This document shows, piece by piece, positions 1-64,000 of a stretch of 64,000 bases of DNA. The number at the start of each line of letters is the position of its first letter. Positions within the stretch are counted from its first letter, which is position 1. This DNA is from Clostridia bacterium (GTDB lineage: Bacteria; Bacillota; Clostridia; Oscillospirales; Butyricicoccaceae), in contig JAFSZV010000010.1 in assembly GCA_017455565.1 (NCBI GenBank), forward strand, positions 1 to 64,000, written 5' to 3'. The notes under the pieces were generated by a model that ran no database searches, was not told where the DNA came from, and worked only from the letters and a program-made list of their open reading frames with translations. A program made the position numbers and the translations under genes.

Positions 1-205
1 CTGACTTTCCTACGGACGTAAAAGCCCTTGGAGGCGAAGGTCAGACCATTACCTCGCTATTCTAACAGTTTAGGCAATGAGATGTCCCATGCCTATGGCT
101 GGCTGCCATAAATCAAGGGGCAAATATATAGTAACAGGAGGACAAGTCATCCAATAATACGATCTGCCATCCATTGAACGGAATGCGGACGGCTCCCTCC
201 CCCGC

Positions 206-742
206 ATGATGCCCGCACAGCGCAAGCGGGCCAACGCCCTCATCCGGAAAGCCTGCTGCAATTACGACAATGGCAACTGCCTTCTATTGGATGACGGCGA
301 ACCGTGCCTCTGTCCGCAAAGCATCTCCTATTCGGTCTGCTGCAAACGGAAGTACATCCCCACATGGCTGTTCAAGCAGTCCGTCAGCCTTATCAAGCAG
401 CAGAAAGCCATCGAGCAGTCTATCTCCGAGATCACCATGATGAACGCCGGGAAGAAGAAAGAGGAAGCCCTTACGTTACTTAACAAGTTCTTTCCCCGGT
501 TGGAGGCCCATTTGGGGCAGGTGAAGAAGTACCAAGCCACGATTGACTATCTGACGCAGGAGAACACGGGACTGAAAGAAAAGGTCGCCGACCAAACCAG
601 CATCCGAAAAAAGCTGGAGGCGGCCCGGCTCAAACAGGAGAACGAACAGCTCCGGGCGCTGGTAGCAAAAATCCCGCCGGAGGTCCGGCGGGAAATCCAG
701 CAGCGGCACGCGCCGCAGAAAGGAAGGGAAGAACGAGATTGA
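206..742 (+). pseudogene. Chimeric mobile-element ORF: Cys-rich VLP start, coiled-coil tail
   Basis: The first ~45 residues match the Cys-rich VLP family found beside mobilization genes (CCNYDNGNCLLLDDGEPC, then SISYSVCCK). Family-like sequence continues upstream of this ATG (YDLPSIERNADGSLPR) as far as a TAA at 155-157, so the natural N-terminus appears cut by a stop. After CCK the family's usual WFR...VLP segment is missing. Instead there is a lysine/glutamate-rich coiled coil (LKEKVADQTSIRKKLEAARL) resembling the C-terminal tail of plasmid recombination or Mob relaxases. I infer a deletion fusion of two genes of a decayed element. It may still be translated, but function is unlikely. The 205 bases before it hold no gene I can support beyond a possible 20-codon C-terminus ending at 65. 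Confidence 0.5.
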
Positions 743-781
743 TTTGCACCTTGAAAACTGAATATTCTGGAGATACCCACC

Positions 782-958
782 ATGTCCGATAAGGAAGTCA
801 GAAAGGAGCCTCACGACATTGAGCTTCCGCAGGCGATCATAGATTCCTTTGCACGGTTCCTCGTTCCAGAGATACGGAAGTACTATGAAAGCGAACAGGG
901 GCAAAGGGAGTTTGAGGAATGGTTGGAGGAACAAGAGCGGAAAGAAGATAACAAATAA
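782..958 (+). CDS. Small acidic mobile-element protein, 58 aa
   Basis: The ATG lies 39 bases after the chimeric gene and the stop overlaps the start of a strong terminator. The product is acidic and helical (FARFLVPEIRKYYESEQGQ, then EEWLEEQERKEDNK) with no signal peptide or membrane segment. Similar short ORFs sit next to relaxase and recombinase genes of Firmicutes mobilizable elements, from memory; no biochemical role is known to me. It appears to be the last gene of the remnant element left of the prophage. Confidence 0.6.
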   Translation: MSDKEVRKEPHDIELPQAIIDSFARFLVPEIRKYYESEQGQREFEEWLEEQERKEDNK

Positions 959-997
959 AACAGAGGGTCAAGGCGCAAAACCTTGACCCTCTGTTTT
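957..997 (+). terminator. Rho-independent terminator
   Basis: Perfect 17-bp arms (AAAACAGAGGGTCAAGG and its complement) surround a 7-base loop, flanked by A and T runs, so it should work in both directions. It ends the 58-aa gene. It lies ~70 bases beyond the left copy of the ssrA 3' end, so it could also have ended ssrA transcription before the prophage inserted. Confidence 0.85.
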
Positions 998-1068
998 CGC
1001 GTTGACATTACAGCCACACCAGCTCGGCGAAACCGCCGCGGAAATAATAGGTGTTCGTGCAATGTCCG

Positions 1069-1096
1069 TTTGGTGGAGGCGAGGGGAATCGAACCC
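1069..1096. repeat. Prophage attachment site, left copy (distal from ssrA)
   Basis: 28 bases identical to 33027-33054, covering the T-arm and acceptor end of tmRNA (GGTGGAGGCGAGGGGAATCG and flanks). Identity breaks on both sides (G versus C before it, A versus C after it), which defines the crossover core. This copy is a detached fragment of ssrA and does not complete a tmRNA. Confidence 0.95.
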
Positions 1097-1266
1097 ATCA
1101 ACAGGGTGTCTCCGCGCCTTTGAAATCAAGGATCGCAGCGCGGCGTGTGTCTTTAACGTGTGCCTTTGGCGGTGAGCAGCTGCTCCACGTGGGTGGAGAG
1201 ACTGATCCCGGCGCGCTGGGCGGCGGGAGCCCGAGAGAGGGCGCTCCCGTTAGACCATTTTGCCAG

Positions 1267-1368
1267 TCAGCGGATCAGCCCGGTGAGCTCGGCCATCATG
1301 CGGCGGACGTAGGTGGGGCACTCCCTCTCACCCAACGCCCATCCCTGCACGGTGCACAGCGGGACACC
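1267..1368 (-). pseudogene. C-terminal remnant of a small helix-turn-helix protein
   Basis: About 33 codons on the minus strand read VPLCTVQGWALGERECPTYV and RRMMAELTGLIR before a TGA. This resembles the end of small XRE-type proteins (pattern RTVQNWE-G--CPEYV). No N-terminal half is present: the frame runs directly into the late-operon terminator. The same frame after the stop continues with AAQRAGISLSTHVEQLL, which may be a second fragment or chance. The interval 1097-1405 otherwise contains only hairpins. Confidence 0.35.
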
Positions 1369-1373
1369 GAAAA

Positions 1374-1401
1374 AATCCCTCGGGAGATCTCCCGAGGGAT
1401 T
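1374..1401 (-). terminator. Late-operon terminator of the prophage
   Basis: A perfect 28-bp palindrome (AATCCCTCGGGAGA and its complement) is followed on the minus strand by a run of T. It lies 4 bases after the last lytic gene and so ends the long leftward late transcript. Confidence 0.85.
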
Positions 1402-1405
1402 AAAG

Positions 1406-1741
1406 TTATTGCCGCAGCGGCAGATCGTTGACGGCCTCCATCAGCACATTGAGGTCGCCGTTGCCGCCGAGGCCGTCGTGGTAGCTTTTATGCATCTCGT
1501 TGAGGAGCCGGCGATCGTCAAAGTCGATCTCGCCCTCCCGCAAAAAGGCCTGGCCCAAAAATCGGATCCGATCGTAGAGCACCCACTTGAGCGCCACTTT
1601 GACGGCTGCCATGTCGCTGCTCTCCCGATCCTCCGTTATGTCCTTCCGGCGGCGGCGCTCCCGGAGGGACTCCCCCACTTGATTGATCAGGGCAGCACCT
1701 GCGGCGCCTCCCACGATTGCCAGCAGGATCTGATACCACAT
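1406..1741 (-). CDS. Phage membrane protein, holin-like, 111 aa
   Basis: One N-terminal hydrophobic segment (MWYQILLAIVGGAAGAALIN) is followed by a basic stretch (RERRRRKD) and a soluble tail with YDRIRFLGQAFL and MHKSYHDGLGGNG. This tail is common to small proteins at the end of Firmicutes phage lysis cassettes, some annotated as holins. The ATG at 1741 is chosen because AGGAGG lies 8 bases upstream; the ATG at 1747 is too close. It is the last gene of the late operon, 13 bases after the lysin. A holin, antiholin or spanin-like role is possible; the sequence does not decide. Confidence 0.7.
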   Translation of the reverse strand: MWYQILLAIVGGAAGAALINQVGESLRERRRRKDITEDRESSDMAAVKVALKWVLYDRIRFLGQAFLREGEIDFDDRRLLNEMHKSYHDGLGGNGDLNVLMEAVNDLPLRQ

Positions 1742-1754
1742 AGGCATCGCCTCC

Positions 1755-2483
1755 TCATCCTTGCTTTGACAGCAGATAATAGCGCGGGCTGCGGCCCACG
1801 CAGTCGGTGTCCAAATCGGACACAGACGCAAAGATCAGATCCCCGGACACGGAGACCTTTTTCCGGCGGGCGGCGGAGCTGTATTTGCCGGCATAGAGGC
1901 CGGAGTCGGCAATGCAGAGCCTGCCGTCCAGCTCGCCCAGGATGGCCATGTAGTGGCCGCCGGTGGAAAAGAGCCCGCGCCCCGCCGTGTTGCAGATGGC
2001 CACGCCGCCGGACGCCAGATGGGCCCGCAGCTCGGCCGCGCTGGACGTCTGTCTGCAGATCACGCGATAAGCGATCTCGAGCTTTTCGGTCAGCCGGCGC
2101 ATGTCGGTCCCGCCGGGCACCCTCGCGCCCCAGGCGCGGGAAAACTGGGCCATGGTGGCCACGGGGACGCGGACGCCGATCAGCGCGCCCAGGGCGTTTA
2201 CGGCGGCGCAGACGCCGCAGCCGCCGCTTTTGACGGTGGCCTGCTCGTAACCCGGGGCCGGGTAAGGGATGGAGGCGTAATCATTTTGGTTTACTAAAAA
2301 GCCCCGGAGCTCCCGCAGCCAGCGCGTCTTCGGCCCGCGGGAGGTGGGATAGGTCACCGGCCAGAGGCCGGAGAGCGTACGCGGCCCCAGCTCGCAGAGA
2401 TCCCCGGCGTCGATGTAGCTTTTTGGATCGGCCGCGCCGGTGGCCTGGAGGACGGAGATCCGCCGAAAGGCCATGACCCTCAT
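1755..2483 (-). CDS. Phage endolysin, C39-like cysteine peptidase
   Basis: 242 aa, with a papain/C39-type catalytic set visible: SGGCGVCAAVNALG (Cys89), GGHYMAILGE (His177) and IADSG (Asp193). It is expected to cleave peptidoglycan cross-bridges or stem peptides at the end of the lytic cycle. Its ATG overlaps the holin stop (ATGA), which supports a lysis role. There is no signal peptide, so release should depend on the holin. The first ~75 residues are of unknown type and there is no SH3 or LysM domain. One dispersed 17-bp inverted repeat encodes VSDLDT about 20 residues before the C-terminus. Confidence 0.8.
   Translation of the reverse strand: MRVMAFRRISVLQATGAADPKSYIDAGDLCELGPRTLSGLWPVTYPTSRGPKTRWLRELRGFLVNQNDYASIPYPAPGYEQATVKSGGCGVCAAVNALGALIGVRVPVATMAQFSRAWGARVPGGTDMRRLTEKLEIAYRVICRQTSSAAELRAHLASGGVAICNTAGRGLFSTGGHYMAILGELDGRLCIADSGLYAGKYSSAARRKKVSVSGDLIFASVSDLDTDCVGRSPRYYLLSKQG
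1807..1823 (+). repeat. Dispersed 17-bp inverted repeat, copy 1
   Basis: GTGTCCAAATCGGACAC, exact consensus with arms GTGTCC/GGACAC, near the 3' end of the lysin gene. Identical to copies 2, 4 and 6. Proposed binding site for the prophage ParB. Confidence 0.85.
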
Positions 2484-2890
2484 TCGGACGCCCCCTCCTC
2501 CTCGTTGTAGACCAGAGCCTCATAGCAGGGCTCGGCGGTCTGATCGACCTCCGGCAGCGCCAGCAGCTCGCCGATGCCGGCACCGTGATTAAACTCGCAG
2601 ACGACGGATTCAATAAGCGTGTTCATTTCCAGCTCCGAAATGGGGATGCCCTTTTCCTGCAGCATGGCCACGATGCCCTCCTGCGCCTTTTTCAGCTTTT
2701 CGGGGCCGCTGAGGTCGTAGTAGAGCTGCTCCACCGCCTTGACACAGGTCCGGGCCACGTCGCGTTTGGTCCGGTTGTCCAAATACCGCTGGCACATGGC
2801 CTTGATCTGCATGCCGAGCCAACCGGCGACGGCGGTAAACACCGCCATGATGATGGGGATGATGTAAGTCACAAAGATTTCGCGATTCAT
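2480..2890 (-). CDS. Phage holin, LLH family
   Basis: 136 aa with one N-terminal membrane segment (FVTYIIPIIMAVFTAVAGWL) and a charged helical domain (KRDVARTCVKAVEQLYYDL, KLKKAQEGIVAMLQEKGI). This is the layout of the LL-H phage holin family (Pfam Phage_holin_6_1). Role: timed permeabilisation of the membrane so the lysin can reach the wall. The start has a strong ribosome site (AAGGAGGAAGAAAATG). It directly precedes and overlaps the lysin gene. Confidence 0.85.
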   Translation of the reverse strand: MNREIFVTYIIPIIMAVFTAVAGWLGMQIKAMCQRYLDNRTKRDVARTCVKAVEQLYYDLSGPEKLKKAQEGIVAMLQEKGIPISELEMNTLIESVVCEFNHGAGIGELLALPEVDQTAEPCYEALVYNEEEGASE

Positions 2891-2904
2891 TTTCTTCCTC
2901 CTTC

Positions 2905-4974
2905 TTACCACGTCACGGCCAGCACATAATCACCGGCCAGCAGCGGGTAGCCGTAGTAGACGTAAAGGTCGACACTTCCATCCGCGTTGACCCGCACAGC
3001 GCCGACGCTCCCGGTCACGCCATTCGTCCCGTCCAGCAGATTGACGGTAGGCATCGAGGTGATGGACGCGCCGCCCGTGGCCGAAGTCCTGAATTGAGCG
3101 CCCTGGTTTTCCGCGCTGCTGCCGATTTTTGCGTTTTTAGCGGCGACAAAGCCAAGCCCGATATCGGCAGATGGCGTCGTTTTGTACCACATTACGCCAA
3201 GCGAAGCATCGTTGCGGTGCTGCGCGATAACCGCCGCCAATGGGCTGGACGACGGGATCGCCGTGTACCAACTGGTGGCCGAAATTGCCTCCGTAACCGT
3301 AAAATGCGCCGTGACGCCGCCCTCCGTGTAATTGACAGGCGGATCGGCGATTACGCACACCATGTCGCCGGGCGTTTCATTTTTGGTGGAAAACCGGACA
3401 TAGGCCGCCGCCGTGATGTCCTTCATCGTGCCGGTGCCGCCGTCATAAACGGTTGTGCCGGGCGTAAAAGTAAGCGCCTCGCCCGCAACGAGCACCCCAT
3501 CAGAGATCATGCGCACAACGCGATAGGCCGCAATAAACGCATGATTAGCCCCGTAAAAACAGATGCCGCCGTTTGAGCCCTCAGCCCCCGTAAAGCCATC
3601 AAAGAAGATCTGTTTGCCTTGCGTGAACGGGATGAAACCCGTGACATTCTGCCCGCTTGCCGCCGTTTCCACGCCGGAGGAATTGAGCCTATATCCTTCC
3701 TTATAGCCCGTGCCGTTGTAAATGTTGCCCTGCTCATCCGTCGAGATCGGGATTTCATTTTCCGTTGCGGCCGTAGCCGAAGCGGTTATAACGACATTCC
3801 CCGTTACCCGCGGGATGGAGATCAAGCCGCGGTTTGCTGGATACTCTATCTCGCTGTAAACGCTCCCCTTAACGTCAACGCCGCCCATCGTGATTGCCAC
3901 GCTATCCAGCTTATAGCCGCCGCCCGGCGTGATGACGGCCTCGTAGGGCTGATACATCGGTGCGCTTGCCGCCGCATTGTCAATCGTGCAGTGTGCCAGC
4001 GTTTTCGACACCGTGACCGTCGGGACGGCCGGGGTCAGCGTTTCAGGCGTGCCGTCGATCATGGCGGCGCGGTAAGCGTTAATCTCCGTGGCGGTAAATC
4101 CCAGCGACACCGCGAAGGTGACGCACTTATCCCGAAAGGTGCTGCCGCTCAACGCCTCGATCTGCCCGATCAGATGCGCCCAATCACTGGTGCCTCCTTG
4201 ATAGTTGCCATTACGGGCCCTCTCGCTGTAAAAGCTCGTAAGCTCGTAATCCTTGTCGATGTCGCTCTGGCTCATTCCCAGCAGGCCCTCCAGCACACAT
4301 GCCAGCGTTCCGGTTCTGTCCGCGCCCATGGAGCAGTGGAAAATCACGGGCTCGCCGTGCGTAACGGCGTCAAAAACGGCCCGCAAGTTGGTGCGCCATG
4401 CCCCGGTGTCGGCAAGACTGTACATCGCGTAGCTCGGATGGCAAACATAGCGCAGTTTTCCGGGGAATGCTTCCACGTTGTCCGCGGTCAGATCCACTTC
4501 CACGCGGATTCCGAGCTGGTTGATAACCAGGTCTTCATCCGCTGCCGCAGGGTTGCCAGACCGGAACAGCAATCCATATTTTACGGTGCCGCCGTCACAG
4601 GCCCAGCCGCCCAGGTCCCTCATGTTGCTGGTGGCGCTGTTGATCCACCGCAGGCGGTCAAGGGGCTTCACCGTCCCTGCTTTGTTGGCGGTTGCAAACG
4701 GCGTTTTTACAAGCGGGATTTCGTTGTAAAACGTTACGCTGTCAACCGTTTTGCCGATCGGCTTAGTGTTGGCCGTCACTGCCGGCGTGGGCGCATAATT
4801 TTGGACATCGCTATCCGTGTAGGCCGCGCCGGTGTAATCCACCTCCGCCAGATAGCTCCGCACCGCCGCGGGGCACTGATGCCACGTAACATTTTCAATA
4901 CCAGACCCGCCGCCTCCACCGCCGCCGAGCCCTTTGCCGGCGGCATAACCCATCAAAAAATCATGATTGATCAC
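2905..4974 (-). CDS. Phage tail protein with embedded tyrosine-phosphatase domain
   Basis: 689 aa from a GTG that overlaps the preceding stop (GTGA) and follows AAGGAGG. Residues 1-26 end in a glycine run (GLGGGGGGGSG), typical of phage tail proteins. Residues ~108-300 match the Tyr_phosphatase3 type: NMRDLGGW at 117-124, GLLFRSG at 134-140, LGIRVEVDL, and the P-loop HCSMGADRTG with Cys214 and Arg220 intact. Residues ~310-415 resemble Ig-like surface repeats (YEAVITPGGGYKLDSVAITM). The rest is beta-rich and probably receptor- or glycan-binding. It lies between fibre genes and holin, so I infer a tail fibre or tip protein. An enzymatic phosphatase in that place is unusual; phosphoester removal from surface polymers or delivery into the host are both guesses. 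Confidence 0.8.
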   Translation of the reverse strand: MINHDFLMGYAAGKGLGGGGGGGSGIENVTWHQCPAAVRSYLAEVDYTGAAYTDSDVQNYAPTPAVTANTKPIGKTVDSVTFYNEIPLVKTPFATANKAGTVKPLDRLRWINSATSNMRDLGGWACDGGTVKYGLLFRSGNPAAADEDLVINQLGIRVEVDLTADNVEAFPGKLRYVCHPSYAMYSLADTGAWRTNLRAVFDAVTHGEPVIFHCSMGADRTGTLACVLEGLLGMSQSDIDKDYELTSFYSERARNGNYQGGTSDWAHLIGQIEALSGSTFRDKCVTFAVSLGFTATEINAYRAAMIDGTPETLTPAVPTVTVSKTLAHCTIDNAAASAPMYQPYEAVITPGGGYKLDSVAITMGGVDVKGSVYSEIEYPANRGLISIPRVTGNVVITASATAATENEIPISTDEQGNIYNGTGYKEGYRLNSSGVETAASGQNVTGFIPFTQGKQIFFDGFTGAEGSNGGICFYGANHAFIAAYRVVRMISDGVLVAGEALTFTPGTTVYDGGTGTMKDITAAAYVRFSTKNETPGDMVCVIADPPVNYTEGGVTAHFTVTEAISATSWYTAIPSSSPLAAVIAQHRNDASLGVMWYKTTPSADIGLGFVAAKNAKIGSSAENQGAQFRTSATGGASITSMPTVNLLDGTNGVTGSVGAVRVNADGSVDLYVYYGYPLLAGDYVLAVTW

Positions 4975-5198
4975 AGGGCAGCCTCCTTGACGCTGAACAT
5001 GGGATCCCATTTATCGTCTTCCCGGTTGTAAAAGCTCACCAGGCCGGACGATTCAACCAGCATCGACGCTTCGGCCAGATCTGCAGCATCGGCGCCGGTG
5101 GGTTTAACATCATCTTCGTGGCATGTGCCTTCCCGGTAATAGAGAAATTTCCCATCGGCAAAGCCTGCAGGCCGCTCGGTGTGCCAAAAAATGCTCAT
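4971..5198 (-). CDS. Small phage tail-region protein, 75 aa
   Basis: The product (SIFWHTERPAGFADGKFLYY, then LVSFYNREDDKWDP) has no recognised domain, signal or membrane segment. The start at 5198 is preferred over an upstream ATG because AAGGAAG lies 5-10 bases ahead of it. It overlaps the phosphatase-tail gene by four bases, so the two are probably translationally coupled. A small fibre accessory or chaperone is possible. Confidence 0.6.
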   Translation of the reverse strand: MSIFWHTERPAGFADGKFLYYREGTCHEDDVKPTGADAADLAEASMLVESSGLVSFYNREDDKWDPMFSVKEAAL

Positions 5199-5238
5199 CA
5201 AACTTCCTTCTTTCTTCAATTATTTTATTTAGCGCGTA

Positions 5239-5913
5239 TTAAGCATCATCACCAGCATCAACCGTAGTTGGATTCAGCCATTCCGTCGTGGCAACTATGA
5301 TTTCCGTGCCCGGCACTGCAATGGCGTCATAGCTGGCCACATTCCAGCTGGCCTTGCTAATTAAGCTACCTCTGTAGCGGTAACAGTTCATGCCTTGCGC
5401 CGAGAGAATCTCATTTTGCGCGTAAGATGTTTTCTTTTCAAGCATGCTGAAACCCAGAAACGAGCCGGGAAGGCCGCTCTCTGCCAGGAGATACGATTGA
5501 TAATTTGCCGTGTTCGTTACACCGTTGTTTGAGCCGATCACCATTTTCTTGACGTGAATTACCAGATAACGCCCGAACCGCCATCGGGTTTGTGACGAAG
5601 CAGCCAGGCTGCCCTCGACGCCGAGGACCGTCACCCCCTGCTTGATGTTGCTGGGGATCAGCTTTGCCTGCTCGGCGGCGTCAATGGCCACGGTGCCGGA
5701 TCCATCGTGATAGCCCTGGGGGACGGTGTAGACGCCCGCCTTGCTAACGATCGCCCCGGTGACGCCGCCGCGGTTGGGCATGGTGCCCGTGATGGCTGCG
5801 CCGGAGGCGTCGTGCGCCGTGGCCCCCGAGAGCAGGCTCCCGGCGGCCACGGTGTCGGACGTCAGATCGATGAGGGTGGTGCCGTTTGCCAGCACCACCT
5901 TATTCGCGGCCAT
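5239..5913 (-). CDS. Phage tail fibre-like protein, distal paralogue
   Basis: 224 aa. The first ~105 residues (LIDLTSDTVAAGSLLSGATA; GTMPNRGGV; YTVPQGYHDGSGTVAIDA; LGVEGS) repeat those of the next gene upstream almost motif for motif. This pattern belongs to collar or fibre repeats in Firmicutes siphoviruses. The remaining ~120 residues are unrelated and beta-rich, the likely specificity end. ATG/stop overlap with the paralogue shows tight coupling. Confidence 0.75.
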   Translation of the reverse strand: MAANKVVLANGTTLIDLTSDTVAAGSLLSGATAHDASGAAITGTMPNRGGVTGAIVSKAGVYTVPQGYHDGSGTVAIDAAEQAKLIPSNIKQGVTVLGVEGSLAASSQTRWRFGRYLVIHVKKMVIGSNNGVTNTANYQSYLLAESGLPGSFLGFSMLEKKTSYAQNEILSAQGMNCYRYRGSLISKASWNVASYDAIAVPGTEIIVATTEWLNPTTVDAGDDA

Positions 5914-6509
5914 CAGGCCGACGCGCCGATGGTCACGGTCTGACCGCCGGCGGCGTTGTCGCTATACGTCACGGTGATCGCCGCCACGGTGACCTGGGAC
6001 AGGCAGGTGTAGCCGGTGTCGGGCAGCACCACCTGCTGGGCGAAAGTGGGCGTCACGGCCTTGGCCTGCTTGTTTTCCGACTCTGAGCCGGACATCGTGC
6101 CCTCCACGCCCAGGATGGTGATGCCCTCGCGGATGTTGCCGGGGATCAGCTTGGCCTGCTCGGTGGCGTCGATGGACACCTTGCCGGAGCCGTCGTGGTA
6201 GCCCTGGGGAATGGTGTACTGACCCGTCTTGGTGGCGATCGTCCCGTTGACGCCGCCGCGGTTGGGCATGGTACCCGTCAGCTGCGCGCCCCGGGCGTGG
6301 GCCGTCTTGCCGGCGAGGATCTCACTGACGGCGGCGGTGTCGTCGGACGTGTCGCTGTCGTAATCGCATGAGCCGGTGATGGGAGCGCCGCTCTTGTCGT
6401 GGGCCGTGTAGCCGGAGAGCAGATGGGCGGCGTCGACGGTGTCGGCGGTCAGATCGATCAAGACCTCGCCGGAGGCGAGGACGACCTTGTTGTTGTAAGT
6501 GTTAGGCAT
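5913..6509 (-). CDS. Phage tail fibre-like protein, proximal paralogue
   Basis: 198 aa with the same repeat module as its neighbour (LIDLTADTVDAAHLLSGYTA, GTMPNRGGV, YTIPQGYHDGSGKVSIDA, LGVEG). It has an extra internal copy of the AHDKSGAPITGSCDYDSD type and a short C-terminus ending VTYSDNAAGGQTVTIGASA. Probably part of the same fibre or baseplate substructure, arising by tandem duplication. Confidence 0.75.
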   Translation of the reverse strand: MPNTYNNKVVLASGEVLIDLTADTVDAAHLLSGYTAHDKSGAPITGSCDYDSDTSDDTAAVSEILAGKTAHARGAQLTGTMPNRGGVNGTIATKTGQYTIPQGYHDGSGKVSIDATEQAKLIPGNIREGITILGVEGTMSGSESENKQAKAVTPTFAQQVVLPDTGYTCLSQVTVAAITVTYSDNAAGGQTVTIGASA

Positions 6510-6757
6510 TAGATTGCACCTCCGATGTAGATTGTCTTGCCGCCGGACAGATTGTCCGTGCGGGACACGGTGATGGGCTCGACCTCCACGTTGCGGGACA
6601 TCAGCTGACCCGCCGTGTAGAGCGTCGTGCCCGCAAAATCAGGCGTCACGTCGTAGGGCCCGTCGTAGGTCGCGGCGTCCGCGACCAGCGCGACGGGGAC
6701 TCCCAGACGGACCGTGACGGACATGGGCGCGCCCAGGGTGATGCGGATCTCTCTCAC
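6509..6757 (-). CDS. Small phage tail-region protein, 82 aa
   Basis: GTG start with GGAGGTG upstream; the stop abuts the next fibre gene. The C-terminus (VSRTDNLSGGKTIYIGGAI) is similar in style to the end of the following fibre protein (GGQTVTIGASA), so it probably packs in the same assembly. No catalytic motif or membrane segment. Confidence 0.65.
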   Translation of the reverse strand: MREIRITLGAPMSVTVRLGVPVALVADAATYDGPYDVTPDFAGTTLYTAGQLMSRNVEVEPITVSRTDNLSGGKTIYIGGAI

Positions 6758-7068
6758 GGGGCGAGCACCTCCCTGGACCGGCTGAGGTCGATGAGGACGG
6801 GGCCGGCCTTGCCGCCGACCACGGCGCCGGTGGCAAAGTAGACTCTCGCCTGCACCGGCTGCGCGGTGGCCAGCAGGCTAAAGGACTCCTGCTGCGTCAC
6901 CGGGAAAAGAAAAGCATGGTTTTCGGCGTCGTAGCTGCCGTCTGTCGGCCAAACCTTGCGGATGGTGCCGATCATCATCTCCACCACCGAAACATCGGCA
7001 GAGGTGACAGGCGTGCCGTCCTGATTGGTTAAATAGAAGGGGATGTAATACTGATCGCCCTGCATCAT
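6754..7068 (-). CDS. Phage structural protein, baseplate/fibre region, 104 aa
   Basis: Starts MMQGDQYYIPFYLTNQDGTP, a beta-sandwich-like opening often seen in small BppU-type or baseplate accessory proteins of Firmicutes phages. The ATG at 7068 follows AAGGAGGGATCCAC. Upstream in-frame codons cross an intergenic inverted-repeat site and are not used. It ends four bases inside the next gene. Confidence 0.65.
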   Translation of the reverse strand: MMQGDQYYIPFYLTNQDGTPVTSADVSVVEMMIGTIRKVWPTDGSYDAENHAFLFPVTQQESFSLLATAQPVQARVYFATGAVVGGKAGPVLIDLSRSREVLAP

Positions 7069-7091
7069 GTGGATCCCTCCTTTCGGGGGCG

Positions 7092-7108
7092 GTGTCCAAA
7101 TCGGACAC
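7092..7108 (+). repeat. Dispersed 17-bp inverted repeat, copy 2 (intergenic)
   Basis: GTGTCCAAATCGGACAC, exact consensus, in the 46-base gap between two tail genes, so coding cannot explain it. Confidence 0.88.
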
Positions 7109-7114
7109 CGCACA

Positions 7115-7756
7115 TCAGATCGTTTTGATGAGGCCATAGGCCTTTAGGATGCCGACAACATTATTGAGGACGTTAAGGTAATTGCTCGATGTTGCGGCGG
7201 AGTAGCCCTGATTCGCCGAGGACGTGTAGACTGTTTTTACCGTTTGCGGCGAAGCCCCAAAAAAGCCGAGACTGCTGTAAGCGGCTCCAATCCGGTGAGC
7301 TCCGTTGCCGGCGGTAAAATTATCGATGCTTGCTGCGGCAGCGTTGATGCCTTTCCACGGTAGCGATGATGTGCCAAGCGTCACGTTTTTCTGCGTTGCA
7401 CTGTCTTTCGGCGCCAGTGCCGAGGCATTGAGGCTCACCGTGCGCACGACGTTACCGGATCGGTAAGTCAGCTCAGCCAGCTCCACCGGATCAGGCTCCT
7501 CAGGCGTGTCCGGCTGGGCGGGAGCGCCCACCACGTACTCCACCACATAAGTGCCGCTGTCCGGCAGGATCTTGACGCGGTCGCCGGCGGCAAAGACCAC
7601 GGAGGTGTTGCATTTGTAATGCTTCTCACCGGCTTCGGCCTCGCCGTCGAAAATCAGGGTGACACCGTCCTCGTAGACGGCGCCCACGGTGGCAAAATTG
7701 CAGACAGGCGTCTCCTGCTCCGGCTGCTGCGCCACCATCTCGGTAATACCCTCCAT
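7115..7756 (-). CDS. Phage minor tail/fibre protein, 213 aa
   Basis: The first half is a compact beta domain (VGAVYEDGVTLIFDGEAEAG; AAGDRVKILPDSGTYVV). A proline-rich hinge (APAQPDTPEEPDPVEL) leads to a fibre-stem-like half (GTSSLPWKGINAAAASIDNF) and a C-terminal helix (YLNVLNNVVGILKAYGLI). Ribosome site AAAGGTGGTGATC. The position after the tail-tip protein suggests a baseplate or fibre subunit. Confidence 0.65.
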   Translation of the reverse strand: MEGITEMVAQQPEQETPVCNFATVGAVYEDGVTLIFDGEAEAGEKHYKCNTSVVFAAGDRVKILPDSGTYVVEYVVGAPAQPDTPEEPDPVELAELTYRSGNVVRTVSLNASALAPKDSATQKNVTLGTSSLPWKGINAAAASIDNFTAGNGAHRIGAAYSSLGFFGASPQTVKTVYTSSANQGYSAATSSNYLNVLNNVVGILKAYGLIKTI

Positions 7757-8796
7757 CAGATGATCACCACCTTTCGCGCTTCGTGGGTCATGAGCTGTCC
7801 GACGCCCAGCGACATCGACCAGCCGGTCTCCTCATAGATCCCGCTGAATCCGGGATGGTCCACCGCGATCACGTCGCCCAGGCCGTGTCCGGGCTCGTTG
7901 AGGGTGGAAAGCTGGATCTGCTGGGTGGCCAGCATGGACTCGTTGCAGAGCCGGTCTGCGTAGGCCTGCAGGGCCGCCTGCGAGGCGATCTGGTCCACCT
8001 GCGACACGGCGACGATGCGGCGGCCGCGCCGGACCGTTGAGAGCGAGGACAGCGGGTTGTCGTTGACTGCCGTGGCCACCAGCGGCGCCGCCAGATCCGG
8101 GTTGGAGCAGCGGACCACAAAGACGTTGGCCCGGCCGAAGACGTCCAGGGCCGCGGTGGCCTCTTCGGCCAGCGGCTCCTGCAGCAGGTCCGACGCGCTG
8201 TAGCTGTGAGCGATCCGCGCCGCGTCCGGTGCGCGGTAGGGCTCGGCGTGGGCAAAGCCGCGAGAATCGAGCCAGATTGGATCGTAATTGATCTCGCCCA
8301 GCAGCTGATTGATGATCCGCAGATAAGGCGTGCCCAGATCCCAGTCTTCCCGGTCGGTGGCCAGCGTCAGCATCGAGGGCTCCACCAGCTGCAGCGCGAT
8401 CCCGGCCTCGGTGAGCATCTGGCCCACGACGTCGGTGTAGCGCGTCCCGGCGGCAAAGGTCCGGCGGGACTCCAGCGCGGCCTCCTGCAGGCGATAGCTG
8501 CGGTCGTAGGCCTCCACGGCCACGGAAGCGCCGGACTCGCCGTAGATCTGCTGCACGGTGGTGGGGATGTAGATCCCCAGCGGGTGCTCCACGCCGTCCA
8601 GAATCATCACCGGCTGCAGCTCATCGCTCAGCCAGTCCACGGCGCTGTTGGCCCGGAAGGTGCCGGAAAAGCTGGTCTGGATCTCGGCGGACTTGCTGGC
8701 GATGATGTTGGGAGGCTCGGCCGTATCAAAGAGCAGCTGCGTATGCGCAACGCCGCGGCGCAGCACGTCCACGCGGTAGCTCACATTACGGATCAA
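7756..8796 (-). CDS. Phage tail-tip/baseplate hub protein (Gp37-like)
   Basis: About 346 aa. The layout resembles siphovirus hub proteins (SAEIQTSFSGTFRA, LSDELQPVMILDGVEHPLGI, VEAYDRSYRLQEAALESR), ending with a domain that handles DVIAVDHPGFSGIYEETGWS. The start is uncertain: the TTG at 8796 sits 9 bases after GGAGG, while TTG 8802 and GTG 8784 are alternatives. It overlaps the upstream gene. Expected to cap the tail tube and connect to fibres. Confidence 0.75.
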   Translation of the reverse strand: MIRNVSYRVDVLRRGVAHTQLLFDTAEPPNIIASKSAEIQTSFSGTFRANSAVDWLSDELQPVMILDGVEHPLGIYIPTTVQQIYGESGASVAVEAYDRSYRLQEAALESRRTFAAGTRYTDVVGQMLTEAGIALQLVEPSMLTLATDREDWDLGTPYLRIINQLLGEINYDPIWLDSRGFAHAEPYRAPDAARIAHSYSASDLLQEPLAEEATAALDVFGRANVFVVRCSNPDLAAPLVATAVNDNPLSSLSTVRRGRRIVAVSQVDQIASQAALQAYADRLCNESMLATQQIQLSTLNEPGHGLGDVIAVDHPGFSGIYEETGWSMSLGVGQLMTHEARKVVII

Positions 8797-10765
8797 CGAC
8801 AATCACCTCCTCGGCGATCTGCCAGACGGTGGCGGCGTAGACGGTATAAAACTCGCCGCCGGTGCGGGAGATGGCGTCCAGGATGCCGGTGACCATCCGC
8901 CCGCCGGGCGTTTTGACGCACACCCGCTTGCCGGGCAGCGCGTCGCATGCGGCACACAGGGCGGGATCGTTGGTGGCCCAGGTGACGGACACGCTGCGGC
9001 TGCTGTGCTCGGAGATCTCCACGACGGGATATGCCCGGCCGGCCAGATAGATCTGCGCGGTCTGCCGCTGCAGCGACTCCTCAAAGGTGCGGTGCTGCGC
9101 GTCGGACAGCTCCAGCCGGAGCCACGCGCCGGAGTCCAGCTCGCAGAGCATCAGCGTGTCGGCGGCGACGGTGACGGCGACCTCGGGCGACAGGCCGTAA
9201 TCATCCGAGCTCTCATAGATCCCGCGGATCTGATAAGTCACGGGCCCGATGCTGCAGGGATCCTCGTAGACGGTGTCCTTGGTGACGGCCACAACCGCGC
9301 CGTTGCGATAGACCACAAAGCGGTCGTAGGCGCCGGAGGTCCTCCAGGCCAGGCGCGCCGTGTGGGTGGCCTCCACGGTGAGGGTGATGGCGTCGCCCTC
9401 GGTGTGGGTGACGGTGACGGGAGCGGAGCCCCACTCCGACCACAGCCCGTAGCTGTTGATCACCCGGACGCGGACGATGTAGCTGCCATCGGCCAGCCAG
9501 ATCGGGCAGTGCCAGCTTTGCGCGGCGCCGTAAATGAGGCCGGAGGCGTAATCGCCCAGCCCGATCTCATAGCCCTGCTGGCCGGTGGTGGCCCATCGGA
9601 TCTCGGGCCGCGGGCCCTGGGAGATCACCGTGACGCCGGGCGTTGCGGGAGCAGCCACCACGATGATGCTCACGGCGTCGCTCCAGGCGCTGACCACGCT
9701 GTCGGCGTTGTAGGTGCGGACGCGCCAAGCGTCGGCGGTGGTGGACAGCGTGCCGGCGGGGATCACCGTCGACGTGGCGGAGCCTGTCCCCGACTGGATG
9801 GTGGTCCAGGTGCCGGAGATCCGTGCCTGCAGGTCAAAGGCCGTCTGCGCCGTGCCGGTGGAGATCACATGATCCCAGACAAAGGTGTTGTCCTCGCCGC
9901 CGTCGAGGACGGCGCTGATGGGCGACCGGGGGACGGCGGTGGGCGTGGCGTCGGCGGTGGTGATGGTATACCAGGGCGAGGTGGTCACCTCGCCGGAGTT
10001 GGCCGTCAGCTGGATCTGCCACTGGATCTCGCCGGCGGGAAAGGTCCCGGCCGGAATGGTGACGGAGCTGTCCTCAAACGCGGCCACGGTGTGGATCTGG
10101 CCGGAGGAACCCTCACGCCAGCGGAAAAAGCCGCTCTCCTGCACCACGGGCGTGATGCAGGAGCCATTCGGCCGCGCGTCCCAGGCAAAGACGGCAGGCT
10201 GCGCCCGATCCACAAAGCCGGAGGTAGGCGCGCAGGAGCGGATGGAGAGGCCGACGGTGGCCGTTTCGTCCACCACAAGCTTGAGCGCCGGCTTGCGGGC
10301 CGTGGTGGCCGAAGCCGAGGCGATCTCGGCGCTGATGCCGGATCTAAAATCATTGACCAAGATCAAAAAGTTATGGACAATCCTATCCGCGTCATAGTCA
10401 TCAACTGCGCAGCTCCCAGCACACGGAAGGTCAGCATCTGTTTCGATTTCGTCGTAGTCCCAATGGGCATCACAATTGGCGTAGGTTAAGTTGGCTAAAT
10501 CGATCGATTTGCGATCAGCGTACCCCACACACAGACCATAGATCGCGCCAGAACTTCCGCGCTTGCCGTCATAGACGTAACAGGTCACCTCGCCGTTTAA
10601 AATCTTACAGAATTCGTACCCGGCGGCAACAGACAAATCCAGCTCCGAAACAAGGATTTCCTGATAGTCCAGCGTGGTCTTTGCCGGGGCGCTGTAATGG
10701 GCGTTGACGGCGTTGCGCGAGATCACGCAGGACTCGGAGGCCCGCAAAGTTAAGGTTTCGCTCAT
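8786..10765 (-). CDS. Phage tail protein with fibronectin III-like domains
   Basis: 659 aa. The N-terminal ~180 residues are a tail-tip type domain. Then come several Fn3-like units, visible from Trp/Tyr-rich strands such as GEIQWQIQLTANSGEVTTSP, DAWRVRTYNADSVVSAWSD and GSYIVRVRVINSYGLWSEWG. The C-terminal ~120 residues are again tail-type (YLAGRAYPVVEISEHSSRSV). Translation is coupled to the tape-measure gene (ATGA overlap). Likely a distal-tail component; the Fn3 units may bind cell-wall glycans. Confidence 0.8.
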   Translation of the reverse strand: MSETLTLRASESCVISRNAVNAHYSAPAKTTLDYQEILVSELDLSVAAGYEFCKILNGEVTCYVYDGKRGSSGAIYGLCVGYADRKSIDLANLTYANCDAHWDYDEIETDADLPCAGSCAVDDYDADRIVHNFLILVNDFRSGISAEIASASATTARKPALKLVVDETATVGLSIRSCAPTSGFVDRAQPAVFAWDARPNGSCITPVVQESGFFRWREGSSGQIHTVAAFEDSSVTIPAGTFPAGEIQWQIQLTANSGEVTTSPWYTITTADATPTAVPRSPISAVLDGGEDNTFVWDHVISTGTAQTAFDLQARISGTWTTIQSGTGSATSTVIPAGTLSTTADAWRVRTYNADSVVSAWSDAVSIIVVAAPATPGVTVISQGPRPEIRWATTGQQGYEIGLGDYASGLIYGAAQSWHCPIWLADGSYIVRVRVINSYGLWSEWGSAPVTVTHTEGDAITLTVEATHTARLAWRTSGAYDRFVVYRNGAVVAVTKDTVYEDPCSIGPVTYQIRGIYESSDDYGLSPEVAVTVAADTLMLCELDSGAWLRLELSDAQHRTFEESLQRQTAQIYLAGRAYPVVEISEHSSRSVSVTWATNDPALCAACDALPGKRVCVKTPGGRMVTGILDAISRTGGEFYTVYAATVWQIAEEVIVVDP

Positions 10766-12639
10766 CCTGTCACCCCCATTCGCTCAGCCCGGCGGGCATT
10801 CTTCGCGATCCGGACGATGTCGTTGAATTCCTTGACGTCTTTGGCCGCGATCGTGATGTTGTAGACGTCGCCGCCGCCCCGGCTCTCCTGGGCCGTCTGG
10901 ATGCGGCTGCCGGAGGGCAGCCAAACCCGCTCGGGGCCGCCCTCACCCACCCAGGTCATGCCGCCGCGCCAGTAGTCCGTGCCGGCCGCGTTGCCGCCGG
11001 TACCCTCCACAAAGATCTTGCGATCCCAGTCGTAGTAATAGCTGGGCGCTGCCGGCGTGCTGTCGTCGCTCCCGCTGCTGTAGTTGCCGACCCACGTGCC
11101 GCGCTCGGCGTCCCAGACGGATGTCTCGGTGGCGTCGCCGTACCAAATCTTGTGGAGGTTGGACAGCTTGCCGTTTTTGGCGTTGAGGCCGAGATAGGTC
11201 TTGATGCCGTCCCAGTCGCCGCTCATCACGCTGGAGATCAGGCCGATGGTGTCGGCCATGGCGGCCAGGGTCTCCAGAGGACCCTTGAGCCCCGCGGGCA
11301 GCTTGCGCATGGATTTCAAAAACTTGCCGACCGACTCGCCGCCCTTGATCAGGGCTTTGCCGATGCTGGTCAGCAGGCCCAGCAGATTCTTGGCGAACTC
11401 CAGCAGGCCGCTGTTTTTGAGGCCCTTGCTCAGGGCGCCCACAAGCTCGGTGCTCATGTCGAAAAAGTCTTCCACCGCCGGAGCAAACTCGGCGGCGATG
11501 TCCTTTTTGCCGCCCTCCAGCCGCTTGTTAAAGCGCTTGACGGCGTCGTCCACGTTGGTGAGCGCCTTGACGCCCTTATCGTCCAGGACATAGCCGGTTT
11601 TTTCGGCCTCATCGCCCAGATCCCGGAGGGCCGAGCTGCCCTGGATGATCAGCGGATTGAGCTCCTGCGCGCTCTTCCCAAAGATGTCCATGGCCAGAGC
11701 GTCCCGCTCGGTGGCGTTGCCCACACGGCCCAGGGCGTCGATGGCCTCGTAAAAGACCTCTCGCGCGTCCCGCAGCGAGCCGTCGGTGTTGGTGATGCTG
11801 ACGCCCAGCCTGCGGAAATTGTCCTCCATGGCCGTGCTGCCGTCCCGGGCGGCCTGCATGTTGTTTGTGAGCTTGGTAATGGACCCGGTGATGGTGGACA
11901 CGGAGACGTCCACAAACTCGGCGGCATACTCCAGCTTTTGCAGGTCCGTCACGCTGATCCCCGTCTGCAGGGACAGGGTGGACAGCTCATCGGCGGCCGA
12001 GGCGGCCTCTTTGGTCATGTTGATCAGCGCCTTTTCGGCCTTGATCACGGCGGCGGCCAGAGCAGCGGCGCCGGCTGCCGCGGCGACGAATTTGGGATTG
12101 ATGGTGCCCAGCTTGTCAGCGGCGTTTTTGACTCCGGCGGGGAGCTTGATCCCCAGCTTGTCGGTGAGCGCCTCCAGACCCTGGCCCAGCGTGGCCGACT
12201 GCTCGCCGGTCTGCTGGGTGGCTTCGTCCATCTTGGCCAGCGCGCCGGAATAGTCGTCGGTGGCCTGCTGCGCGGCCTCCAGCTGCGCGTTGTTGTCCCG
12301 GAGCGAGCGCTCCATCTTGATCAGATCGGCCTCGGCGCTGTTGAGGCTTTGTTGCCATTTCTGAGTGCGGGTGTCGGACTCGCCGTAAACCTCGGCCGAT
12401 TTTTCCAGTGCTGCCCGTGCGGCATCGACCTTTTTTCGCTGCTCCTCGATCTGCCGGCTGAGTATATCTCCTTTTGCCGACAGCGCGTCTACGCTATCGG
12501 CGTTTTCGGCATATTTTTCGGACACCAAACCCATCTCGGTTTTCAACGTTCGCAGCGACACGTTAATGTCTGCGATCGCTTGTTTGTATTCCTTCTCGCC
12601 GGTTATCGTGATTGCATTACCGATTTTTCCGAGCGCCAT
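10762..12639 (-). CDS. Phage tail tape measure protein
   Basis: 625 aa. Residues 1-150 are a long coiled coil (IEEQRKKVDAARAALEKSAE; MERSLRDNNAQLEAAQQAT). A phage tail-tape segment follows, with alanine-rich hydrophobic helices (AAAGAAALAAAVIKAEKAL; SIGKALIKGGESVGKFLKSM). Length sets tail length: at ~0.15 nm per residue a tail near 90-100 nm is expected. Start ATG after AAGGAGGTGGCTAA, directly behind the frameshift-extended chaperone. Confidence 0.92.
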   Translation of the reverse strand: MALGKIGNAITITGEKEYKQAIADINVSLRTLKTEMGLVSEKYAENADSVDALSAKGDILSRQIEEQRKKVDAARAALEKSAEVYGESDTRTQKWQQSLNSAEADLIKMERSLRDNNAQLEAAQQATDDYSGALAKMDEATQQTGEQSATLGQGLEALTDKLGIKLPAGVKNAADKLGTINPKFVAAAAGAAALAAAVIKAEKALINMTKEAASAADELSTLSLQTGISVTDLQKLEYAAEFVDVSVSTITGSITKLTNNMQAARDGSTAMEDNFRRLGVSITNTDGSLRDAREVFYEAIDALGRVGNATERDALAMDIFGKSAQELNPLIIQGSSALRDLGDEAEKTGYVLDDKGVKALTNVDDAVKRFNKRLEGGKKDIAAEFAPAVEDFFDMSTELVGALSKGLKNSGLLEFAKNLLGLLTSIGKALIKGGESVGKFLKSMRKLPAGLKGPLETLAAMADTIGLISSVMSGDWDGIKTYLGLNAKNGKLSNLHKIWYGDATETSVWDAERGTWVGNYSSGSDDSTPAAPSYYYDWDRKIFVEGTGGNAAGTDYWRGGMTWVGEGGPERVWLPSGSRIQTAQESRGGGDVYNITIAAKDVKEFNDIVRIAKNARRAERMGVTG

Positions 12640-13193
12640 TTAGCCACCTCCTTTCAAAAGAAATTCAGAGAGGGACGGCGAAGCCGGCCGGGCCGTGTCC
12701 GACTTGGACACCGGCGGCCGGAAGTGCTCCCGATAGAGGGCCATGCACCGGGCCGGCGTCATGGTCCGCCAGAAGGTCGGCTCATCCAGCCGGAGCTCCA
12801 CCATCCAGATGCGCAAGTACCACGCGAAGTTGAGCGCGCTCAGCTCCGCGTGGCTTCCGCGTTTTTTGCGTCGTCCTCGCTGTCGTCGCCGGACAGGGCC
12901 AACACCACCAGCTCCATCATGCCGTCGCGGACGGCGTCGAATTGAGCAGGCTTCAGCATGCGGCCCACCTGGCGCTCGGTGTAGCGCACGTCCAGCCCCT
13001 GGGCGTCGGCGGCGTCGTTGATCGCCGCCGTCAAGAATTGGAGCACGCTGCGGGTCAGGCGCTTGCCGGTGAGAGCAGCGCCCAGATTGCCGCCGTTCAT
13101 TTCCTGGACGTCAGCCAGGACGTTCATATTGACGGCCAGGTCGTAATGCCGACCGTCGAAATCCAGCGGGAGCGTTTTAAGCCTGATATCCAT
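12640..13193 (-). CDS. Tail assembly chaperone frameshift product (G-T type)
   Basis: The 117-aa chaperone frame (12840-13193) contains A-AAA-AAC at 12861-12867, in the correct phase for a -1 slip. The -1 frame then stays open for ~75 codons (AELSALNFAWYLRIWMVELR ... PSLSEFLLKGGG) to the TAA at 12640-12642, directly before the tape-measure ATG. This matches the lambda G/GT arrangement conserved in siphoviruses. A dispersed inverted repeat (VSKSDT) sits in the extension. Confidence 0.8.
12695..12711 (-). repeat. Dispersed 17-bp inverted repeat, copy 3
   Basis: GTGTCCAAGTCGGACAC on the minus strand: arms exact, one spacer base differs. It lies in the frameshift-only part of the tail chaperone gene. 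Confidence 0.82.
12840..13193 (-). CDS. Phage tail assembly chaperone (zero frame)
   Basis: 117 aa (DIRLKTLPLDFDGRHYDLAV, NMNVLADVQEMNGGNL, FLTAAINDAADAQGL), the type found between major tail protein and tape measure in HK97-like Firmicutes phages. The start at 13193 is chosen at MDIRL; the longer frame runs into the tail-tube stop. It should coat the tape measure during tail assembly. Near its end lies the slippery heptamer that makes the longer form. Confidence 0.85.
   Translation of the reverse strand: MDIRLKTLPLDFDGRHYDLAVNMNVLADVQEMNGGNLGAALTGKRLTRSVLQFLTAAINDAADAQGLDVRYTERQVGRMLKPAQFDAVRDGMMELVVLALSGDDSEDDAKNAEATRS
12861..12867 (-). promoter_or_regulatory. Programmed -1 frameshift slippery site
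   Basis: The minus strand reads A AAA AAC with zero-frame codons GCA AAA AAC. Slipping back one base joins the chaperone to an otherwise start-less open frame. Zero-frame translation stops at TGA (12840-12842), six codons later. Confidence 0.82.
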
Positions 13194-13195
13194 AC

Positions 13196-13765
13196 TCAGG
13201 CCCCGAAGACGGCGCCGCACCAGGCGATGGCGGTGGTCTCATCGTCGCAGATCGCCGTTTCCAGCAGATCGCCCGCCGCGTCGGGCAGGAATTCGCCGGA
13301 GGTGGTGGGCGTCTGGAAGGTGATGCTTTCACCCAGCGCCTGGTAGACGTAAGAGGGCGGGCCGAAGAGCGCGCGCTTGACGTGCACGCAGGTGTATTTT
13401 TCCACGCCGTCGATCATGTCCGGCGCGTAAAATGCGACGCCGGCATACTTGGCCACGGCCGTTTTATTCATCATCAGGCCGTTGACGGTGGCCTGACCCA
13501 CGGTGCGGGGCTTGTCGGTGTAGCCAAAGAGCAGCTTCTGCACGGCGTTGGGGAGATATTTGACGCCGATGGAGATGCTGCCGCCGGTGGCTTTTTTCAG
13601 ATATTCAGCCAGCGAGCTTTCGGCATAGAGCCGGCCCTCTGCGTGGCGCAGCTCCAAGTTGACGTTCATGGCGTCTCCGGCGGTCTGCGCGGTCTCATAG
13701 CCGGGGGTGTTGTTGGTGACCTTGTACTCGGCCACCTTGATGCCCCGAAGATCAAAAGCAGGCAT
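13196..13765 (-). CDS. Phage major tail tube protein (phi13 type)
   Basis: 189 aa beginning with DLRGIKVAEYKVTNNTPGYE and containing LYAESSLAEYLKKATGGSIS and VKYLPNAVQKLLFGYTD, the pattern of phi13-family major tail proteins. It forms the stacked hexamer rings of the non-contractile tube. It lies between the gp10-like completion protein and the chaperone, the canonical position. Confidence 0.9.
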   Translation of the reverse strand: MPAFDLRGIKVAEYKVTNNTPGYETAQTAGDAMNVNLELRHAEGRLYAESSLAEYLKKATGGSISIGVKYLPNAVQKLLFGYTDKPRTVGQATVNGLMMNKTAVAKYAGVAFYAPDMIDGVEKYTCVHVKRALFGPPSYVYQALGESITFQTPTTSGEFLPDAAGDLLETAICDDETTAIAWCGAVFGA

Positions 13766-13768
13766 GTG

Positions 13769-14206
13769 TTAGCTCCTTTCGTTTTCTGACAGGATGCGGT
13801 CGGCCGCGTCCTGCATTGCTTTTTCCACGGCCGGCGCAGCCTTTTCGGCCGCGTCGGTCCAAAAGTGATCGGCCCGGATCCGGCCGCGGGTCCGGCGGCC
13901 GTAGTTGAGCACAAATCCCTTGACGGCGTGCCTCACGCCCTTCCGGGTCTTGCCCACGGCGGTGACGGTGATGTAAGGCGTCCCGTGCTTGTCCTTTTTG
14001 ACGGTGCTGCTGCGCTTGATGCTGGAGGCCAGCTGCCCGGTGCGGACGTGGTGCGACCGACGCACGGCGGCAGCGATCGCCTGCTCCAGCACCTGGCCGC
14101 CGGCGTCGAGCATCCTGGCTTCGGCCTCATCCGTAAAAAGGTCAGCACGGCGGAGGGCGCGGACGGCGGACTCGATCCCCGTCGTGTCAGGATCAAATTT
14201 CGCCAT
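13769..14206 (-). CDS. Phage neck/tail completion protein, HK97 gp10-like
   Basis: 145 aa. HHVRTGQLASSIKRS and FVLNYGRRTRGRIRADHFWT are the hallmark segments of HK97 gp10 family proteins. It connects the head connector to the tail. ATGA overlap with the preceding gene. It ends with a helical tail (EKAAPAVEKAMQDAADRIL). Confidence 0.9.
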   Translation of the reverse strand: MAKFDPDTTGIESAVRALRRADLFTDEAEARMLDAGGQVLEQAIAAAVRRSHHVRTGQLASSIKRSSTVKKDKHGTPYITVTAVGKTRKGVRHAVKGFVLNYGRRTRGRIRADHFWTDAAEKAAPAVEKAMQDAADRILSENERS

Positions 14207-14538
14207 CAGATCACCTCACAGGGGATGTCCACGTAGGAGGTGATCTCATTTTCCGCGTATTCCTGCGCCGGAGCGCCCACGGCCACGTGGGCCCCGTGGA
14301 GCGCGGCCAGCACCTGTCCCACCAGCGGATCGTCGTCCGTCTGGGACACCACCGTCACCACGGCGCTGTAGATCCGGATGGCGGTGGAGCCCTCGGCATA
14401 CAACGAGCGGGAGCCGGTGGGCGTCCACACGATGTAGCGGGTCAGCGGGATTCCGTCGGGCCGCTCCGGCGCCTCCAGGCGAAAAACGCCGTCTGGCAGA
14501 ACGGCGCGCAGCGCCGCGTCAATCTTTGAGTAGCTCAT
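14206..14538 (-). CDS. Phage tail terminator/completion protein (DUF3168-like)
   Basis: 110 aa (SKIDAALRAVLPDGVFRLEA; IRIYSAVVTVVSQTDDDPL; HVAVGAPAQEYAENEITSY). Size and place, after head closure and gp10-type genes in the usual neck cluster, fit the tail terminator that caps the tube. Identity rests on context more than motif. Confidence 0.7.
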   Translation of the reverse strand: MSYSKIDAALRAVLPDGVFRLEAPERPDGIPLTRYIVWTPTGSRSLYAEGSTAIRIYSAVVTVVSQTDDDPLVGQVLAALHGAHVAVGAPAQEYAENEITSYVDIPCEVI

Positions 14539-14869
14539 ACTTACCCTCCGGTGTGGACAGGGACAGCACGGTGACGGGCTGCCCGTTGGCGTCGTAGGTG
14601 TGCTGCGCCTGGACGATGCGATAGATCCGCCCGTCCTCCGGGATGCAGTACATCTCGGCCGTGACGCGATCGTCGCAGTCCTGCCGCGGGATCACGGCCA
14701 TCATGCTGATGGTCTCCCCCGCCTGCTTGGCCTGCCAGTATCGGGAGGCGTAGACGTCCGCCTCCCGATAATAGTGCTCTACGCCGCCGGTGAGCTTGCG
14801 CTGCGCCGGCGACGTGCCCTGTGACAGGCGGTAGACCGTGAGGATCCGATCATAGATCAGATCAGCCAT
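14519..14869 (-). CDS. Phage head closure protein (SPP1 gp16-like)
   Basis: 116 aa: MADLIYDRILTVYRL start, central READVYASRYWQAKQAGE and GRIYRIVQAQHTYDANGQPV, typical for Phage_H_T_join/head-tail adaptor proteins. The ATG at 14869 has GGAGGTG 7 bases upstream; a longer GTG start is less well placed. It seals the portal exit and docks the tail. Confidence 0.75.
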   Translation of the reverse strand: MADLIYDRILTVYRLSQGTSPAQRKLTGGVEHYYREADVYASRYWQAKQAGETISMMAVIPRQDCDDRVTAEMYCIPEDGRIYRIVQAQHTYDANGQPVTVLSLSTPEGKYELLKD

Positions 14870-15155
14870 TCCCGTCACCTCCCGCGACGGTCTGGACGAT
14901 CCGGTCGTAGATCGCCCGGCGGAGAGTCTCCGGCATGGCCGGGGAGGCGCTCTGCGCTCTCACCCGGTACTTCCAGGCTGCGACCATCTCCACCAGGATG
15001 TCGTCCTCGATGGTGTCCGTGAGGACGATGCCCTTGCGCTCCAGCTCGGCGGCCGACTGCGTCAGCAGCGCCGTCAGATAGGCAGCCTGCTCCGCGCTGA
15101 CGCGCATCAGGCCCAGATCAGCCTTGAGCAGCTGCAGCTTTGCATCCATCCCCAT
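14862..15155 (-). CDS. Phage head-tail connector (gp6-like)
   Basis: 97 aa, mostly helical (KLQLLKADLGLMRVSAEQAA, IEDDILVEMVAAWKYRVRAQ), the length and composition of gp6/gp15-type adaptors that ring the portal. It directly follows the capsid gene and overlaps the next start. Confidence 0.72.
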   Translation of the reverse strand: MGMDAKLQLLKADLGLMRVSAEQAAYLTALLTQSAAELERKGIVLTDTIEDDILVEMVAAWKYRVRAQSASPAMPETLRRAIYDRIVQTVAGGDGNG

Positions 15156-15166
15156 GCCGCATCACC

Positions 15167-16576
15167 TTAGGTCCCGGAGGGAGGAGTGACGCCGGCGAAG
15201 GTGGCGGTGGTGACGGGGTTGACGTTGTTATAGCTCACCACCACAAAGCCCTCGCCGCGGGCGGGCTTGGCGTCCCAGCGGTCGGTGCCCTTAAAGACGG
15301 TCTGATCCTGGATAAACATGGGCAGGTCGCTGTAAGAAACCTTGGCGCCGGTGCGGTGCAGGCCGATCATCAGGCTGGAGTAGCCGCCGGCGATGTTGTA
15401 ATCGCTCATGCACTCCTCCTCGATGATCTCGCCGCCGATGACGGGCATGGTGTTGTTCATGCCGGCCAGCAGAGCCGCGTTCATGTCGAACGCCAGGCAG
15501 CGGGTCAGCAGATCGATGTGGGTCTTGCGATTCATCACCCACACGGGCTTGCCGTCGGAGTAGGCAGGATCAGCCACGCCCAGGGCGGCCAGCAGGGGCT
15601 GGAAGAATTCCGCGCCAACCTTGGCCAGCAGGTTCAGCTTGAGGACGTGGGTGGCGCTCAGGTCGGTAAAGGTGCCCTGCTTGGTACCCCACCAGGCGGG
15701 CTGAGTCGCGGCGGCCAGGCGGGTGACAAAGCCCACGGGCATGTTGGTGCCGGTGCCGAAGATCACGGCCTTGTCAAAGGCCAGGCCCATCGCCTTAAAG
15801 ATCATCTCCATCACGGTGGTGATCAGGCGGAGGTCGTCGTCATCCTCCAGGGTGGCGTTGGGGATGGCGGCATAGCCGCACACCTTGGCGCCGTCCAGCT
15901 CCAGATTCGTAAAGGACAGGGTCAGCTCGGACACGGCCGCAGTGGCCTCCACCCAAAATGCCTCGGGGACGGTGCCGGCGATGTTCAGGCGGCCGGTGCC
16001 CTTGACGGTGTGGACGGTGATGTGGCTCACCAGCTTGCTGTAGCGCTCGAAATTATTTTCCAGCAAGCCCAGCAGGACGGTGGGGATACCCAGATCGGCA
16101 TTGGTGACGGCGCGGGTCTGGCCGCGCATGGCACGCAGCTGAGCGGCAAAGTTTTTGACGTCGTCCCGCTGCATGATGCGGTCGCGTTCTTCATAGCTCA
16201 GGCCGAACCAGCGGCGGTCTGCGGTGGCATTGTAAGGCATGGGATCATTTCTCCTTTCGTTTTCTGCGGCCGGCGCGGGGTCGGCCTGGTCGTTGCCGCG
16301 CTCCTGGGCGGCTTCCAGCTCGGCGATCTGCCGGGTGATGTCGTCGATCTCCGCCTGCAGCGTGTCGATGGCGGCGTCGTTCTCAGTGATCTGGGTGTCC
16401 AAATCGGACACGGCCTGGTCACAGACGTTCAGCTCCTCCTCGGTGGCTGCCTCGTTGATGTCGCTCTCCAGCTCGGCGGATCTCTGCCGGAGGGTTTCGC
16501 GGGTCTGCTGCAGCGCGGTCATGTCCGCATTGCGGGCATTGAGCCGGGCACGCAGCATCAGGACTTTCAGTGCCAT
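15167..16576 (-). CDS. HK97-fold major capsid protein with delta domain
   Basis: 469 aa. Residues 1-~95 form a coiled-coil scaffold (ALQQTRETLRQRSAELESDI, DTLQAEIDDITRQIAELEAA) that the adjacent protease should remove. The shell domain follows (NLELDGAKVCGYAAIPNATL, WVMNRKTHIDLLTRCLAFD, GGEIIEEECMSDYNI). The start has AAAGGAGAG upstream. The cleaved part also hosts a dispersed inverted repeat (VSDLDT at ~56-61), i.e. in sequence not kept in the virion. Confidence 0.93.
   Translation of the reverse strand: MALKVLMLRARLNARNADMTALQQTRETLRQRSAELESDINEAATEEELNVCDQAVSDLDTQITENDAAIDTLQAEIDDITRQIAELEAAQERGNDQADPAPAAENERRNDPMPYNATADRRWFGLSYEERDRIMQRDDVKNFAAQLRAMRGQTRAVTNADLGIPTVLLGLLENNFERYSKLVSHITVHTVKGTGRLNIAGTVPEAFWVEATAAVSELTLSFTNLELDGAKVCGYAAIPNATLEDDDDLRLITTVMEMIFKAMGLAFDKAVIFGTGTNMPVGFVTRLAAATQPAWWGTKQGTFTDLSATHVLKLNLLAKVGAEFFQPLLAALGVADPAYSDGKPVWVMNRKTHIDLLTRCLAFDMNAALLAGMNNTMPVIGGEIIEEECMSDYNIAGGYSSLMIGLHRTGAKVSYSDLPMFIQDQTVFKGTDRWDAKPARGEGFVVVSYNNVNPVTTATFAGVTPPSGT
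16395..16411 (+). repeat. Dispersed 17-bp inverted repeat, copy 4
   Basis: GTGTCCAAATCGGACAC, exact consensus, within the delta-domain codons of the capsid gene. Confidence 0.85.
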
Positions 16577-16579
16577 GGA

Positions 16580-17167
16580 TCAAATCTCTCCTTTCAGCTT
16601 CTTCATGATTTCCGCCCGGCGGCTTTCCAGCTTCCGGCGGTTGATCTCTTTCAGGTCGGCTTCCCGGGCCGACACGGACGTTGCCTCATAGGCCGGGAAG
16701 GTGCAGACGCTCACCTCAAAGAGCTGCCCGATTTTTTCGATCTCCCAGCGGCATTTTCCGCCGCCCAGATCCACATAGCGCTCGCTCTCGATCGTAAAGC
16801 CAAAGCTGCACTGATCCACGTCGCCACGGTCCACCCGGGCGTATAGATTCATGGCGTCGGTGTCGGCCTTATTGATCGTGATCCGGCCCCACAGGCCGTG
16901 ATCGTCCTGTTTGAGCTCCAGCGTCCCGTTTTTCGTCCGGCCCAGGACGAGGGTGGTGTCGTGATTCACCAGCGCCCGGGTGTCCTGGCCCATGCAGCCG
17001 TCAAAGGCGCCGGGCAGGATGATTTCTTCCGCGCCCTCCCACAGCACATAAGGCGTGTTAAACACCGAAAAATAACCCTCGATGTAGGCGTTTTTGTCAT
17101 CCTCCCGCAGCGTGTAACGCTGTGGCAGACTGCGGATCTGCCGCACGGCGGCATTGCGTTCTTCCAT
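16580..17167 (-). CDS. HK97-family prohead protease
   Basis: 195 aa. EGYFSVFNTPYVLWEG and IILPGAFDGCMGQDTRALVN lead to the catalytic His in NHDTTLVLG and the Ser in VDQCSFGFTIESE, all expected in the U35 family. It cleaves the capsid delta domain during maturation. The start overlaps the portal stop and the stop is 3 bases before the capsid start. Confidence 0.93.
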   Translation of the reverse strand: MEERNAAVRQIRSLPQRYTLREDDKNAYIEGYFSVFNTPYVLWEGAEEIILPGAFDGCMGQDTRALVNHDTTLVLGRTKNGTLELKQDDHGLWGRITINKADTDAMNLYARVDRGDVDQCSFGFTIESERYVDLGGGKCRWEIEKIGQLFEVSVCTFPAYEATSVSAREADLKEINRRKLESRRAEIMKKLKGEI

Positions 17168-18348
17168 CAATTCTCACCCCCTTCATTGAGCTTTTTCTGA
17201 TCGCCGATGCGATCTAGCGGGATATAATTCTCCAGCACCACCAGCTCATCCAGGCCGTCCTTGGGGCTCAGCTCCACCCAGTCACGGACCTCGTTGCCGG
17301 TCATGATGCCCCGCACAAAAAGCGTAGAGCCCACCGTGCTCAGCTCCTGCATGCTGTAGGAGTAAAGGCGGCGGGTAGAAAACTTAAAGTAGAGATCATC
17401 CGACCAGAGCAGCTTGCGGGTCAGTTCCTGGGCGATGATGTTGGAGATAGAGGTTGCGGTGGTGCGGATCATGTTGTTGTGCTCGGCGGCGTTGTAGTTG
17501 CCGGCGCCCACCATGTAAGGCGTCACGCCCACGATGCTGGCCACGGCCTTGCTGTCGATGGCCACGTTGTCGGCGATCGCCAGATCATTGAGCGACAGCG
17601 GCTTGACCTGGCTTACGTCCATCAGATCAGCCGGGAGGATCCACGGTGCGCCGCTCTCGCTGTCGGCCAGATAGGCGTCGCGGATCTTCTTCCGGCCGCT
17701 TTCGTCGGCCAGCTCGCCGGCGTCGGCGTTGACCCGCACGATCAGCGGCGGTTTCCATTTGTCCGCCAAAAATCCCCGGCGGGTTTTGGATGCCTGCCGC
17801 AGGTTGCGGCTGACCTCCTGCAGCGACGCCGTCAGCCCCATCCCGTTCCACGGCTCTGCCGGGTCCGGGCGGTAGACAAAGTGCAGCACGCTGTCCGACG
17901 GATAAGCCCGGCCACGCCACAGGACCTCATAGGTCTGTCCCCGGTCGTGGGTCACGGCATAGGCGCCGGGCATGGGCTCCAGCTCGGTGAGATAGCCGGC
18001 CTCGCTGTGGGGCAGCAAAAAGGCGCTGCCGTGGCTGTCGGTGAGCATGGTCACCACGATCCATTGCACCAGCCCCTTCCGGCTCCCGTGCCGCCAGGGG
18101 CCGATGTCCATAAATCGGGCCAGCCCGTCCTTGATCCGCACGTCGCCGGCCTCGGTGTTGCGCATCAGCTGGATGGTGGCATTGCTGATGATGTCGGCCA
18201 GCCCGCCCACGGCGCTCTGGATGGCAGGACAGTCCATCAGTCTCACGTAGCCGGCGGCCGCCAGGCTTTCGGGCCCGCTGAGATAAGCGGCAAGGAGGAC
18301 GTTATCCCGTCGCTTCCAGGGCGGACGCCAGCCGCGCGCTTTGCTCAT
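17167..18348 (-). CDS. HK97-family phage portal protein
   Basis: 393 aa. Typical segments: WKRRDNVLLAAYLSGPESLA, HGSAFLLPHSEAGYLTELEP, ASKTRRGFLADKWKPPLIVR, and VGVTPYMVGAGNYNAAEHNN. It forms the dodecameric DNA gate. The ATG at 18348 overlaps the terminase stop (ATGA). Confidence 0.93.
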   Translation of the reverse strand: MSKARGWRPPWKRRDNVLLAAYLSGPESLAAAGYVRLMDCPAIQSAVGGLADIISNATIQLMRNTEAGDVRIKDGLARFMDIGPWRHGSRKGLVQWIVVTMLTDSHGSAFLLPHSEAGYLTELEPMPGAYAVTHDRGQTYEVLWRGRAYPSDSVLHFVYRPDPAEPWNGMGLTASLQEVSRNLRQASKTRRGFLADKWKPPLIVRVNADAGELADESGRKKIRDAYLADSESGAPWILPADLMDVSQVKPLSLNDLAIADNVAIDSKAVASIVGVTPYMVGAGNYNAAEHNNMIRTTATSISNIIAQELTRKLLWSDDLYFKFSTRRLYSYSMQELSTVGSTLFVRGIMTGNEVRDWVELSPKDGLDELVVLENYIPLDRIGDQKKLNEGGEN

Positions 18349-20480
18349 GTGATCTCCTCCTCTCGGTCCGGTCCGCCGAACCACGCAGATCCGGCGGCGC
18401 TTTTGCTTGTCATGTCTTCCAGATAGGCACAGGCCGCAAAGACGGCCGCGTCAAAGATGTCGATGCGCAGCTCCGGCGCGATCTTTTGGTACTGGACGGC
18501 GTCGTCGGTCTTTTCCACCGCCGCCACGTTCTGCACGCAGTACTCAAACGGCTCGGCGTGGCAGTAATAGAGCGTGCCGCGCTTGGCGCTGGCCTCTAAA
18601 TACCGAAAGCCCTCGGATTTCCGGTAAAAGAGCTGCGGCTGGTCCCGCACCGGGAACCGGGCCTTTTTCATGGCCACGTAATATTCGCGGCAGAATTTCC
18701 GGTCGTGGCCGATGATCCGAAATTTATGGCCGGCGCTGCGCTTTTCCTCGTACCATCGCACCACGTCGATGTGATTGGTGATGTTGTCGTTGGTCATGTC
18801 CAGCCAGCCGTCATCCAGCCAGCCGAAGAGCGGGATCTGATCCTGCTGCGCCTTGACCATGGCAGCCGGCCGCGGGAACCAGGCGTGCGGGATGATGATG
18901 TCCACGCCGTTATAGTGGCCGAAGATGCAGGCCGCCGTCAGGTCGTGGAGCTTGGACAGGTCCACGCCGCCGTACCACTTGATGGGCAGCTTGGCCAGCT
19001 CGGCAAGCGTCCAGTTATACTTTCGATCGCTTGTCCGGAACTCCTCGATGTCAAACCACGCCCGCAGGGCGGCCGTGAAGACGTTCAGGCTCTTGTTCAA
19101 AAACTCAGGCCGGAGCTGCGGATCGGCCGCCGCCTGGGCGGCGTCGTCGATCATGCTCTGAGGCCGGATGGAGTGCCCCCAGCCGGGGCTTGCCGCCCGG
19201 AGCACGGCGGGATCGGTGATATCCACCTCGCCGCTGGGCGTCCTGGGCGCCCGGGCGATAAAGATAAAGATCCGGTCGGCCCAGGCATCCTTGACGGTGC
19301 CGTCCAGGATCTTGGACAGCAGCTCCACACGCTTGGCCAAAAAGCCCTGGGCATTGTCGCCGCCGGAGCTGATGACGATGATCAGCTTGTTGGTGTAGGC
19401 CTTGGTGGCGTCGCGCAGGATTTGGTACTGCTTCGGCCCTTTATAGGTGTGCGCCTCATCCGCGATGATGATGTTGGCGTTAAAGGAGTCCTGCTTGTCC
19501 GGGTTGGCCGCCAGGGCGTTGATGGAGACAAAGCCGTCGCCGATGTCGCCGGAGATCGAGCGCTCCATGTTGTTGTCGATGATCCGCAGCCCGCAGGCCG
19601 GATCGTCGTCCACGGTGATCCGGTTCCGGCGGAGGTTGTACTTCAAAAAGTCAAAGCCCTCCAGCGCCTGCTTGAGGGCGCCGCCCACCTCGTAGACCTT
19701 CGAGCCGGAGGCCCGCTCATAAAGGGCCAGCGCCCAGGCCAGCGCCGCGGCAAAGGTCGTCTTGATGTTTTTTCGGGGGACGAAGTCCAGGCATTCCTGG
19801 AAGCGCCGCTCCCGGCTGCCCGGAAGATAAAAGCCCATCAGGTTCCAGACGATGAACTTGTGGTAAGGCAGGAGGATGAACGGGGTCCCGCGCAGGGGCG
19901 TGGCGTCGATGGCTTCGCCCTGCTGGTGGCAGACGGTGGTCTCGATGATGGCGATGATCTCACAGGCCGGCTCCGGCCGAAAATCCCACTTCCCGGTGTC
20001 CAAATCTGACACGTAGCGCCGGCATGCCTGGACGATCTCCTGGCAGAGCCCGGATTCGCCGGAGAGCACGCTCTCCACAAAGCCGTCCACCTCCGCCTGG
20101 ATGTCCGAGGCGTGATCCAGGGCGTAATCGTGAGCCGCGTCCAGCAGCTCCTCGATGCGGCTCTTCCCGGCGGCGCCGGTGTCCAGAGCGTTGCGCACTT
20201 TGTTGAGGCCGGTGGGCGTCAGACCCAGCTGATTCCGCAGAGCGGTGACGTCCTTTCGCATCTGCTCCACCACGGCCCAGTTGGGGTCCTTGGCGGTGTA
20301 CTTTCCGCCGGTCTTGTTCACCAGCTCGGCCACCATTTTGCCGCCGGCTGCCCGCCAGGCTTTCTCGGCCCGGGAGAGCTCGCGCTCGGCCTTGGCCAGC
20401 TGCTTGATCGTCGGCTCGAAGATCGCGTTGTAGGTCCCCACCGAGACCATGCTGTCCCGGATCATCTGCTCTTTGCCCAT
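18345..20480 (-). CDS. Terminase: fused P27-type small and large subunits
   Basis: 711 aa in one uninterrupted frame. Residues 1-~98 match P27-family small terminases (KQLAKAERELSRAEKAWRAA ... QLGLTPTGLNKVR). Residues ~110-711 are a YmfN/Terminase_1-type large subunit: Walker A-like PRKNIKTTF at 235-242, Walker B IIIADEAH at 337-344, nuclease-type GGVDLSKLHDLT with Asp507. The two are normally separate adjacent genes. A strong ribosome site (GGAAGGAGGTGGACG) precedes the first ATG. A dispersed inverted repeat (VSDLDT, residues 157-162) lies early in the large-subunit part. An internal start for a free large subunit cannot be excluded. Confidence 0.9.
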   Translation of the reverse strand: MGKEQMIRDSMVSVGTYNAIFEPTIKQLAKAERELSRAEKAWRAAGGKMVAELVNKTGGKYTAKDPNWAVVEQMRKDVTALRNQLGLTPTGLNKVRNALDTGAAGKSRIEELLDAAHDYALDHASDIQAEVDGFVESVLSGESGLCQEIVQACRRYVSDLDTGKWDFRPEPACEIIAIIETTVCHQQGEAIDATPLRGTPFILLPYHKFIVWNLMGFYLPGSRERRFQECLDFVPRKNIKTTFAAALAWALALYERASGSKVYEVGGALKQALEGFDFLKYNLRRNRITVDDDPACGLRIIDNNMERSISGDIGDGFVSINALAANPDKQDSFNANIIIADEAHTYKGPKQYQILRDATKAYTNKLIIVISSGGDNAQGFLAKRVELLSKILDGTVKDAWADRIFIFIARAPRTPSGEVDITDPAVLRAASPGWGHSIRPQSMIDDAAQAAADPQLRPEFLNKSLNVFTAALRAWFDIEEFRTSDRKYNWTLAELAKLPIKWYGGVDLSKLHDLTAACIFGHYNGVDIIIPHAWFPRPAAMVKAQQDQIPLFGWLDDGWLDMTNDNITNHIDVVRWYEEKRSAGHKFRIIGHDRKFCREYYVAMKKARFPVRDQPQLFYRKSEGFRYLEASAKRGTLYYCHAEPFEYCVQNVAAVEKTDDAVQYQKIAPELRIDIFDAAVFAACAYLEDMTSKSAAGSAWFGGPDREEEIT
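19996..20012 (+). repeat. Dispersed 17-bp inverted repeat, copy 5 (one arm mismatch)
   Basis: GTGTCCAAATCTGACAC: one base in the right arm differs from consensus. It is located in the terminase gene. Confidence 0.7.
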
Positions 20481-20675
20481 CGTCCACCTCCTTCCGGCTG
20501 CCGTTCGCGCGGCCGCGTCGTTTGCGGGCGCATCCCGCGTCCGGGCGAGATCCAGTCTTGCCCGCGCGCCGGGTGCGTGCCTGCTTTCGTTCCCGTGCCG
20601 GCTGCCGCCCGGCTTTCCCCGTTTACCCCTCCGGCGGTTTTCCCGCCGTCGGAAAAAGGGGTCGCCTCCGGTGCA
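20481..20675 (-). other. Non-coding GC-rich gap between HNH and terminase; candidate cos region
   Basis: About 195 bases with no supportable gene in an otherwise gene-packed operon, rich in short GC palindromes. In HK97-type phages with HNH next to terminase, cos lies in this neighbourhood. No overhang sequence can be read from DNA alone. Confidence 0.4.
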
Positions 20676-20975
20676 TCAGCCGAAGGGATCCGGCGCATCT
20701 TGAGGGGGGGGAACCCTCCGTTGCCAGGCGAGCCCGCGCTCAGTGAGCTTACCGGTCTTGCGGTCGTGCATCGCGTTGTGCGCCTCTTGCGAGAGCGAGA
20801 TCAGATTCCAGCTGCACCACGCCCAGCCCGGAAACTCCTCCGCAGGCCACACGTGGTGGACCGTGGTGGCTGGGACAGGCACCGGGGAATACCGCGCCGA
20901 ATCCCGGCAGCGATAGCCGTCCCGCCGCAGCACCCGCGCCCGCAGGAGCTGCCATCGCTCGCCCTTGTAATCCAT
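20676..20975 (-). CDS. Phage HNH endonuclease
   Basis: 99 aa. HNH signature: VLRRDGYRC, then VHHVWP, and NLISLSQEAHNAMH. The ATG at 20975 (MDYKGERWQLLRARVL) has GGGGAGGTG upstream. HNH proteins beside the terminase of cos phages assist cos cleavage by the large terminase. One usual zinc-finger cysteine pair looks incomplete (C present, next pair missing), as in several phage HNH forms. Confidence 0.88.
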   Translation of the reverse strand: MDYKGERWQLLRARVLRRDGYRCRDSARYSPVPVPATTVHHVWPAEEFPGWAWCSWNLISLSQEAHNAMHDRKTGKLTERGLAWQRRVPPPQDAPDPFG

Positions 20976-21002
20976 CCCGTCACCTCCCCGGAAAAGCAAA
21001 AA

Positions 21003-21031
21003 CGCCCGACACCGCTGCAGGGTGTCAGGCG
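21003..21031 (-). terminator. Early/late terminator 1
   Basis: Hairpin CGCCTGACACC / GGTGTCGGGCG followed by TTTTT on the minus strand, 28 bases before the HNH start. Confidence 0.75.
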
Positions 21032-21068
21032 ATCAGGCTCTCGGCGTGCCAACTCGGAGCAAACAAAA

Positions 21069-21101
21069 AGCCCGACAACCCCGCATAGCGGTTGTCAGGC
21101 T
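21069..21101 (-). terminator. Early/late terminator 2
   Basis: Hairpin AGCCTGACAACC / GGTTGTCGGGCT followed by TTTTTG on the minus strand, directly at the stop of the Cys-rich KTR gene. With its neighbour it forms a tandem barrier between early and late genes, so late expression probably needs read-through control. Confidence 0.78.
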
Positions 21102-21322
21102 CAGGCTCGATGGCTCAGGCTCTCCGACGCTGTGTCGGTGATTTCCACCTCAAGCGCCGCGATGTTAACTTGCACCGTTGCGCCGCAGTGCCGGCAGTAA
21201 AGCGGCAGCTTCCGGGCCACGGTATCGGGATTGATCTGCAGGAGCTTCTTCCGGCCGCAGACCGGGCAGAGCACCCACCCATCCCTTGAGATCATCTTAC
21301 CAGATTTTCCCGCATTTTGCAA
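21101..21322 (-). CDS. Cys-rich KTR-family zinc-ribbon protein, 73 aa
   Basis: Two CxxC knuckles (VLCPVCGRK and LYCRHCGATV) around INPDTVARKLP define the Cys_rich_KTR family, often found on Firmicutes mobile elements. The TTG at 21322 is 8 bases after GGAGG and preferred; a later ATG at 21295 lacks a ribosome site. Probably a nucleic-acid- or protein-binding accessory. It is the last gene before the tandem terminators. Confidence 0.75.
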   Translation of the reverse strand: MQNAGKSGKMISRDGWVLCPVCGRKKLLQINPDTVARKLPLYCRHCGATVQVNIAALEVEITDTASESLSHRA

Positions 21323-21390
21323 GGGCAAACCCTCCTTTTTTACAATATGAAGCCAAAAAGTTATACACTCCCCAAGTCAGAAAAAATACA

Positions 21391-22149
21391 TTAGGCGCCT
21401 TTTGCCGCGGGCAGCGGCAGAACATAGCGCAGATAACTGAATTCGCCGTATTCATTTTGAACATTGCTTGCCTCCAGCTGCCACGCGCCGGGCGGCAATG
21501 TCAGCGTCTCGCCGTTGCCACACCATTCGTTTATCACGATGGGCCGGAGCAGGCCTTTGCTGGGCACCCACATCCGTTCGCCCACCCGCGGACTGCCGTG
21601 CTCCCGCGCCTCCTTGGTCAGGTAGATCGCCCAGCCGCGGTAATCCTCCGCCACCGTCGCGCCCGGCTGATCGGCGCCATCCAGTTGATTGAGCAGCTTG
21701 ATGTCAACGTCGTCACCGTCCTCGGCCCACAGTGCCCGGATCTCTTCAAAGTCCCGGCCGGTGGCGTTGAGGATCAAGTGATGGTGCCAGCGCCGGTCGC
21801 CGTGCCAGCCCTCGGTGCAGTAGACGTACCGCAGCACCTCGCCGCGCATCCGGCGGCTTTCCCGCAGGAGCCGGAGGAATCGTTTGATCCGCGTCACCGC
21901 CTGGGCTTTGTATTGAGGCAGCCGTGCGTCCCGGTAAGTCAGCGTCACGGCCAGATCGCCGGGCGAAAAGTTACAGGCCAGCAAGGTTTCGAGCTTTTGC
22001 CACGATGCCTTGTGATTGAGCATTTGCCGGACGGCCGAGCTGGAGCGGGCCCGCTGCTGCCGGATCCGCGCGCCGTCCCGCGGCAGCGCCGCCGTGTAAA
22101 GGCAGACGCTCACCAGCCGCCCGGCGATCTCCGTTTTCTTCCGTTTCAT
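21391..22149 (-). CDS. HUH-type replication/relaxase-like protein, 252 aa
   Basis: Contains the rolling-circle Rep motif set: DLAVTLTYRD (motif 1 region), WHHHLILNATG (HUH at 122-124) and WAIYLTKEA (Tyr176 with YxxK). This fits the REP/G2P-like family seen in some Firmicutes phages and plasmids. Such enzymes nick one strand and bind covalently through Tyr. It is the penultimate early gene, far from DnaB. A role in replication, nicking for packaging, or transfer is possible. The start overlaps the upstream stop. Confidence 0.75.
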   Translation of the reverse strand: MKRKKTEIAGRLVSVCLYTAALPRDGARIRQQRARSSSAVRQMLNHKASWQKLETLLACNFSPGDLAVTLTYRDARLPQYKAQAVTRIKRFLRLLRESRRMRGEVLRYVYCTEGWHGDRRWHHHLILNATGRDFEEIRALWAEDGDDVDIKLLNQLDGADQPGATVAEDYRGWAIYLTKEAREHGSPRVGERMWVPSKGLLRPIVINEWCGNGETLTLPPGAWQLEASNVQNEYGEFSYLRYVLPLPAAKGA

Positions 22150-22241
22150 CGGCTGTCCTCGCTCTCGCTGAGGCAGCGAAAGAACCAGCCTACGGCCAGC
22201 CCCGCCGCGAAGTAAAGCCCAAGCAGGAGCAGCTCAGCCAT
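22146..22241 (-). CDS. Tiny membrane protein, 31 aa
   Basis: MAELLLLGLYFAAGLAVGWF and FRCLSESEDSR: one hydrophobic helix and a charged tail. Start overlaps the YopX stop by 8 bases; stop overlaps the HUH gene start. The coding context and membrane composition support it; function unknown. Confidence 0.55.
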   Translation of the reverse strand: MAELLLLGLYFAAGLAVGWFFRCLSESEDSR

Positions 22242-22653
22242 CGGACTCACCCCGCAGAAGCTCCGCGTTGTCGATGATGTTGCCGATGATTTCGAAGCTC
22301 GGCCCGCTCTCGGCGTCCAGCAGATAAGCGCCGCCCGCCGTGCGTATCTCATAGCCGCACATGGTATCACTCCACTTGATGTAGCCCAGCTTGCCGGTCG
22401 GGATGCAAGGCAGCCGCAGCGCGGCCTTGAGGATGTCGCCCTCAAAGATCCGCGCACCGGAGCGGTCCCGCAGGCCGGTAAACTGCCGCACGGTGGAGGG
22501 ATCGACGTAAAAGCTGTCATTCCGGTGATCCGGATCAGCTGCAGGGCGATAGATCCACCACGCAGCCCCGAATGAGTCGACGCCCTTGCAGATGTAGCCC
22601 TCCACCCAGGAGCCGTCGTCTGTCGATTTTGCCTTAAATAAGATTTCCCGCAT
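22234..22653 (-). CDS. YopX-family phage protein
   Basis: 139 aa. The YopX pattern is clear: REILFKAKSTDDGSWVEGYI at the start, VDPSTVRQFTGLRDRSGARI and FEGDILKA, and a C-terminal FEIIGNIIDNAELL. Widespread in Firmicutes phage early regions; molecular role unknown, thought to be regulatory or replicative. Confidence 0.88.
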   Translation of the reverse strand: MREILFKAKSTDDGSWVEGYICKGVDSFGAAWWIYRPAADPDHRNDSFYVDPSTVRQFTGLRDRSGARIFEGDILKAALRLPCIPTGKLGYIKWSDTMCGYEIRTAGGAYLLDAESGPSFEIIGNIIDNAELLRGESDG

Positions 22654-22711
22654 AAAGCTCCTTTCTTCCGCCGACGCCTCCGGCCGAAGCCGGAGGCAGA
22701 CGGCAGATCTG

Positions 22712-23194
22712 TCACACCTCGCCCAGCACGTCCAGCGCGGCCACGGCCTCGCCCTCGGTCAAAAAGAGCGAGCGGCCGACTTGATTCAGCCGGCGGCGCT
22801 GGAAAAGCTGTCCGCCGGTGGGCGTCCGATAGACGGTGTCGATGTAGCAGCGGTTGGGCCGCTGGCCGATGGTGATGCTTTCCACCGTCACCGGCCGGAC
22901 GATGCCCGCCGACTTGATTGGCTGCCACACCGTCGCCCCGGGCGAAACAGGTAGCTCCACCGTGATCTTGTCATTTTCCATAAGGTCCTCCCTCCCCCGG
23001 AGGGCTTCGCCGCCCTCCGGGATGATGATATAATAATACTCCTCCGGCTCCGCCTGGCGGCGCAGTGCCCGGAGCTCCCGCAGGTTGCCGATCCAGATCA
23101 GCGCAAGGATGGCGGCCACCAGCAGCGCCAGAAGGATAAAGACATAATCGAGCCCACGCCGCAGCGCCTTGAGCTGCTCTCTGATCTCATCCAT
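22712..23194 (-). CDS. Early phage protein: membrane anchor joined to small cytosolic domain
   Basis: 160 aa. Residues 10-38 hold a membrane helix (YVFILLALLVAAILALIWIG) preceded by a short cytosolic helix. From Met72 (ATG at 22981, with its own GGGAGGA site) a second domain ends in GRSLFLTEGEAVAAL, the C-terminal motif also seen in the two small early proteins near 29 kb. Either one fused gene or two products by internal initiation. Confidence 0.6.
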   Translation of the reverse strand: MDEIREQLKALRRGLDYVFILLALLVAAILALIWIGNLRELRALRRQAEPEEYYYIIIPEGGEALRGREDLMENDKITVELPVSPGATVWQPIKSAGIVRPVTVESITIGQRPNRCYIDTVYRTPTGGQLFQRRRLNQVGRSLFLTEGEAVAALDVLGEV

Positions 23195-24656
23195 CCGACG
23201 CCTCCTTTTTCTGCGGCAGCGGCGTCCACCACAGCGGCGTCACCGCAAACGTGAGCTTCGATGCCGGGAAGCGCCACGCGCCATCTTCCCACAGTGCGAG
23301 CCTCACGCGGCTGTCGTCGCTCACCGGGAGGATCACCGACGCCAGCATGGATTTCTCCGGCGGCTTGGTCGAGCCCGGATACCATCCGCCCGCGCCGAGC
23401 TCCGGCTCGGGCCGCGCGGATGCCGGTGTGGGGTCGTCGGTGATCCCGCAAAGATAGTCGGCAGAGCAATCCAGCAGCCCGGCCACGGCGGCAACCGTTT
23501 CCATCTCACTGACGCCGTAGTTGTAGACGTTCAGGCCGGCGTCAAACTCCGGATCGGACAGGGCGGCATTGATCGCGGTGGTGTGCCATTGCGGGATGAG
23601 CCCGGTGGCCTTGGCGATGTCGTTGACCGTCAGCCGTTTGGCGTTGGCCAGCGGCATGATCCGCTGCCACACGGCGCGGACGCGCTGCCCGTTTTTCCGG
23701 CCCGCCGTCTTGTTTTTCCGCTCTTCCTCGGCCTTGCGCTTTTTGGCGGCGGCTTTCTCCTGCTTTTTCTTTTCCTCGGCCGCCGGGCAGCGGAAGGAGC
23801 AGTCCTTCCAGCAGCTCATGCAGCAGGTCGCCCCGTCGCACATTTCCCAGCTGTTGCGCACTTTGATGTCGTGCTCGGCAAAGCGCAGGCCGTTGGTGCA
23901 TTCGGGGCAGCCATTCAGGGAGGCCCTCGGATGCAGGTAAGCCTCAGCGTTGGCCAGCACCCTGCCGGTAACGTAGCCGTTTACCGATGATTTGGAGCTG
24001 CTCTCGGAGATCATTTTCTGCAGCACCTCCGGCATGCGGGCGATGTTATAGGCGGCGTCGGTGGAGATCTGGCCTTGCTCCCAGCGCAGCGTGAGATCCG
24101 TCCGCAGCTTGGTGCGGATCACCTTGAGGGTGTTGAGCTTTGTCTTGCTCACCTTAACGGCCTCTGCAACATGGTCGCGCATCCGACCCGGAAACTCCAC
24201 GCCCTTTTCCTGGAGCTCGTACAGCAGGCGCTCCACCCGCTCGGCCTGCATGCTCAGCTCGCCGTCGGTCATCCGCCGGGTGTCGGCGTTGGCCAGGATG
24301 AGCTTGAGCTCGGTCATTTCCGGCAGCGCGTCCGGCTGCTCGACGATGCAGGGCACCTTTGCAAATTGATCCTTACCCTCGTTGATCAGCAGCTTCAGCG
24401 CGGCCATGCGACGGTGACCGGAGATCACTGTGTACCCGCCGTCCTCAGGCCGCACCAGGATCGGCTGCTGCAGGCCCACCAGCTCGATGCTGCCCGCCAG
24501 CTCTTCCACGTTGGCCACGCTTACGCTGTAAAAATTCTTGGGATCGGGCCGAATCTTGTCGATGTCGATGTAGACGATCTGCTTTTCGCCGGTGTCCGAT
24601 TTGGACACCGACCCCAGCACGGCCGCCAGGTCAAAGCCTTTTTTGGTCTCGCTCAT
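23187..24656 (-). CDS. parB: ParB-family partition protein with Cys cluster and XRE-like domain
   Basis: 489 aa; ATG overlaps the ParA stop. Residues ~25-125: ParB N-terminal fold (YIDIDKIRPDPKNF, LVGLQQPILV, ISGHRRMAALKLL). ~128-215: central DNA-binding helices (SKTKLNTLKVIRTKLRTDLT, GQISTDAAYNIARMP). 250-290: eight cysteines (CPEC ... CDGATCCMSCWKDC ... C), a likely zinc site. ~293-325: Lys/Glu coiled coil. ~340-407: XRE-like HTH (LTVNDIAKATGLIPQWHTTA; AVAGLLDCSADYLCGITDDP). ~425-482: DUF551-like end (WYPGSTKPP ... TPLWWTPLP). A typical ParB is ~280-350 aa and lacks the last three parts. It probably binds the dispersed inverted repeats, one of which (VSKSDT, residues 17-22) is inside this gene. 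Confidence 0.85.
   Translation of the reverse strand: MSETKKGFDLAAVLGSVSKSDTGEKQIVYIDIDKIRPDPKNFYSVSVANVEELAGSIELVGLQQPILVRPEDGGYTVISGHRRMAALKLLINEGKDQFAKVPCIVEQPDALPEMTELKLILANADTRRMTDGELSMQAERVERLLYELQEKGVEFPGRMRDHVAEAVKVSKTKLNTLKVIRTKLRTDLTLRWEQGQISTDAAYNIARMPEVLQKMISESSSKSSVNGYVTGRVLANAEAYLHPRASLNGCPECTNGLRFAEHDIKVRNSWEMCDGATCCMSCWKDCSFRCPAAEEKKKQEKAAAKKRKAEEERKNKTAGRKNGQRVRAVWQRIMPLANAKRLTVNDIAKATGLIPQWHTTAINAALSDPEFDAGLNVYNYGVSEMETVAAVAGLLDCSADYLCGITDDPTPASARPEPELGAGGWYPGSTKPPEKSMLASVILPVSDDSRVRLALWEDGAWRFPASKLTFAVTPLWWTPLPQKKEASDG
24592..24608 (-). repeat. Dispersed 17-bp inverted repeat, copy 6 (inside parB)
   Basis: GTGTCCAAATCGGACAC on the minus strand, exact consensus, at codons 17-22 of parB. 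A centromere at the par locus itself is usual for ParABS. Confidence 0.88.
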
Positions 24657-25438
24657 TTTTTCGCACCTCCCATCCACTCCAGGACAAAGGCGCGGTAATC
24701 GATCCCCGCAGCCGAGCGCGGCGAATAGATCCGCAGAGGCTCCTGCGCAAAGGTCATGGCGTTGACCTTGTCGCTCCGCCGGATGGGCCCGTAGACGTGC
24801 AGGCCGGATTTTTCCCGCAGTGTGCCCTCCGCCTGGATGATCAGCGGATCCATGTACCACATAGTAGGCAGCAGCCCCGCCACCCGCAGCCGCGGGTTGA
24901 TCTCCCGCATGTTGGCCACCTGCTTCAGGAGGTTGGCCATGCCCTGCAGGCTAAAGGCGTCCAGCTTGACGGGGATCAGCACCTCATCCGCCGCCACCAG
25001 CGCCGCCGCGCTGGCCGCGTTAAAGGCAGGAGGGCAGTCGATCAGGACGTTGTCGTAGACGTCGTCCTCGACGCAGGCCTCCAGCAGGCTCCGCAGGACG
25101 CCCGCGGAAGTCACGCCGCTTTTGAGCGTGCTTAGGTCCAGATCCATCAGCTCATCGGAGGCCGGCAGGAGATCCACGCCGTCGACGTTGCTCGCCGAGA
25201 TGTAATCCTCGTAGCCGCCGGGGCTGCCGGCCAGCTCCGGCATGAGCAGGAGATCCGCGAGGGTGTTTGGCGTGCCGTCACGGGCCGGCGACAGAAATTC
25301 CGTGGTGTTGCACTGGCTGTCTGCGTCGATCACCAGCACGCGCCGGTTGTGATCGCCGGCGAGGATCGCCGCCATGTTGATCGCGGTGACGGTCTTGCCG
25401 ACGCCGCCCTTGAGGTTAAGAATTGCTGTAGTCTTCAT
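24653..25438 (-). CDS. parA: ParA-family partition ATPase
   Basis: 261 aa. Deviant Walker A KGGVGKT at ~10-16, Walker A' VLVIDADSQCN, Walker B NVLIDCPPAFN. No N-terminal DNA-binding domain, so it is the small Soj-like type (Ib-like size). The ATG at 25438 lies 7 bases after AAGGAG. Directly coupled to parB. Expected to move ParB-bound DNA over the nucleoid. Its presence in an integrated prophage suggests a plasmid-like phase. Confidence 0.92.
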   Translation of the reverse strand: MKTTAILNLKGGVGKTVTAINMAAILAGDHNRRVLVIDADSQCNTTEFLSPARDGTPNTLADLLLMPELAGSPGGYEDYISASNVDGVDLLPASDELMDLDLSTLKSGVTSAGVLRSLLEACVEDDVYDNVLIDCPPAFNAASAAALVAADEVLIPVKLDAFSLQGMANLLKQVANMREINPRLRVAGLLPTMWYMDPLIIQAEGTLREKSGLHVYGPIRRSDKVNAMTFAQEPLRIYSPRSAAGIDYRAFVLEWMGGAKK

Positions 25439-25451
25439 CACTACGCTCCTT

Positions 25452-25652
25452 TCAAAATTTGAAACTTTCGGTCAGAGTTTTTCCGAATTGCTCGTAAGTT
25501 ACGGTAAAAAACCGGTGCTTTTTGTTGATGTAGGTGATCCGCCCGTTTAGCTTTTGCTGATAGTACGGGTCGGCCTTTCGGCCGTCGTCTTCCGGCTCGA
25601 GCTGGACGGGCCGTCCGACGTAGACGTCTTTTTCCGCGAGGTGGAGCTGCAT
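25452..25652 (-). CDS. Small early phage protein, 66 aa
   Basis: QLHLAEKDVYVGRPVQLEPE then GRITYINKKHRFFTVTYEQF and GKTLTESFKF, a compact beta fold seen in phage early regions. The start at 25652 has GGAGGGGAGG 8 bases upstream. It lies 13 bases before parA. It overlaps the previous frame by ~105 bases. Confidence 0.65.
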   Translation of the reverse strand: MQLHLAEKDVYVGRPVQLEPEDDGRKADPYYQQKLNGRITYINKKHRFFTVTYEQFGKTLTESFKF

Positions 25653-25807
25653 CCGCGGCACCTCCCCTCCGGCCCGGACAGAGCGGCCTCAAGCGCCTCG
25701 GCCAGAGCGAGGCAGTAATCCCGCCGCAGCGGGGACATGGTCAGCTCCGCGACGGTGCGATTGCGGTCGGCTTCAAAGCGGAGCATCCTGCGCTGATTAT
25801 TTGTCAT
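25547..25807 (-). CDS. Small early phage protein with doubtful C-terminus, 86 aa
   Basis: The first ~50 residues look genuine (NNQRRMLRFEADRNRTVAEL, DYCLALAEALEAALSGPEG). The last ~35 (Ser/Arg/Thr-rich) are read out of phase through the start of the next gene, and look like a frame lost by a small deletion or insertion near 25650. Ribosome site AAGGAGGTGCCC. Confidence 0.45.
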   Translation of the reverse strand: MTNNQRRMLRFEADRNRTVAELTMSPLRRDYCLALAEALEAALSGPEGRCRGCSSTSRKKTSTSDGPSSSSRKTTAERPTRTISKS

Positions 25808-25817
25808 GGGCACCTCC

Positions 25818-27143
25818 TTAAAACGGGATTTTTTGCTGATCATTGTCCGGCAAAAGAGTAAATCCCGAGCCGTCGGACGCCACCTGTTTCAGCCTAGCCG
25901 GCGGGACATCCTTGCCGCGATAATGGCCGAGCACAGAAAACCGCTGCGTCCAGCCCTCGAATTTGAGTGAGAGCGCCAGTTTTTCGCCGTCCTTGTTTTT
26001 GCTGACCTTAAGGATGCGGTCGGACCGGTAGTCCGCCGGGTCCTCCGGATAGATCAGCGCCACCACGTCGGCGTCCTGCTCGATCTGGCCGGACTCCCGA
26101 AGATCTGACATGGTGGGCGGGAGCTGCTTGCCGCCCTTGGTGGTCTCGGGGCGGGAGAGCTGTGACAGAGCCACAACGAGGACATCGTGCTGCTGAGCCA
26201 GCTCGTGGAGCTCCTGGGAGATCGCCGTCACCTGCTCATAGCGCGAGGCGCCGCGGGAGCGGATGATCTGCAGATAGTCCACAAAGATCACGTCGTAACG
26301 CCGCGACAGAGTCACGGCCCGGATGTCGGACACCGACATGCCGGAGGTGCGGATGATCTCCACCTGGGCATGCTGGAGCTCGTGCTCCGCCTGCTCCAGC
26401 GCGGCCAGATCGGCGGCGCTGAGATCGTGCTGCAGGACCTTTTTGTTGCCCACGCCGGAGAGGTTGACCAGATTGCGGATCGCAATGTCCTGGCTGTCGG
26501 TCTCCAAACTGAAATAGCCCACGCGAAGGCCTCTCGACATGTTGCGGGCGATTTGGAGCGTCAGCGCGGTCTTGCCAGAGCTGGCGAAGCCGCCAACCAC
26601 CACGAATTTGCCTTTGCGGAGGAAGACTTCGTCGTCGAAGATCCGCAGGCCGGTTTTGATAAAGCGCGGCCGCTCCTTCCGCCGGACGGCGTCCATGTAA
26701 GCCTTGGCGGCGTCGCCGATGGAGACGATCTCCGCGCCGCGCCGGTCGCAGGCCAGGGCATGGAGCTTGTCCAGCAGGTGCTCGGCGCTGCTCAGGTCCT
26801 CGGCCGAGACGATGGCAAAGGCCGCCTGCTGCATGGCAGCCAGCCGGGAGGCCTCCCGGAGCTGGCCGATGTAAAAGTCGATGGAATCAGACTTGCCCGG
26901 AGCTTCCCAGGCCTTGTTGATCGCGGGCCCGCAGGCCGGATCCACCGCGGCAAGGGAGAGCTCATTGACGGGCGCCCCATCAAAGTGCAGCTGACGGATC
27001 GCCAGAAACAGGGCCCGGGCGGCGTCGACGGTAAAGTCCTCCGGCTTGAGCTCGGCCACGGCCACGCCGACCGTGTCCGGAAAAAGCAGCATCGATCCGA
27101 GGATCGAAAATTGCAAATCGCCCAGCGTGATCTTGTCGGCCAT
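25818..27143 (-). CDS. Replicative DNA helicase, DnaB type
   Basis: 441 aa. N-terminal DnaB domain (LGDLQFSILGSMLLFPDTVG), RecA-like domain with Walker A GGFASSGKTALT, Walker B VIFVDYLQIIRSRG, and C-terminal SQLSRPETTKGGKQLPPTMS and LRESGQIEQDADVVALIY. Somewhat shorter than the ~450-470 of chromosomal DnaB. Coupled (ATGA) to the initiator, which presumably loads it. Confidence 0.95.
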   Translation of the reverse strand: MADKITLGDLQFSILGSMLLFPDTVGVAVAELKPEDFTVDAARALFLAIRQLHFDGAPVNELSLAAVDPACGPAINKAWEAPGKSDSIDFYIGQLREASRLAAMQQAAFAIVSAEDLSSAEHLLDKLHALACDRRGAEIVSIGDAAKAYMDAVRRKERPRFIKTGLRIFDDEVFLRKGKFVVVGGFASSGKTALTLQIARNMSRGLRVGYFSLETDSQDIAIRNLVNLSGVGNKKVLQHDLSAADLAALEQAEHELQHAQVEIIRTSGMSVSDIRAVTLSRRYDVIFVDYLQIIRSRGASRYEQVTAISQELHELAQQHDVLVVALSQLSRPETTKGGKQLPPTMSDLRESGQIEQDADVVALIYPEDPADYRSDRILKVSKNKDGEKLALSLKFEGWTQRFSVLGHYRGKDVPPARLKQVASDGSGFTLLPDNDQQKIPF

Positions 27144-27883
27144 CACAGCACCTCCCGATCCTCGCCCCAGCCGGAGGAAGATCCGACCACAGGCGCCTTG
27201 TCCTCATCCTCCCACCGTCGGCCGTTGAGCCAGGTAGAGGCGTAGGGCATGTACCGCCTTGGATTTTCCGAGGCTGCAATCTGCCGGAGCAGCGCCGGGC
27301 CCATGGCGTCGATGGTGGCGTCCGAGGGCTTGAGCCTGTCCCAAGCGCGGATTGCCGCCTGCTTGTCCTCGCCGCGGGGGTAGGTTTTCCAAAAGCCGGC
27401 GAAGCGCTCGGGCTTCCAGACCGGGGCCGCCTTCGGGGCGCGCTTTTTCGGCTGCGGCTTTGCGGGCACGTCCCCCGGCTGGGGGACTATAGGGGGTAAT
27501 GGTAAATTTCTTGTATTATTCTCCACGAAATTTTTTTCGTGAGGGGTCACGAAAATTTTTTCGTGAGGGGGGTCCGGGATCAGCGGGCGATCGATCCAGA
27601 GCCGACGCTCCACAACCTCGCCCTTGTCATCCCGCACCACCTCAACGGCGATGTAGCCGTGCTCGGCCAGCGTTGCTGTGAGACCCTGGACCGTCCGCGG
27701 CGTGAGGCCGAAGAGCTTGCCCAGGTGCCCGTTGGACGCCCAGCAAAATCCACGGCTGTCCGCCAGTGCGCTGATCTCCGCATAAAGCAGCTTTGCGTTT
27801 GGCGGCAGCTCCGGATCGTAACGGACGCCCGCCGGAATCACGGCCCAGTAAGCCGGACGCCTGGCCTCATCCACGGGGATCAC
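27143..27883 (-). CDS. Phage replication initiator, winged-helix/DnaD-like
   Basis: 246 aa from a GTG with a weak ribosome site. Residues ~28-95: winged-helix domain (LPPNAKLLYAEISALADSRG, KLFGLTPRTVQGLTATLAEH). A charged linker follows, then a C-terminal domain (FAGFWKTYPRGEDKQAAIRA). The linker DNA carries two 22-bp iteron-like repeats at 27525-27570 (protein PHEKIFVTPHEKNFVE). Lambda O-type logic: the protein binds its own gene and recruits the downstream helicase. Confidence 0.8.
   Translation of the reverse strand: MIPVDEARRPAYWAVIPAGVRYDPELPPNAKLLYAEISALADSRGFCWASNGHLGKLFGLTPRTVQGLTATLAEHGYIAVEVVRDDKGEVVERRLWIDRPLIPDPPHEKIFVTPHEKNFVENNTRNLPLPPIVPQPGDVPAKPQPKKRAPKAAPVWKPERFAGFWKTYPRGEDKQAAIRAWDRLKPSDATIDAMGPALLRQIAASENPRRYMPYASTWLNGRRWEDEDKAPVVGSSSGWGEDREVL
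27525..27570. repeat. Two iteron-like repeats; putative phage origin
   Basis: Two 22-bp copies (ACGAAATTTTTTTCGTGAGG + GG and ACGAAAATTTTTTCGTGAGG + GG) separated by two bases, each containing an inverted CACGAAA/TTTCGTG or ACGAAA/TTTCGT core. AT-rich DNA in a GC-rich gene, in the linker of the initiator. Confidence 0.65.
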
Positions 27884-27903
27884 CCCCGAGAGGGCGAATC
27901 AAA

Positions 27904-28095
27904 TCAATCATTTGTGACCTCCATCATCATGATGCTCATTTGCTCCACCTGTGCCTGCAGGGCCTCGATCTGCCGGCCCGTCACCGAGACGGCATAGGTC
28001 AAAAGCCCGATGCACAGCAGCAGCGTGGCAATGATCCCCCGCAGCACGCGGACGCGGGAGACCCGGTCATATTTGCGATTATTCTTCGTCGACAT
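27904..28095 (-). CDS. Small membrane protein, 63 aa
   Basis: Basic N-terminus (TKNNRKYDRVSRVRVLRG), one membrane helix (IIATLLLCIGLLTYAVSVTG), then a short coiled coil (RQIEALQAQVEQMSIMMMEV). The ribosome site AAAAAGGAGGTCGTCGAAC lies in the end of the preceding gene. Unknown early function; possibly an anti-host or exclusion factor. Confidence 0.65.
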   Translation of the reverse strand: MSTKNNRKYDRVSRVRVLRGIIATLLLCIGLLTYAVSVTGRQIEALQAQVEQMSIMMMEVTND

Positions 28096-28333
28096 GTTCG
28101 ACGACCTCCTTTTTCGATTTTGCTTTGAATACGACGCAGGCGTCCACCGGGCAGCCCCGGCTATGGCCGGCGATCAGGATATACTGGCAGATGACAGAGC
28201 CTCCGCTCCCGCGGAAGCCGTAAACGCAGCGTCCGCATCGCGGCGCTGTGTCTCGTTCGTGATCCAGTGCAGGATCTTTTCCGTGGGCGCGGCTGCCAGC
28301 CGCTTGCCCGCCAGGAAGCTGCAGATGTGCCAC
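28079..28333 (-). CDS. Cys-rich (putative zinc) early phage protein
   Basis: The C-terminal ~50 residues are family-like: CGRCVYGFRGSGGSVICQYI, LIAGHSRGCPVDACVVF: CxxC-x11-C-x11-C-x4-C. Similar small proteins (pattern CKxCxYR...CDYxLxTGxxRGCPxxxC) occur in many Firmicutes prophages. The first ~33 residues (from ATG 28333) overlap another gene out of phase and may not be authentic. The true start may have been lost. Confidence 0.55.
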   Translation of the reverse strand: MAHLQLPGGQAAGSRAHGKDPALDHERDTAPRCGRCVYGFRGSGGSVICQYILIAGHSRGCPVDACVVFKAKSKKEVVEHVDEE

Positions 28334-28545
28334 TGCTGGACGCCGATCAGCTCTGCCGTTTTGGCCTGCGAGAGCCGGCGTCCGGCCATGATCATCCGCA
28401 GGCGGTCCGGAAAAGAGACGGTATTGTCAACCTCCACCGGCCGATCTTCGGGCGGCGGGTCTTGCTTGATCGGAGGCACCGTCTCAACCTCGGGAGGCGT
28501 TTCCTCCGGAAAATCCTCCGGCGGATCGCCGGACGCCGCGCGCAC
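28174..28545 (-). CDS. Helix-turn-helix early phage protein with acidic N-terminus
   Basis: 123 aa from a GTG with no clear ribosome site. Residues 1-~45 are Pro/Glu-rich. Residues ~47-95 form an XRE-like HTH (DRLRMIMAGRRLSQAKTAEL, IGVQQWHICSFLAGKRLAAA). The last ~25 residues (DADAAFTASAGAEALSSASI) are an out-of-phase reading of the next gene, suggesting a frameshift that lengthened it. Possibly a transcription regulator. Confidence 0.55.
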   Translation of the reverse strand: MRAASGDPPEDFPEETPPEVETVPPIKQDPPPEDRPVEVDNTVSFPDRLRMIMAGRRLSQAKTAELIGVQQWHICSFLAGKRLAAAPTEKILHWITNETQRRDADAAFTASAGAEALSSASIS

Positions 28546-28673
28546 CTGTCCGCTCAGGTAGTGTTTTTGTTATCCTTGGCGCGGAGCCCGGCTTGGAATA
28601 GGAGGCCCGGGCGGCGGAATCAACCGCCCGGCGATCCGCCGGATCTGTAAATTTCGGTCATTCTCCTTTGCGC

Positions 28674-28955
28674 TCACCGTTCACACAATCTTAGCAACCC
28701 GTGCCACATGGCGGAACGAACGTCAATAAAGCTTAAAAGTCTATGCTTGTTCAAGGCTTCTATAACCTCTTTGCTCTGCCTTTCCGTTTCATACCGCCGC
28801 TCTAAAATCTCACAATCGTCCGTTTTTGCAATAGACGGAAATGGGTAGCCCATTGGAATAAGCTCTCCCGTTTGATGATTAACTCCAGCTACAATCCATG
28901 TCTCGCCTGTGGGCTTATGTTTTATAATATCATTTGGCATGATTTCTTCACGCAT
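28674..28955 (-). CDS. Hypothetical early phage protein, 93 aa
   Basis: MREEIMPNDIIKHKPTGETW, then VNHQTGELIPMGYPFPSIAK and an ERRYETERQSKEVIEALNK helix. Strong ribosome site (GGAAGGAGGTGTGAACG). AT-richer than the neighbours, with codon use unlike the GC-rich structural genes, which suggests separate acquisition. No domain recognised. The 128 bases after it contain only a 13-codon ORF. Confidence 0.65.
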   Translation of the reverse strand: MREEIMPNDIIKHKPTGETWIVAGVNHQTGELIPMGYPFPSIAKTDDCEILERRYETERQSKEVIEALNKHRLLSFIDVRSAMWHGLLRLCER

Positions 28956-28958
28956 CGT

Positions 28959-29228
28959 TCACACCTCCTTCCACTTCGCCTCGGCTTCCTCGCGGGTGAG
29001 AAATACGGTTTTGCCTATGTCGAGATAATCTCTAATAGAAAATCCGCGTTCCTCGACATACGGGATATACACCGTATCCCCAACCTTGCATGGCAACACC
29101 ACCAACCGCCCCTGTTCCTCCGCGTCCTCGTAGGCGGCGAGGCGATTGATCGCTTCTTGCTCCGTGCAAAAACCGCGCAGTCCAGCATTTCTGCTATTAT
29201 TTGGAACAACTGTCAGTCTCTCCATCAC
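28959..29228 (-). CDS. Small early phage protein, AAYEDAEEQGRL family, copy 2
   Basis: 89 aa: INRLAAYEDAEEQGRLVVLP, CKVGDTVYIPYVEE, and a C-terminal GKTVFLTREEAEAKW. Paralogous to the next gene upstream and overlapping it by 4 bases. Very common, function unknown, in Clostridia prophage early operons. Confidence 0.75.
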   Translation of the reverse strand: MMERLTVVPNNSRNAGLRGFCTEQEAINRLAAYEDAEEQGRLVVLPCKVGDTVYIPYVEERGFSIRDYLDIGKTVFLTREEAEAKWKEV

Positions 29229-29560
29229 TCGTTCTCTCCTTTTGACAGTGCCGCCTCCGCTGCCTCGCGGGTGCGAAAGACGGTTTTGCCGATAGCACGT
29301 ACATCGAATGCAATGTTTTCCGTATCAAATATCAGCTGACGCACAGTGGATTCATAAACCCTGATGCCATCTGTCTGGTAGATTTTGTCCCCCACCTTGC
29401 ACGGCAGCACCAGCAGTCGCCCCTGCTCCTCCGCGTCCTCGTAGGCGGCGAGTTTCAAAAACCGTTCTTCCGGGATGTTTCGCGGATAACCTTGTTCAAG
29501 TCGGCGCTCATACGATTTGCGCTGTGCATCGGCTTCTTTCTTGTTTGTCAGTCTTTCCAT
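29225..29560 (-). CDS. Small early phage protein, AAYEDAEEQGRL family, copy 1
   Basis: 111 aa: charged N-terminus (KKEADAQRKSYERRLEQGYP), LKLAAYEDAEEQGRLLVLPC, KVGDKIYQTDGIRVYEST, and GKTVFRTREAAEAAL at the end. The shared core is nearly identical at DNA level with copy 2 (around 29108-29143 and 29416-29451), so the pair arose by tandem duplication. Confidence 0.75.
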   Translation of the reverse strand: MERLTNKKEADAQRKSYERRLEQGYPRNIPEERFLKLAAYEDAEEQGRLLVLPCKVGDKIYQTDGIRVYESTVRQLIFDTENIAFDVRAIGKTVFRTREAAEAALSKGENE

Positions 29561-29787
29561 CTTCCATCCTCATTAAAACGCTCATCGGTAAAGCGGCCGC
29601 TGGTGGAAAAATTCCACCAGATCGCGCCGTCGGCGTTGACGTGGACCCCGTGGGCCACCATCAGCCAGCCATCCGGCCGGAGCAGGATGGCGTCGCCGAA
29701 GCTGGAATCCTTGCAGAGATAAACGGAGCCGTTGCTCTGGTGGCGGTAGATCTGTCCCGGGGTAAGATCCACGCATGCGATGCTCAT
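29548..29787 (-). CDS. Hypothetical early phage protein, 79 aa
   Basis: SIACVDLTPGQIYRHQSNGS, VYLCKDSSFGDAILLRPDGW, LMVAHGVHVNADGAIWWNFS. Beta-rich, no membrane segment; resembles small early proteins that carry a PGQIY...GxxYLC pattern. Overlaps both neighbours by a few bases, so it is part of one coupled operon. Confidence 0.65.
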   Translation of the reverse strand: MSIACVDLTPGQIYRHQSNGSVYLCKDSSFGDAILLRPDGWLMVAHGVHVNADGAIWWNFSTSGRFTDERFNEDGRWKD

Positions 29788-30035
29788 TGCGTCACCCCTT
29801 TCAGCGCGTCCAGCAGCTCCGCCCGGGGAATGTTAAGAGCGGACTCCAGCCGCAAAATCTGCAAAACGGTCATCGCGCTTCCTTGCTTCCGCTTGCGGTT
29901 CCAGGTCGACACAGACAGACCCAGCTTGCGCGCCAGCGTCTCCGCCGTGGTGCCTCGAAGGATCTGATACTTGGCAATCAGCGCCTCGACCTGCCGGTCG
30001 ATCCGATCGCCCTGTGTAAGCATGATCTGGCTCAT
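29784..30035 (-). CDS. Helix-turn-helix regulator, 83 aa
   Basis: The start at 30035 (SQIMLTQGDRIDRQVEALIA) follows AGAGGAGGACCGGCAG; the longer frame overlaps the upstream regulator. The HTH (GTTAETLARKLGLSVSTWNR, KRKQGSAMTVLQILRLESAL) suits a Cro- or CII-like regulator of the early switch. Confidence 0.72.
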   Translation of the reverse strand: MSQIMLTQGDRIDRQVEALIAKYQILRGTTAETLARKLGLSVSTWNRKRKQGSAMTVLQILRLESALNIPRAELLDALKGVTQ

Positions 30036-30052
30036 CTGCCGGTCCTCCTCTC

Positions 30053-30262
30053 TCACGCCGACGCATCCGTCGGCTCGAATAGATCGTTGATGCTGCACCC
30101 CAGCACCGCCGCCAGCTGCGGGAGCTGACGGGTGCGAGGTAAAAAGGTCTCAGACTCCCAGCAGCTCACGACGCCCTGAGAGACCCCGACGCGCTCGCAA
30201 AGCTCGGTCTGCGTCATTTCTGCGGCCTCTCGTGCGGCCTTAATACGCATGATCTGCTGCAT
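30053..30262 (-). CDS. Cro-like XRE repressor
   Basis: 69 aa, almost all HTH: IKAAREAAEMTQTELCERVG, VSQGVVSCWESETFLPRTRQ, LAAVLGCSINDLFEP. First gene of the lytic operon, divergent from the LexA-like repressor across 178 bases containing the operator repeats. Ribosome site GGAGGTGGAGCC. Expected to bind the same operators and favour lysis. Confidence 0.85.
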   Translation of the reverse strand: MQQIMRIKAAREAAEMTQTELCERVGVSQGVVSCWESETFLPRTRQLPQLAAVLGCSINDLFEPTDASA

Positions 30263-30283
30263 GGCTCCACCTCCAAAAAATAA

Positions 30284-30311
30284 ATATCAAATATCAAATA
30301 TCAAATATTTG
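30284..30311. promoter_or_regulatory. Operator repeats of the lysis-lysogeny switch
   Basis: Three tandem ATATCAA units (30284-30304) run into the palindrome CAAATATTTG (30302-30311), between the divergent cro-like and repressor genes. A minus-strand -35-like TTGGCA (30315-30320) is adjacent, so binding here would block the lytic promoter. Confidence 0.6.
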
Positions 30312-30389
30312 TGTTGCCAATAATATAACCCCGAAAACGGTGGCTGTCAAGTGTTTTATTGGAATTTTATTGGATTTTCCGGAATTTCC

Positions 30390-30418
30390 TTGATTATTTG
30401 CCCGACCTATACTATAAA
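30390..30418 (+). promoter_or_regulatory. Putative repressor promoter
   Basis: TTGATT, 17-base spacer, TATAAA, 22 bases before the repressor GTG. Confidence 0.6.
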
Positions 30419-30440
30419 ATTATTTGAGGAGGCGATAAAA

Positions 30441-31034
30441 GTGAATAATCTGCGAACGGCCAGAAAGGCTAAGAATCTCACGCAACAGGAAGTCGCAGAA
30501 GCAATCAACATTTCTCAAGGCTCTTATTCCGCTTGGGAAACCGGACGCACCAAGATCGACGCAAGGTCTCTGCAGCAGCTTGCCGCGCTGCTCGGCGTAT
30601 CGACCGACTATCTCCTGGGCAATACAACCGCCCCCGCAGGACGAATCAAGATCCCCGTCGTGGGTACGGTGGCCGCCGGCCTCCCGTGCTTTGCGGAGGA
30701 CGACATCCTGGATTATGAGGAGGTCACCCCCGAGATGGCCGCCCGGGGCGAGCTCTTCGGCCTGCGGGTCAAGGGCGCCAGCATGGAGCCCCAGATCATG
30801 GACGGCGACGTGGTGATCGTCCGGAGACAGGACGACGCCGAGACCGGCGACACCGTGGTGGCCAAGGTCAACGGCGATGAGGCCACCGTCAAGCGGCTCA
30901 AAAAATCGCCGGGCCTGCTGACGCTGGTGCCAGCAAACCCGACGTTCGATCCGTTATTTTTTACGCCGGAGCAGGTGCTTGCCATGCCGGTGCAGATCAT
31001 CGGCAAGGTGATCGAGCTGAGACGGAAATTTTGA
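30441..31034 (+). CDS. LexA/CI-like phage repressor
   Basis: 197 aa from a GTG behind GAGGAGG. Residues ~1-62: XRE HTH (LTQQEVAEAINISQGSYSAW, LLGVSTDYLLG). Residues ~75-197: S24 peptidase fold with the cleavage-type PVVGTVAAGLPC hinge, Ser in GASMEPQIMDGD, Lys in VVAKVNGDEATVKRL. RecA-stimulated self-cleavage, hence SOS induction, is expected. Confidence 0.92.
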   Translation: MNNLRTARKAKNLTQQEVAEAINISQGSYSAWETGRTKIDARSLQQLAALLGVSTDYLLGNTTAPAGRIKIPVVGTVAAGLPCFAEDDILDYEEVTPEMAARGELFGLRVKGASMEPQIMDGDVVIVRRQDDAETGDTVVAKVNGDEATVKRLKKSPGLLTLVPANPTFDPLFFTPEQVLAMPVQIIGKVIELRRKF

Positions 31035-31046
31035 GGGAGGAAAAGC

Positions 31047-31685
31047 ATGAAATTGAAATGGACGTTTCTCATCGGGGTGATCCTCGCCGGATGGAGTGTG
31101 ACTGCCATAATTGAGGGAGTGCCTATCGTTGGCATTGCTCTGATCGCAGCGGCTGTCATCGTTTTCAGGAAGAGCGTCGTCAAGCGAAGTGATCAATCCA
31201 ACCCCCCGCAGACAGCCCCCTCACAGCAACCGCCTCTTGCAGAAGCGCCCCATGAAAAACAAAGCGAAAAGAAAAAAGAAGAACGATTGACACAGCACAC
31301 CCTCTATGTGCCAGAAATGATAAACGGAGAATATCGGGCTTATTTTTACGAAAACGTCAAGATATTTACGCCAGACGAAATTGCAAAAAAGCTCCGATAC
31401 GACGAATCGCTATGCGGGCAGCTCGTGACGCTGGAGGCAGAGCCGTCGAACGCCTACAACCCCAAAGCGGTAATCGTAAAATGGGGTTATCAAAAGATCG
31501 GATATCTCTACCGCGGAAAGCTGCAGGACATGGCAAATGATTTTATCGCCGACGGTCTGCCGATCTGGTGTGCAACGTCAAGTCTGGATCTGGACGAGCG
31601 AATCATTTACATTTCCATTGCTTTTTATCGGGGTCCCGCCCCAGATTTTGATGATGATGAATTTAAGGATGAAGACTTAGTCTGA
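31047..31685 (+). CDS. Membrane protein with HIRAN-like domain
   Basis: 212 aa. Two close hydrophobic segments (TFLIGVILAGWSVTAIIEGV, PIVGIALIAAAVIVF), a basic/proline/glutamine-rich linker (~50-85), then a HIRAN-like fold (LVTLEAEPSNAYNPKAVIVK, WGYQKIGYLYRGKLQDMAND). HIRAN domains bind DNA ends or stalled forks in helicases. Co-transcribed with the repressor (12-base gap), so expressed in the lysogen; I infer superinfection exclusion or another lysogenic-conversion role. The acidic end is DFDDDEFKDEDLV. Confidence 0.7.
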   Translation: MKLKWTFLIGVILAGWSVTAIIEGVPIVGIALIAAAVIVFRKSVVKRSDQSNPPQTAPSQQPPLAEAPHEKQSEKKKEERLTQHTLYVPEMINGEYRAYFYENVKIFTPDEIAKKLRYDESLCGQLVTLEAEPSNAYNPKAVIVKWGYQKIGYLYRGKLQDMANDFIADGLPIWCATSSLDLDERIIYISIAFYRGPAPDFDDDEFKDEDLV

Positions 31686-31689
31686 TCCA

Positions 31690-31706
31690 GTGTCCAATTC
31701 GGACAC
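31690..31706 (+). repeat. Dispersed 17-bp inverted repeat, copy 7 (intergenic)
   Basis: GTGTCCAATTCGGACAC: arms exact, one spacer base differs. It lies between the HIRAN gene and integrase, outside any coding region. Confidence 0.85.
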
Positions 31707-31714
31707 GAAAAAAA

Positions 31715-31746
31715 GACCGCCCCGGCGTTGCAGCGCCGAAGCGGTC
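31715..31746 (-). terminator. Putative terminator upstream of integrase
   Basis: GACCGC...GCGGTC hairpin with inner GGCG/CGCC pairing; on the minus strand it is followed by a run of T. It may stop transcription coming leftward past integrase, or fold in the repressor mRNA tail. Confidence 0.45.
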
Positions 31747-31831
31747 AGCGTAAACCGTCCCACATCCATCACGACAGGGCGAAGTCTACACTTTTACTAT
31801 AATCGACTTTGCCCGGAAAGGCAAGCGCAAA

Positions 31832-32872
31832 ATGAGCTCCACACCTCAAAAACTTCCAAGCGGATCCTGGCGCTGCATCGCTTATTTGGGTAAGAATTCA
31901 GATGGAAAGCGGATCCGCAAGAGCTACACGGCGGCGAAAAAATCGGAAGCCCGCCGCCTGGCCGACGAGGCCGAGGATGCCGCGGCGAGGGCCGCCCCGA
32001 CCAAGCTCGACGACACCGACACCTACGGCGAGGGGATCGACAAGCTCCTGCAGCTGCGCGGCTCGGTGCTGTCGCCGACAACGGTGGCCGCCTACAAAAA
32101 GATCAAGCGAAACTATTTGCTGCAGCTCCTCCCGATGAGGATCTGCGACTTGACGGACGTCACAATCCAGGCCGCTGTGACCGCGGAGGCCGAAAAGCAC
32201 GCTGCAAAGACTGTCGTCAATGCTTACGGCGCTTTAGCTGCCGTGCTGGCGCTCTACCGGCCAAAATACGAGCCAAACGTGATCCTGCCGCAGATCATGC
32301 AGCAGGAAATTGTGATCCCGGACCAGGCGACCGTCAATGCACTGATCGATGCTGCCGACGCCCGAGGCGACAAAGATCTTGCGCTCGCCATTATGCTGGG
32401 CGCTCAGCTGGGGCTCAGACGGTCGGAAATCTGCGCGCTGACGCTGTCAGACGTCGCGGGTGGCGTCGTCCGGATCAATAAGGCCGTCGTCATCGACGCC
32501 GACCGCAAATGGCAGGTAAAGCCGCCGAAGACAAAGGCCGGCACTCGCACACTGTCGCAGACCGAGCCGATCCGCCAGCGGATCGAGCAGCTGCACGGTG
32601 CGCCCGGCGATCCGGTGATCCGTCTTACGCCGGACGTCATCACCAAGCGCTTCGGCCGTCTGCAGCAAGCGCTTAAAATCAAGTCCTTCCGATTCCACGA
32701 TCTGCGTCATTTTAACTGCTCCGTCATGCTCTCGCTGGGGATCCCCATGATTTACATCACCAGCAGACTCGGCCATGCGTCCGACGCCATGGTCCGGCGG
32801 GTTTACGGTCATCTGATGGGGGACAAGCTCCAGGACGTCAACGCTCAGATGAGCGCTTTTTTCGGCCCGTGA
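31832..32872 (+). CDS. int: Phage tyrosine integrase
   Basis: 346 aa. N-terminal arm-binding region (GSWRCIAYLGKNSDGKRIRK), SAM-like core-binding domain, catalytic domain with Arg196 (LGLRRSEICAL), His289-x-x-Arg292 (FHDLRHF), His315 (RLGHASD) and Tyr325 (RRVYGHLMG). A TATAAT at 31798-31803 is a likely -10. The gene ends 154 bases from attachment core and tmRNA; ssrA 3' ends are classic targets of this family. Confidence 0.95.
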   Translation: MSSTPQKLPSGSWRCIAYLGKNSDGKRIRKSYTAAKKSEARRLADEAEDAAARAAPTKLDDTDTYGEGIDKLLQLRGSVLSPTTVAAYKKIKRNYLLQLLPMRICDLTDVTIQAAVTAEAEKHAAKTVVNAYGALAAVLALYRPKYEPNVILPQIMQQEIVIPDQATVNALIDAADARGDKDLALAIMLGAQLGLRRSEICALTLSDVAGGVVRINKAVVIDADRKWQVKPPKTKAGTRTLSQTEPIRQRIEQLHGAPGDPVIRLTPDVITKRFGRLQQALKIKSFRFHDLRHFNCSVMLSLGIPMIYITSRLGHASDAMVRRVYGHLMGDKLQDVNAQMSAFFGP

Positions 32873-32988
32873 CGTGTGCCCCGCGTGTGCCTCTGCACTA
32901 CTCATTTTTGATTTTCCCGCTTATTTTTGAGCGGATTGAAGCGGGATTTATCGGTTTTCGAAATGGCCTCAAACCGTTGCAAACGCAG

Positions 32989-33021
32989 AAAAGCCCGGAC
33001 ACCAACGATGTCCGGGCTTTT
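32989..33021. terminator. Bidirectional terminator between integrase and ssrA
   Basis: Perfect 13-bp arms (AAAAGCCCGGACA / TGTCCGGGCTTTT) with a 7-base loop. Ends integrase transcription and, from the other side, tmRNA. It lies inside the prophage, so the phage supplies a terminator to the host gene. Confidence 0.85.
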
Positions 33022-33026
33022 CCTGC

Positions 33027-33054
33027 TTTGGTGGAGGCGAGGGGAATCGAACCC
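33027..33054. repeat. Prophage attachment site, ssrA copy
   Basis: 28-bp partner of 1069-1096; part of the functional tmRNA acceptor/T-arm. Integration restores an intact ssrA. Confidence 0.95.
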
Positions 33055-33375
33055 CTGTCCGAAAACCCATCCTCCGGTCTTTCTCCGAGCGCAGACGGTT
33101 ATTTGCGTTCCCTCGGGCGGGCGACAGCCGTCAATCTCACGCCTTTGGTAGCTTCATGATGCATGGCACGGGCAAAGCTTACCGTACTCACGTTCGCCAC
33201 TGATCCACGCCTTTATCCGGGCCGTGGCCCTCCCGGTAAAGACGGCCGCCTTAATCAGGCAGCGTAAGACAAATTAGAATTGTCGTTTGTTTGAAAGGTT
33301 GCCCATTTTATAGAGGTCAGGCGCCTCTGCTCGCTTAACCGGCCTCAAGATCCCCGTCGAAACCTTTACGCCCCC
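33029..33375 (-). ncRNA. ssrA: Transfer-messenger RNA (tmRNA)
   Basis: 5' end GGGGGCGTAAAGGTTTCGAC and 3' end GGTTCGATTCCCCTCGCC + TCCACCA form the tRNA-like domain, with encoded CCA. The tag frame ends in NDNSNLSYAA before a TGA (33255-33257), giving the usual YAA/LAA-like degron. Rescues stalled ribosomes with SmpB, whose gene is 1.8 kb away. The 3' end is the prophage attachment site. Confidence 0.95.
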
Positions 33376-33380
33376 TTCTA

Positions 33381-34019
33381 TCATTTTCTCATCTTCATGG
33401 CAGTGTTCCCGCATTCGCACCGAAAGATGTAATTCCGCCATACCGTTCCGTCATGGCCGACCTCCCGTTCAAAGGTAAACAGGCCGTCAGACGCCTCGAT
33501 CAGCTCATTCAGCGTGTGGGCAATGAAGTTCCTGTCATATTCCTCTCCGTCAATTGTTGTAACGCTTCGCTCCGGGATTTTCCCGATACCATCTCTTACT
33601 GTGATGAACAGGCTTCCGTTCTCTTTCAGAACAGACCGCATTCGCAGAAAAGCCGTCCGCAATTCCGCTGTCTCGATATGGACGAGGCCTGCAATGATGA
33701 TGATGGCATCGACTTTACCGATATAGGAGTAGTCATTTAGCAGGTTGTCTTTATAGAATGGGATCTCAGGATTCTTTTCCCGCGCGATACGAAGGCTTTC
33801 TTCGCTGAAATCGATCCCAACCACATCATACCCGCAGACATGAATGCGCTGCGATTCATAGCCTGCGCCACAGCAAAGATCCAGGAATCTGCTTCCCGGT
33901 TCAAATTGTTTGACAAAATCCAGCAGACAGGGGAGCTCCGCGTCATTGCCGTATCCCTTTTCCGCCCAATCAGATGCAGTTTTATCGTAGAAGTCCGCAG
34001 TTCCTTTTACCTGATTCAT
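33381..34019 (-). CDS. Class I SAM-dependent methyltransferase
   Basis: 212 aa from ATG 34019. SAM motif I FLDLCCGAGYESQR, motif II VVGIDFSEESLRIA, then VDAIIIIAGLVHIE and a C-terminal CECGN knuckle. Small-molecule type; substrate unknown. Its stop is 5 bases from the tmRNA 5' end, so the ssrA promoter must overlap this coding end. Confidence 0.82.
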   Translation of the reverse strand: MNQVKGTADFYDKTASDWAEKGYGNDAELPCLLDFVKQFEPGSRFLDLCCGAGYESQRIHVCGYDVVGIDFSEESLRIAREKNPEIPFYKDNLLNDYSYIGKVDAIIIIAGLVHIETAELRTAFLRMRSVLKENGSLFITVRDGIGKIPERSVTTIDGEEYDRNFIAHTLNELIEASDGLFTFEREVGHDGTVWRNYIFRCECGNTAMKMRK

Positions 34020-34149
34020 CGTTCGCACGCTCTCTTCGTAGGCTGCCTTAGGCTAAATCGCTTGGGATTTCCCGCTCATTTTTCTAATGCCGATTCGGAC
34101 GATCCCATATCCTTCTCGTCTCAACCGCAGGCGAGTCAAGTTGCGAATA

Positions 34150-34590
34150 TTACGTTTGTGAAAACTCGATCTCGGCAAGTCCGTTTGGGACGGCGTGAAT
34201 CTTCCCCGTTTCCCGAAAGCCCAGCCTTCGATACAGGCGTTCCGCGTTTTTGTTGTTTTCCAGGATCCAGAGCGTTGGCGTGTCTGTGCATTGCCGGATG
34301 GCAAATTGCAGCAGCGCGGTTCCGCAGCCCCGGTTTCGCCTGTCGGGAAGAACATAAAGGTCTTCCACCAAGCTGCCGGTCACGGAGACAACGCCCACGG
34401 GAGCATCCTCGATGAGCAGATAGATCCGGCTTCCGCCGTCCATCTTTTTCCGGAGATATTCCCGCTGGCGCTCCGGCGTATGCAGCGCGACAAAGGTGGG
34501 AGAACAAAAGGAACGGTGAGAATCCCGCCAGGAAACGGCGTGAACCGTTGCCGCCGCCAGAAGGTTGGTCTCGTCTGCGGGTACGATCAT
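34150..34590 (-). CDS. GNAT-family N-acetyltransferase
   Basis: 146 aa. Acetyl-CoA motif A DLYVLPDRRNRGCGTALLQF and motif B NNKNAERLYRRLGFRETGKI are complete. ATG at 34590 after AAGGGAG...AAGGAAC. Just upstream (~34591-34720), another frame carries the C-terminal tail of an unrelated lost gene (FREKYIAGHTVLLEGWNAM), evidence of a local deletion. Substrate unknown. Confidence 0.82.
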   Translation of the reverse strand: MIVPADETNLLAAATVHAVSWRDSHRSFCSPTFVALHTPERQREYLRKKMDGGSRIYLLIEDAPVGVVSVTGSLVEDLYVLPDRRNRGCGTALLQFAIRQCTDTPTLWILENNKNAERLYRRLGFRETGKIHAVPNGLAEIEFSQT

Positions 34591-34724
34591 GTTCCTTGCA
34601 CTCCCTTTGTCAGAATCCTTCCAGCATCGCGTTCCAGCCCTCCAGCAGGACGGTATGCCCGGCGATGTATTTCTCCCGAAACCGTTCCGCTTGCGAAAAA
34701 GACCGGGAGACAAAGAAGCGCGCA

Positions 34725-35111
34725 TCAGAAATTCTCTATTTTGAATTCCCGGCATTTTTGAATGGCCAGATCATGGTCCTGCTTTGCCGCTTGCAGATAC
34801 CAGTGTTTTGCCGATTTCATATCGGGTGCGACGCCGATTCCCTGCTCATAAAAACAGCCGAGATTGAACTGTCCGTCCCTGTCGCCGTGTTCGGCGGCTC
34901 TTTTGGTCCAATAGAAGGCTTGTTCGGCATTCTTTTCCACGCCAAGGCCGTCATAGTAGAAATAGCCGATCTGGCACTCCGCCAGCGGATATCCGCTTTT
35001 CGCAAGCGGCAAATGCCCCTGAAAGCATTTGGCGTATTGTTCCGTTTCAAAGTATTCTTTGATAAGACGGTTGCATTCGTCCAGTTCCGGGCACGGTTGA
35101 TAATATCCCAT
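34725..35111 (-). CDS. Sel1-repeat protein
   Basis: 128 aa. Sel1/TPR-like repeats: AECQIGYFYYDGLGVEKNAE, AFYWTKRAAEHGDRDGQFNL, GCFYEQGIGVAPDMKSAKHW. No signal peptide. Start after GAAGGAGACGACG. Likely a protein-protein adaptor; partner unknown. Confidence 0.82.
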   Translation of the reverse strand: MGYYQPCPELDECNRLIKEYFETEQYAKCFQGHLPLAKSGYPLAECQIGYFYYDGLGVEKNAEQAFYWTKRAAEHGDRDGQFNLGCFYEQGIGVAPDMKSAKHWYLQAAKQDHDLAIQKCREFKIENF

Positions 35112-35159
35112 CGTCGTCTCCTTCGTAAAATTCGCCTTGCGGCCGCCCAAAACGCCGGG

Positions 35160-35627
35160 TTATCGGTTCCGCTCCTTCATTGCCCGGTCCATCTCCCGGT
35201 GGGCGTCGCGGCGAGCCATATCGTCCCGCTTATCATGGAGCTTTTTTCCTTTGCAAAGCCCCAGCTCCAGCTTGACCCGGGAGCCCTTGAAATACAGGCT
35301 CAGCGGGATCAGGCTGTAGCCATCCCGCTTCACCAGGCCGAAGAGCTTCAAAATCTCCCGCTTGTGCATCAGCAGCTTGCGCTGGCGCATGGGGTCGCGG
35401 TTAAAGATGTTCCCCTGCTCATAGGGAGAAATGTGCATCCCCACCACAAAGATCTCTCCGTCCTTCACCGAACAATAGCTGTCCTTCAGGTTGACGTTGC
35501 CTGCCCGCAGGCTTTTGACCTCGGTGCCCGCCAGCGAGATGCCGCATTCATAGGTCTCCTCCACAAAATAGTCGTGCCGCGCCTTGCGGTTGAGGGCGAT
35601 CTGTTTGGTTGTTTCCTTTTCCGCCAC
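35160..35627 (-). CDS. smpB: SsrA-binding protein SmpB
   Basis: 155 aa from a GTG ([20 protein letters not shown]). SmpB hallmarks: [40 protein letters not shown], and basic tail [20 protein letters not shown]. Binds tmRNA and fits it in the decoding centre. Proximity to ssrA is common in Firmicutes. Confidence 0.96.
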
Positions 35628-35698
35628 GGGGCACCGCCTTTCCTTGGAGTCTCTCTTATCATAGCTCAAACCGGGCCGCAGGTCAAGTTACAAGTATA

Positions 35699-36781
35699 TT
35701 ACGCCCGCTCCAGCGCGGCGATGGCCGCCTCCAGCGCCCGAGCGATGTCGACCGCGGGAAGTCCGGGACCCCGTCCGCCGGCCGCCTGCGCGTCGGTCAG
35801 GGGGACGTGGATAAAGCCCGCCCGCGTGCCGGGCAGTTCCCGGGCGCACAGGCGCAGCACGCCGTACAGCAGGTGGTTGCAGACAAAGGTTCCCGCCGAA
35901 TCGGACACCCGCGCCGGAAGGCCGGCTTTGCGGATGGCCTCGGCCATGGCCTTGACGGGCAGGGTGGAAAAATAAGCCGCCGCTTCCCCGGGGAAAATGG
36001 GGGCGTCCACTGGCTGATTGCCCGCGTTGTCGGGGATGCGGGCGTCATTGATGTTGACCGCCACCCGCTCGGGGGTAACGGCGTCCCGCCCCGCCGCCTG
36101 TCCCAGGCAGAGGATGAAATCGGGCCGCAGCGCTCTCGCCGCCTGCGTCACCGTTTCAATGGAGCGGTAAAACACGGTGGGCACCGTCAGGCGGGTGATC
36201 TCGATCCCGCCGACGCGCCGGGGCAGCAGGGCCGCCGCCTCGGCAGCGGCGTTGATGGTCTCGCCGCCAAAAGGGTCAAAGGCCGTGAGCAGCAGTTTTT
36301 TCGGTCCGCGGACATCGGGCGTTAACTCAGGCGCCGGGGCCGCCGGCTTGAAAAAGTAAGCGTTGTGAAAGATCATCCCCGCGTCTTCCGCATAGAATTT
36401 CAGCACCTTCCGCCAGTCCTTGGTGGAGGTGGTGAGGGTGATGAAAGCTGCCTGCGGCCGCACGTCGGCCTCCATGACGGCGAAAAGCCGCCGTCCCACC
36501 CCGCGGGAGCGGTATTCCGGCAGGACATAAAGCTCGTCGACCTCAAAGCATTCGCTGCCCGGCTCCACGACGGAGATGCGTTTTTCCTGCCTGTAAAAGT
36601 GGCCGAACAGATAGCCCGCGAGCACCCCGTTGTCCCGCGCCGTCCAAAGCGGCTCGCGCAGGTCCTCCGGGTCGTTTTTCACCATGCCGAAGCTGCAGCC
36701 CTCCTCCACCCACAGGGCGGAAAGCGCCATGAGGCGCGCCGCCGTTTCGTCAGTCAATGCCTCCCGGCGTATCTCGATCAT
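35699..36781 (-). CDS. GNAT acetyltransferase fused to pyroglutamyl-peptidase I
   Basis: 360 aa in one frame. Residues 1-~145 GNAT (DELYVLPEYRSRGVGRRLFA; KVLKFYAEDAGM). Residues ~160-360 pyrrolidone-carboxylate peptidase (LLLTAFDPFGGETINAA; TPERVAVNINDARIPDN) with Glu238, Cys301 (GTFVCNHLLYG) and His325 (FIHVPLTD) in place. Pcp normally is a ~200-215-aa separate protein removing N-terminal pyroglutamate. A fused acetyltransferase suggests coupled handling of peptide N-termini. ATG chosen after AAAGGGG. Confidence 0.88.
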   Translation of the reverse strand: MIEIRREALTDETAARLMALSALWVEEGCSFGMVKNDPEDLREPLWTARDNGVLAGYLFGHFYRQEKRISVVEPGSECFEVDELYVLPEYRSRGVGRRLFAVMEADVRPQAAFITLTTSTKDWRKVLKFYAEDAGMIFHNAYFFKPAAPAPELTPDVRGPKKLLLTAFDPFGGETINAAAEAAALLPRRVGGIEITRLTVPTVFYRSIETVTQAARALRPDFILCLGQAAGRDAVTPERVAVNINDARIPDNAGNQPVDAPIFPGEAAAYFSTLPVKAMAEAIRKAGLPARVSDSAGTFVCNHLLYGVLRLCARELPGTRAGFIHVPLTDAQAAGGRGPGLPAVDIARALEAAIAALERA

Positions 36782-36871
36782 TCCAAATGGCCCCTTTCCC
36801 GCGGCAGCCGCCGCATGGATAGTATAGCGCAAAGCGCGGGAAAAAGAAAGAAAATCCCGCCGGTCATAAGA

Positions 36872-36899
36872 AAAGCGCCCTCAAAAATAGGGGCGCTTT
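36872..36899. terminator. Rho-independent terminator
   Basis: AAAGCGCCC / GGGCGCTTT arms around TCAAAAATAG, between the CDF transporter stop and the GNAT-Pcp start; ends the transporter gene. Confidence 0.75.
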
Positions 36900-36914
36900 G
36901 TTTCGAAAAACCGC

Positions 36915-38015
36915 TCAGTCGCTGAAATCGCTGTCGATGACGATGTCAAAGGTATAATCGGGCCTGCGCTTTGTCAGTGCGGCGCGGATCTCCTCATAAA
37001 GCTTCTGCACGTCGCTGCCATAGGAAAAAACCAGGTCAAAGGTTGCCCGCTTCTGGGCGGGCTCCACGTAAAAGCCGTGGAGCTGCTGCACCTGCGGAAA
37101 ACCGGCCAGAACGGCGTCCACGTCCCGCCGCAGGTCGGCGATCTCGGGACTCTGGGTGTTGGCGGCATAGACTCCCACGGTGAGAACGATACCGAAAGAG
37201 GAAAATACCTCTTCGCTGATCTTGCGGGTAAGGGCGTGGATCTCCCGGGCGGTCATGGTGTCGTCCACCTCCACATGCACCGAGCCAATGGTCGTTTCCG
37301 GCCCGTAGCGGTGGAGGATCAGGTCATAGGCCCCGTGCACCTCCGGGTGGGCGCAGATCTGCTCCCGCAGAGCGCGGGTGAGCTCGCCGTCCACCCGGAT
37401 GCCGATGAGATCGTTGAAGCTGCCCAGCAGGATCTCGACGCCCGCCTTGAGGATAAAAATCGAAATCACCGTGCCCAGCCATCCTTCCAGGCTGACCTTC
37501 CACAGCAGGCTGATCCCGGCGGCCGCCAGCGTGGATAGGGAGATGATGGCGTCAAAGGAGGCGTCGGTGCCCGAGGCCACCAGCGATTCGGAGTGATATT
37601 CCATGCCCCGCGCCTTGACGTAACGGCCAAGGAAAAACTTCACCGCCACCGCCGCGGCAATCACTGCCAGCGACACGACGGTGTAGCTGGCGGCGGCGGG
37701 ATGCAGGATCTTATCCACCGATTCCCGAAACGAGGCCAGGCCCGCCAGCAGGATGATGACGGCGATGATGACGGCGGTAAGGTGCTCGATGCGGCCATGG
37801 CCGTAAGGATGCTTGCGGTCAGGGGGGCGGTTGGCCAGCTTAGTGCCCAGAATGGTAATCACCGAGGACAGGGCGTCGCTCAGATTGTTTATCGCGTCCA
37901 AAACGACGGCAATGGAGCCCGCCAGAAGCCCCACCGCGGCCTTGAAAGCCGCCAGCACCAGATTGGCGGCGATTCCCACCAAGCTAACGCGGACGATCTG
38001 TTTGCTGCGTTCCAT
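36915..38015 (-). CDS. Cation diffusion facilitator (CDF) metal exporter
   Basis: 366 aa. Six-helix CDF core with DAINNLSDALSSVITILGTK, RPPDRKHPYGHGRIEHLTAV, GTDASFDAIISL, plus a cytosolic domain (GSVHVEVDDTMTAREIHALT) and a second C-terminal ferredoxin-like part from ~290. Uses a proton gradient to expel Zn/Mn/Fe. Start after AAGGAGG; 16 bases behind the MarR gene, so co-transcribed. Confidence 0.92.
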   Translation of the reverse strand: MERSKQIVRVSLVGIAANLVLAAFKAAVGLLAGSIAVVLDAINNLSDALSSVITILGTKLANRPPDRKHPYGHGRIEHLTAVIIAVIILLAGLASFRESVDKILHPAAASYTVVSLAVIAAAVAVKFFLGRYVKARGMEYHSESLVASGTDASFDAIISLSTLAAAGISLLWKVSLEGWLGTVISIFILKAGVEILLGSFNDLIGIRVDGELTRALREQICAHPEVHGAYDLILHRYGPETTIGSVHVEVDDTMTAREIHALTRKISEEVFSSFGIVLTVGVYAANTQSPEIADLRRDVDAVLAGFPQVQQLHGFYVEPAQKRATFDLVFSYGSDVQKLYEEIRAALTKRRPDYTFDIVIDSDFSD

Positions 38016-38031
38016 AAAAAGACCTCCTTGT

Positions 38032-38466
38032 TCAGCGCAGTCCCGCAAGCAGTTTATGCAGCAGGGCGTGAAGCTGTGCGCCATCGGCCGGTTCCAGCGG
38101 CACGCAGGCGCCCACCTGCGCGGGGACCTGCGCCGCCCGCTCCCGCAGGGCCTTGCCCTGCTGCGTGAGCGACAGGATCACGCTGCGCTCGTCACTTTCG
38201 TTGCGGGCGCGGATGAGATAGCCCTTCTGCTCCAGCTTTTTCAGCACAGGCGTCAAGGTCCCGGAATCCAGCCAGAGGGCGTTTCCCAGACTTTTTACGG
38301 TGTCCCGGCCCGCCTCCCACAGGCGGAGCATGACGATATATTGGGTATAGGTCAGCCCCAGCGGCTCCAGAAAGGGCTGATAGAGCCGCACGATTTCCCG
38401 GGCGCAGGCGTAAAGGGGAAAACAGAGCTGATGTTCCAGCTTGAGCTGGGAATATTCCTGTTCCAT
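38032..38466 (-). CDS. MarR-family regulator, OhrR-like
   Basis: 144 aa. Winged helix TYTQYIVMLRLWEAGRDTVK, GNALWLDSGTLTPVLKKLEQ, ARNESDERSVILSLT. N-terminal LCFPLYACARE places a Cys at position 15, as in organic-peroxide sensor OhrR. With glutathione peroxidase and a PNPOx protein beside it, an oxidative-stress regulon is likely. Confidence 0.88.
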   Translation of the reverse strand: MEQEYSQLKLEHQLCFPLYACAREIVRLYQPFLEPLGLTYTQYIVMLRLWEAGRDTVKSLGNALWLDSGTLTPVLKKLEQKGYLIRARNESDERSVILSLTQQGKALRERAAQVPAQVGACVPLEPADGAQLHALLHKLLAGLR

Positions 38467-38495
38467 AATGCCTCCTGCGGCAGCGCCGCCGATGC

Positions 38496-38888
38496 TCAGA
38501 ACCGCACGATGCGGGGCGGCTCGGTAAAGGACGAGAAAACGGCCGAGGCATTTTTCAGATAATAGACCTCCGTATTGCCGTCGCCGGGACGGTACATGGC
38601 CTGCAGCGCGGGATAGGCCGCCAGCATGTGCTCCTGAGCCTCGAGCCGGTCGTCGAGCACGGCCTGCGCCGCAACCCGAAGCCAGACGCCGCCGTCAAAG
38701 GCGCAGATCTCCACCCGGGGATTGTCTTTCAACTGATCGGCCACCTTTTTGGAGCGGCCGGTCTGGAAATACAGCCTTCCCTCAAACAAATCCACCGTGC
38801 CGAAGGGACGGACACGGGGCTGATCGCCCTCTGCCGTCGCCAGATAATAAGTGCCCGCCTTTTTCAGAAAATCATAAACTTCCTGCAT
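38496..38888 (-). CDS. PNPOx-like split-barrel flavoprotein
   Basis: 130 aa: GTYYLATAEGDQPRVRPFGT, EGRLYFQTGRSKKVADQLKD, NPRVEICAFDGGVWLRVAAQ, the pyridoxamine-phosphate-oxidase-like fold. Probably FMN- or F420-type reductase acting on small oxidants. Between OhrR-like and glutathione peroxidase genes. Confidence 0.85.
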   Translation of the reverse strand: MQEVYDFLKKAGTYYLATAEGDQPRVRPFGTVDLFEGRLYFQTGRSKKVADQLKDNPRVEICAFDGGVWLRVAAQAVLDDRLEAQEHMLAAYPALQAMYRPGDGNTEVYYLKNASAVFSSFTEPPRIVRF

Positions 38889-38901
38889 GATCGTTTCCTC
38901 C

Positions 38902-39444
38902 TCAAATCAGGGCGGCGACGCAGGCCGCCAGTTCTTTCATGTCGGCGGTGGGCTCAAAGCGGGCGGCCACTTCACCCTGCCGGTCCAGCACGAATTTGGT
39001 GAAATTCCACTTGATGTCGGGATTGGTCTTATAATTTTTGTCGATGGTCTTGAGCATGGCGCTCATGGCCAGCGCCTTGGTACCCCTGCCAAAGCCCTCG
39101 AAGCCCTTTTTTCTCTTGAGCCAGGCGAACAGCGGCAGCTCGTTTTCCCCGTTGACGTCGGACTTTTTCATCTGTGGGAAGCGAGTGTTGTACTTCAGCG
39201 TGCAGAACTGACGGATCTCCTCGTCAGTGCCGGGTGTCTGGCCAGCAAACTGGTTGCAGGGTACGTCGATGATCTCAAGGCCCGCGTCGTGATACTGCTC
39301 GTAAAGCTGCTCAAGCTGCTCATATTGGGGCGTGAAACCGCAGCCAGTGGCGGTGTTGACGATAAGCAGCACCTTGCCGCGGTATTGTTCAAGCGGCACC
39401 TTGCTGCCGTCACCGGAAATCAGGGTATAATCGTAAACGCTCAT
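38902..39444 (-). CDS. Glutathione peroxidase family protein
   Basis: 180 aa. Catalytic Cys35 in VNTATGCGFTPQY, Gln in DVPCNQFAGQTPG, Trp/Asn in IKWNFTKFVLDRQGE. Cys-type, so probably thioredoxin-dependent. Reduces H2O2 and lipid hydroperoxides. First gene of the oxidative-stress cluster read leftward. Confidence 0.94.
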   Translation of the reverse strand: MSVYDYTLISGDGSKVPLEQYRGKVLLIVNTATGCGFTPQYEQLEQLYEQYHDAGLEIIDVPCNQFAGQTPGTDEEIRQFCTLKYNTRFPQMKKSDVNGENELPLFAWLKRKKGFEGFGRGTKALAMSAMLKTIDKNYKTNPDIKWNFTKFVLDRQGEVAARFEPTADMKELAACVAALI

Positions 39445-39616
39445 AAGCAGGCTCCTTTCGCACCGTTTTAAGTTTTCTGTTTGATGCTATTAGATTGTAA
39501 ACGATTAAATTGTGGTTGTCAAGTATTTTTTATCGGTTGCCGGCTTTGCAGGCGGGCAGGACGAAGTCAATCTGCCCCTCGCGCTCTGACCGCATTTCTC
39601 CGTTGTTTTTGCAAAA

Positions 39617-39643
39617 AACCGGCCCGCCAAAGGCGAGCCGGTG
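39617..39643 (-). terminator. Rho-independent terminator
   Basis: Hairpin ACCGGCTCGCC / GGCGGGCCGGT (one mismatch) then TTTTTT on the minus strand, ~20 bases after the lipoprotein stop. Confidence 0.8.
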
Positions 39644-39658
39644 TGTTTTTTCTTCGGT

Positions 39659-40921
39659 TCAGTCGGCCTTGTCAAGCTCGGTCAGCACGTTATAGAACAA
39701 CTGGCAGACCTCGGCGCGGGACAGGGTCTTCGCGGGGAGGAACGTCCGGTTGCTGTCCACGCCCTGGGTGATGCCCACCTTGTAGGCGTTCAGGACGTCC
39801 TGCTTGTAGCTGTCAGAAATGCTGTTATAATCGGGGATGTCCTGCTCCGTGACCGTCAGGTCGGGACGAGTCCCGTCCATGGCGGCAAAGAAGATCCGGG
39901 ACATGGCCGCAACGGCCGCCTCGCGAGGCATGGCAGCGTCGTAGTTGGCGGGCGTGATGACGCCGCGGTCGGCAATGTAGCCGGCGTCGATGCAGGACTT
40001 GACGGCTTTATAGGCCCAATAGCCGTTCTCCGTACCGTTGTCCAGCTTCTTGGTCTTGGCAGCAATGTTGCAGAACTGCGCGTAGGTGATCGTTCCCTCC
40101 GGGTCAAAGGTGCCGTCGCCCATGCCGTTGACGATGCCTCTGTCAGCCATGGCCTCAATGGCGGTGAAATACCACTTGGAGGGCAGCACGTCGGTGAAGC
40201 TGCCGTTGGGATCCTTGGTCGCGAAGGCCATCACGACCTCTTGGCCCTGCGCCGCGGCGCTGAGCTGCATGAAATCCAGCGTGAGCTTGTTGCCTTCGAT
40301 GGAAACGCCTACGGGTTCGCCCTTTGTCTGCTTCACGGGGGCGGGGAACTCGATCTCCCAAAGCAGCACGTAACCGTCCAAAAGCGCATCGGCCATCTCT
40401 TCCGCGGCCTCCTTGTCTTCCGCAGGGATCTCCTGGGCGGGTTCTTCCGTTTCGGCCGGCATTACCTTCATCTGGAAGTCCATGGTAATGACGCCGTTTT
40501 CGCCCTTGCGGAAGGTAGTCTTCCGCTCGGTCTCGGGCATCTGGGTCTCCGTCATGGAGGGATCAAGCTCCACCTGCACAAGCTGCGCGTTGAGTTCGTC
40601 CAAATTCTTGAACTCGGAGGTCACAATCTCGCCGTAATAGGTCTCGTCTTCATACACGAAGGACTGGAGAGCCGATTTCACTTCTTCCAGGCTGGCATAC
40701 TGCTTCCCGTTGTACTCAAACGTCACAGTTTCGGATTCGTCACCCGGCGTAAACATGTATTCCAGCAGTTCTTCCGAATAACCGGCCCTTACGTTGACCG
40801 TGCCGGTGCAGTCGTCATTGATCTTGACCTGTACGCTGGCCATCATCAGGGCACAGCCGCTGAGGCAAACCGCGAGCATGGCCATTGCCAGGATTAGTGC
40901 CAGAGCTTTCGTCTTTTTCAT
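39659..40921 (-). CDS. Lipoprotein with C-terminal SLH repeats
   Basis: 420 aa. Signal peptide with lipobox (LAVCLSGC), then a ~200-residue beta domain (VKINDDCTGTVNVRAGYSEE), an acidic linker (PAETEEPAQEIPAEDKEAAE), and SLH-like repeats (KWYFTAIEAMADRGIVNGMG; YKAVKSCIDAGYIADRGVIT; AYKVGITQGVDSNRTFLPAK). Both lipid anchoring and wall-polymer binding are predicted in one protein. Ribosome site AAGGAG. Confidence 0.85.
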   Translation of the reverse strand: MKKTKALALILAMAMLAVCLSGCALMMASVQVKINDDCTGTVNVRAGYSEELLEYMFTPGDESETVTFEYNGKQYASLEEVKSALQSFVYEDETYYGEIVTSEFKNLDELNAQLVQVELDPSMTETQMPETERKTTFRKGENGVITMDFQMKVMPAETEEPAQEIPAEDKEAAEEMADALLDGYVLLWEIEFPAPVKQTKGEPVGVSIEGNKLTLDFMQLSAAAQGQEVVMAFATKDPNGSFTDVLPSKWYFTAIEAMADRGIVNGMGDGTFDPEGTITYAQFCNIAAKTKKLDNGTENGYWAYKAVKSCIDAGYIADRGVITPANYDAAMPREAAVAAMSRIFFAAMDGTRPDLTVTEQDIPDYNSISDSYKQDVLNAYKVGITQGVDSNRTFLPAKTLSRAEVCQLFYNVLTELDKAD

Positions 40922-41219
40922 GTACGTTCTCCTTTTCTCTCTGTTGGTTTGTGTCCGGCTTGGCGGGCAGGACCGCTGCCGCCGTTCGGCTGACGTTAGT
41001 TTTATTGTACGATATCGCGGGCGACAAGTCAATGCTTATCTCACAAACAAAACCCCCGTTCATTTGCCCGCATTGTAGCACATTCCCGCGAAAAAGGAAA
41101 TAAAAACTCGCGCAACGATCTGTTGCAGCGCCCTTTTTTCGGGAAATGTGCTGTTGCGCTCCGCAAAAAAAGAGGTAAAACGGGCGCGCAAAGAGCAGAC
41201 GCTTTGCGTGCGGAAGGCG

Positions 41220-43130
41220 TTACAGGGTTTTGACGAACAGGCAGCGGATGGCGTTGAGCACCGCCAAAATCATCACACCCACGTCGGCGGCGATGGCGAT
41301 CCACATATTGGCCAGACCCAGTGCGGCCAACAGCAGGCAGAGCAGCTTGACTCCCAGAGCAAAGCCGATGTTCTCCTTTACGACGCGCAGACATTTACGG
41401 GCGATCCGGATGGCCTTGGCGATCTTCAGCGGGTCGTCGTCCATCAGCACCACGTCGGCCGCCTCGATGGCGGCATCGGAGCCCAGCGCGCCCATGGCGA
41501 TGCCTACGTCCGCCCGGGACAAAACGGGCGCGTCGTTAATGCCGTCGCCTACAAAGGCCAGCTTGCGCCTTCTGCCGCAGCCGCACAGCAGTTCTTCCAC
41601 GCAGGCCACCTTGTCGGCGGGTAGCAGCCCGGCCCGATAGTCGGTGATCCCCACGTCTGCGGCTACCTGTTTCGCGGCGGCTTCGGCGTCGCCGGTGAGC
41701 ATCACGAGCTTATCCACGCCGGCCCGCCGCAGCGCCGCTATGGCCTGCTTCGCCGTATCCTTCAACTGGTCGGCAATGACGATATGCCCGCAGTATTCTC
41801 CGTCGATGGCCACATGGAGCACGGTGCCCGCATGAAAGCATCCCTCATGTCCGATCCCCAGCTTCTGCATCAGCTTTTCGTTGCCCACCGCCACGGCCCT
41901 GCCGCCAATCTTTGCCGTGACGCCGTGGCCGCCGATCTCCTGCATCTCGGTCACCCGGTTCCCGTCGGTCTCTCTGCCGTAAGCGTCCCGGACGCTCCGA
42001 GCGATGGGGTGGCTGGAATTGCTCTCTGCGTGCGCCGCGTATTCCAGCAGCTTTTCGGGCGGGAGAGGGCTTTTGTGCACCGTTTTCACGGCGAAATTGC
42101 CCTTTGTGACGGTGCCCGTCTTGTCAAAAGCCACCGTCTTGACCTGCGACAGGGTCTCCAGATAATTGGAGCCCTTGATGAGGATGCCCTGGCTGCTTGC
42201 CCCGCCCAGCCCCGCGAAAAAGCTCAGCGGGATGCTGATGACCAGCGCGCAGGGGCAGGAGATCACCAGAAAGGTGCAGGCCCGCAGCACCCAGTCGCCC
42301 CACAGCGCGCCCGCCGTAGCGTAATGCTCCGTACCCAGCCCCGTCGCCGCGCAGAATAACGGCGGCAATACCGCCAGCGCCAGCGCCGCACAGCAGACAA
42401 CGGGGGTATAATATCTGGCGAATTTGGAGATGAAATTCTCCGATTTCGACTTGCGGGAGGCGGCGTTCTCCACCAGATCCAGAATTTTGGAGGCGGTGGA
42501 CTCCTCGAACTCCGCGGTGGTGCGTATCCTGAGCAGGCCGGTCATGTTGACGGTGCCTGAAAGCACAGGACTGTCCGCCTCTGCCTGGCGCGGGATGCTC
42601 TCGCCCGTCAGCGCCGCGGTATCAATGCCGGAGTTGCCCTCGATCACCACGCCGTCCAGCGGGATTTTTTCCCCGGGCCGCACCACGATAACAGATCCCG
42701 TCTCCACCTCGCTGGGATCCACCCGGACCAGCGCGCCGTCCCGTTCCACGTTGGCATAGTCGGGTCGGATATCCATAAGCTGAGCGATGTTCCGGCGGCT
42801 TTTTCCCACGGCACAGCTCTGGAACAGCTCGCCCACCTGATAGAGCAGCATAACCGCCACGCCCTCGCCGTATTCGCCCAGCACGATGGCGGCGGCCGTG
42901 GCCACCGTCATCAAAAAGTATTCATCGAAGACCTTGCCGTTTTTGATTCCCAGAAGAGCTTTTTTCAAGATGTCGTAGCCCACAAGCAGATAGGGGATCA
43001 AAAACAGCGTCAGGAGCGCCCATTTCGGCAAGCGCGACGCCACGATTCCCTCAGAGATCAGATAGAGCGGCACAAAAAAGATCGCCGCTGTCAGGATGCG
43101 GAGCAGCAGATTTTTTTGCTTTCTGTTCAT
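41220..43130 (-). CDS. Heavy-metal P1B-type ATPase (Zn/Cd/Pb type)
   Basis: 636 aa. Metal site CPC (VISCPCALVISI), phosphorylation DKTGTVTKG, TGES loop, GDGINDAPVLS hinge. No N-terminal HMA domain is fused; instead the 72-aa HMA protein upstream probably supplies it. Exports soft divalent metals. Probably co-transcribed from the palindrome-containing promoter upstream of the HMA gene. Confidence 0.93.
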   Translation of the reverse strand: MNRKQKNLLLRILTAAIFFVPLYLISEGIVASRLPKWALLTLFLIPYLLVGYDILKKALLGIKNGKVFDEYFLMTVATAAAIVLGEYGEGVAVMLLYQVGELFQSCAVGKSRRNIAQLMDIRPDYANVERDGALVRVDPSEVETGSVIVVRPGEKIPLDGVVIEGNSGIDTAALTGESIPRQAEADSPVLSGTVNMTGLLRIRTTAEFEESTASKILDLVENAASRKSKSENFISKFARYYTPVVCCAALALAVLPPLFCAATGLGTEHYATAGALWGDWVLRACTFLVISCPCALVISIPLSFFAGLGGASSQGILIKGSNYLETLSQVKTVAFDKTGTVTKGNFAVKTVHKSPLPPEKLLEYAAHAESNSSHPIARSVRDAYGRETDGNRVTEMQEIGGHGVTAKIGGRAVAVGNEKLMQKLGIGHEGCFHAGTVLHVAIDGEYCGHIVIADQLKDTAKQAIAALRRAGVDKLVMLTGDAEAAAKQVAADVGITDYRAGLLPADKVACVEELLCGCGRRRKLAFVGDGINDAPVLSRADVGIAMGALGSDAAIEAADVVLMDDDPLKIAKAIRIARKCLRVVKENIGFALGVKLLCLLLAALGLANMWIAIAADVGVMILAVLNAIRCLFVKTL

Positions 43131-43185
43131 CGTCTTTCCTCCTTACAAGCGCGGCGCAGCCGCAAAACGGCCGCGCCGGACCGAT

Positions 43186-43404
43186 TTACAGATAGATCTC
43201 GCAGTCGCTCTCGACCTTTTTGCAGTTGGCCCGCACGGCCTGCATCACGGCACCCTCGTCGGCTCCCTCCTCAAACTCCACCTTCATCTTCAGGGTCATA
43301 AAGCTGACGATGCAATCCTTGACGCCGGCAGTCTTTTTCGCGGCGTCTTCCATCAGGTTGGCGCAGTTGGCGCAATCCACGTCGATCTTGTAGCTTTTTT
43401 TCAT
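43186..43404 (-). CDS. HMA-domain metal chaperone, 72 aa
   Basis: MKKSYKIDVDCANCANLMED: CxxC metal motif; babba ferredoxin-like fold (GVKDCIVSFMTLKMKVEFEE). Stand-alone version of the ATPase N-terminal domain. First gene after the 32-bp operator. Confidence 0.88.
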   Translation of the reverse strand: MKKSYKIDVDCANCANLMEDAAKKTAGVKDCIVSFMTLKMKVEFEEGADEGAVMQAVRANCKKVESDCEIYL

Positions 43405-43429
43405 CTAAGCGGCCTCCTTTTTATTTTAA

Positions 43430-43461
43430 ATCAACATATGAACACTTGTTCATATGTTGAT
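43430..43461. promoter_or_regulatory. 32-bp perfect palindromic operator (ArsR/SmtB-like)
   Basis: Arms ATCAACATATGAAC and GTTCATATGTTGAT with a 4-base spacer, 25 bases before the HMA chaperone ATG. This is the type bound by ArsR/SmtB metal sensors. No such regulator is in this window, so it must act from elsewhere. Confidence 0.75.
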
Positions 43462-43537
43462 AATATATCTTTTCTCTGCCGCTGTCAACCGTTATTTGCG
43501 ATTTTCCGCGCAAAATAACGCAGCTTGCCGCTTTTTC

Positions 43538-43566
43538 TTGCAATTTTTCCGCCTTTTCGCTATAAT
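43538..43566 (+). promoter_or_regulatory. Sigma-A promoter of the dCMP deaminase gene
   Basis: TTGCAA, 17-base spacer, TATAAT; 36 bases before the start codon. Confidence 0.8.
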
Positions 43567-43602
43567 GCTGTCAAAGCCCCGTAGCCGCGAAGGAGGAAGC
43601 GT

Positions 43603-44076
43603 ATGAAAAACGACCGTTATATCAGTTGGGACGAATATTTCATGGGCGTGGCCGCGCTGTCTGCCCAGCGCAGCAAGGACCCTAACACCCAAGTGGGCGC
43701 CTGCATCGTCAACCCTAAAAAGCGCATCGTGGGCATCGGCTACAACGGCCTGCCCTACGGCTGCGACGACGACGTTTTTCCCTGGGACAACGACAAAGAA
43801 GGGTTTCTGGACAACAAATATCCCTATGTGGTCCATGCCGAGCCCAACGCCATTCTCAATGCCACCTGCCCGCTGGAGGACTGCACCCTTTACGTGACGC
43901 TCTTCCCCTGCAACGAGTGCGCCAAGCTGGTGATCCAGAGCGGCATCAAAAAGATTGTGTATATGGACGACAAATACGCCGACACCCTGTCCGATCAGGC
44001 CAGCAAGCGGATGCTGGACGCCGCCGGGGTGGAATATGTGAAAATGAATCGCATCACCGTAACGGTCGAACGGTAA
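43603..44076 (+). CDS. dCMP deaminase
   Basis: 157 aa. Zinc site HAE (78-80, VVHAEPNAI) and PCNEC (Cys103/Cys106); NTQVGACIVNP and GIGYNGLP substrate loops. Makes dUMP for thymidylate synthesis. Start after GAAGGAGGAAGC. ComEB-like by size. Confidence 0.94.
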   Translation: MKNDRYISWDEYFMGVAALSAQRSKDPNTQVGACIVNPKKRIVGIGYNGLPYGCDDDVFPWDNDKEGFLDNKYPYVVHAEPNAILNATCPLEDCTLYVTLFPCNECAKLVIQSGIKKIVYMDDKYADTLSDQASKRMLDAAGVEYVKMNRITVTVER

Positions 44077-44152
44077 ACAAAAAGCGCCGCGTTGGGATAC
44101 GCTTCATAAAGATGTTGCTTTGAGGCAGTTGTCACGAACGAAAAGAATATAA

Positions 44153-44186
44153 ACCAGGCGTGACCGAAGTGGTCACGCCTGGTTTG
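44153..44186. terminator. Bidirectional terminator
   Basis: AACCAGGCGTGACC / GGTCACGCCTGGTT perfect arms followed by T-rich DNA, after the deaminase gene. The remaining 100 bases to the next gene contain a second short hairpin (GGATTTTGG / CCAAAATCC). Confidence 0.82.
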
Positions 44187-44288
44187 ATTGTTGCGTTCTC
44201 TGGATTTTGGGGGCCAAAATCCGATGCTCGTTATCACTGCGGACTATATTAGACCGGTTCGACAACCTGAAATCAGCCGGGCAATTGC

Positions 44289-45650
44289 TTACAGCTTTTT
44301 GCAGGTGAGATCGTCGAACATCAGGCAGCCGTCGCCGAATTTCAGCGTGAGCATGCCGCCCTTGCGGCCAAACTCATCCTCGCCGAGGGGATAGAGGCGG
44401 AAGGTCATTTCATCCCCATCGTCAAGGGCATGGACATGAAGCTCTCCATCCTTCATGAAGACCTCATCGATCATGAAATCGGCGTCTTCGGGGTGCTCGT
44501 ATTTGCCGCAGAAGCTCTCCCACTTCGACTTGTCGGGGTTTTTGAGGGCGATATCCTCAATGGTTCGTATCGGCTTTGGCTCCCGGTCTCTCGCAATATC
44601 CGAAACCCCGTTATAAAAGCCGTCAAATCCGCGTTCGTCCTCCGGTCCACGGCAGCAGAGAACAATCAGGACACGATCACAGTCTACGCCGCGCTCAAAA
44701 TGTGTGATGTATCCGGGCCAGCCGCCGTCGTGCAAAACGACGCGTCCGATCTTCGGATCATTGTAAATGTCCCAGCCGAAGCCGTAGCCGATCTCGTCCG
44801 GTTCTCCCCAGTTTCCATGTTCACCGGAATTGAGTGTTCCCGGTGTATACATTTCTGTCTGCTCTTCCTTGCTGAGCAGCGTTTCGTTTCGCAGCGCGCG
44901 ATCCCATTTAAGCATGTCGAAGATATTGGTGTAAACAAATCCATCACCGGATTCTCCGTCAAGCAGGACGACCTCGCGATACGACTCCAGCTCATCTGGA
45001 ATCCGGTACACATCGTCCTCGAACACAAGACCGCGAGCGAAGTTCTCAAATGGAATCCCATCGATGCGGATGTGACAGACGCGGGTATTGTTCATTTCGC
45101 ACGGCTCAAAAATCTCTTTCTGCATAAAATCCTCGAATGGCCTGCCGGATACTTTTTCGACGATCTCTGCAAGCAGGCAGTAAGCCGTGTTGGAATACTC
45201 AAACTTCTCTCCCGGTGCAAACAGTGGTTCTTGTCCGCATTCTTTCAGAAAACGCACACAAAGACTGTTGTCGGGCGTGCCGTCCTCGTCGGTCAGCGTT
45301 TCCATCGCCCACTCCTCATGATCGGGCAGACCGCAGGTGTGCGTCAGCATATGGCGGATCGTGATCCCCTTGTACGGGTTTTCAGGGAAGAACTTGCTTA
45401 ACTCGTCCTCCAAAGACAGCAGACCTCTCTTGCGCAGCAGCATGATTGCCGCTGCGGTAAACTGCTTGCTGACAGAAGCGAGTTCAAAGATGCTCTCTTC
45501 CGTAATAGGCTTCTTATCCTCCGGATCGCAAAAGCCGAGTGCGCCTTTACTTACGATCTTGCCGTTTTCCGCATACAGCCATGCGCCGGTGAACACGCCC
45601 TTTTCATGTGCCTCGCGGGCGAGGTTTTCCATCATTGTTTTCTTATCCAT
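44289..45650 (-). CDS. Beta-lactamase-like serine hydrolase
   Basis: 453 aa. Class C fold motifs: SVSKQFTAAAIMLL (Ser-x-x-Lys), EYSNTAYCLLAEIVEKVSGR (Tyr-x-Asn), and HDGGWPG in the KTG-like place. No signal peptide, so cytosolic; a C-terminal beta domain (SKWESFCGKYEHPEDADFMI). Esterase or D-aminopeptidase type rather than drug resistance. Last host gene before the mobile element. Confidence 0.85.
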   Translation of the reverse strand: MDKKTMMENLAREAHEKGVFTGAWLYAENGKIVSKGALGFCDPEDKKPITEESIFELASVSKQFTAAAIMLLRKRGLLSLEDELSKFFPENPYKGITIRHMLTHTCGLPDHEEWAMETLTDEDGTPDNSLCVRFLKECGQEPLFAPGEKFEYSNTAYCLLAEIVEKVSGRPFEDFMQKEIFEPCEMNNTRVCHIRIDGIPFENFARGLVFEDDVYRIPDELESYREVVLLDGESGDGFVYTNIFDMLKWDRALRNETLLSKEEQTEMYTPGTLNSGEHGNWGEPDEIGYGFGWDIYNDPKIGRVVLHDGGWPGYITHFERGVDCDRVLIVLCCRGPEDERGFDGFYNGVSDIARDREPKPIRTIEDIALKNPDKSKWESFCGKYEHPEDADFMIDEVFMKDGELHVHALDDGDEMTFRLYPLGEDEFGRKGGMLTLKFGDGCLMFDDLTCKKL

Positions 45651-45944
45651 ACTTATTCCTTCACAAATTCCGATTTGAAATCCTCAAAATCATAGGCATC
45701 CGCCAGTGATTATAGGGCTTTAATGAAATTCTCTGAAACCGTTGAAAACAAAGGATTTTCCACAGTCTGTTCACCGAATCCCTTTATTAAATGTTATACC
45801 GTTTCTATAACACCCGCGCCGCTCATAAGGGCAAAAATAAGGGCAAGAAAATCCCATAACAGGATATAACAAGGTGTGGCAATCGGGAGCCTGTGACATA
45901 TGTGCGAATACATCAACAACGATATTATACAGGAGGATTTCACA
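45651..45944. other. Left flank of the mobile element, non-coding
   Basis: AT-richer DNA with no gene I can support. Holds GAAATTCTCTGAAACC (from 45724) and AAGGGCAAAAATAAGGGCAA (45826-45845), both like sequences that follow the integrase at 57 kb; probably element-end DNA. Confidence 0.5.
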
Positions 45945-46322
45945 ATGGAAAAGTATATTTTTGATAAGAACAACGGTCTTTGGTATGAGCTTCAAGGCGA
46001 CTATTACATCCCCTGCCTGACAGTACCGGCTCAAGAAGAACGGTCCATCGGGATTTGGGGGCAGCGGCACCTGCGGTACATCAAAGCCGATCGCAAAGCC
46101 CTGTACATGGAGCTGCTGACCAGCGGCAGACTGAACACCTACCTTGCCGACATCAACGAGCAGGCGACGGAGCAAATACTCCTGCTGACAAAGCAGATGG
46201 CCGAGCGTGAGGGTGTCACCGAACAGCTAAAGGCACAGGATCAAATGCTGTGGGTACAGCGAATGAACAACATTCGGGACAGATCAACAGAGATAGTAAA
46301 TCATGATCTGATTAACGCATAA
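45945..46322 (+). CDS. TnpV-family transposon protein
   Basis: 125 aa: MEKYIFDKNNGLWYELQGDY, YIPCLTVPAQEERSIGIWGQ, RHLRYIKADRKALYMELLTS, GRLNTYLADINEQATEQ, the TnpV pattern found on Clostridia transposons and mobilizable elements. Start after AGGAGGATTTCAC. Small basic/helical protein; role in the element unknown. Confidence 0.88.
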   Translation: MEKYIFDKNNGLWYELQGDYYIPCLTVPAQEERSIGIWGQRHLRYIKADRKALYMELLTSGRLNTYLADINEQATEQILLLTKQMAEREGVTEQLKAQDQMLWVQRMNNIRDRSTEIVNHDLINA

Positions 46323-46443
46323 GATATCGGGCGGCGGGGAACAATCCTCGCATCTTTTCCCTTTGACGTTTTTCTTCGTTGGAGTTATAAGTTGCTATGC
46401 TGTTTAGCGTTACTAAATAGTGGCTATTAGTAGAAGAAATATA

Positions 46444-46527
46444 ATGGACAATAAATATGTTCAACAGTTTAAGAAGGGATCTTTGGAAATGATCCTAAGA
46501 ATACTTATATGTAATATACTTGTTTAA
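46444..46527 (+). pseudogene. PadR-family regulator fragment
   Basis: 27 codons, MDNKYVQQFKKGSLEMILRI, match the first residues of PadR regulators (KY-QFKKGSLE-ILL-LI). The frame ends at TAA where the family would continue with the winged helix. Truncated relic. Confidence 0.6.
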
Positions 46528-46534
46528 CAAAGGC

Positions 46535-46564
46535 GCCGCTTTTGTCTACAAAGGCAAAAGCGGC
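46535..46564. terminator. Bidirectional terminator
   Basis: GCCGCTTTTG / CAAAAGCGGC, 10-bp perfect arms, T-rich after. Insulates tnpV/PadR DNA from the regulator gene. Confidence 0.75.
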
Positions 46565-46661
46565 ATCTTTCTCTCTTTTTTAGGCCAAAACGTAAAAAAG
46601 CAAAGAGTACGTTTCTAGTTTCTATCTCCGAAAAATGCCAAAAAGGTTAAAGGGACAGGAC

Positions 46662-48515
46662 TCAAAGGAGCGGCCATTGACTATTGAGTATGCCGAGTTT
46701 CAGCCTATTCAGCATATCAATTGTTGCTCGTCTGTCCTCCGCATGCTGTTCCATAAGTATAGTGAGATAGTTGGACACCGATTCCCTCAGTGCGGGGTTG
46801 CGAAATACAAACGCGGCATATGGAGCCTGACTGCGCAGAACAGCCACAGCGTCTTTTCTCGTGAGGATTTGAATGCCCTGAAACGGCGCAAGAGGCAGAA
46901 GCGTCAGATGGAAATTTCTTTCGTTTTGCACCAACCCGATAATTGCTGCTATATGCTCCGCATATTCCTCCGGCGTATAATCAATGGCAAGTTCCGTCAG
47001 GTTCAGCGAAAAATTGAGGCGCCGACCCATTGCCGCCGCTCTGTCCGGAAGGCAGAGGAGCATGTTCACACTGTGTTCCCGCAGGGATTCTTTAAACTGC
47101 TGCCGCAGCTCGTGATGCCGGGAAAGCACCCTGGCCTTAAGCTCCTCTGAGACGTCGGCACGGGAGAGCATACGTATCATCAGGGTTTCCGGCACGGTGA
47201 CGATTGGAAATTCATGTAGCAGATAATCCTGTGTTTCCGGGAAACTGAGCCAGTTCTTGTGGAACTTGTCACGCATAGCGGAGGTGTAAACCTCCAGGAA
47301 CGGCGAAGCGGCGGCGAACATGGCGTCATACTCCCGTTTCAGTTGGGAGAGATATTCCCTGTTCGTGATGTAATCATACGAGCGATCTTTATCCGCACCC
47401 ACAGGGTAAAAACCGTGTATACATGCCCCGCCCGACCGCAGAAATACCGTGTGGTGGAATCTTGGATTGCGCTCCCTTCGAAACACGTACGGCTCGATCA
47501 TGCCGGAGATATAAAGGGGAAACCAGCCCTTGATGGCGTTCACCATCTCCCCACTCTCGCGGTCCACATTGTGGATGATCCGGATCCTCACGCCGCTGTT
47601 TACGCATTTCAGCATAAGGGACGCCCACAGAGCAAAGTATGCCCGATCCCCGCTCATCCAGTCCATGGGCTCGTCTGAATAGAGCAGCAGCTCCCCGCCT
47701 TCGCGGGCGGCATCGGAAAGAAAATGCACCACGGCAGAGCGCAGGCCCTCCGTTCCCGCGTAACGGGAGGATACGGGTACATCCGGAACTTCCGGAACTT
47801 CCGGAGCAGTGGCGGAGAGTCCTGCTTCGGGAACAAAATCGTCCAGCGAGCACAAAAGCTGCCGGGCCATTTCCGCCTTGTCTTTTTCCGGAGAAGTATC
47901 GTAGAGCCATGCTGAAAGAGAATCCACGTTCAGGTGTTCTGCCTCCGCGCTGCAAAGGCTTGCCAGCGCCGGTATCTTGCCTTTCTTCTCGGCCCTGTCC
48001 AACAGGACTGTTGACAGCCGCTCGGAAAGCCGGTCGTTTCTCTGCGGCGAGTACAGTCCGGTGCGATAGCGGCTGACCATAGAAACGTCTACGTTTAGCA
48101 GAAAAGCGAACTGACGGTTGGATATCTCCAGCAGGGTCATAATACTGTCCAGCCGCTCCCCGAAGGTCTGGCGCTGGCTGGCTCTTTTCTGTTTCGACTT
48201 CGGCGTCATCGTGCGGGAGGGCAGTACCACGTCCACGGTTTCATACAGCCAACTGATAAGGGCGGGAATCAGGGTTTCCCGGTCAGTGTTTTTTACGCCG
48301 CACAGCTCTGCCAGCAGGGGCAGGAGGTTCTCATAATCCGCATAGCCGTAGACGCCGCCTGCAAAGGACGCGATAGCGCGGCTGGTGGGTTTAGGCTCCC
48401 GGTTGCCGGTTTTCAGCTTGGAGATGTTGCCGGATGAACAACCTGCAAACCGGGCAATTTGGGTATTATTGCATTGCAGCAGGGCAAAAAGCGCGGTGAT
48501 CCTCTCTGACAGCAT
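46662..48515 (-). CDS. Large XRE-type regulator of the element, 617 aa
   Basis: Two HTH-like regions: residues ~1-45 (LFALLQCNNTQIARFAGCSS, GNISKLKTGNREP) and ~118-165 (LDSIMTLLEISNRQFAFLLN, VDVSMVSRYRTGLYSPQRND). Then a long C-terminal region of unknown fold (DAAREGGELLLYSDEPMDW; IRIIHNVDRESGEMVNAIKG; MIEPYVFRRERNPRFHHTVF), phospholipase-D-like or sensory in feel but without HKD motifs. Divergent from the SLH surface protein with a 12-bp-arm palindrome between, so probably its regulator. Start after AGAGGGG. Confidence 0.72.
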   Translation of the reverse strand: MLSERITALFALLQCNNTQIARFAGCSSGNISKLKTGNREPKPTSRAIASFAGGVYGYADYENLLPLLAELCGVKNTDRETLIPALISWLYETVDVVLPSRTMTPKSKQKRASQRQTFGERLDSIMTLLEISNRQFAFLLNVDVSMVSRYRTGLYSPQRNDRLSERLSTVLLDRAEKKGKIPALASLCSAEAEHLNVDSLSAWLYDTSPEKDKAEMARQLLCSLDDFVPEAGLSATAPEVPEVPDVPVSSRYAGTEGLRSAVVHFLSDAAREGGELLLYSDEPMDWMSGDRAYFALWASLMLKCVNSGVRIRIIHNVDRESGEMVNAIKGWFPLYISGMIEPYVFRRERNPRFHHTVFLRSGGACIHGFYPVGADKDRSYDYITNREYLSQLKREYDAMFAAASPFLEVYTSAMRDKFHKNWLSFPETQDYLLHEFPIVTVPETLMIRMLSRADVSEELKARVLSRHHELRQQFKESLREHSVNMLLCLPDRAAAMGRRLNFSLNLTELAIDYTPEEYAEHIAAIIGLVQNERNFHLTLLPLAPFQGIQILTRKDAVAVLRSQAPYAAFVFRNPALRESVSNYLTILMEQHAEDRRATIDMLNRLKLGILNSQWPLL

Positions 48516-48555
48516 ATGAACCCCTCTTTTGCTTTTGATGAGAACAGTATAGCAT

Positions 48556-48592
48556 TTGGACAACTTTATTGCAATGAAAAAAAGTTGTCCAA
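48556..48592. promoter_or_regulatory. Palindromic operator between regulator and surface protein
   Basis: TTGGACAACTTT and AAAGTTGTCCAA, 12-bp perfect arms, 13-base spacer, directly upstream of the surface-protein promoter. Likely bound by the divergent XRE regulator. Confidence 0.7.
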
Positions 48593-48594
48593 TG

Positions 48595-48623
48595 TTGTAC
48601 TTGATTTGCCCCCTTGCTATAAT
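48595..48623 (+). promoter_or_regulatory. Promoter of the SLH surface-protein gene
   Basis: TTGTAC, 17-base spacer, TATAAT; the -35 is 2 bases from the palindrome, fitting repression or activation there. Confidence 0.7.
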
Positions 48624-48680
48624 GTATTTGTATATCTGGCAAAAACGCACTCTTTTGCTTCATATGAGGAGGTTTTGACC

Positions 48681-51600
48681 ATGAAGAAACGATTGTTAAG
48701 TCTGGCCTTGGCGCTGATGCTATGTTTGTCGCTGCTCCCTATGACGGCGCTGGCGGCGGGTACGGAATACCCCCTCTGGGTCGCCGGGACCCAGGTGACC
48801 AGCGAGAACGCCGCTGATGTCTTTGGTGACGGCAAGGTCAGCTATGACGCCGACAGCAAGAAGCTGACCCTGAAGAATTATTCGTATAGCGGCGCAGACA
48901 GCCATTACATGCATAACGGCGATACCTATGAATACGGCGCGATCTTCTCCGCACTTGACTCGTTGACGATCGAACTGCTTGGCAACAACTCGATTACGCA
49001 TACGGGCGGAACATCCACGAGTCAGGCTGTATTTGCGACCGGTGATCTTATCTTTACTGGTCCCGGTTCCCTGACGGCTACGGCCGGTGAGTCGACAGAC
49101 GGATGGGCCGGTCACAGCATCGGTATAACTTCCTACACTGCCGTGACCCTCGACAGCGCCTTTACCGGGATTATCACTTCCAACGCTGGCGACAGCTGCA
49201 ACTATAACGGATATATCGCGAGCGTCGGTCTTGGCGGCGGCAATAAGCTGACTGTCAAGAGCGGTACGCTCGTCGCAAACGGCGGTACGGTCACCGACAC
49301 CGGCTACGGCAGATCCTATGGCATTTACGCCAACGGCTACGAGCAGACCGGCGGCACCGTTATCTCAAGCGGCGGCACTGTTCCGGACAGCTACAATAAC
49401 CTCAGTTACGGTATGTACGCAGGGAACAATGTCAGCATTTCCGGCGGCGACTTCACCTTTTCCGGCGATGATTATGCGGTACAGAACAGCCTGACGCTTG
49501 GTCCGGATGTGGAAGCTCTGGCCTCTACGAACAAGGACGGCAGCGGGGCGGCGGCATACAGTGCAGGCAGCCTGAGCAGTTACAGGTACATATCAAACGG
49601 CGCGGTTATTCCGACGCCTCCTGCCACCACCTACGACCTCTGGATTTGCGGGACCCAGGTGACCAGCGCCAACGCCGCTGACCTCACCAAGATCAAAAGC
49701 GCCGTTCCATCTTATCCAGACGAGATTACCGGAGTGAGTCAGATGGAAGGCACAAGCGACTGTTCAGCCAGCTATGACCCCGCTACAAACACCCTGACGC
49801 TGAACAATGTGCTTATTGAGAACAGAACCGGTAATGATTCTGGCCCCGTTTACGCCGTCAACTACACGGGCGAGGATGACTTTACCATCAAAGCAACAGG
49901 GGAGAATATCATCCAGGTCAATGCTCTCAGCAAGGGTGATTCTTCCGGCCTGGTAATCGGATCGACCGATGGGCTTTCCGGTGAGGAGAAGAATCCGAAA
50001 GTGACCATCACGGTGGCAGAAGACGGTTCCCTCCGCTGCACCGGCGGCACGGCCCAGGAGGATTCTTCTTCCAGCTATGGCATCGTGAACCGGGGAGAAG
50101 GAATGCTGACCATCAACGGCCCGGGCACACTGACCGCCTCCGGCAGCTTGGGCACAAAATCTGTGTTCGGTATCTATTCCACCGGCGATTTGAAAATCAG
50201 CGACGGCACGGTGAATGTCGACATCAATGAACCCAGGGGCACTTGCGTTGGGATAGATTCCGCAAATTCAATCGAGATCACCGGCGGCAGCGTCACCACC
50301 ATGGTAAAAAGCACACCCAACAATGCTGGTTATGGAATCCGGGCAAACAACGCCATCACCATCAGCGGCGGCACGGTGGTGGCCGCAGGCAGCACCAGCG
50401 CCCTCAGCAAAGCCCCCACCCTGAACGGCGTCACCGCAGGCGGCAGCGCCAACCTCGACGGCACCGGCGCGGTGGCGTATGTGGCGGAGGATAATGACAG
50501 CTACAAGTGGTTCCAGGCGCCGTTTACCGTTCCCGTCACCACCTATCCCCTCTACATCGCCGGAACCCAGGTCACAGGCGACAACGCCACTGACATCCTG
50601 GGCGACGGCAAGGTGAGCTATGACGCAACCACCAATACCTTGACACTGAACGGCGTCACCATTGACGGTGGAAGCGAAAACACAAACTACTACGGATGGG
50701 GTATCAACTACCGGGGGACAGATGATTTTAAGATCGTTGCAAACGGGACCAACACCGTCAAAGATGATCATTATAGAATCTACGCGTCCTATGGTATTGT
50801 GATCGGCGAACCCAGTCCGGTAGCATACAGTACGGCTGCAGTAAATGTCACCATCACCGTTTCGGATGGGGCAAGCCTTACTGTTTCCGGCGGAAATATC
50901 AACCAGAGCGAAGACTATAGTGGCAGTTGGGGGATCTATAATAAAGGTACCGGGTCCCTGATTATCAACGGTTCCGGCGTCCTGATTGCAGAAGCAAAGG
51001 ACAACTCCAGAAAATCCATCGGTATTGTGGCACAGAATGTTACGATCGACAGCAGCTGCTCTGTCACCGCTGCGGGAGGCAATTCAGGAAACAGCATGAG
51101 CGCCGGCATCTATTGCGGAAACCTCAACGTGCCCCAGAGCTTTACCGGCTCTGTAACGGCAACAGCTGGGAACGCATTGGGCGCGAGCTATTCCACCGGA
51201 ACCTTCGGTATCCGTACCACGGGGGACTGTGCCATCGGGGGCGGCAGCGTGACAGCCACTTCAGGCTTCAAAACCGGAAGCACTGGCAGTTCTGAAAATG
51301 CGGTGGGAATCTTCGGAGAGAACAGCCTTACCATCAACGGCGGCGCCACCGTTATCGCCACCGGCGATGGTCACGGATTATGGTGCTATCAGGGAACTAC
51401 ATCCGTCGATGCGAGCTCTGTCACTGCAATAGGCGGAAACTTTGCAGTGAACGGGCTAAACCTGACGAATGTTACAGCCGTAGGCTCCACCCGGCAGGAC
51501 GGCGGCGATCCGGAGGAGTACGACAGCAGCGCAAACAACACATACAAGTACGTTAAAACGACGCCTGTTGCCACAGTTGCCACCCCTGTATTACCTGCAG

Positions 51601-52658
51601 CAGGCAAATTCACCGACAGCAAGACCATTGAGATAAGCTGTGAAACCGAGGGGGCGGCGATCTACTACACAACGGATGGCAGCGAACCGACCCCCAACAG
51701 CACGGAATACACCGAGCCTTTTATGATCAGTGAGACTACCACGGTCAAGGCGATAGCGATCCTGGATGAACAAAGCAGTGAGGTCGCTTCTGCCACGTAT
51801 ACCAAGAGCAGCGGCGGAGGTAGAGGCGGCGGGCCTGCCATCTATCCCGTCGAGGCATCTGTGGCAGAAAACGGTGCTGTAACGGTGAGTCCATCTGCCG
51901 CAACTGAGGGAGCGACCGTTACGATCACTCCGACACCTGATGAAGGCTATGAAGTGGGTGAAGTGGCAGTTACCGACAAGGATGGCAATGAAGTGCCGGT
52001 GACCGACAACGGCGACGGGACCTACAGCTTCACCATGCCGAGCGGTAAGGTTACAGTAAACGTGACCTTTAAGGAAATCGACCACAGTGCGGTTTGCCCG
52101 TCCAAGGATTTCACAGACGTTGATCCTGACGCGTGGTATCATGAGGCAGTGGACTATGTTGTGGAGAACGGACTCATGGTCGGAACCGCCGACGACAAGT
52201 TTGATCCGAACGGAACAACCACGAGAGCAATGATCGTAACCATCCTCTATCGTTTGGAAGGTAAACCCGCTGTCAGCGGCACAAGCCCCTTTGACGATGT
52301 GGCAAGCGGACAGTGGTACACCGATGCCGTGATCTGGGCCAGTGAGAACGGTATTGTTTCCGGCTACGGCGACGGTAAGTTCGGCCCCACGGACGAGATC
52401 ACCCGGGAGCAGTTCGCGACCATCCTGTACCGGTACGCGCAGTACAAAGACTATGACGTGAGCGTGGGTGAAGACACCAATGTGCTCTCCTACAATGACG
52501 CTTTTGATGTCAGCGAATGGGCTATGCCGGCCATCCAGTGGGCCTGCGGCGCCGGCCTGATGCAGGGCGACAATCAAGGCAATCTCCTGCCCGGCGACAG
52601 TGCCACACGCGCTCAGGCTGCAGCGCTCATCATGCGGTTTATCGAAAACGTAAAGTAA
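48681..52658 (+). CDS. Secreted repeat surface protein with three SLH domains
   Basis: 1325 aa. Signal peptide (KKRLLSLALALMLCLSLLPM, TALAA). Three ~300-residue repeats start at ~30, ~318 and ~622 (YPLWVAGTQVTSENAADVFG; YDLWICGTQVTSANAADL; YPLYIAGTQVTGDNATDILG), each followed by glycine/threonine-rich strands (GTLTASGSLGTK type), suggesting a beta-solenoid. ~985-1038: chitobiase C-terminal-like (AIYYTTDGSEPTPNSTEYTE). ~1055-1130: repeat domain (ITPTPDEGYEVGEVAV). ~1133-1325: three SLH domains (FTDVDPDAWYHEAVDYVVEN). Wall-anchored adhesin or glycan binder; mobile-element cargo. Ribosome site GAGGAGG. Confidence 0.88.
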   Translation: MKKRLLSLALALMLCLSLLPMTALAAGTEYPLWVAGTQVTSENAADVFGDGKVSYDADSKKLTLKNYSYSGADSHYMHNGDTYEYGAIFSALDSLTIELLGNNSITHTGGTSTSQAVFATGDLIFTGPGSLTATAGESTDGWAGHSIGITSYTAVTLDSAFTGIITSNAGDSCNYNGYIASVGLGGGNKLTVKSGTLVANGGTVTDTGYGRSYGIYANGYEQTGGTVISSGGTVPDSYNNLSYGMYAGNNVSISGGDFTFSGDDYAVQNSLTLGPDVEALASTNKDGSGAAAYSAGSLSSYRYISNGAVIPTPPATTYDLWICGTQVTSANAADLTKIKSAVPSYPDEITGVSQMEGTSDCSASYDPATNTLTLNNVLIENRTGNDSGPVYAVNYTGEDDFTIKATGENIIQVNALSKGDSSGLVIGSTDGLSGEEKNPKVTITVAEDGSLRCTGGTAQEDSSSSYGIVNRGEGMLTINGPGTLTASGSLGTKSVFGIYSTGDLKISDGTVNVDINEPRGTCVGIDSANSIEITGGSVTTMVKSTPNNAGYGIRANNAITISGGTVVAAGSTSALSKAPTLNGVTAGGSANLDGTGAVAYVAEDNDSYKWFQAPFTVPVTTYPLYIAGTQVTGDNATDILGDGKVSYDATTNTLTLNGVTIDGGSENTNYYGWGINYRGTDDFKIVANGTNTVKDDHYRIYASYGIVIGEPSPVAYSTAAVNVTITVSDGASLTVSGGNINQSEDYSGSWGIYNKGTGSLIINGSGVLIAEAKDNSRKSIGIVAQNVTIDSSCSVTAAGGNSGNSMSAGIYCGNLNVPQSFTGSVTATAGNALGASYSTGTFGIRTTGDCAIGGGSVTATSGFKTGSTGSSENAVGIFGENSLTINGGATVIATGDGHGLWCYQGTTSVDASSVTAIGGNFAVNGLNLTNVTAVGSTRQDGGDPEEYDSSANNTYKYVKTTPVATVATPVLPAAGKFTDSKTIEISCETEGAAIYYTTDGSEPTPNSTEYTEPFMISETTTVKAIAILDEQSSEVASATYTKSSGGGRGGGPAIYPVEASVAENGAVTVSPSAATEGATVTITPTPDEGYEVGEVAVTDKDGNEVPVTDNGDGTYSFTMPSGKVTVNVTFKEIDHSAVCPSKDFTDVDPDAWYHEAVDYVVENGLMVGTADDKFDPNGTTTRAMIVTILYRLEGKPAVSGTSPFDDVASGQWYTDAVIWASENGIVSGYGDGKFGPTDEITREQFATILYRYAQYKDYDVSVGEDTNVLSYNDAFDVSEWAMPAIQWACGAGLMQGDNQGNLLPGDSATRAQAAALIMRFIENVK

Positions 52659-52881
52659 TTAATATAACCTATGCTGAATTGCTGAATGCTTCGGAGATAA
52701 ACGCGAGGCAAATGAAGTCAGTCAGACTACCACTGAGTTGATTCGAAAATTATCGAAAATTGAGAGCCAAATATCTCAGCAGTTAAAAAGTAATACCTTC
52801 TATAACGCCCTGCAAGCCGCAAACTTGCAGGGCATTTCTATGTAGGCACCGCAGGGGCCACCTGCGGTGTTTTCTTCTGTT

Positions 52882-54321
52882 TTAGCGTCCTCTGTCATAA
52901 TCGTGGCTGCGTGGTCGTGTCTGCTGACGCCGTGCATCGTTCCGGCGCTTGGCCTCCGCTTCCAAATCCCGGAGTTTCTTTCGGATGCTCTCTTTTTCAG
53001 GCGGCGCCTGTGGGGGCTGCTGCTCTCCGTGGACCTGTCGCTCCCATGCGGCCAGATCACGGTTGTATTGCTCCACAAGGACCGTGGCCTTGTTATACAT
53101 CCGCATGAACGCCTGTGCGTCCGGGTATCCATCCTCTTTGAGAATGCCTGGGATCTTATCCTTTCGCTGTTCAATCTCACACTGTATGTGCTCGATCTGT
53201 GCCGACAGGGCCTTGCGTTCCTTGCCCTTGAACAGCCCGGTCGTTTCCGCAAGCTGCTTTTCCAGCTTCGGCAGCTCCACGTTTTCCATATGCCGGATCG
53301 TTTTTGCTTCATCCTGCAACTTGACCATTAGCTTCTGCATAGTGCGGTACTCTGCCATATTCACGGATAGAACAGGCTTGGGTGGAAGTTCTGTTTCCCG
53401 GATCAATAGCTGTAGGATTTCCTTGGCCTTTTGGATGATACACCGGAAAAGTCCCGGCAGCCAACCGTGCTTCTGCACGGAACGGGTGGCCTCATCGTAG
53501 ACGTGTTCATTTCTGATCTCTATGATCTTGGATTCTTCGATTCCGGACACCAGCGCCATATCCGCCGTCCTGTTCCAGTCCTGCCGGGCGGCGTTGTCCG
53601 CCTCGATCTCCGCCGCCTTCGGGTTGTTCTTCCCGATCTTCTTGGTGGGGAGATAGATGCTGTTGGGATCGAACACCTTTAGCCGCCGTTCCGGGTCGTG
53701 GATATTCCGATTGATCAGGGCGGTGTAGAACTGCTTGGTTTCGTCCAGAAACAGCTCATTCTTGAATACCTCGTCCTTTGCTGTGAACAGATGGCTCTTG
53801 TAGACCTCGCCCTTCTTAATGACAGTGCAGCCTTTCCGGATTTGACCGTCCTCCCCGGTGATCTCCTTCTTCGTGCGTACCCGCTTGCCGAGTTCATCAT
53901 AGAACACGCTTCGGGTGGCGATCTTGACCTCCGGCTTCGGCAGCAAGCGCCGCTCCGAGAAAATCAGATGGATATGATAGTTTTTCTTCGTTTTGTTGTG
54001 GTGGAGCGCCGAGACGCATTCCACGTTGTACCGTTTCTTGAACTGCTCCGTGAAATCTTCTAATACCTGCTGGGGATCAAACTGCGTGTATTCCTCCTGC
54101 AGCGCGATGATCAGCTCCCGTGCCTCGATACACTTCCCCTTCGTCATGGACCGCCGAAACTCCTCCTGACACTCCCTCGCCAGGTCGTTCCAGAAGGTCA
54201 TATCTTCCCTTGTAGAGAAAGTGGCGTACAGGTGTTCCTGCCGCTTGGGGTCCGAGATATATGATATTCTTCCCTTGACATCAGACAGCTTTGACATCTG
54301 GATAAAGCTGTGCCGTGCCAT
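52882..54321 (-). CDS. MobA/MobL-family relaxase
   Basis: 479 aa. Catalytic Tyr region KGRISYISDPKRQEHLYATF, HUH motif SALHHNKTKKNYHIHLIFSE (His116/His118), EARELIIALQEEY. C-terminal coiled coils (LMVKLQDEAKTIRHMENVEL; IRKKLRDLEAEAKRRNDA). Nicks oriT and pilots the strand. Next to hairpins that may be oriT. Confidence 0.9.
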   Translation of the reverse strand: MARHSFIQMSKLSDVKGRISYISDPKRQEHLYATFSTREDMTFWNDLARECQEEFRRSMTKGKCIEARELIIALQEEYTQFDPQQVLEDFTEQFKKRYNVECVSALHHNKTKKNYHIHLIFSERRLLPKPEVKIATRSVFYDELGKRVRTKKEITGEDGQIRKGCTVIKKGEVYKSHLFTAKDEVFKNELFLDETKQFYTALINRNIHDPERRLKVFDPNSIYLPTKKIGKNNPKAAEIEADNAARQDWNRTADMALVSGIEESKIIEIRNEHVYDEATRSVQKHGWLPGLFRCIIQKAKEILQLLIRETELPPKPVLSVNMAEYRTMQKLMVKLQDEAKTIRHMENVELPKLEKQLAETTGLFKGKERKALSAQIEHIQCEIEQRKDKIPGILKEDGYPDAQAFMRMYNKATVLVEQYNRDLAAWERQVHGEQQPPQAPPEKESIRKKLRDLEAEAKRRNDARRQQTRPRSHDYDRGR

Positions 54322-54427
54322 CGTTCACCTCCGTTCTTGCTTTCGTCTCCCGTCCATCGTCCCCCGTATGTTGTCACGCCGCCGCAGCGGTGGGACAACA
54401 CCGGAAAGCGCTGGGCGGTTTCCGGCT

Positions 54428-54530
54428 GCGTCTCTGTCCTCCATCGCCGGGACAGAGACGCAGGCCCTCCGCAGGAGCGAAATACCTCTTGTACAAATCG
54501 TCAGATTTGTGCGAGGGGTGTATTTCGCTC
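54428..54530. other. Candidate oriT: two large hairpins
   Basis: First hairpin GCGTCTCTGTCC / GGACAGAGACGC (54428-54439, 54450-54461). Second, 56 bases (54475-54530), GAGCGAAATAC...ACAAATC / GATTTGT...GTATTTCGCTC, imperfect. Both in the 247-base gap between relaxase and excisionase genes, the usual place of oriT. Confidence 0.55.
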
Positions 54531-54568
54531 TCAAACGGCGAGGCCTTTTTTTCTGCTGTATCCATCCC

Positions 54569-54784
54569 TTAGCGCACCTCCCGGACGTCCGACTGATTGA
54601 GCAGGTTTCTGCCCTGATTGACGGTCATGAAGTTCTCCAGCGTGTCCCTTCGGATGATCGTCTTTCGACCCACTTTGAGTACAGGCAGCTTGCCCCAGTC
54701 CACCAGCTTCCGCATGGTGTTCCGTCCGATGCCGGTCATCTCGGCGGCTTCCTCGATGGTCAGCCCCATTTTGACATCTTTCAT
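54569..54784 (-). CDS. Excisionase-family DNA-binding protein
   Basis: 71 aa: GLTIEEAAEMTGIGRNTMRK, LVDWGKLPVLKVGRKTIIRR, DTLENFM, the MerR/Xis-like winged helix. Directs integrase toward excision. Divergent from the XRE regulator. Confidence 0.85.
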   Translation of the reverse strand: MKDVKMGLTIEEAAEMTGIGRNTMRKLVDWGKLPVLKVGRKTIIRRDTLENFMTVNQGRNLLNQSDVREVR

Positions 54785-54967
54785 TCTCTAACCTCCATTT
54801 CACAAATACCTGTTTTGCAACCTTTGCTCTGTCATTATACTTATTTCGCCTCTGCTTGTCAACTCGTTTTGCAACCTGTTAAGAAATATTTTTGAAACGA
54901 TACGCAAAATATGGTTGCAAATCGAGCTGCTATGTGCTATACTTGCATTTGTTAGGAGGGGAATGCC

Positions 54968-55621
54968 TTGAAAGAGAAAGAAATGTTCAGCCCGAAACAG
55001 GTCGGACAGCGTGTCAAAGAACGGCGCACGGAGCTTGGCCTGTCCATGCCGGAACTGGGAAAGAGAATCAGCGTCAACAAGTCAACGATCCAGAGATATG
55101 AGGCGGACGGTGTTGATCCAAAGCGTTCCATGATCATCAACGGTCTGGCAGAAGCACTGCTCACTACACCGGAATGGCTTACAGGTCTTTCCGACGATAA
55201 GGAATACAGTAGTTATACGGTCTGTCAGCTGGATCTGGAGAAACACATCAAAAACTATCTGGATACAGTAACTTCTACTGTAAACGGCGAACCGCACCAG
55301 CAGCTTCTGACTACATTCTTGGGACAGCTCGTTGATCTCTATGCCATCCTCGCGCAGCATTGGGCGGTGTCCATGAAGAAGGTCGATGAAGTGGCGGAGG
55401 ACGAAGGGCTGAAAGAGTCTATCGGCAAATATGCGATCCATATCGGCTCCATTACCGAGCAGGTCTATCAGAAGGAAATGGAGGTCCCGATTGAGGACAT
55501 GAAGCGATACCTGGACGGCATCCTGCATCTATATGATGAAGGCCGGACGAAGGTATCCATCCCGGAGCTGTTCGGGATCGTCGATCAGGCAAAGCAGAAG
55601 CTGATCGAAAAAGGTACATAA
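54968..55621 (+). CDS. XRE-family regulator, 217 aa
   Basis: HTH at ~8-68 (VGQRVKERRTELGLSMPELG, ISVNKSTIQRYEADGVDPKR). Helical C-terminus with a HWAVSMKKVDEVAEDEGL segment. TTG start with AGGAGGGG 6 bases upstream; an ATG at 54983 is alternative. Probably controls excision/mobilization, like regulators upstream of Tn916-type integrases. Confidence 0.82.
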   Translation: MKEKEMFSPKQVGQRVKERRTELGLSMPELGKRISVNKSTIQRYEADGVDPKRSMIINGLAEALLTTPEWLTGLSDDKEYSSYTVCQLDLEKHIKNYLDTVTSTVNGEPHQQLLTTFLGQLVDLYAILAQHWAVSMKKVDEVAEDEGLKESIGKYAIHIGSITEQVYQKEMEVPIEDMKRYLDGILHLYDEGRTKVSIPELFGIVDQAKQKLIEKGT

Positions 55622-55753
55622 GTACCGTGGCACCTTGAAATACGAATACGGGAACGAAAAAAGCCGGTCATAACGACCGGCAGCTATGGTAACACGCACA
55701 CCATATGTCACAGACCCGATTGCCACGGATACGGGAAGGAGAATTACGAATCT

Positions 55754-57052
55754 ATGGCAAAAGGATCTGTCAGAAAGAAAGGCAAAAAGTGGTACTACCG
55801 CTTCTACGCGGAAAACGAAAGCGGGAATCTGGTGCAAAAGGAGTTCGCCGGGACGGAGAGCAAATCCGAAACGGAAGCTCTACTCCGCAAGGCGATGGAG
55901 GACTACGAGGCAAAGAAGTTCGTTGCCAAGTCCGAGAATGTCACGGTGGGCGATCTGCTGGATATGTGGATAGAGGAGGAAGTTAAGCCCGGAAATCTCT
56001 CCAATGGCACGGTAATGGCTTATCAGGGCACTGTGGGACGCATCAAGCAGTTCCCCATCGGCAGCAGGAAGCTGAAAACCGTCACCTCAGAGCATTTGCA
56101 GGCGTTCTTCGATCTTCTGTCCTTCGGCGGCACAAACGCCGACGGTACGAAGGTCAACCCCATAAGCAAGGGCTATATGCGCCAGTTCTCAGCGGTGATG
56201 CAGGGAGCGTTCCGCTTTGCAGTGTTCCCCAAGCGACTGCTGTCCTTCAACCCCATGCAGTATATCAAGATCAGGCACAAGCAGGAAAGCTACGAGCTGT
56301 TCAATGAGGACAACGAGGACGGTCTGACCGTCCCGACGATCTCCTACGAGCAGTTCAAGGCGTTGACGGACTATCTGAAAAAGAAAGAGAATCCGGCGCT
56401 CCTGCCCATCCAGATCGCCTACTACACGGGGCTCCGCATCGGCGAGGTCTGCGCACTCACATGGCAGGACATCGACCTCAAGGAGCAGACCATCACGGTG
56501 CGGCGCAGTATGCGCTATAACGGAGCGAGGCACAAGACGGAGATCGGCACCACCAAGCGGAGCAAAATCCGAACGGTGGACTTCTGCGACACGCTGGCCG
56601 CAATCCTCAAGGCAGCGAAAACCGAGCAGCACAAAAACCGCTTTAAGTACGGCGAGCTCTACAGCCTGAACTACTACAAGCAGGTGCAGGAGAAGGGCCG
56701 CAGCTACTATGAGCTTTACAGCCTGCAACGGTCAGAAGATATTCCGAAGGATTACAAGGAGATCGATCTTGTGTGTCTCCGTCCGGATGGCTGCTATGAA
56801 TCGTCCAGCACCGTAAGTATTGCCTGCCGGACAGCCTCAAAGAAAGTGCCTGGGCTGGAGGGCTTCCATTTCCATCAGCTTCGCCACACGTTCACCAGCA
56901 ACCTGCTGTCGAACGGAGCCGCACCGAAGGATGTGCAGGAGCTTTTGGGACACGCCGACGTCAGTACCACCATGAACATCTACGCTCACTCGACAAGGGA
57001 AGCGAAACGCTCCTCGGCCCGCCTACTGGATAAGGTAGTTGGCGGCGACTGA
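55754..57052 (+). CDS. int: Tyrosine integrase of the mobilizable element
   Basis: 432 aa. AP2-like arm domain ([20 protein letters not shown]), core-binding domain, catalytic Arg228 ([14 protein letters not shown]), His374-x-x-Arg377 (FHQLRHTF), His400 ([10 protein letters not shown]), Tyr410 (MNIYAHST). Tn916-like class. Followed by inverted TTTCCCTTGTTTTGCCC / GGGCAAAAACAAGGGAAA hairpin. An insertion of ~40 residues before the HxxR box ([20 protein letters not shown]) is notable. Confidence 0.93.
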
Positions 57053-57349
57053 TAAAAAGTTTCCCTTGTTTTGCCCCACAAGGGCAAAAACAAGGGAAAA
57101 CGGAGCTTTTTACGGTAGCAGACATGCGGGAAATGCAGGAAAATCAATGGGTTTCAGAGATTCGGATAGACAAATTACGATTTATTTTCATCATGATTCC
57201 GGGTCTGACTTGCGTGGTCGATTGCCTCATGTTTAACCGAAAAGGAGACACTTCCTTACGAAATGCCTCCTTTGGGCGGCGCTTTTTTCGCTCTTTGATT
57301 GAATTTTTCTCAAGAAACTGCTAAGATAATTAACAGAACGTAACGGCGT
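57053..57349. other. Right flank of the mobile element, non-coding
   Basis: A strong hairpin (57061-57101 region, CCCTTGTTTTGCCC / GGGCAAAAACAAGGG), then GGAAAATCAATGGGTTTCAG (57139 on), the likely attachment-side sequence. No gene supported. Confidence 0.5.
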
Positions 57350-58531
57350 TTACAGCAGGCTCAAAAGCTGATAGATCCAGTGGGCCGCCACGCCGGCACA
57401 CAGGCCGCCCACGGTGTGGCTGGCGATGGCCTTGCTGATCAGATTGTTGCAGTTCAGGCTGTTCATCATGGAAACGTGGGTGCTGAGATAGCCGCTCCAG
57501 CACATGCACATGGCGGTGAACACGGCGATGTCGCCTGCGTTGGCCAGACCGCTGGACACAAGCTGGGCCGTCATGCTGGTGGCTGCGCCCGCCGCGCCCA
57601 GCGCGGTGATGGGAACGCCCACGCATTCCGGCGTGGAAAAGCCGAACAGGGGCTTGAGGATGAAATTGGCCTTGTCAGCCAGCCAGGGCAGCAGATGCAC
57701 GCCCTCGTAGGCCGCGCCGGTGTAGCTGCCTCCTTCAGCGGGGCCGTTGGTCAGCATCATCACTATGGTGCAGATAATCAGAACGCCCGGGATGATGCTG
57801 AAGCCCATCTTTACGCCACTCATACCGCCCTCCAGAAGGGCGCCCATCAGGCGGCTGCCCAGATTGCCCTCGCGGATGGGGCGGGTCCGGACGGCGCCCT
57901 CTGCGGGCCGCGCGCCGGGGACCATATCCTCGTCCTTGCCGTAGATCTTCGCGGTAAAGCGCAGCATCATGCGGGTGCTCACCACGCTGCCCACCACGGC
58001 GCCCGCCAGACCCACAGCCACAGGCAGCAGATAGGATTCGCCCGAAACGGCGGACAGGCTAATCATATAAGTACAGACGATGAGTCCCATTCCGAAGGCC
58101 GTCCCCAGGTTGGTGAGGGCGGGGAACTGATATTTTTTGAACAGGCTTTTGAAATAGCGATCTTCCGCCAGAGCCAGAATGGCCGGATTATCCGACAAAA
58201 AAGTGGTGACCACGCCCACCGAGGCCGCCCCGGGCAGACCGTAAAGCGGCTTCATCAGCGGGTCGAGCACCCGGTTGGCCAGCGCCACCACGCCGAACTC
58301 CGAGCACAAGGCCGACACCGCGCCCATGAGGACGCAGATGGCCATCAAATAAAAGACTGTGTTCATCAAAAGAGAATAGGCCGTGTTCATAAAGGTGTTC
58401 AGGGTATTTGCCACCCCCATCTGCACCACGAAAAACACGAAAAAGCCGATCAAACACGCAAGAAAAACGAAGTTTTCCGCGCCGATCTCTTTTTTTGGGA
58501 GCGTTTTTGCCGTCTGTTCCCGTTCTTCCAT
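57350..58531 (-). CDS. Gate-domain membrane protein (nucleoside-recognition type, CD0519 family)
   Basis: 393 aa with ~9-10 membrane helices: FVFLACLIGFFVFFVVQMGV, MNTVFYLMAICVLMGAVSAL, SDNPAILALAEDRY between helices, FSIIPGVLIICTIVMMLTNG, STPECVGVPITALGAAGAAT. Spo-Gate fold; possibly transports or recognises nucleosides or amino acids. Divergent from the LysR gene, perhaps its target. Start after AAAGGAGGAAAC. Confidence 0.78.
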   Translation of the reverse strand: MEEREQTAKTLPKKEIGAENFVFLACLIGFFVFFVVQMGVANTLNTFMNTAYSLLMNTVFYLMAICVLMGAVSALCSEFGVVALANRVLDPLMKPLYGLPGAASVGVVTTFLSDNPAILALAEDRYFKSLFKKYQFPALTNLGTAFGMGLIVCTYMISLSAVSGESYLLPVAVGLAGAVVGSVVSTRMMLRFTAKIYGKDEDMVPGARPAEGAVRTRPIREGNLGSRLMGALLEGGMSGVKMGFSIIPGVLIICTIVMMLTNGPAEGGSYTGAAYEGVHLLPWLADKANFILKPLFGFSTPECVGVPITALGAAGAATSMTAQLVSSGLANAGDIAVFTAMCMCWSGYLSTHVSMMNSLNCNNLISKAIASHTVGGLCAGVAAHWIYQLLSLL

Positions 58532-58627
58532 GCTTGTTTCCTCCTTTGCCGCGTAAGGCGGCCCATTCAAGGGTAAAGCAAGCGGTGAAAAAAGTAAAGT
58601 TAACAGTTTTCATTCGAAAGGTAAGAA

Positions 58628-59533
58628 ATGCTTATGACACTGTCTACCTGCGACGCTATTTTGAAAATCGTCGAAACGGGCAGTCTTGCCCGCACGGCGG
58701 AGGCGCTGGGTTACACCCCCTCGCGCATCAGCCAGATCCTTTCGTCCGCCGAAGACGAGCTGGGGCTCCTGTTGTTCCACCGGGGGCGGCCCAGCCTGAT
58801 CCCCACCCGGGAATGCGAGGCGCTTCTGCCCGCCCTGCGGGAACTTCACGAAAGCGAGACCATCTTTTCCGAGCAGCTCAATCGGCTGAAAAACCTTCAG
58901 ACCGGCACCATCCGCATCGGCGCCTTCACCAGCCTTTCCTGCCATTGGCTCCCCGCACGGCTCAAGGCCTTCCGCGCCCTGTATCCCGGGATCCGCTTTG
59001 AACTGATGCTGGGTCATCGGGATCGGATCGTGGAATGGGCGCGGACCGGGATCATCGACGTGGGTCTGACAGAGGACCCCCAAACGCCCGAGCTTTCTTT
59101 TACACTGCTGCAGGAGGATTCCTTTGTTCTGGTGGTTCCCGAAAACCACCCGCTGGCGGGACGCGGCAGCGTCACCTATGACCGGCTGACCGAGGAAGCC
59201 TTCATCTTTCTGGAGCCCGAGGACAACCGGGCGGTGGAGGAGGCGCTGGTCCGCGACGGCTTTTTCCCCACGGTGGATTACCGTGTCAAGGACGATTACA
59301 CCATCATGGCCATGGTGGAAAGCGGCCTCGGTGTCAGCATCCTGCCCCGGCTGGTGCTCAACCGTTCGCCTTATCACATTCGCGCCGTAGAGTTCGACCC
59401 GGCCCACCGGCGGCGGATCGGCTTTGTCCTGCGAAAAAACGGCCGCCTTTCTCCCGCCACCCAGCGGCTCGTCGCCTTCTGGCGGCAAGAGCAGGAGTCT
59501 TCGTCCGCGCCGGGGAAAGGAGATGCCGAATGA
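58628..59533 (+). CDS. LysR-family transcriptional regulator
   Basis: 301 aa. N-terminal HTH (CDAILKIVETGSLARTAEAL, GYTPSRISQILSSAEDELGL) and effector domain (GTIRIGAFTSLSCHWLPARL, SGLGVSILPRLVLN). Divergent from the Gate-domain transporter and overlapping the HutD-like gene by 4 bases, so it may regulate either. The effector is unknown. Confidence 0.9.
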   Translation: MLMTLSTCDAILKIVETGSLARTAEALGYTPSRISQILSSAEDELGLLLFHRGRPSLIPTRECEALLPALRELHESETIFSEQLNRLKNLQTGTIRIGAFTSLSCHWLPARLKAFRALYPGIRFELMLGHRDRIVEWARTGIIDVGLTEDPQTPELSFTLLQEDSFVLVVPENHPLAGRGSVTYDRLTEEAFIFLEPEDNRAVEEALVRDGFFPTVDYRVKDDYTIMAMVESGLGVSILPRLVLNRSPYHIRAVEFDPAHRRRIGFVLRKNGRLSPATQRLVAFWRQEQESSSAPGKGDAE

Positions 59534-60120
59534 TTTTGCCATGGAAGATCTTAACGTCCGCCGATTACGCCGTTTCCCGCTGGTCGGGCGGCGTCACCAC
59601 CCAGCTTGCCATCTGTCCGCCCGAAGCCATTTACGCCAACCGGGACTTTCTCTGGCGGGTGAGTTCCGCCCGGGTGGAGACCGAGACCTCGGACTTTACC
59701 CTGCTGCCCGATTATGACCGGCTGATCGCCCCGCTGGAGGGTGGGATGACCCTTTGGCACGACGGCGGCGATCCCGTAGAACTGGCGCCCTTTGCCGTCC
59801 ACGCCTTTTCCGGAGCCTCGTCCACCCGCTCGGCCGGGAAGTGCACCGATTTTAACCTGATGCTGCAGCGGGGCCGGGCCGGGGGGCGCATGGAGGCGCT
59901 GTTCCCCACGGGGCCGCTTGCGCTGGAGGCCGGGCCGCAGGAGGAAACGCTGGCGCTCTATTGCGTCCGAGGGAGCTGCGTCGTGTCGGGCGGAAACGCC
60001 TGCAGCCGCCTGAGGGAGGGCGAGACCCTGCTGGCGCACCAAAGCCTGCCCCTTTTGCTGGAACCAGAGGAAAGCGCGCCCGCTGCGCTGATGCTGTGCC
60101 GGATCATCGTCCGGCGATAG
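59530..60120 (+). CDS. HutD/Ves-family cupin protein
   Basis: 196 aa: SADYAVSRWSGGVTTQLAIC, FLWRVSSARVETETSDFTLL, YDRLIAPLEGGMTLWHDG, DFNLMLQRGRAGGRMEAL, the HutD pattern. HutD-like cupins are linked to histidine/formiminoglutamate use in other bacteria; here no hut genes are adjacent, so function stays open. Coupled to LysR. Confidence 0.82.
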   Translation: MILPWKILTSADYAVSRWSGGVTTQLAICPPEAIYANRDFLWRVSSARVETETSDFTLLPDYDRLIAPLEGGMTLWHDGGDPVELAPFAVHAFSGASSTRSAGKCTDFNLMLQRGRAGGRMEALFPTGPLALEAGPQEETLALYCVRGSCVVSGGNACSRLREGETLLAHQSLPLLLEPEESAPAALMLCRIIVRR

Positions 60121-60145
60121 CAGCCGGCATTTTTCCGGCTTCCCC

Positions 60146-60174
60146 TTGCAATCTGCATGCTGCTTTGTTATAAT
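60146..60174 (+). promoter_or_regulatory. Promoter of the B12-controlled operon
   Basis: TTGCAA, 17-base spacer, TATAAT, ~30 bases before the riboswitch. Confidence 0.8.
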
Positions 60175-60202
60175 CGTTTTACCAAAATCATACTGTTTTT
60201 CA

Positions 60203-60375
60203 GTGCTTCAAGGCGGGTCCCGCCTTGCTGAAAGAGGGAATCGGGTGAAAATCCCGAGCGATCCGGTCACTGTGAGCGGGGAGCGCGGCAAACCGCGGCC
60301 ATTGTGCGTTGCGCATGAGAAGGCCTTGCTGCGGCTGCGATCCGCGAGCCAGGAAACCTGCTGAAAAACGTGGCA
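60203..60375 (+). ncRNA. Cobalamin riboswitch
   Basis: Conserved core GGGTGAAAATCCCGAGCG, GGTCACTGTGAGCGGGGAGC, and the B12 box GAGCCAGGAAACCTGC (60346-60361). A GC-rich hairpin with T run follows (60415-60436), the likely expression platform. Cobalamin binding should switch off the transporter operon. Confidence 0.9.
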
Positions 60376-60414
60376 AATCCTCCGAAGAAGGCATGAACCA
60401 CGGCATTTTGTCGT

Positions 60415-60436
60415 GCGGGCCGAAGCCCGCGTTTTT
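60415..60436 (+). terminator. Riboswitch-controlled terminator
   Basis: GCGGGC-CGAA-GCCCGC followed by GTTTTT. Located 40 bases after the B12 box and ~150 before the first gene. The rest of the 464-base leader (60437-60584) shows no gene. Confidence 0.75.
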
Positions 60437-60584
60437 GTTGTGTCTGCTTTTTTTGAAGGGCAGGCGCCTTTTCTTTTATCCCCGTTTTTTGGAAAGGCGT
60501 CCGTTTGATGCGTCCGCTTCGGCGCCGCCGTAATCCTCCTGCCGTGAAAGAAACAATAAGCTTATCCGAAAGGACCGATCTGTT

Positions 60585-61727
60585 ATGACCCGCAACCGAT
60601 TGCTTGCCGCGCTGCTGGCCTTGTGCCTGGCTCTGTGCGCCGCCTCCTGCGGCGGCGCGTTCTCCAAAACACGCGGCGTACCCGTGATCGACGGTTTGAA
60701 CTATACCGGCACGCTCCCGCTGGAATACGCCGACCAGTTTGCCGTTTATCACTACGAGGGCGGCTATTCCCTCATTGAAATAGTGAACAGTGACCGCATT
60801 CTGGTGGTGCCAGAGGGCAAGCCCGTCCCCGCGGAGTTGGAGGAGGACATCGTCGTGGTACAGCAGCCGCTGCGGGACGTTTATCTTGCGGCCACCTCGG
60901 CCATGGCCCTGTTTGAAAGCCTGGACGCCATGGATTGCATCTCCTTTGTGGGCAGCAAGCACTGGTACACCGCCCGGGCGGCTGAGGCGCTGGAAAACGG
61001 CACGTTTGTCTATGCCGGAAAATACAACGCCCCCGATTACGAGCTGCTGTTGAACGGACAGTGCCGGCTTGCCGTCGAATCCACCATGATCCTCCACAAT
61101 CCAGACGTGCGGGAGAAGCTCATCGAGCTGGGCATCCCCACCGTGGTGGAGCGCTCCAGCTATGAGGAGCATCCCCTGGGCCGCACCGAATGGATCAAGG
61201 TCTACGGTGCGCTTTTCGGTCTGGAGGAACGGGCCGGGACCGCCTTTGCCGCAGAAGAGGAAAAAGTACGCGCACTGGAGGCGCTGGAGGGGACAGGCAA
61301 GACCGTGGCCTTTTTCTATGTCAACTCCGCCGGGAACGTGGTCACTTATAAAACCAGCGGCTATGTCCCCGCCATGATCCGCATCGCGGGCGGGGAATAT
61401 GTCTTTTCCGACCTGGGGCTGGACGACGACGGCAGGCTCAGCACCGTCAATATGAACATGGAACAGTTTTACGCCGCAGCCAGGAACGCCGATTTCATCA
61501 TCTACAACTGCTCTATCGCCTCTCAGCTTTATACTGCGGCCGATCTGCTGTCCCTCAGCCCGGTGCTGGAGGATTTCAAGGCGGTAAAGGAAGGAAACGT
61601 GTGGTGCACCACCGAGAGCATGTTCCAGCAGACCGACAAAACGGGCACCATCATCCAAGAGATGAGCCGAATCTTCCACGGACAGACCGACGGGTCGGAT
61701 CTGACCTATCTCTTCCCCCTGCGATAA
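60585..61727 (+). CDS. ABC transporter substrate-binding lipoprotein (FecB/BtuF type)
   Basis: 380 aa. Signal peptide with lipobox (ALCLALCAASCGG), then a periplasmic-binding fold: IVVVQQPLRDVYLAATSAMA, LAVESTMILHNPDVREKLIE, GIPTVVERSSYEEHPLGRTE, GKTVAFFYVNSAGNVVTYKT. Regulated by the B12 riboswitch, so cobalamin or a cobalt complex is the likely ligand, though this family also binds siderophores. Confidence 0.88.
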   Translation: MTRNRLLAALLALCLALCAASCGGAFSKTRGVPVIDGLNYTGTLPLEYADQFAVYHYEGGYSLIEIVNSDRILVVPEGKPVPAELEEDIVVVQQPLRDVYLAATSAMALFESLDAMDCISFVGSKHWYTARAAEALENGTFVYAGKYNAPDYELLLNGQCRLAVESTMILHNPDVREKLIELGIPTVVERSSYEEHPLGRTEWIKVYGALFGLEERAGTAFAAEEEKVRALEALEGTGKTVAFFYVNSAGNVVTYKTSGYVPAMIRIAGGEYVFSDLGLDDDGRLSTVNMNMEQFYAAARNADFIIYNCSIASQLYTAADLLSLSPVLEDFKAVKEGNVWCTTESMFQQTDKTGTIIQEMSRIFHGQTDGSDLTYLFPLR

Positions 61728-61741
61728 CCGAGGCGCTGCGT

Positions 61742-62776
61742 ATGACAAAACAGACTGGTTTTCAGACGGCCCGTGCCCGTTACGCCGCCGTGTTTGCCGT
61801 GCTCCTGGCGGCCTTTGCGGCGCTTATCGTATGGAACATCAACACGGGCAGCGTCCGCATCCCTGTGAGGGAGATTGCTCGTATCCTCTTCACCGGCGCG
61901 GGAGACGATACCCAGGTGGGCATCGTGTGGAAGCTGCGGATGCCTCGCATCCTTGCCGCCGCCGTGCTGGGCGGCGGGCTGGCGCTTTCCGGCTTTTTGA
62001 TGCAGACTTTTTTCGGCAATCCCATCGCCGGGCCCTTTGTGCTGGGGATTTCCTCTGGCTCCAAACTGTGCGTGGCGCTGGTGATGATCGTGGCGCTGCG
62101 GTATTTTTCCTTTGTTTCCTCGTGGATGCTGGTGCTGGCCGCCTTTGCCGGAGCGCTCACCGCCATGGCCTTCGTGCTGCTGGCCGCCCGCGCCATCCGG
62201 CAGATGTCCATGCTGCTGGTGGCGGGTATCATGATTAGCTATATCTGCTCGGCCGTCACCGAGTTTCTCATCGCCTTTGCCAAAGATTCCGACATCGTAA
62301 ACCTGCATTCCTGGAGTCAGGGCAGTTTTTCTGGCACCAAATGGAGCCATGTGGGGGTGTTTTCCGCCATTGTGCTGATTTGCCTGGTGCTGGTCTTTTT
62401 CATGAGCAAGCCCATCGGCGCCTTTCAGATGGGCGAAAGTTATGCCCAGAGCATGGGGGTCAACGTCCGGCGGTTCCGGGTGGCGCTCATCTTCCTTTCC
62501 AGCCTGCTGGCCGGATGCGTCACCGCCTTTGCCGGGCCGATCTCCTTTGTGGGCATCGCCGTACCCCATCTCATCCGGCTGCTGCTCAAAACGGAGAAGC
62601 CCATTCTGGTGATCCCGGCGTCGTTTTTGGGAGGCGGCGTATTCTGTCTGTTCTGCGATTATATCGCCCGCACCGCCTTTGCTCCCACCGATATGCCCAT
62701 CAGCACCGTCACCGCCCTGTTCGGCGCGCCGGTGGTCATCGTCATGATGATCCGGCGGCACAGGGCGCGGCTGTAA
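61742..62776 (+). CDS. FecCD-family ABC permease
   Basis: 344 aa, ~9-10 membrane helices. Conserved RMPRILAAAVLGGGLALSGF, FFGNPIAGPFVLGISSGSKL, AGPISFVGIAVPHLIRLL, as in BtuC/FhuB. 14 bases after the binding-protein gene. The coupling helix near GAFQMGESYAQSMGVNVRRF contacts the ATPase. Confidence 0.93.
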   Translation: MTKQTGFQTARARYAAVFAVLLAAFAALIVWNINTGSVRIPVREIARILFTGAGDDTQVGIVWKLRMPRILAAAVLGGGLALSGFLMQTFFGNPIAGPFVLGISSGSKLCVALVMIVALRYFSFVSSWMLVLAAFAGALTAMAFVLLAARAIRQMSMLLVAGIMISYICSAVTEFLIAFAKDSDIVNLHSWSQGSFSGTKWSHVGVFSAIVLICLVLVFFMSKPIGAFQMGESYAQSMGVNVRRFRVALIFLSSLLAGCVTAFAGPISFVGIAVPHLIRLLLKTEKPILVIPASFLGGGVFCLFCDYIARTAFAPTDMPISTVTALFGAPVVIVMMIRRHRARL

Positions 62777-62789
62777 GAGGAGGCGCGGC

Positions 62790-63920
62790 ATGAACGACGC
62801 TTATTTCCGCACCGAGGGCCTGACGGTGGGCTACAACGGCAAGCCCCTGATCCGCGACATCGCCCTGGGGCTGCGCGCCGGGGAGATCCTCACCCTCATC
62901 GGGCCAAACGGCTCGGGCAAATCCACCATTTTGAAAAGCATCACCAAGCATCTTTCCGCCATCCGGGGCGACGCCTTTATCGCCGGCGCCTCGGTGAACG
63001 CCATGAACTACAAGGAACTGTCCAAAAAACTGGCGGTAGTGCTCACCGAGCGGCTGCGGGGCGAGCTTTTGACCTGCTGGGACGTGGTGGCCACCGGCCG
63101 CTATCCCTATACCAACACGCTGGGCATCCTGGATGCGGAGGACCGGAAAAAGGTCTTTGCCGCCATGGAGCGGGTCCACGCCGCCGATCTGGCGGACAAG
63201 AATTTTTCCGCCGTCAGCGACGGCCAGCGCCAGCGCATCCTGCTGGCCCGGGCCATCTGCCAGGAGCCGGAGATCCTGGTGCTGGACGAGCCCACCTCGT
63301 TTCTGGATATCCGGCACAAGCTGGAACTTTTGGGCATTTTGCGTTCGATGGCAAAGGAAAAGGGGATCACGGTTATCCTTTCGCTCCACGAGATCGACCT
63401 GGCCCAGAAAATTTCAGACAAGATCCTGTGCGTCAGCGGCGAGACCATCTCGCATTTCGGCACGCCCGACGAGATCTTCCGGGAAGAGATCATCAATCCG
63501 CTTTACGGCATTGAAAAGGGCTCCTTTAACCTCACCTTCGGCAGCGTGGAGCTGCCCAGGCCCGAGGGCGAGCCAAAAGTCTTCGTCATCTCCGGCTGTG
63601 GAAGCGGCGTGCGCCTGTTCCGCCGTCTGCAAAAGGCGGGTCTGCCCTTTTACGCAGGGATTTTATACGAAAACGACATCGACCTGCAGGTGGCCGCCCC
63701 GCTGGCGGCCCGGGTGATAACCGAAACGCCCTTTCTTTCTATCCGCGACGAAACCTATGAAGCGGCGCGTTCGCTGATGAAGCAATGCGAGGCCGTTGTC
63801 TGCGCCGGCGTTCCCATCGGCGAGAGCAACCGCCGTCTGGGAGATCTGATCCGCGAAGCCGGTGCGCTGGGTCTTTTGAAGGAGGAAAACGCCTTGTTCC
63901 ACAGGCAGGAAGCACGGTAA
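62790..63920 (+). CDS. ABC transporter ATPase (FecE/BtuD type) with C-terminal extension
   Basis: 376 aa. Walker A IGPNGSGKSTILKS, signature SAVSDGQRQRILLARAI (S-D-GQ replaces S-G-GQ), Walker B ILVLDEPTSFLDIRH, switch His in ILSLHEID. Residues ~250-376 are an added domain (KVFVISGCGSGVRLFRRLQK; GILYENDIDLQVAAPLAARV; AVVCAGVPIGESNRRLGDLI) of Rossmann-like look, absent from standard ~250-aa BtuD. Completes the operon. Confidence 0.92.
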   Translation: MNDAYFRTEGLTVGYNGKPLIRDIALGLRAGEILTLIGPNGSGKSTILKSITKHLSAIRGDAFIAGASVNAMNYKELSKKLAVVLTERLRGELLTCWDVVATGRYPYTNTLGILDAEDRKKVFAAMERVHAADLADKNFSAVSDGQRQRILLARAICQEPEILVLDEPTSFLDIRHKLELLGILRSMAKEKGITVILSLHEIDLAQKISDKILCVSGETISHFGTPDEIFREEIINPLYGIEKGSFNLTFGSVELPRPEGEPKVFVISGCGSGVRLFRRLQKAGLPFYAGILYENDIDLQVAAPLAARVITETPFLSIRDETYEAARSLMKQCEAVVCAGVPIGESNRRLGDLIREAGALGLLKEENALFHRQEAR

Positions 63921-63940
63921 CAAGCTGCAGCGGTAAAGCG

Positions 63941-63977
63941 CAGGCCCGGAGAGCAGAAATGCTTTCCGGGCCTGTTT
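63941..63977. terminator. Terminator of the transporter operon
   Basis: CAGGCCCGGA / TCCGGGCCTG perfect arms, 14-base loop, then TTT, 20 bases after the ATPase stop. Confidence 0.8.
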
Positions 63978-64000
63978 CGCATGTGCAGATGCGCTCTTCT

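Follow-up and report, generated by a model that had tools for sequence, protein, structure and literature searches.

The prophage and its insertion site

We analyzed a 64,000-nt stretch of DNA from a member of the Clostridia, referred to here as the window. A prophage of ~32 kb occupies positions 1069 to 33054, between exact 28-bp direct repeats (att). Because att repeats are present at both ends and a tyrosine integrase gene lies beside the second, the prophage is an integrated one. Its genes are arranged in the order holin, tail, tape measure, head, portal, terminase, replication protein, parB, parA, dnaB, initiator, repressor, and integrase. The attachment site and several of the genes are as follows.

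1069 to 1096, unstranded: attL, 28-bp repeat TTTGGTGGAGGCGAGGGGAATCGAACCC, exact direct copy of 33027 to 33054
25818 to 27146, minus strand: DnaB-like replicative helicase, annotated by profile match
27143 to 27883, minus strand: replication initiator (HTH_36, DnaD-like), annotated by profile match
30351 to 31034, plus strand: S24/LexA-like repressor (Pfam)
31832 to 32872, plus strand: tyrosine integrase (Pfam PF00589)
33027 to 33054, unstranded: attR, 28-bp repeat, 3' end of the tmRNA gene (ssrA)
33029 to 33375: tmRNA gene predicted by ARAGORN, with tag DNSNLSYAA; serves as the attachment site

Two further repeats were observed within the prophage. The replication initiator gene contains two tandem copies of CACGAAA(T/A)TTTTTTCGTGAGGGG at window positions 27524 to 27570, which resemble origin iterons. 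In the tail region, a 253-nt direct repeat with 74% identity (window positions 5610 to 5862 and 6098 to 6350) has its source in the duplicated ORFs 5239 to 5913 and 5913 to 6509.

Seven dispersed palindromes in the prophage

All seven of the following palindromes, which we refer to as parS-like sites, lie between the att repeats.

1807 to 1823, unstranded: site 1, GTGTCCAAATCGGACAC; in frame (VSDLDT) in ORF 1755 to 2483
7092 to 7108, unstranded: site 2, GTGTCCAAATCGGACAC; intergenic, with an ATG that has a strong ribosome-binding site 23 nt downstream
12695 to 12711, unstranded: site 3, GTGTCCGACTTGGACAC; tail chaperone ORF, in its frameshift extension (VSKSDT)
16395 to 16411, unstranded: site 4, GTGTCCAAATCGGACAC; VSDLDT in the major head protein gene; kept in prophage L234
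19996 to 20012, unstranded: site 5, GTGTCCAAATCTGACAC, one arm mismatch; VSDLDT in the terminase large subunit gene
24592 to 24608, unstranded: site 6, GTGTCCGATTTGGACAC; 48 nt into parB (VSKSDT), in a predicted disordered linker
31690 to 31706, unstranded: site 7, GTGTCCAATTCGGACAC; intergenic, ~125 nt upstream of the integrase ATG, adjoining a terminator-like hairpin

The initial annotation had reported seven copies of a 17-bp inverted repeat at these positions, and we recovered every one. Its description of them also held. Six copies have perfect GTGTCC and GGACAC arms around an N5 spacer, the exception being the copy at 19996 with its single mismatch, and four copies (1807, 7092, 16395, and, in inverted orientation, 24592) are identical. 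Two copies (7092 and 31690) are intergenic, and five are coding: those at 1807, 16395, 19996, and 24592 share one frame and read VSDLDT or VSKSDT, and that at 12695 reads VSKSDT in the frameshifted frame of the tail chaperone; the copy inside parB, at 24592, encodes residues 17 to 22. Such recurrence is beyond chance, as had been proposed: at three or fewer mismatches, we counted 13 strand-matches to the 17-mer, compared to 0.17 in shuffled sequences. The 17-mer itself was not found in the literature that we searched.

The initial annotation had seen no copies in the nonprophage part of the window, and for perfect copies this absence extends to the whole 1.86-Mb genome, where six perfect palindromes occur, all six in the prophage. 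When one mismatch was allowed, the genome-wide count rose to 11, of which 8 lie in the prophage. Frequent copies elsewhere in the host genome were thus not found, and we rejected a host-wide motif on the basis of this genome search. The counterpart of the mismatched 19996 copy is a perfect palindrome in L234, a prophage of 95% identity from another MAG, and the substitution in the window is synonymous (TCC to TCA, Ser); therefore, we regard the 19996 copy as a real but damaged site. Neighboring sites in the prophage are 3.6 to 7.1 kb apart. This spacing is more even than random in the window prophage (P = 0.0045), and in a pool of 16 phages, related ones among them, the evenness was matched in 0 of 4,000 simulations.

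The ParA and ParB proteins

The two genes that bear on the function of the palindromes lie between the replication protein gene and dnaB.

23187 to 24656, minus strand: parB, 489 aa; PHROG ParB-like, Pfam PF02195
24653 to 25441, minus strand: parA, 262 aa; Pfam AAA_31 (1e-39), Walker motif KGGVGKT, without an N-terminal HTH extension; overlaps the parB start

The locus has the components by which a ParABS system is recognized: a deviant Walker ParA, a ParB with CTPase (ParB/Srx) and DNA-binding domains, an overlapping parA-parB operon on one strand, and one or more palindromic putative parS sites near parAB that vary with ParB. The ParB protein consists of an N-terminal helix, a ParB_N/Srx CTPase domain with a GHRR motif (G80-H81-R82-R83, invariant or nearly so), a central DNA-binding domain, and Cys-rich and C-terminal regions. 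Searched against the PDB, the ParB family profile matched Noc (2.5e-22) as well as Spo0J/ParB, and KorB weakly. The fold of an AlphaFold2 model (mean pLDDT of 80) matches those of Myxococcus xanthus ParB-CDP, Noc, Caulobacter ParB, and KorB; the window ParB models as a CTPase clamp of the Noc/KorB/Spo0J type. Its residues ~250 to 290 form a Cys-rich segment (CPEC...CCMSCWKDC...C) that several relatives also have, a possible metal-binding module that is atypical for ParB.

Palindromes in relatives that encode ParAB

We used ParA alone as bait, blind to the motif, which fetched 35 viral-contig loci and 42 genomic loci, and defined the site class for relatives as GTGYYC-N5-GRRCAC. The 26 non-redundant viral loci contain 61 class sites, compared to six or fewer matches for independent control patterns; permutations with high counts proved to overlap the true motif, and the comparison is with nonoverlapping controls. 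Most of the sites in the viral set (45 of 61) are >200 nt from the parB start. In the 14 full records, we detected 56 class sites and no matches to the reversed pattern, and 13 of the 14 were positive. The 29 genomic loci of Oscillospiraceae type, some of which overlap the viral set, yielded 93 class sites versus 0 for the reversed pattern, and no class sites were detected in the 13 genomic loci with other ParAs, mostly from other phyla. Neither ParB nor the phrog_3584 Rep protein, each used as a single query, gave a match in viral contigs.

The initial annotation had taken absence from parAB-sharing relatives as evidence against its reading. We found sites in nearly all such relatives, even at ~30% ParB identity, although class sites are absent from some family ParB homologues (L137, which is a full record, and L190, L191, L058, and L068). 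Among 43 records picked by one exact 17-mer, two or more sites were present in 15 of the 18 with a window-type ParB versus 5 of the 25 without (Fisher P = 5e-5). Most phages have one site 33 to 54 nt into parB; L040, L033, and L086 instead have it between the parA and parB genes.

The stoperators of mycobacteriophage L5 are dispersed, and the prophage does encode a LexA-like repressor, so the palindromes could be operators or stoperators of that S24/LexA-like protein in the L5 style. However, the sites do not track the repressor. Its closest relatives (42 to 48% identity) come from phages without class sites, the 43 loci fetched with the repressor (633 kb) hold a single class site, the intergenic DNA upstream of the repressor gene contains no copy, and the arm type of the sites tracks ParB. 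We therefore rejected the repressor as the palindrome-binding protein, a reading that we consider extremely improbable.

Some prophages carry sites and no cognate parAB. Those on G027 contigs C17, C20, and C33 (L144 to L148 and L163 to L168) have one to three perfect GTGTCCAAATTGGACAC-type sites, one of which is in a shared lysis module (75 to 90% identity), between the genes for holin and endolysin. Because these prophages also keep related replication genes, the sites might be read by a different phage protein that is co-inherited with parAB, such as the replication initiator or an early regulator, the proximity to parB being incidental. We regard this as very unlikely: across very diverse phages, a site is found at the parB start or next to it, and the G027 prophages would also be explained by module exchange or by hijacking of the kind practiced by SGI1 (PMC10954446). 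A further candidate for a ParB-less phage with sites, G030:C14, was rejected; it begins where the ParB-encoding contig C6 ends, and the two are probably one prophage split over contigs.

Paired arm changes and selection on DNA

Between phages, the arms of the palindromes covary as TCC/GGA, TTC/GAA, or CCC/GGG. G044, for example, has GTGTTC/GAACAC, and MT836068, MT837589, L116, and others have GTGCCC/GGGCAC. These two dialects and an asymmetric one, GTGTTC/GGACAC, change the encoded peptide from VSKSDT to VFNLNT, VPESGT, or VSNLNT; the peptide is altered by the change in the arm pair, and the palindrome is retained. The codon phase of class sites is also not fixed: with ORFs called mechanically, 63 sites are in phase 0, 17 in each of the other two phases, and 27 outside long ORFs. 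We rejected peptide conservation as the cause of the repeats because paired arm changes alter the peptide and because intergenic and other-phase copies exist. The proposal that selection acts on the DNA is borne out by the same pattern, in which arms vary in pairs that preserve the palindrome while the peptide shifts.

Sites within one phage tend to share a dialect. The concordance of arm type within phages was 0.77, compared to 0.27 when permuted (maximum 0.42). Moreover, the dialect of copies away from parB tracks the ParB tree, requiring 20 changes versus 30.3 when shuffled (minimum 26). Both patterns would follow from all copies being read by a single protein, ParB. On the strength of these sequence comparisons, the palindromes are very likely the cognate sites of the phage ParB.

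Function of the dispersed sites

Dispersed parS sites are of a known kind, as N15, IncC plasmids, and RK2 illustrate. The phage-plasmid N15 is similar to the window prophage in being a temperate phage with a ParA/ParB pair (SopAB) and several separate inverted-repeat centromeres; it has four such sites, with natural repeats of the form GTGCGACC-N2-GGTCGCAC (PMC7205306). However, the N15 prophage is a linear plasmid, whereas the window prophage is integrated, with att repeats at both ends, an integrase, and host DNA beyond attR, and the two differ in repeat sequence, spacer, and ParB type. IncA and IncC plasmids have parABS systems with 7 to 14 dispersed ParB-bound palindromes per element, and SGI1 carries mimic sites (PMC10954446), which makes it a precedent for the G027 sites without parAB. 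Unlike the window prophage, these elements are conjugative plasmids with one set of 22-bp sites (14-bp core) and no phage-family dialects. RK2 also combines a ParB-family protein with dispersed sites, having 12 O_B sites and a KorB that is a CTPase clamp with a dual role in partition and regulation (PMC11790492); it differs in being a plasmid in which KorB is a global repressor together with KorA, whereas the window sites are mostly in structural genes.

Among phages, the cluster A mycobacteriophage RedRock resembles the window prophage in being temperate and encoding ParABS, but parS loci of the RedRock type are 8-bp direct repeats clustered next to parAB (PMC7157519). The Flavonifractor phage Cormatin (ON453905) is similar in its parA-parB-dnaB order, its ParB homologue, and its four perfect sites (15329, 21480, 23600, and 28505), one of them in parB; it is carried by Flavonifractor plautii YL31. 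It differs in having no annotated integrase and no PF00589 match, and its sites are in other genes. Cormatin is an induced, virion-forming prophage, and Hi-C showed no contact domain at the prophage region containing it (PMC10197239), which counts against a partition reading. What is unusual in the window prophage and its relatives is the combination with an integrase, the even spacing of sites embedded in coding sequence, and the phage-wide dialects.

Taken as a whole, the explanation that we consider probable is a ParABS system with dispersed parS sites on an integrating siphovirus of Oscillospiraceae-type Clostridia, in which ParB binding, clamp sliding, and partition are steps that we infer. 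ParB dimers would bind each palindrome, and bound ParB would close into a CTP-dependent clamp and slide onto adjacent DNA, allowing ParA to move or tether the whole phage genome via the loaded ParB. Because the sites are spread evenly, there would be no single centromere; instead, all 32 kb would become the partition complex. The site at the parB start may provide some autoregulation. A ParABS system is odd in this setting, as it is not obvious why a prophage in the chromosome should require partition. Its likeliest use would be the segregation and retention of the unintegrated genome just after infection and again after excision and replication, and partition of this transient genome is the function that we favor. 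The initial annotation had called the sites a distributed centromere array. That reading is supported by the checks on the host genome and on parAB-sharing relatives; the word centromere may be too narrow should ParB also act in silencing or coat the genome.

Two readings keep ParB as the binding protein and assign it another main role. In the first, ParB would be mainly a long-range regulator similar to KorB, its sliding clamps silencing phage promoters in the lysogen. The window ParB belongs to the same fold family as KorB, which works from distal operators by CTP-driven sliding (PMC11790492), and the positions of three sites would suit regulation: 31690 lies ~125 nt upstream of the integrase gene, 7092 lies 23 nt upstream of a start codon, and autoregulation would account for the site at the parB start. 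Near gene starts we see two intergenic sites, the others being coding. Against this reading, most sites are intragenic, their positions differ between phages, the single weak promoter-like match near 31690 is at chance level, and a ParA is encoded beside the window ParB. We consider a mainly regulatory ParB unlikely.

In the second reading, the sites would be chromatin-like loading points from which ParB coats or organizes the whole phage genome, serving its compaction, protection, or tethering to the nucleoid instead of its partition. Sites that are more evenly spaced than random, at intervals of a few kilobases (3.6 to 7.1 kb), fit such a role, but the evenness could also stem from one site per module, and KorB-CTP gave no DNA condensation in vitro (PMC11790492). 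We consider coating in place of partition to be quite improbable. A broader version, which we offer tentatively and judge unlikely, is that ParB and the even, coding-embedded sites would load a phage "chromatin" that silences, compacts, or anchors the integrated or replicating genome; each exchangeable module would bring its own site, and related prophages without parAB would borrow the ParB of a co-resident phage.

Integrase and ParABS in the same phages

The usual explanation for a partition system in a temperate phage is that its prophage is extrachromosomal. We detected a tyrosine integrase in 16 of the 26 records searched; 15 of these 16 encode a window-type ParB, and all 15 have at least two sites, so that integrase and ParABS are paired throughout the family as a rule. 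The well-studied cluster A mycobacteriophages differ, because the two exclude each other there and parABS takes the place of the integrase (PMC7157519). Both an integrase and ParABS are kept by this large, diverse set of gut phages, with parS-like sites in coding genes under selection at the DNA level, and the question of how a centromere benefits an integrated prophage is now directly testable.

Asymmetric sites in one ParB clade

In one ParB clade (G001, G006, G011, G015, G018, G020, G021, and G025; L096 to L104, L154 to L157, and L161), 35 of 39 sites are asymmetric, joining a GTGTTC half to a GTGTCC half, and TCC/TCC sites are absent; if halves paired at random, about half of the sites would be asymmetric. 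Binding by a symmetric dimer does not explain this preference for unequal halves. Together, the natural paired dialects (TCC, TTC, CCC, and asymmetric TCC/TTC) constitute a ready-made experiment in ParB-parS recognition.

Follow-up and report, generated by a model that had tools for sequence, protein, structure and literature searches.

A predicted tail-fibre phosphatase encoded at the end of the tail module of a gut-Clostridia prophage

The protein encoded at positions 2905-4974 (minus strand, GTG start, 689 amino acids) of the window, the 64,000-nucleotide stretch of DNA that was analyzed, is on balance probably the distal tail fibre or adhesin of a temperate phage that infects gut Clostridia, with a PTP-fold phosphatase that would dephosphorylate a phosphomonoester on the host surface. 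The coding sequence was identified as an open reading frame with a match to PF13350; from the evidence presented below, we infer virion presence, catalysis, a surface substrate and a benefit to infection. In the proposed mechanism, the N-terminus would attach the protein to the tail, the C-terminal beta modules would bind the cell surface, and the central phosphatase would remove phosphate from the host-surface phosphomonoester, with Cys214 acting as nucleophile, Arg220 holding the phosphate and Asp219 serving as general acid. As in deacetylating tail fibres, the receptor would be modified and its chain would not be cut, and the outcome could be either stepwise or irreversible binding or the clearing of a masking group.

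Contig C3, which belongs to a genome of 1.86 Mb, begins with the 64 kb of the window, and a 32-kb prophage occupies the left end of this stretch. The prophage is delimited by perfect 28-bp direct repeats at 1069-1096 and 33027-33054 (no strand), and is integrated at the 3' end of a tmRNA gene (33029-33375, minus strand) that carries the right attachment-site repeat; a phage integrase is encoded at 31832-32872 on the plus strand. A minus-strand series comprises terminase, portal, protease, capsid, tape measure (10762-12639) and tail genes, including a tail protein (7756-8802, phrog_1887) and a repeat protein encoded upstream within the tail module (5239-5913) and assigned to phrog_13589, which is also matched by anchor-bearing phage proteins. 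The phosphatase gene is the last of this tail series. Its start codon overlaps the stop codon of a small upstream gene (4971-5219, minus strand) in the sequence GTGA, and it shares a 7-base overlap with the next gene downstream, a holin (Holin_LLH, PF09682; 2480-2911, minus strand), which is followed by a probable lysin (1755-2483, minus strand) that resembles C39-like peptidases (PF13529) only weakly and below threshold. The gene is thus located in the tail module and, as shown below, encodes an intact and conserved phosphatase, in agreement with the original prediction of a phage tail protein. PHROGs contains no family for its product. The possibility of a host gene was rejected: the phage-type protein is found in no other genome of the host's family, where the best match attains at most 71 bits versus 438.

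The prophage also encodes ParA-like (24653-25441) and ParB-like (23187-24860) proteins. In sibling genomes (L083, L084 and L085), resident holin and lysin genes are paired as in the prophage (window 1755-2911) and show 54-73% identity to its genes; several of these pairs lie beside housekeeping-type genes and outside any recognisable prophage. Module exchange was assessed through such holin neighbourhoods, which in sibling genomes mostly lacked a recognisable prophage, and a single locus (L086) was informative; in that genome, the slot before a related holin is filled by a long fibre-like protein.

The phosphatase domain (residues 111-307; 4054-4644, minus strand) was defined by profile and by fold. 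The Pfam model PF13350 (Y_phosphatase3) matches residues 115-255 with a score of 87.6 bits (cut-off 22.2) and an E-value of 1.7e-24, so the match is not due to chance. The signature reported in the original prediction is intact and follows the same numbering from the GTG codon, with NMRDLGGW starting at residue 117, GLLFRSG at residue 134, and Cys214 and Arg220 forming the CX5R active-site loop within the P-loop HCSMGADRTG (residues 213-222; 4309-4338, minus strand), which also contains Asp219. The roles of these residues are assigned by homology to MptpB (PMC3091653). An AlphaFold model of residues 25-316 has a mean pLDDT of 92.8, and its best solved structural match is a C. difficile PTP (8dhi/8dhj; Z 18.8 over 184 residues at 2.3 Å for 8dhj), followed by MptpB (1ywf, Z 18.2), both well above the values of about 13.5 obtained for the next-ranking folds. 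Both enzymes were also matched when the PDB was searched with a profile of the relatives, the C. difficile PTP being again the best solved match (E 2.9e-16). Unlike the window protein, the C. difficile PTP is a stand-alone cellular enzyme with a GKDR loop and without tail modules. MptpB shares the N-x-RD-x-GG region, the CX5R loop, the general-acid Asp of the P-loop and the fold; the window domain differs from it in lying inside a tail protein with an N-terminal subdomain of its own, and in having Ala for the P-loop Lys. This substitution bears on substrate preference. In MptpB-like atypical lipid phosphatases, the Lys and Asp of the P-loop HCXXGKDR are strictly conserved, the Asp serving as general acid and the Lys in phosphoinositide binding (PMC3091653). 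The window protein has HCSMGADR and does not belong to this class by its P-loop; since it retains the Asp but has Ala for the Lys, the enzyme should be able to hydrolyse phosphomonoesters, and phosphoinositides are not predicted as favoured substrates.

Scans of viral contigs and Clostridia genomes identified 33 distinct relatives, most of them at phage-type loci. Conservation of the active site among homologues, on which the original prediction had been made to depend, was checked in this set: the Cys and the Asp are present in 33 of 33 relatives and the Arg in 31, the position of the MptpB phosphoinositide-binding Lys is occupied by Ala in all 33, and PF13350 matches each of the 13 full-length relatives. 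In the two exceptions (L016 and L228), the catalytic Arg is replaced by Lys (GADKT), and these proteins are perhaps binding-only or inactive; catalysis may therefore not be essential everywhere. In close pairs of relatives, the phosphatase is the least-changed part of the protein. For the L005/L006 pair, in which synonymous sites are saturated and dN alone was hence compared, dN is 0.026 in the phosphatase versus 0.118 in the C-terminal part, and the L008/L014 pair presents zero amino-acid changes over 205 codons of the phosphatase; comparisons of the window gene with L010 and L039 yield dN/dS values for which synonymous sites are near saturation. The phosphatase is under purifying selection.

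The remainder of the protein was divided into modules on the basis of alignments and models, bearing in mind that the full-length model has a mean pLDDT of 61.7 and is poor outside the phosphatase. Residues 1-24 (INHDFLMGYAAGKGLGGGGGGG; 4903-4974, minus strand) form a putative N-terminal anchor, a position taken by unrelated anchors in the relatives, and include at residues 15-24 the glycine-rich stretch noted originally. A conserved N-terminal subdomain follows (residues 25-110, WHQCP...Y..DY....I..YAP; 4645-4902, minus strand). Beyond the phosphatase, the C-terminal half is beta-rich, as had been proposed, and consists of a beta-repeat module (residues 317-420, ..ITMGGVDV..ISIPRVTGNVVITA; 3715-4026, minus strand) common to the metallophosphatase tail proteins described below, a second module (residues 421-545; 3340-3714, minus strand) and a C-terminal domain (residues 546-689; 2908-3339, minus strand). 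Residues 505-689 share 50% identity with a phage protein that has no phosphatase (L132, E 1e-55), and residues 322-545 match the protein of L129 (E 9e-23). The C-terminal repeat is present at 80 loci; the same beta-repeat also ends shorter proteins (270-360 amino acids; L188, L207 and L196) that resemble major tail proteins, a resemblance judged by eye only.

On unrelated phage backbones, relatives of the window protein are found at the end of the tail module, before a holin or an endolysin. Many share a 40-residue N-terminus (MAKKLYEES..IADAIR.KNG..) that is joined to other bodies, leucine-rich repeats and Ig-like domains among them, in at least 80 phage contigs, and at one locus (L006) both genes immediately upstream carry this anchor as well. 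The N-terminal motif of the window protein is of a different kind and has no match in the viral contigs. A tblastn search of INPHARED phages, which hold hardly any whole-protein relatives, with two anchor sequences also returned no match. Since the window protein's own anchor has no match in other tail proteins, its proposed attachment to the tail rests on gene position and on the relatives, among which N-terminal anchors and C-terminal modules are exchanged, the modules being common to other tail proteins. Judged from sequence and gene order, presence in the virion appears well supported.

The same scaffold also carries a second, unrelated phosphatase fold. Three proteins (L120, L129 and L140) combine the 40-residue N-terminal anchor and related C-terminal modules with a calcineurin-like metallophosphatase body bearing the motifs DxH, GD, GNHD and HGHxH, and the L140 protein matches the PTP protein of L007 with an E-value of 4e-28. 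The metallophosphatase identity is based on one Pfam match among 44 proteins scanned, with the others assigned by motifs and local profiles, and a sequence search of the PDB with the metallophosphatase gave no match. A survey of the 80 loci harboring the C-terminal repeat recovered PTP bodies together with nine loci presenting metallophosphatase motifs; the motif test used in this survey missed three PTPs (L189, L190 and L228), all of which were caught by the profile. A metallophosphatase profile search identified ten loci, and at L266 and L273 the metallophosphatase gene lies directly before lysis genes recognised by eye. Two further repeat-bearing proteins (L195 and L200) carry SGNH-type motifs. 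The sharing of one scaffold by unrelated phosphatase folds, the strongest of the new findings, is best accounted for by phosphate removal being the function under selection. It is an evenly balanced proposition that phages of gut Clostridia use phosphate-removing tail fibres in which PTP and calcineurin-like folds are swapped within one scaffold because their hosts display a surface phosphomonoester, as either receptor or shield. In one 150-kb phage contig, IMGVR_UViG_3300031994_000017 (L120/L191 and L143/L192), a metallophosphatase fibre occurs together with a PTP gene, the latter broken by frame breaks.

Different explanations of these data were weighed against a fibre that dephosphorylates the host surface. 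Fibres chiefly bind, and the PTP fold might act as a phosphate-recognising lectin needing no turnover, as the CX5K loops of L016 and L228 in place of CX5R would allow. This reading is unlikely, since the nucleophilic Cys and the general-acid Asp, which only catalysis requires, are retained throughout the relatives and the Arg in all but those two, and a swap for a metallophosphatase with intact metal-binding motifs would be hard to account for. An effector, injected or released at lysis, that dephosphorylates host signalling proteins or defence components has in its favor homology to PTP effectors and a weak match, below cut-off, to a polymorphic-toxin phosphatase family (Tc-R-P). The C-terminal adhesin repeats, the exchange of tail anchors and the size of the protein are better suited to a fibre, and the secretion of close cellular relatives with phage-type P-loops (the second gene of L013, and L018) points to an extracellular substrate, leaving an effector role improbable. 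Delivery of an effector on infection, one of the two roles offered by the original prediction, is accordingly possible and a poorer fit to the anchor and to the C-terminal adhesin modules.

The position of the gene near the prophage end, between tail and lysis genes, is also one where moron genes reside, and a secreted relative with dockerin-like repeats (L013) falls in the phage clade, both of which are compatible with lysogenic conversion, that is, expression from the prophage for use by the host in, for instance, phosphate scavenging or a superinfection block. The lack of a signal peptide, the overlap of the gene with both of its neighbours and the tail modules of the relatives make such a role very unlikely. 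Large phosphatase arrays, some of them secreted, in the same order and class suggest abundant extracellular phosphoesters, and the fibre could conceivably act away from the host cell, on mucin, on phosphate esters from the diet or on biofilm matrix, where these hinder the phage in the gut; given that the tail-fibre slot favors the host surface, this is the sort of target we would least expect. For the fibre acting on the host surface, the other role offered originally was the removal of phosphate from teichoic or other surface polymers. PTP-fold enzymes cleave phosphomonoesters and not phosphodiesters such as those of the teichoic backbone. In the host genome, for which 100% completeness is listed, neither a TagB/TagF-type polymerase (PF04464) nor LicD was found. 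A teichoic backbone is therefore an unlikely target on both counts, although the host genome does encode a TagA/WecG-type transferase, and other wall glycans are therefore possible.

Among known tail enzymes are those that cleave sugar chains, those that deacetylate and those that hydrolyse the phosphodiesters of teichoic acids. To our knowledge, the phage receptors of gut Clostridia are largely unknown. Were the present reading correct, a phosphomonoesterase in the tail would extend this chemistry, would imply that gut Clostridia display a phosphorylated surface component that has gone unrecognised, and would offer a tool for finding that target. If the two-fold class of fibres proposed above is real, dephosphorylation would also join chain cleavage and deacetylation as a common way in which tails modify receptors. 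Because two unrelated phosphatase folds share one scaffold, the idea can be put to the test with simple assays. The nearest functional parallels are SGNH deacetylase fibres (G7C gp63.1 and Klebsiella prophage fibres), which likewise are non-depolymerising fibre enzymes that remove a substituent, and of which the Klebsiella prophage fibres have been demonstrated to be esterases (PMC13123978). The repeat module of the window protein also occurs with the SGNH-type bodies of L195 and L200, but a phosphatase and an acetyl esterase differ in fold and in substrate. Tail glycerophosphodiesterases, in the baseplate of Lactobacillus phage Ld17 and in the enterococcal GDPD (PMC10194240), similarly place a phosphoester hydrolase in a tail module; these are teichoic-acid phosphodiesterases, whereas the PTP-fold enzyme of the window is expected to cut monoesters. 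Among proteins automatically named 'Tyrosine phosphatase family protein' in UniProt/BFVD, those of Ackermannviridae sp. ctQad106 (E 1e-46), Myoviridae sp. ct4uh47 (E 1e-40) and Siphoviridae sp. ctAsH36 (E 6e-17) evidently belong to the same family as the window protein, and the structural matches of the first two span about 600 columns. Our literature search found no paper describing these UniProt phage relatives and none on PTP domains in phage tails.

In a tree of 67 domains, 20 phage sequences and one secreted protein form a strongly supported set (98/96). This set is separate from the GKDR enzymes and nests within cellular phosphatases, of which several are secreted. Given this nesting, the phage domain probably derives from a cellular, possibly secreted, phosphatase, although the tree root is not known and the direction is one that we infer. 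A simple hydrophobicity scan found no signal peptide in the window protein or in its phage relatives, while a secretion signal (signal peptide or lipoprotein) is present in the second gene of L013 and in L018. At L013 (9150-16942), a small cassette encoding a collagen-like tail protein, a PTP fibre, a GH25 endolysin and a holin-like protein lies between host housekeeping genes, and beyond SHMT the same locus encodes the secreted PTP, a 756-residue protein that carries dockerin-like repeats and falls within the phage clade. Multi-gene arrays of phosphatases of the superfamily are found on single contigs (G131:C51, G089:C20, G113:C100, G148:C9, G221:C269 and G248:C108) in some genomes of the host's order and class, with some of the array phosphatases reaching about 1300 amino acids and some being secreted. 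In a sibling species of the host's genus, locus L098 (G002:C169) encodes a secreted phosphatase of 540 amino acids with an HCLEGKDRTG loop, the N-terminal half of which looks S-layer-type.
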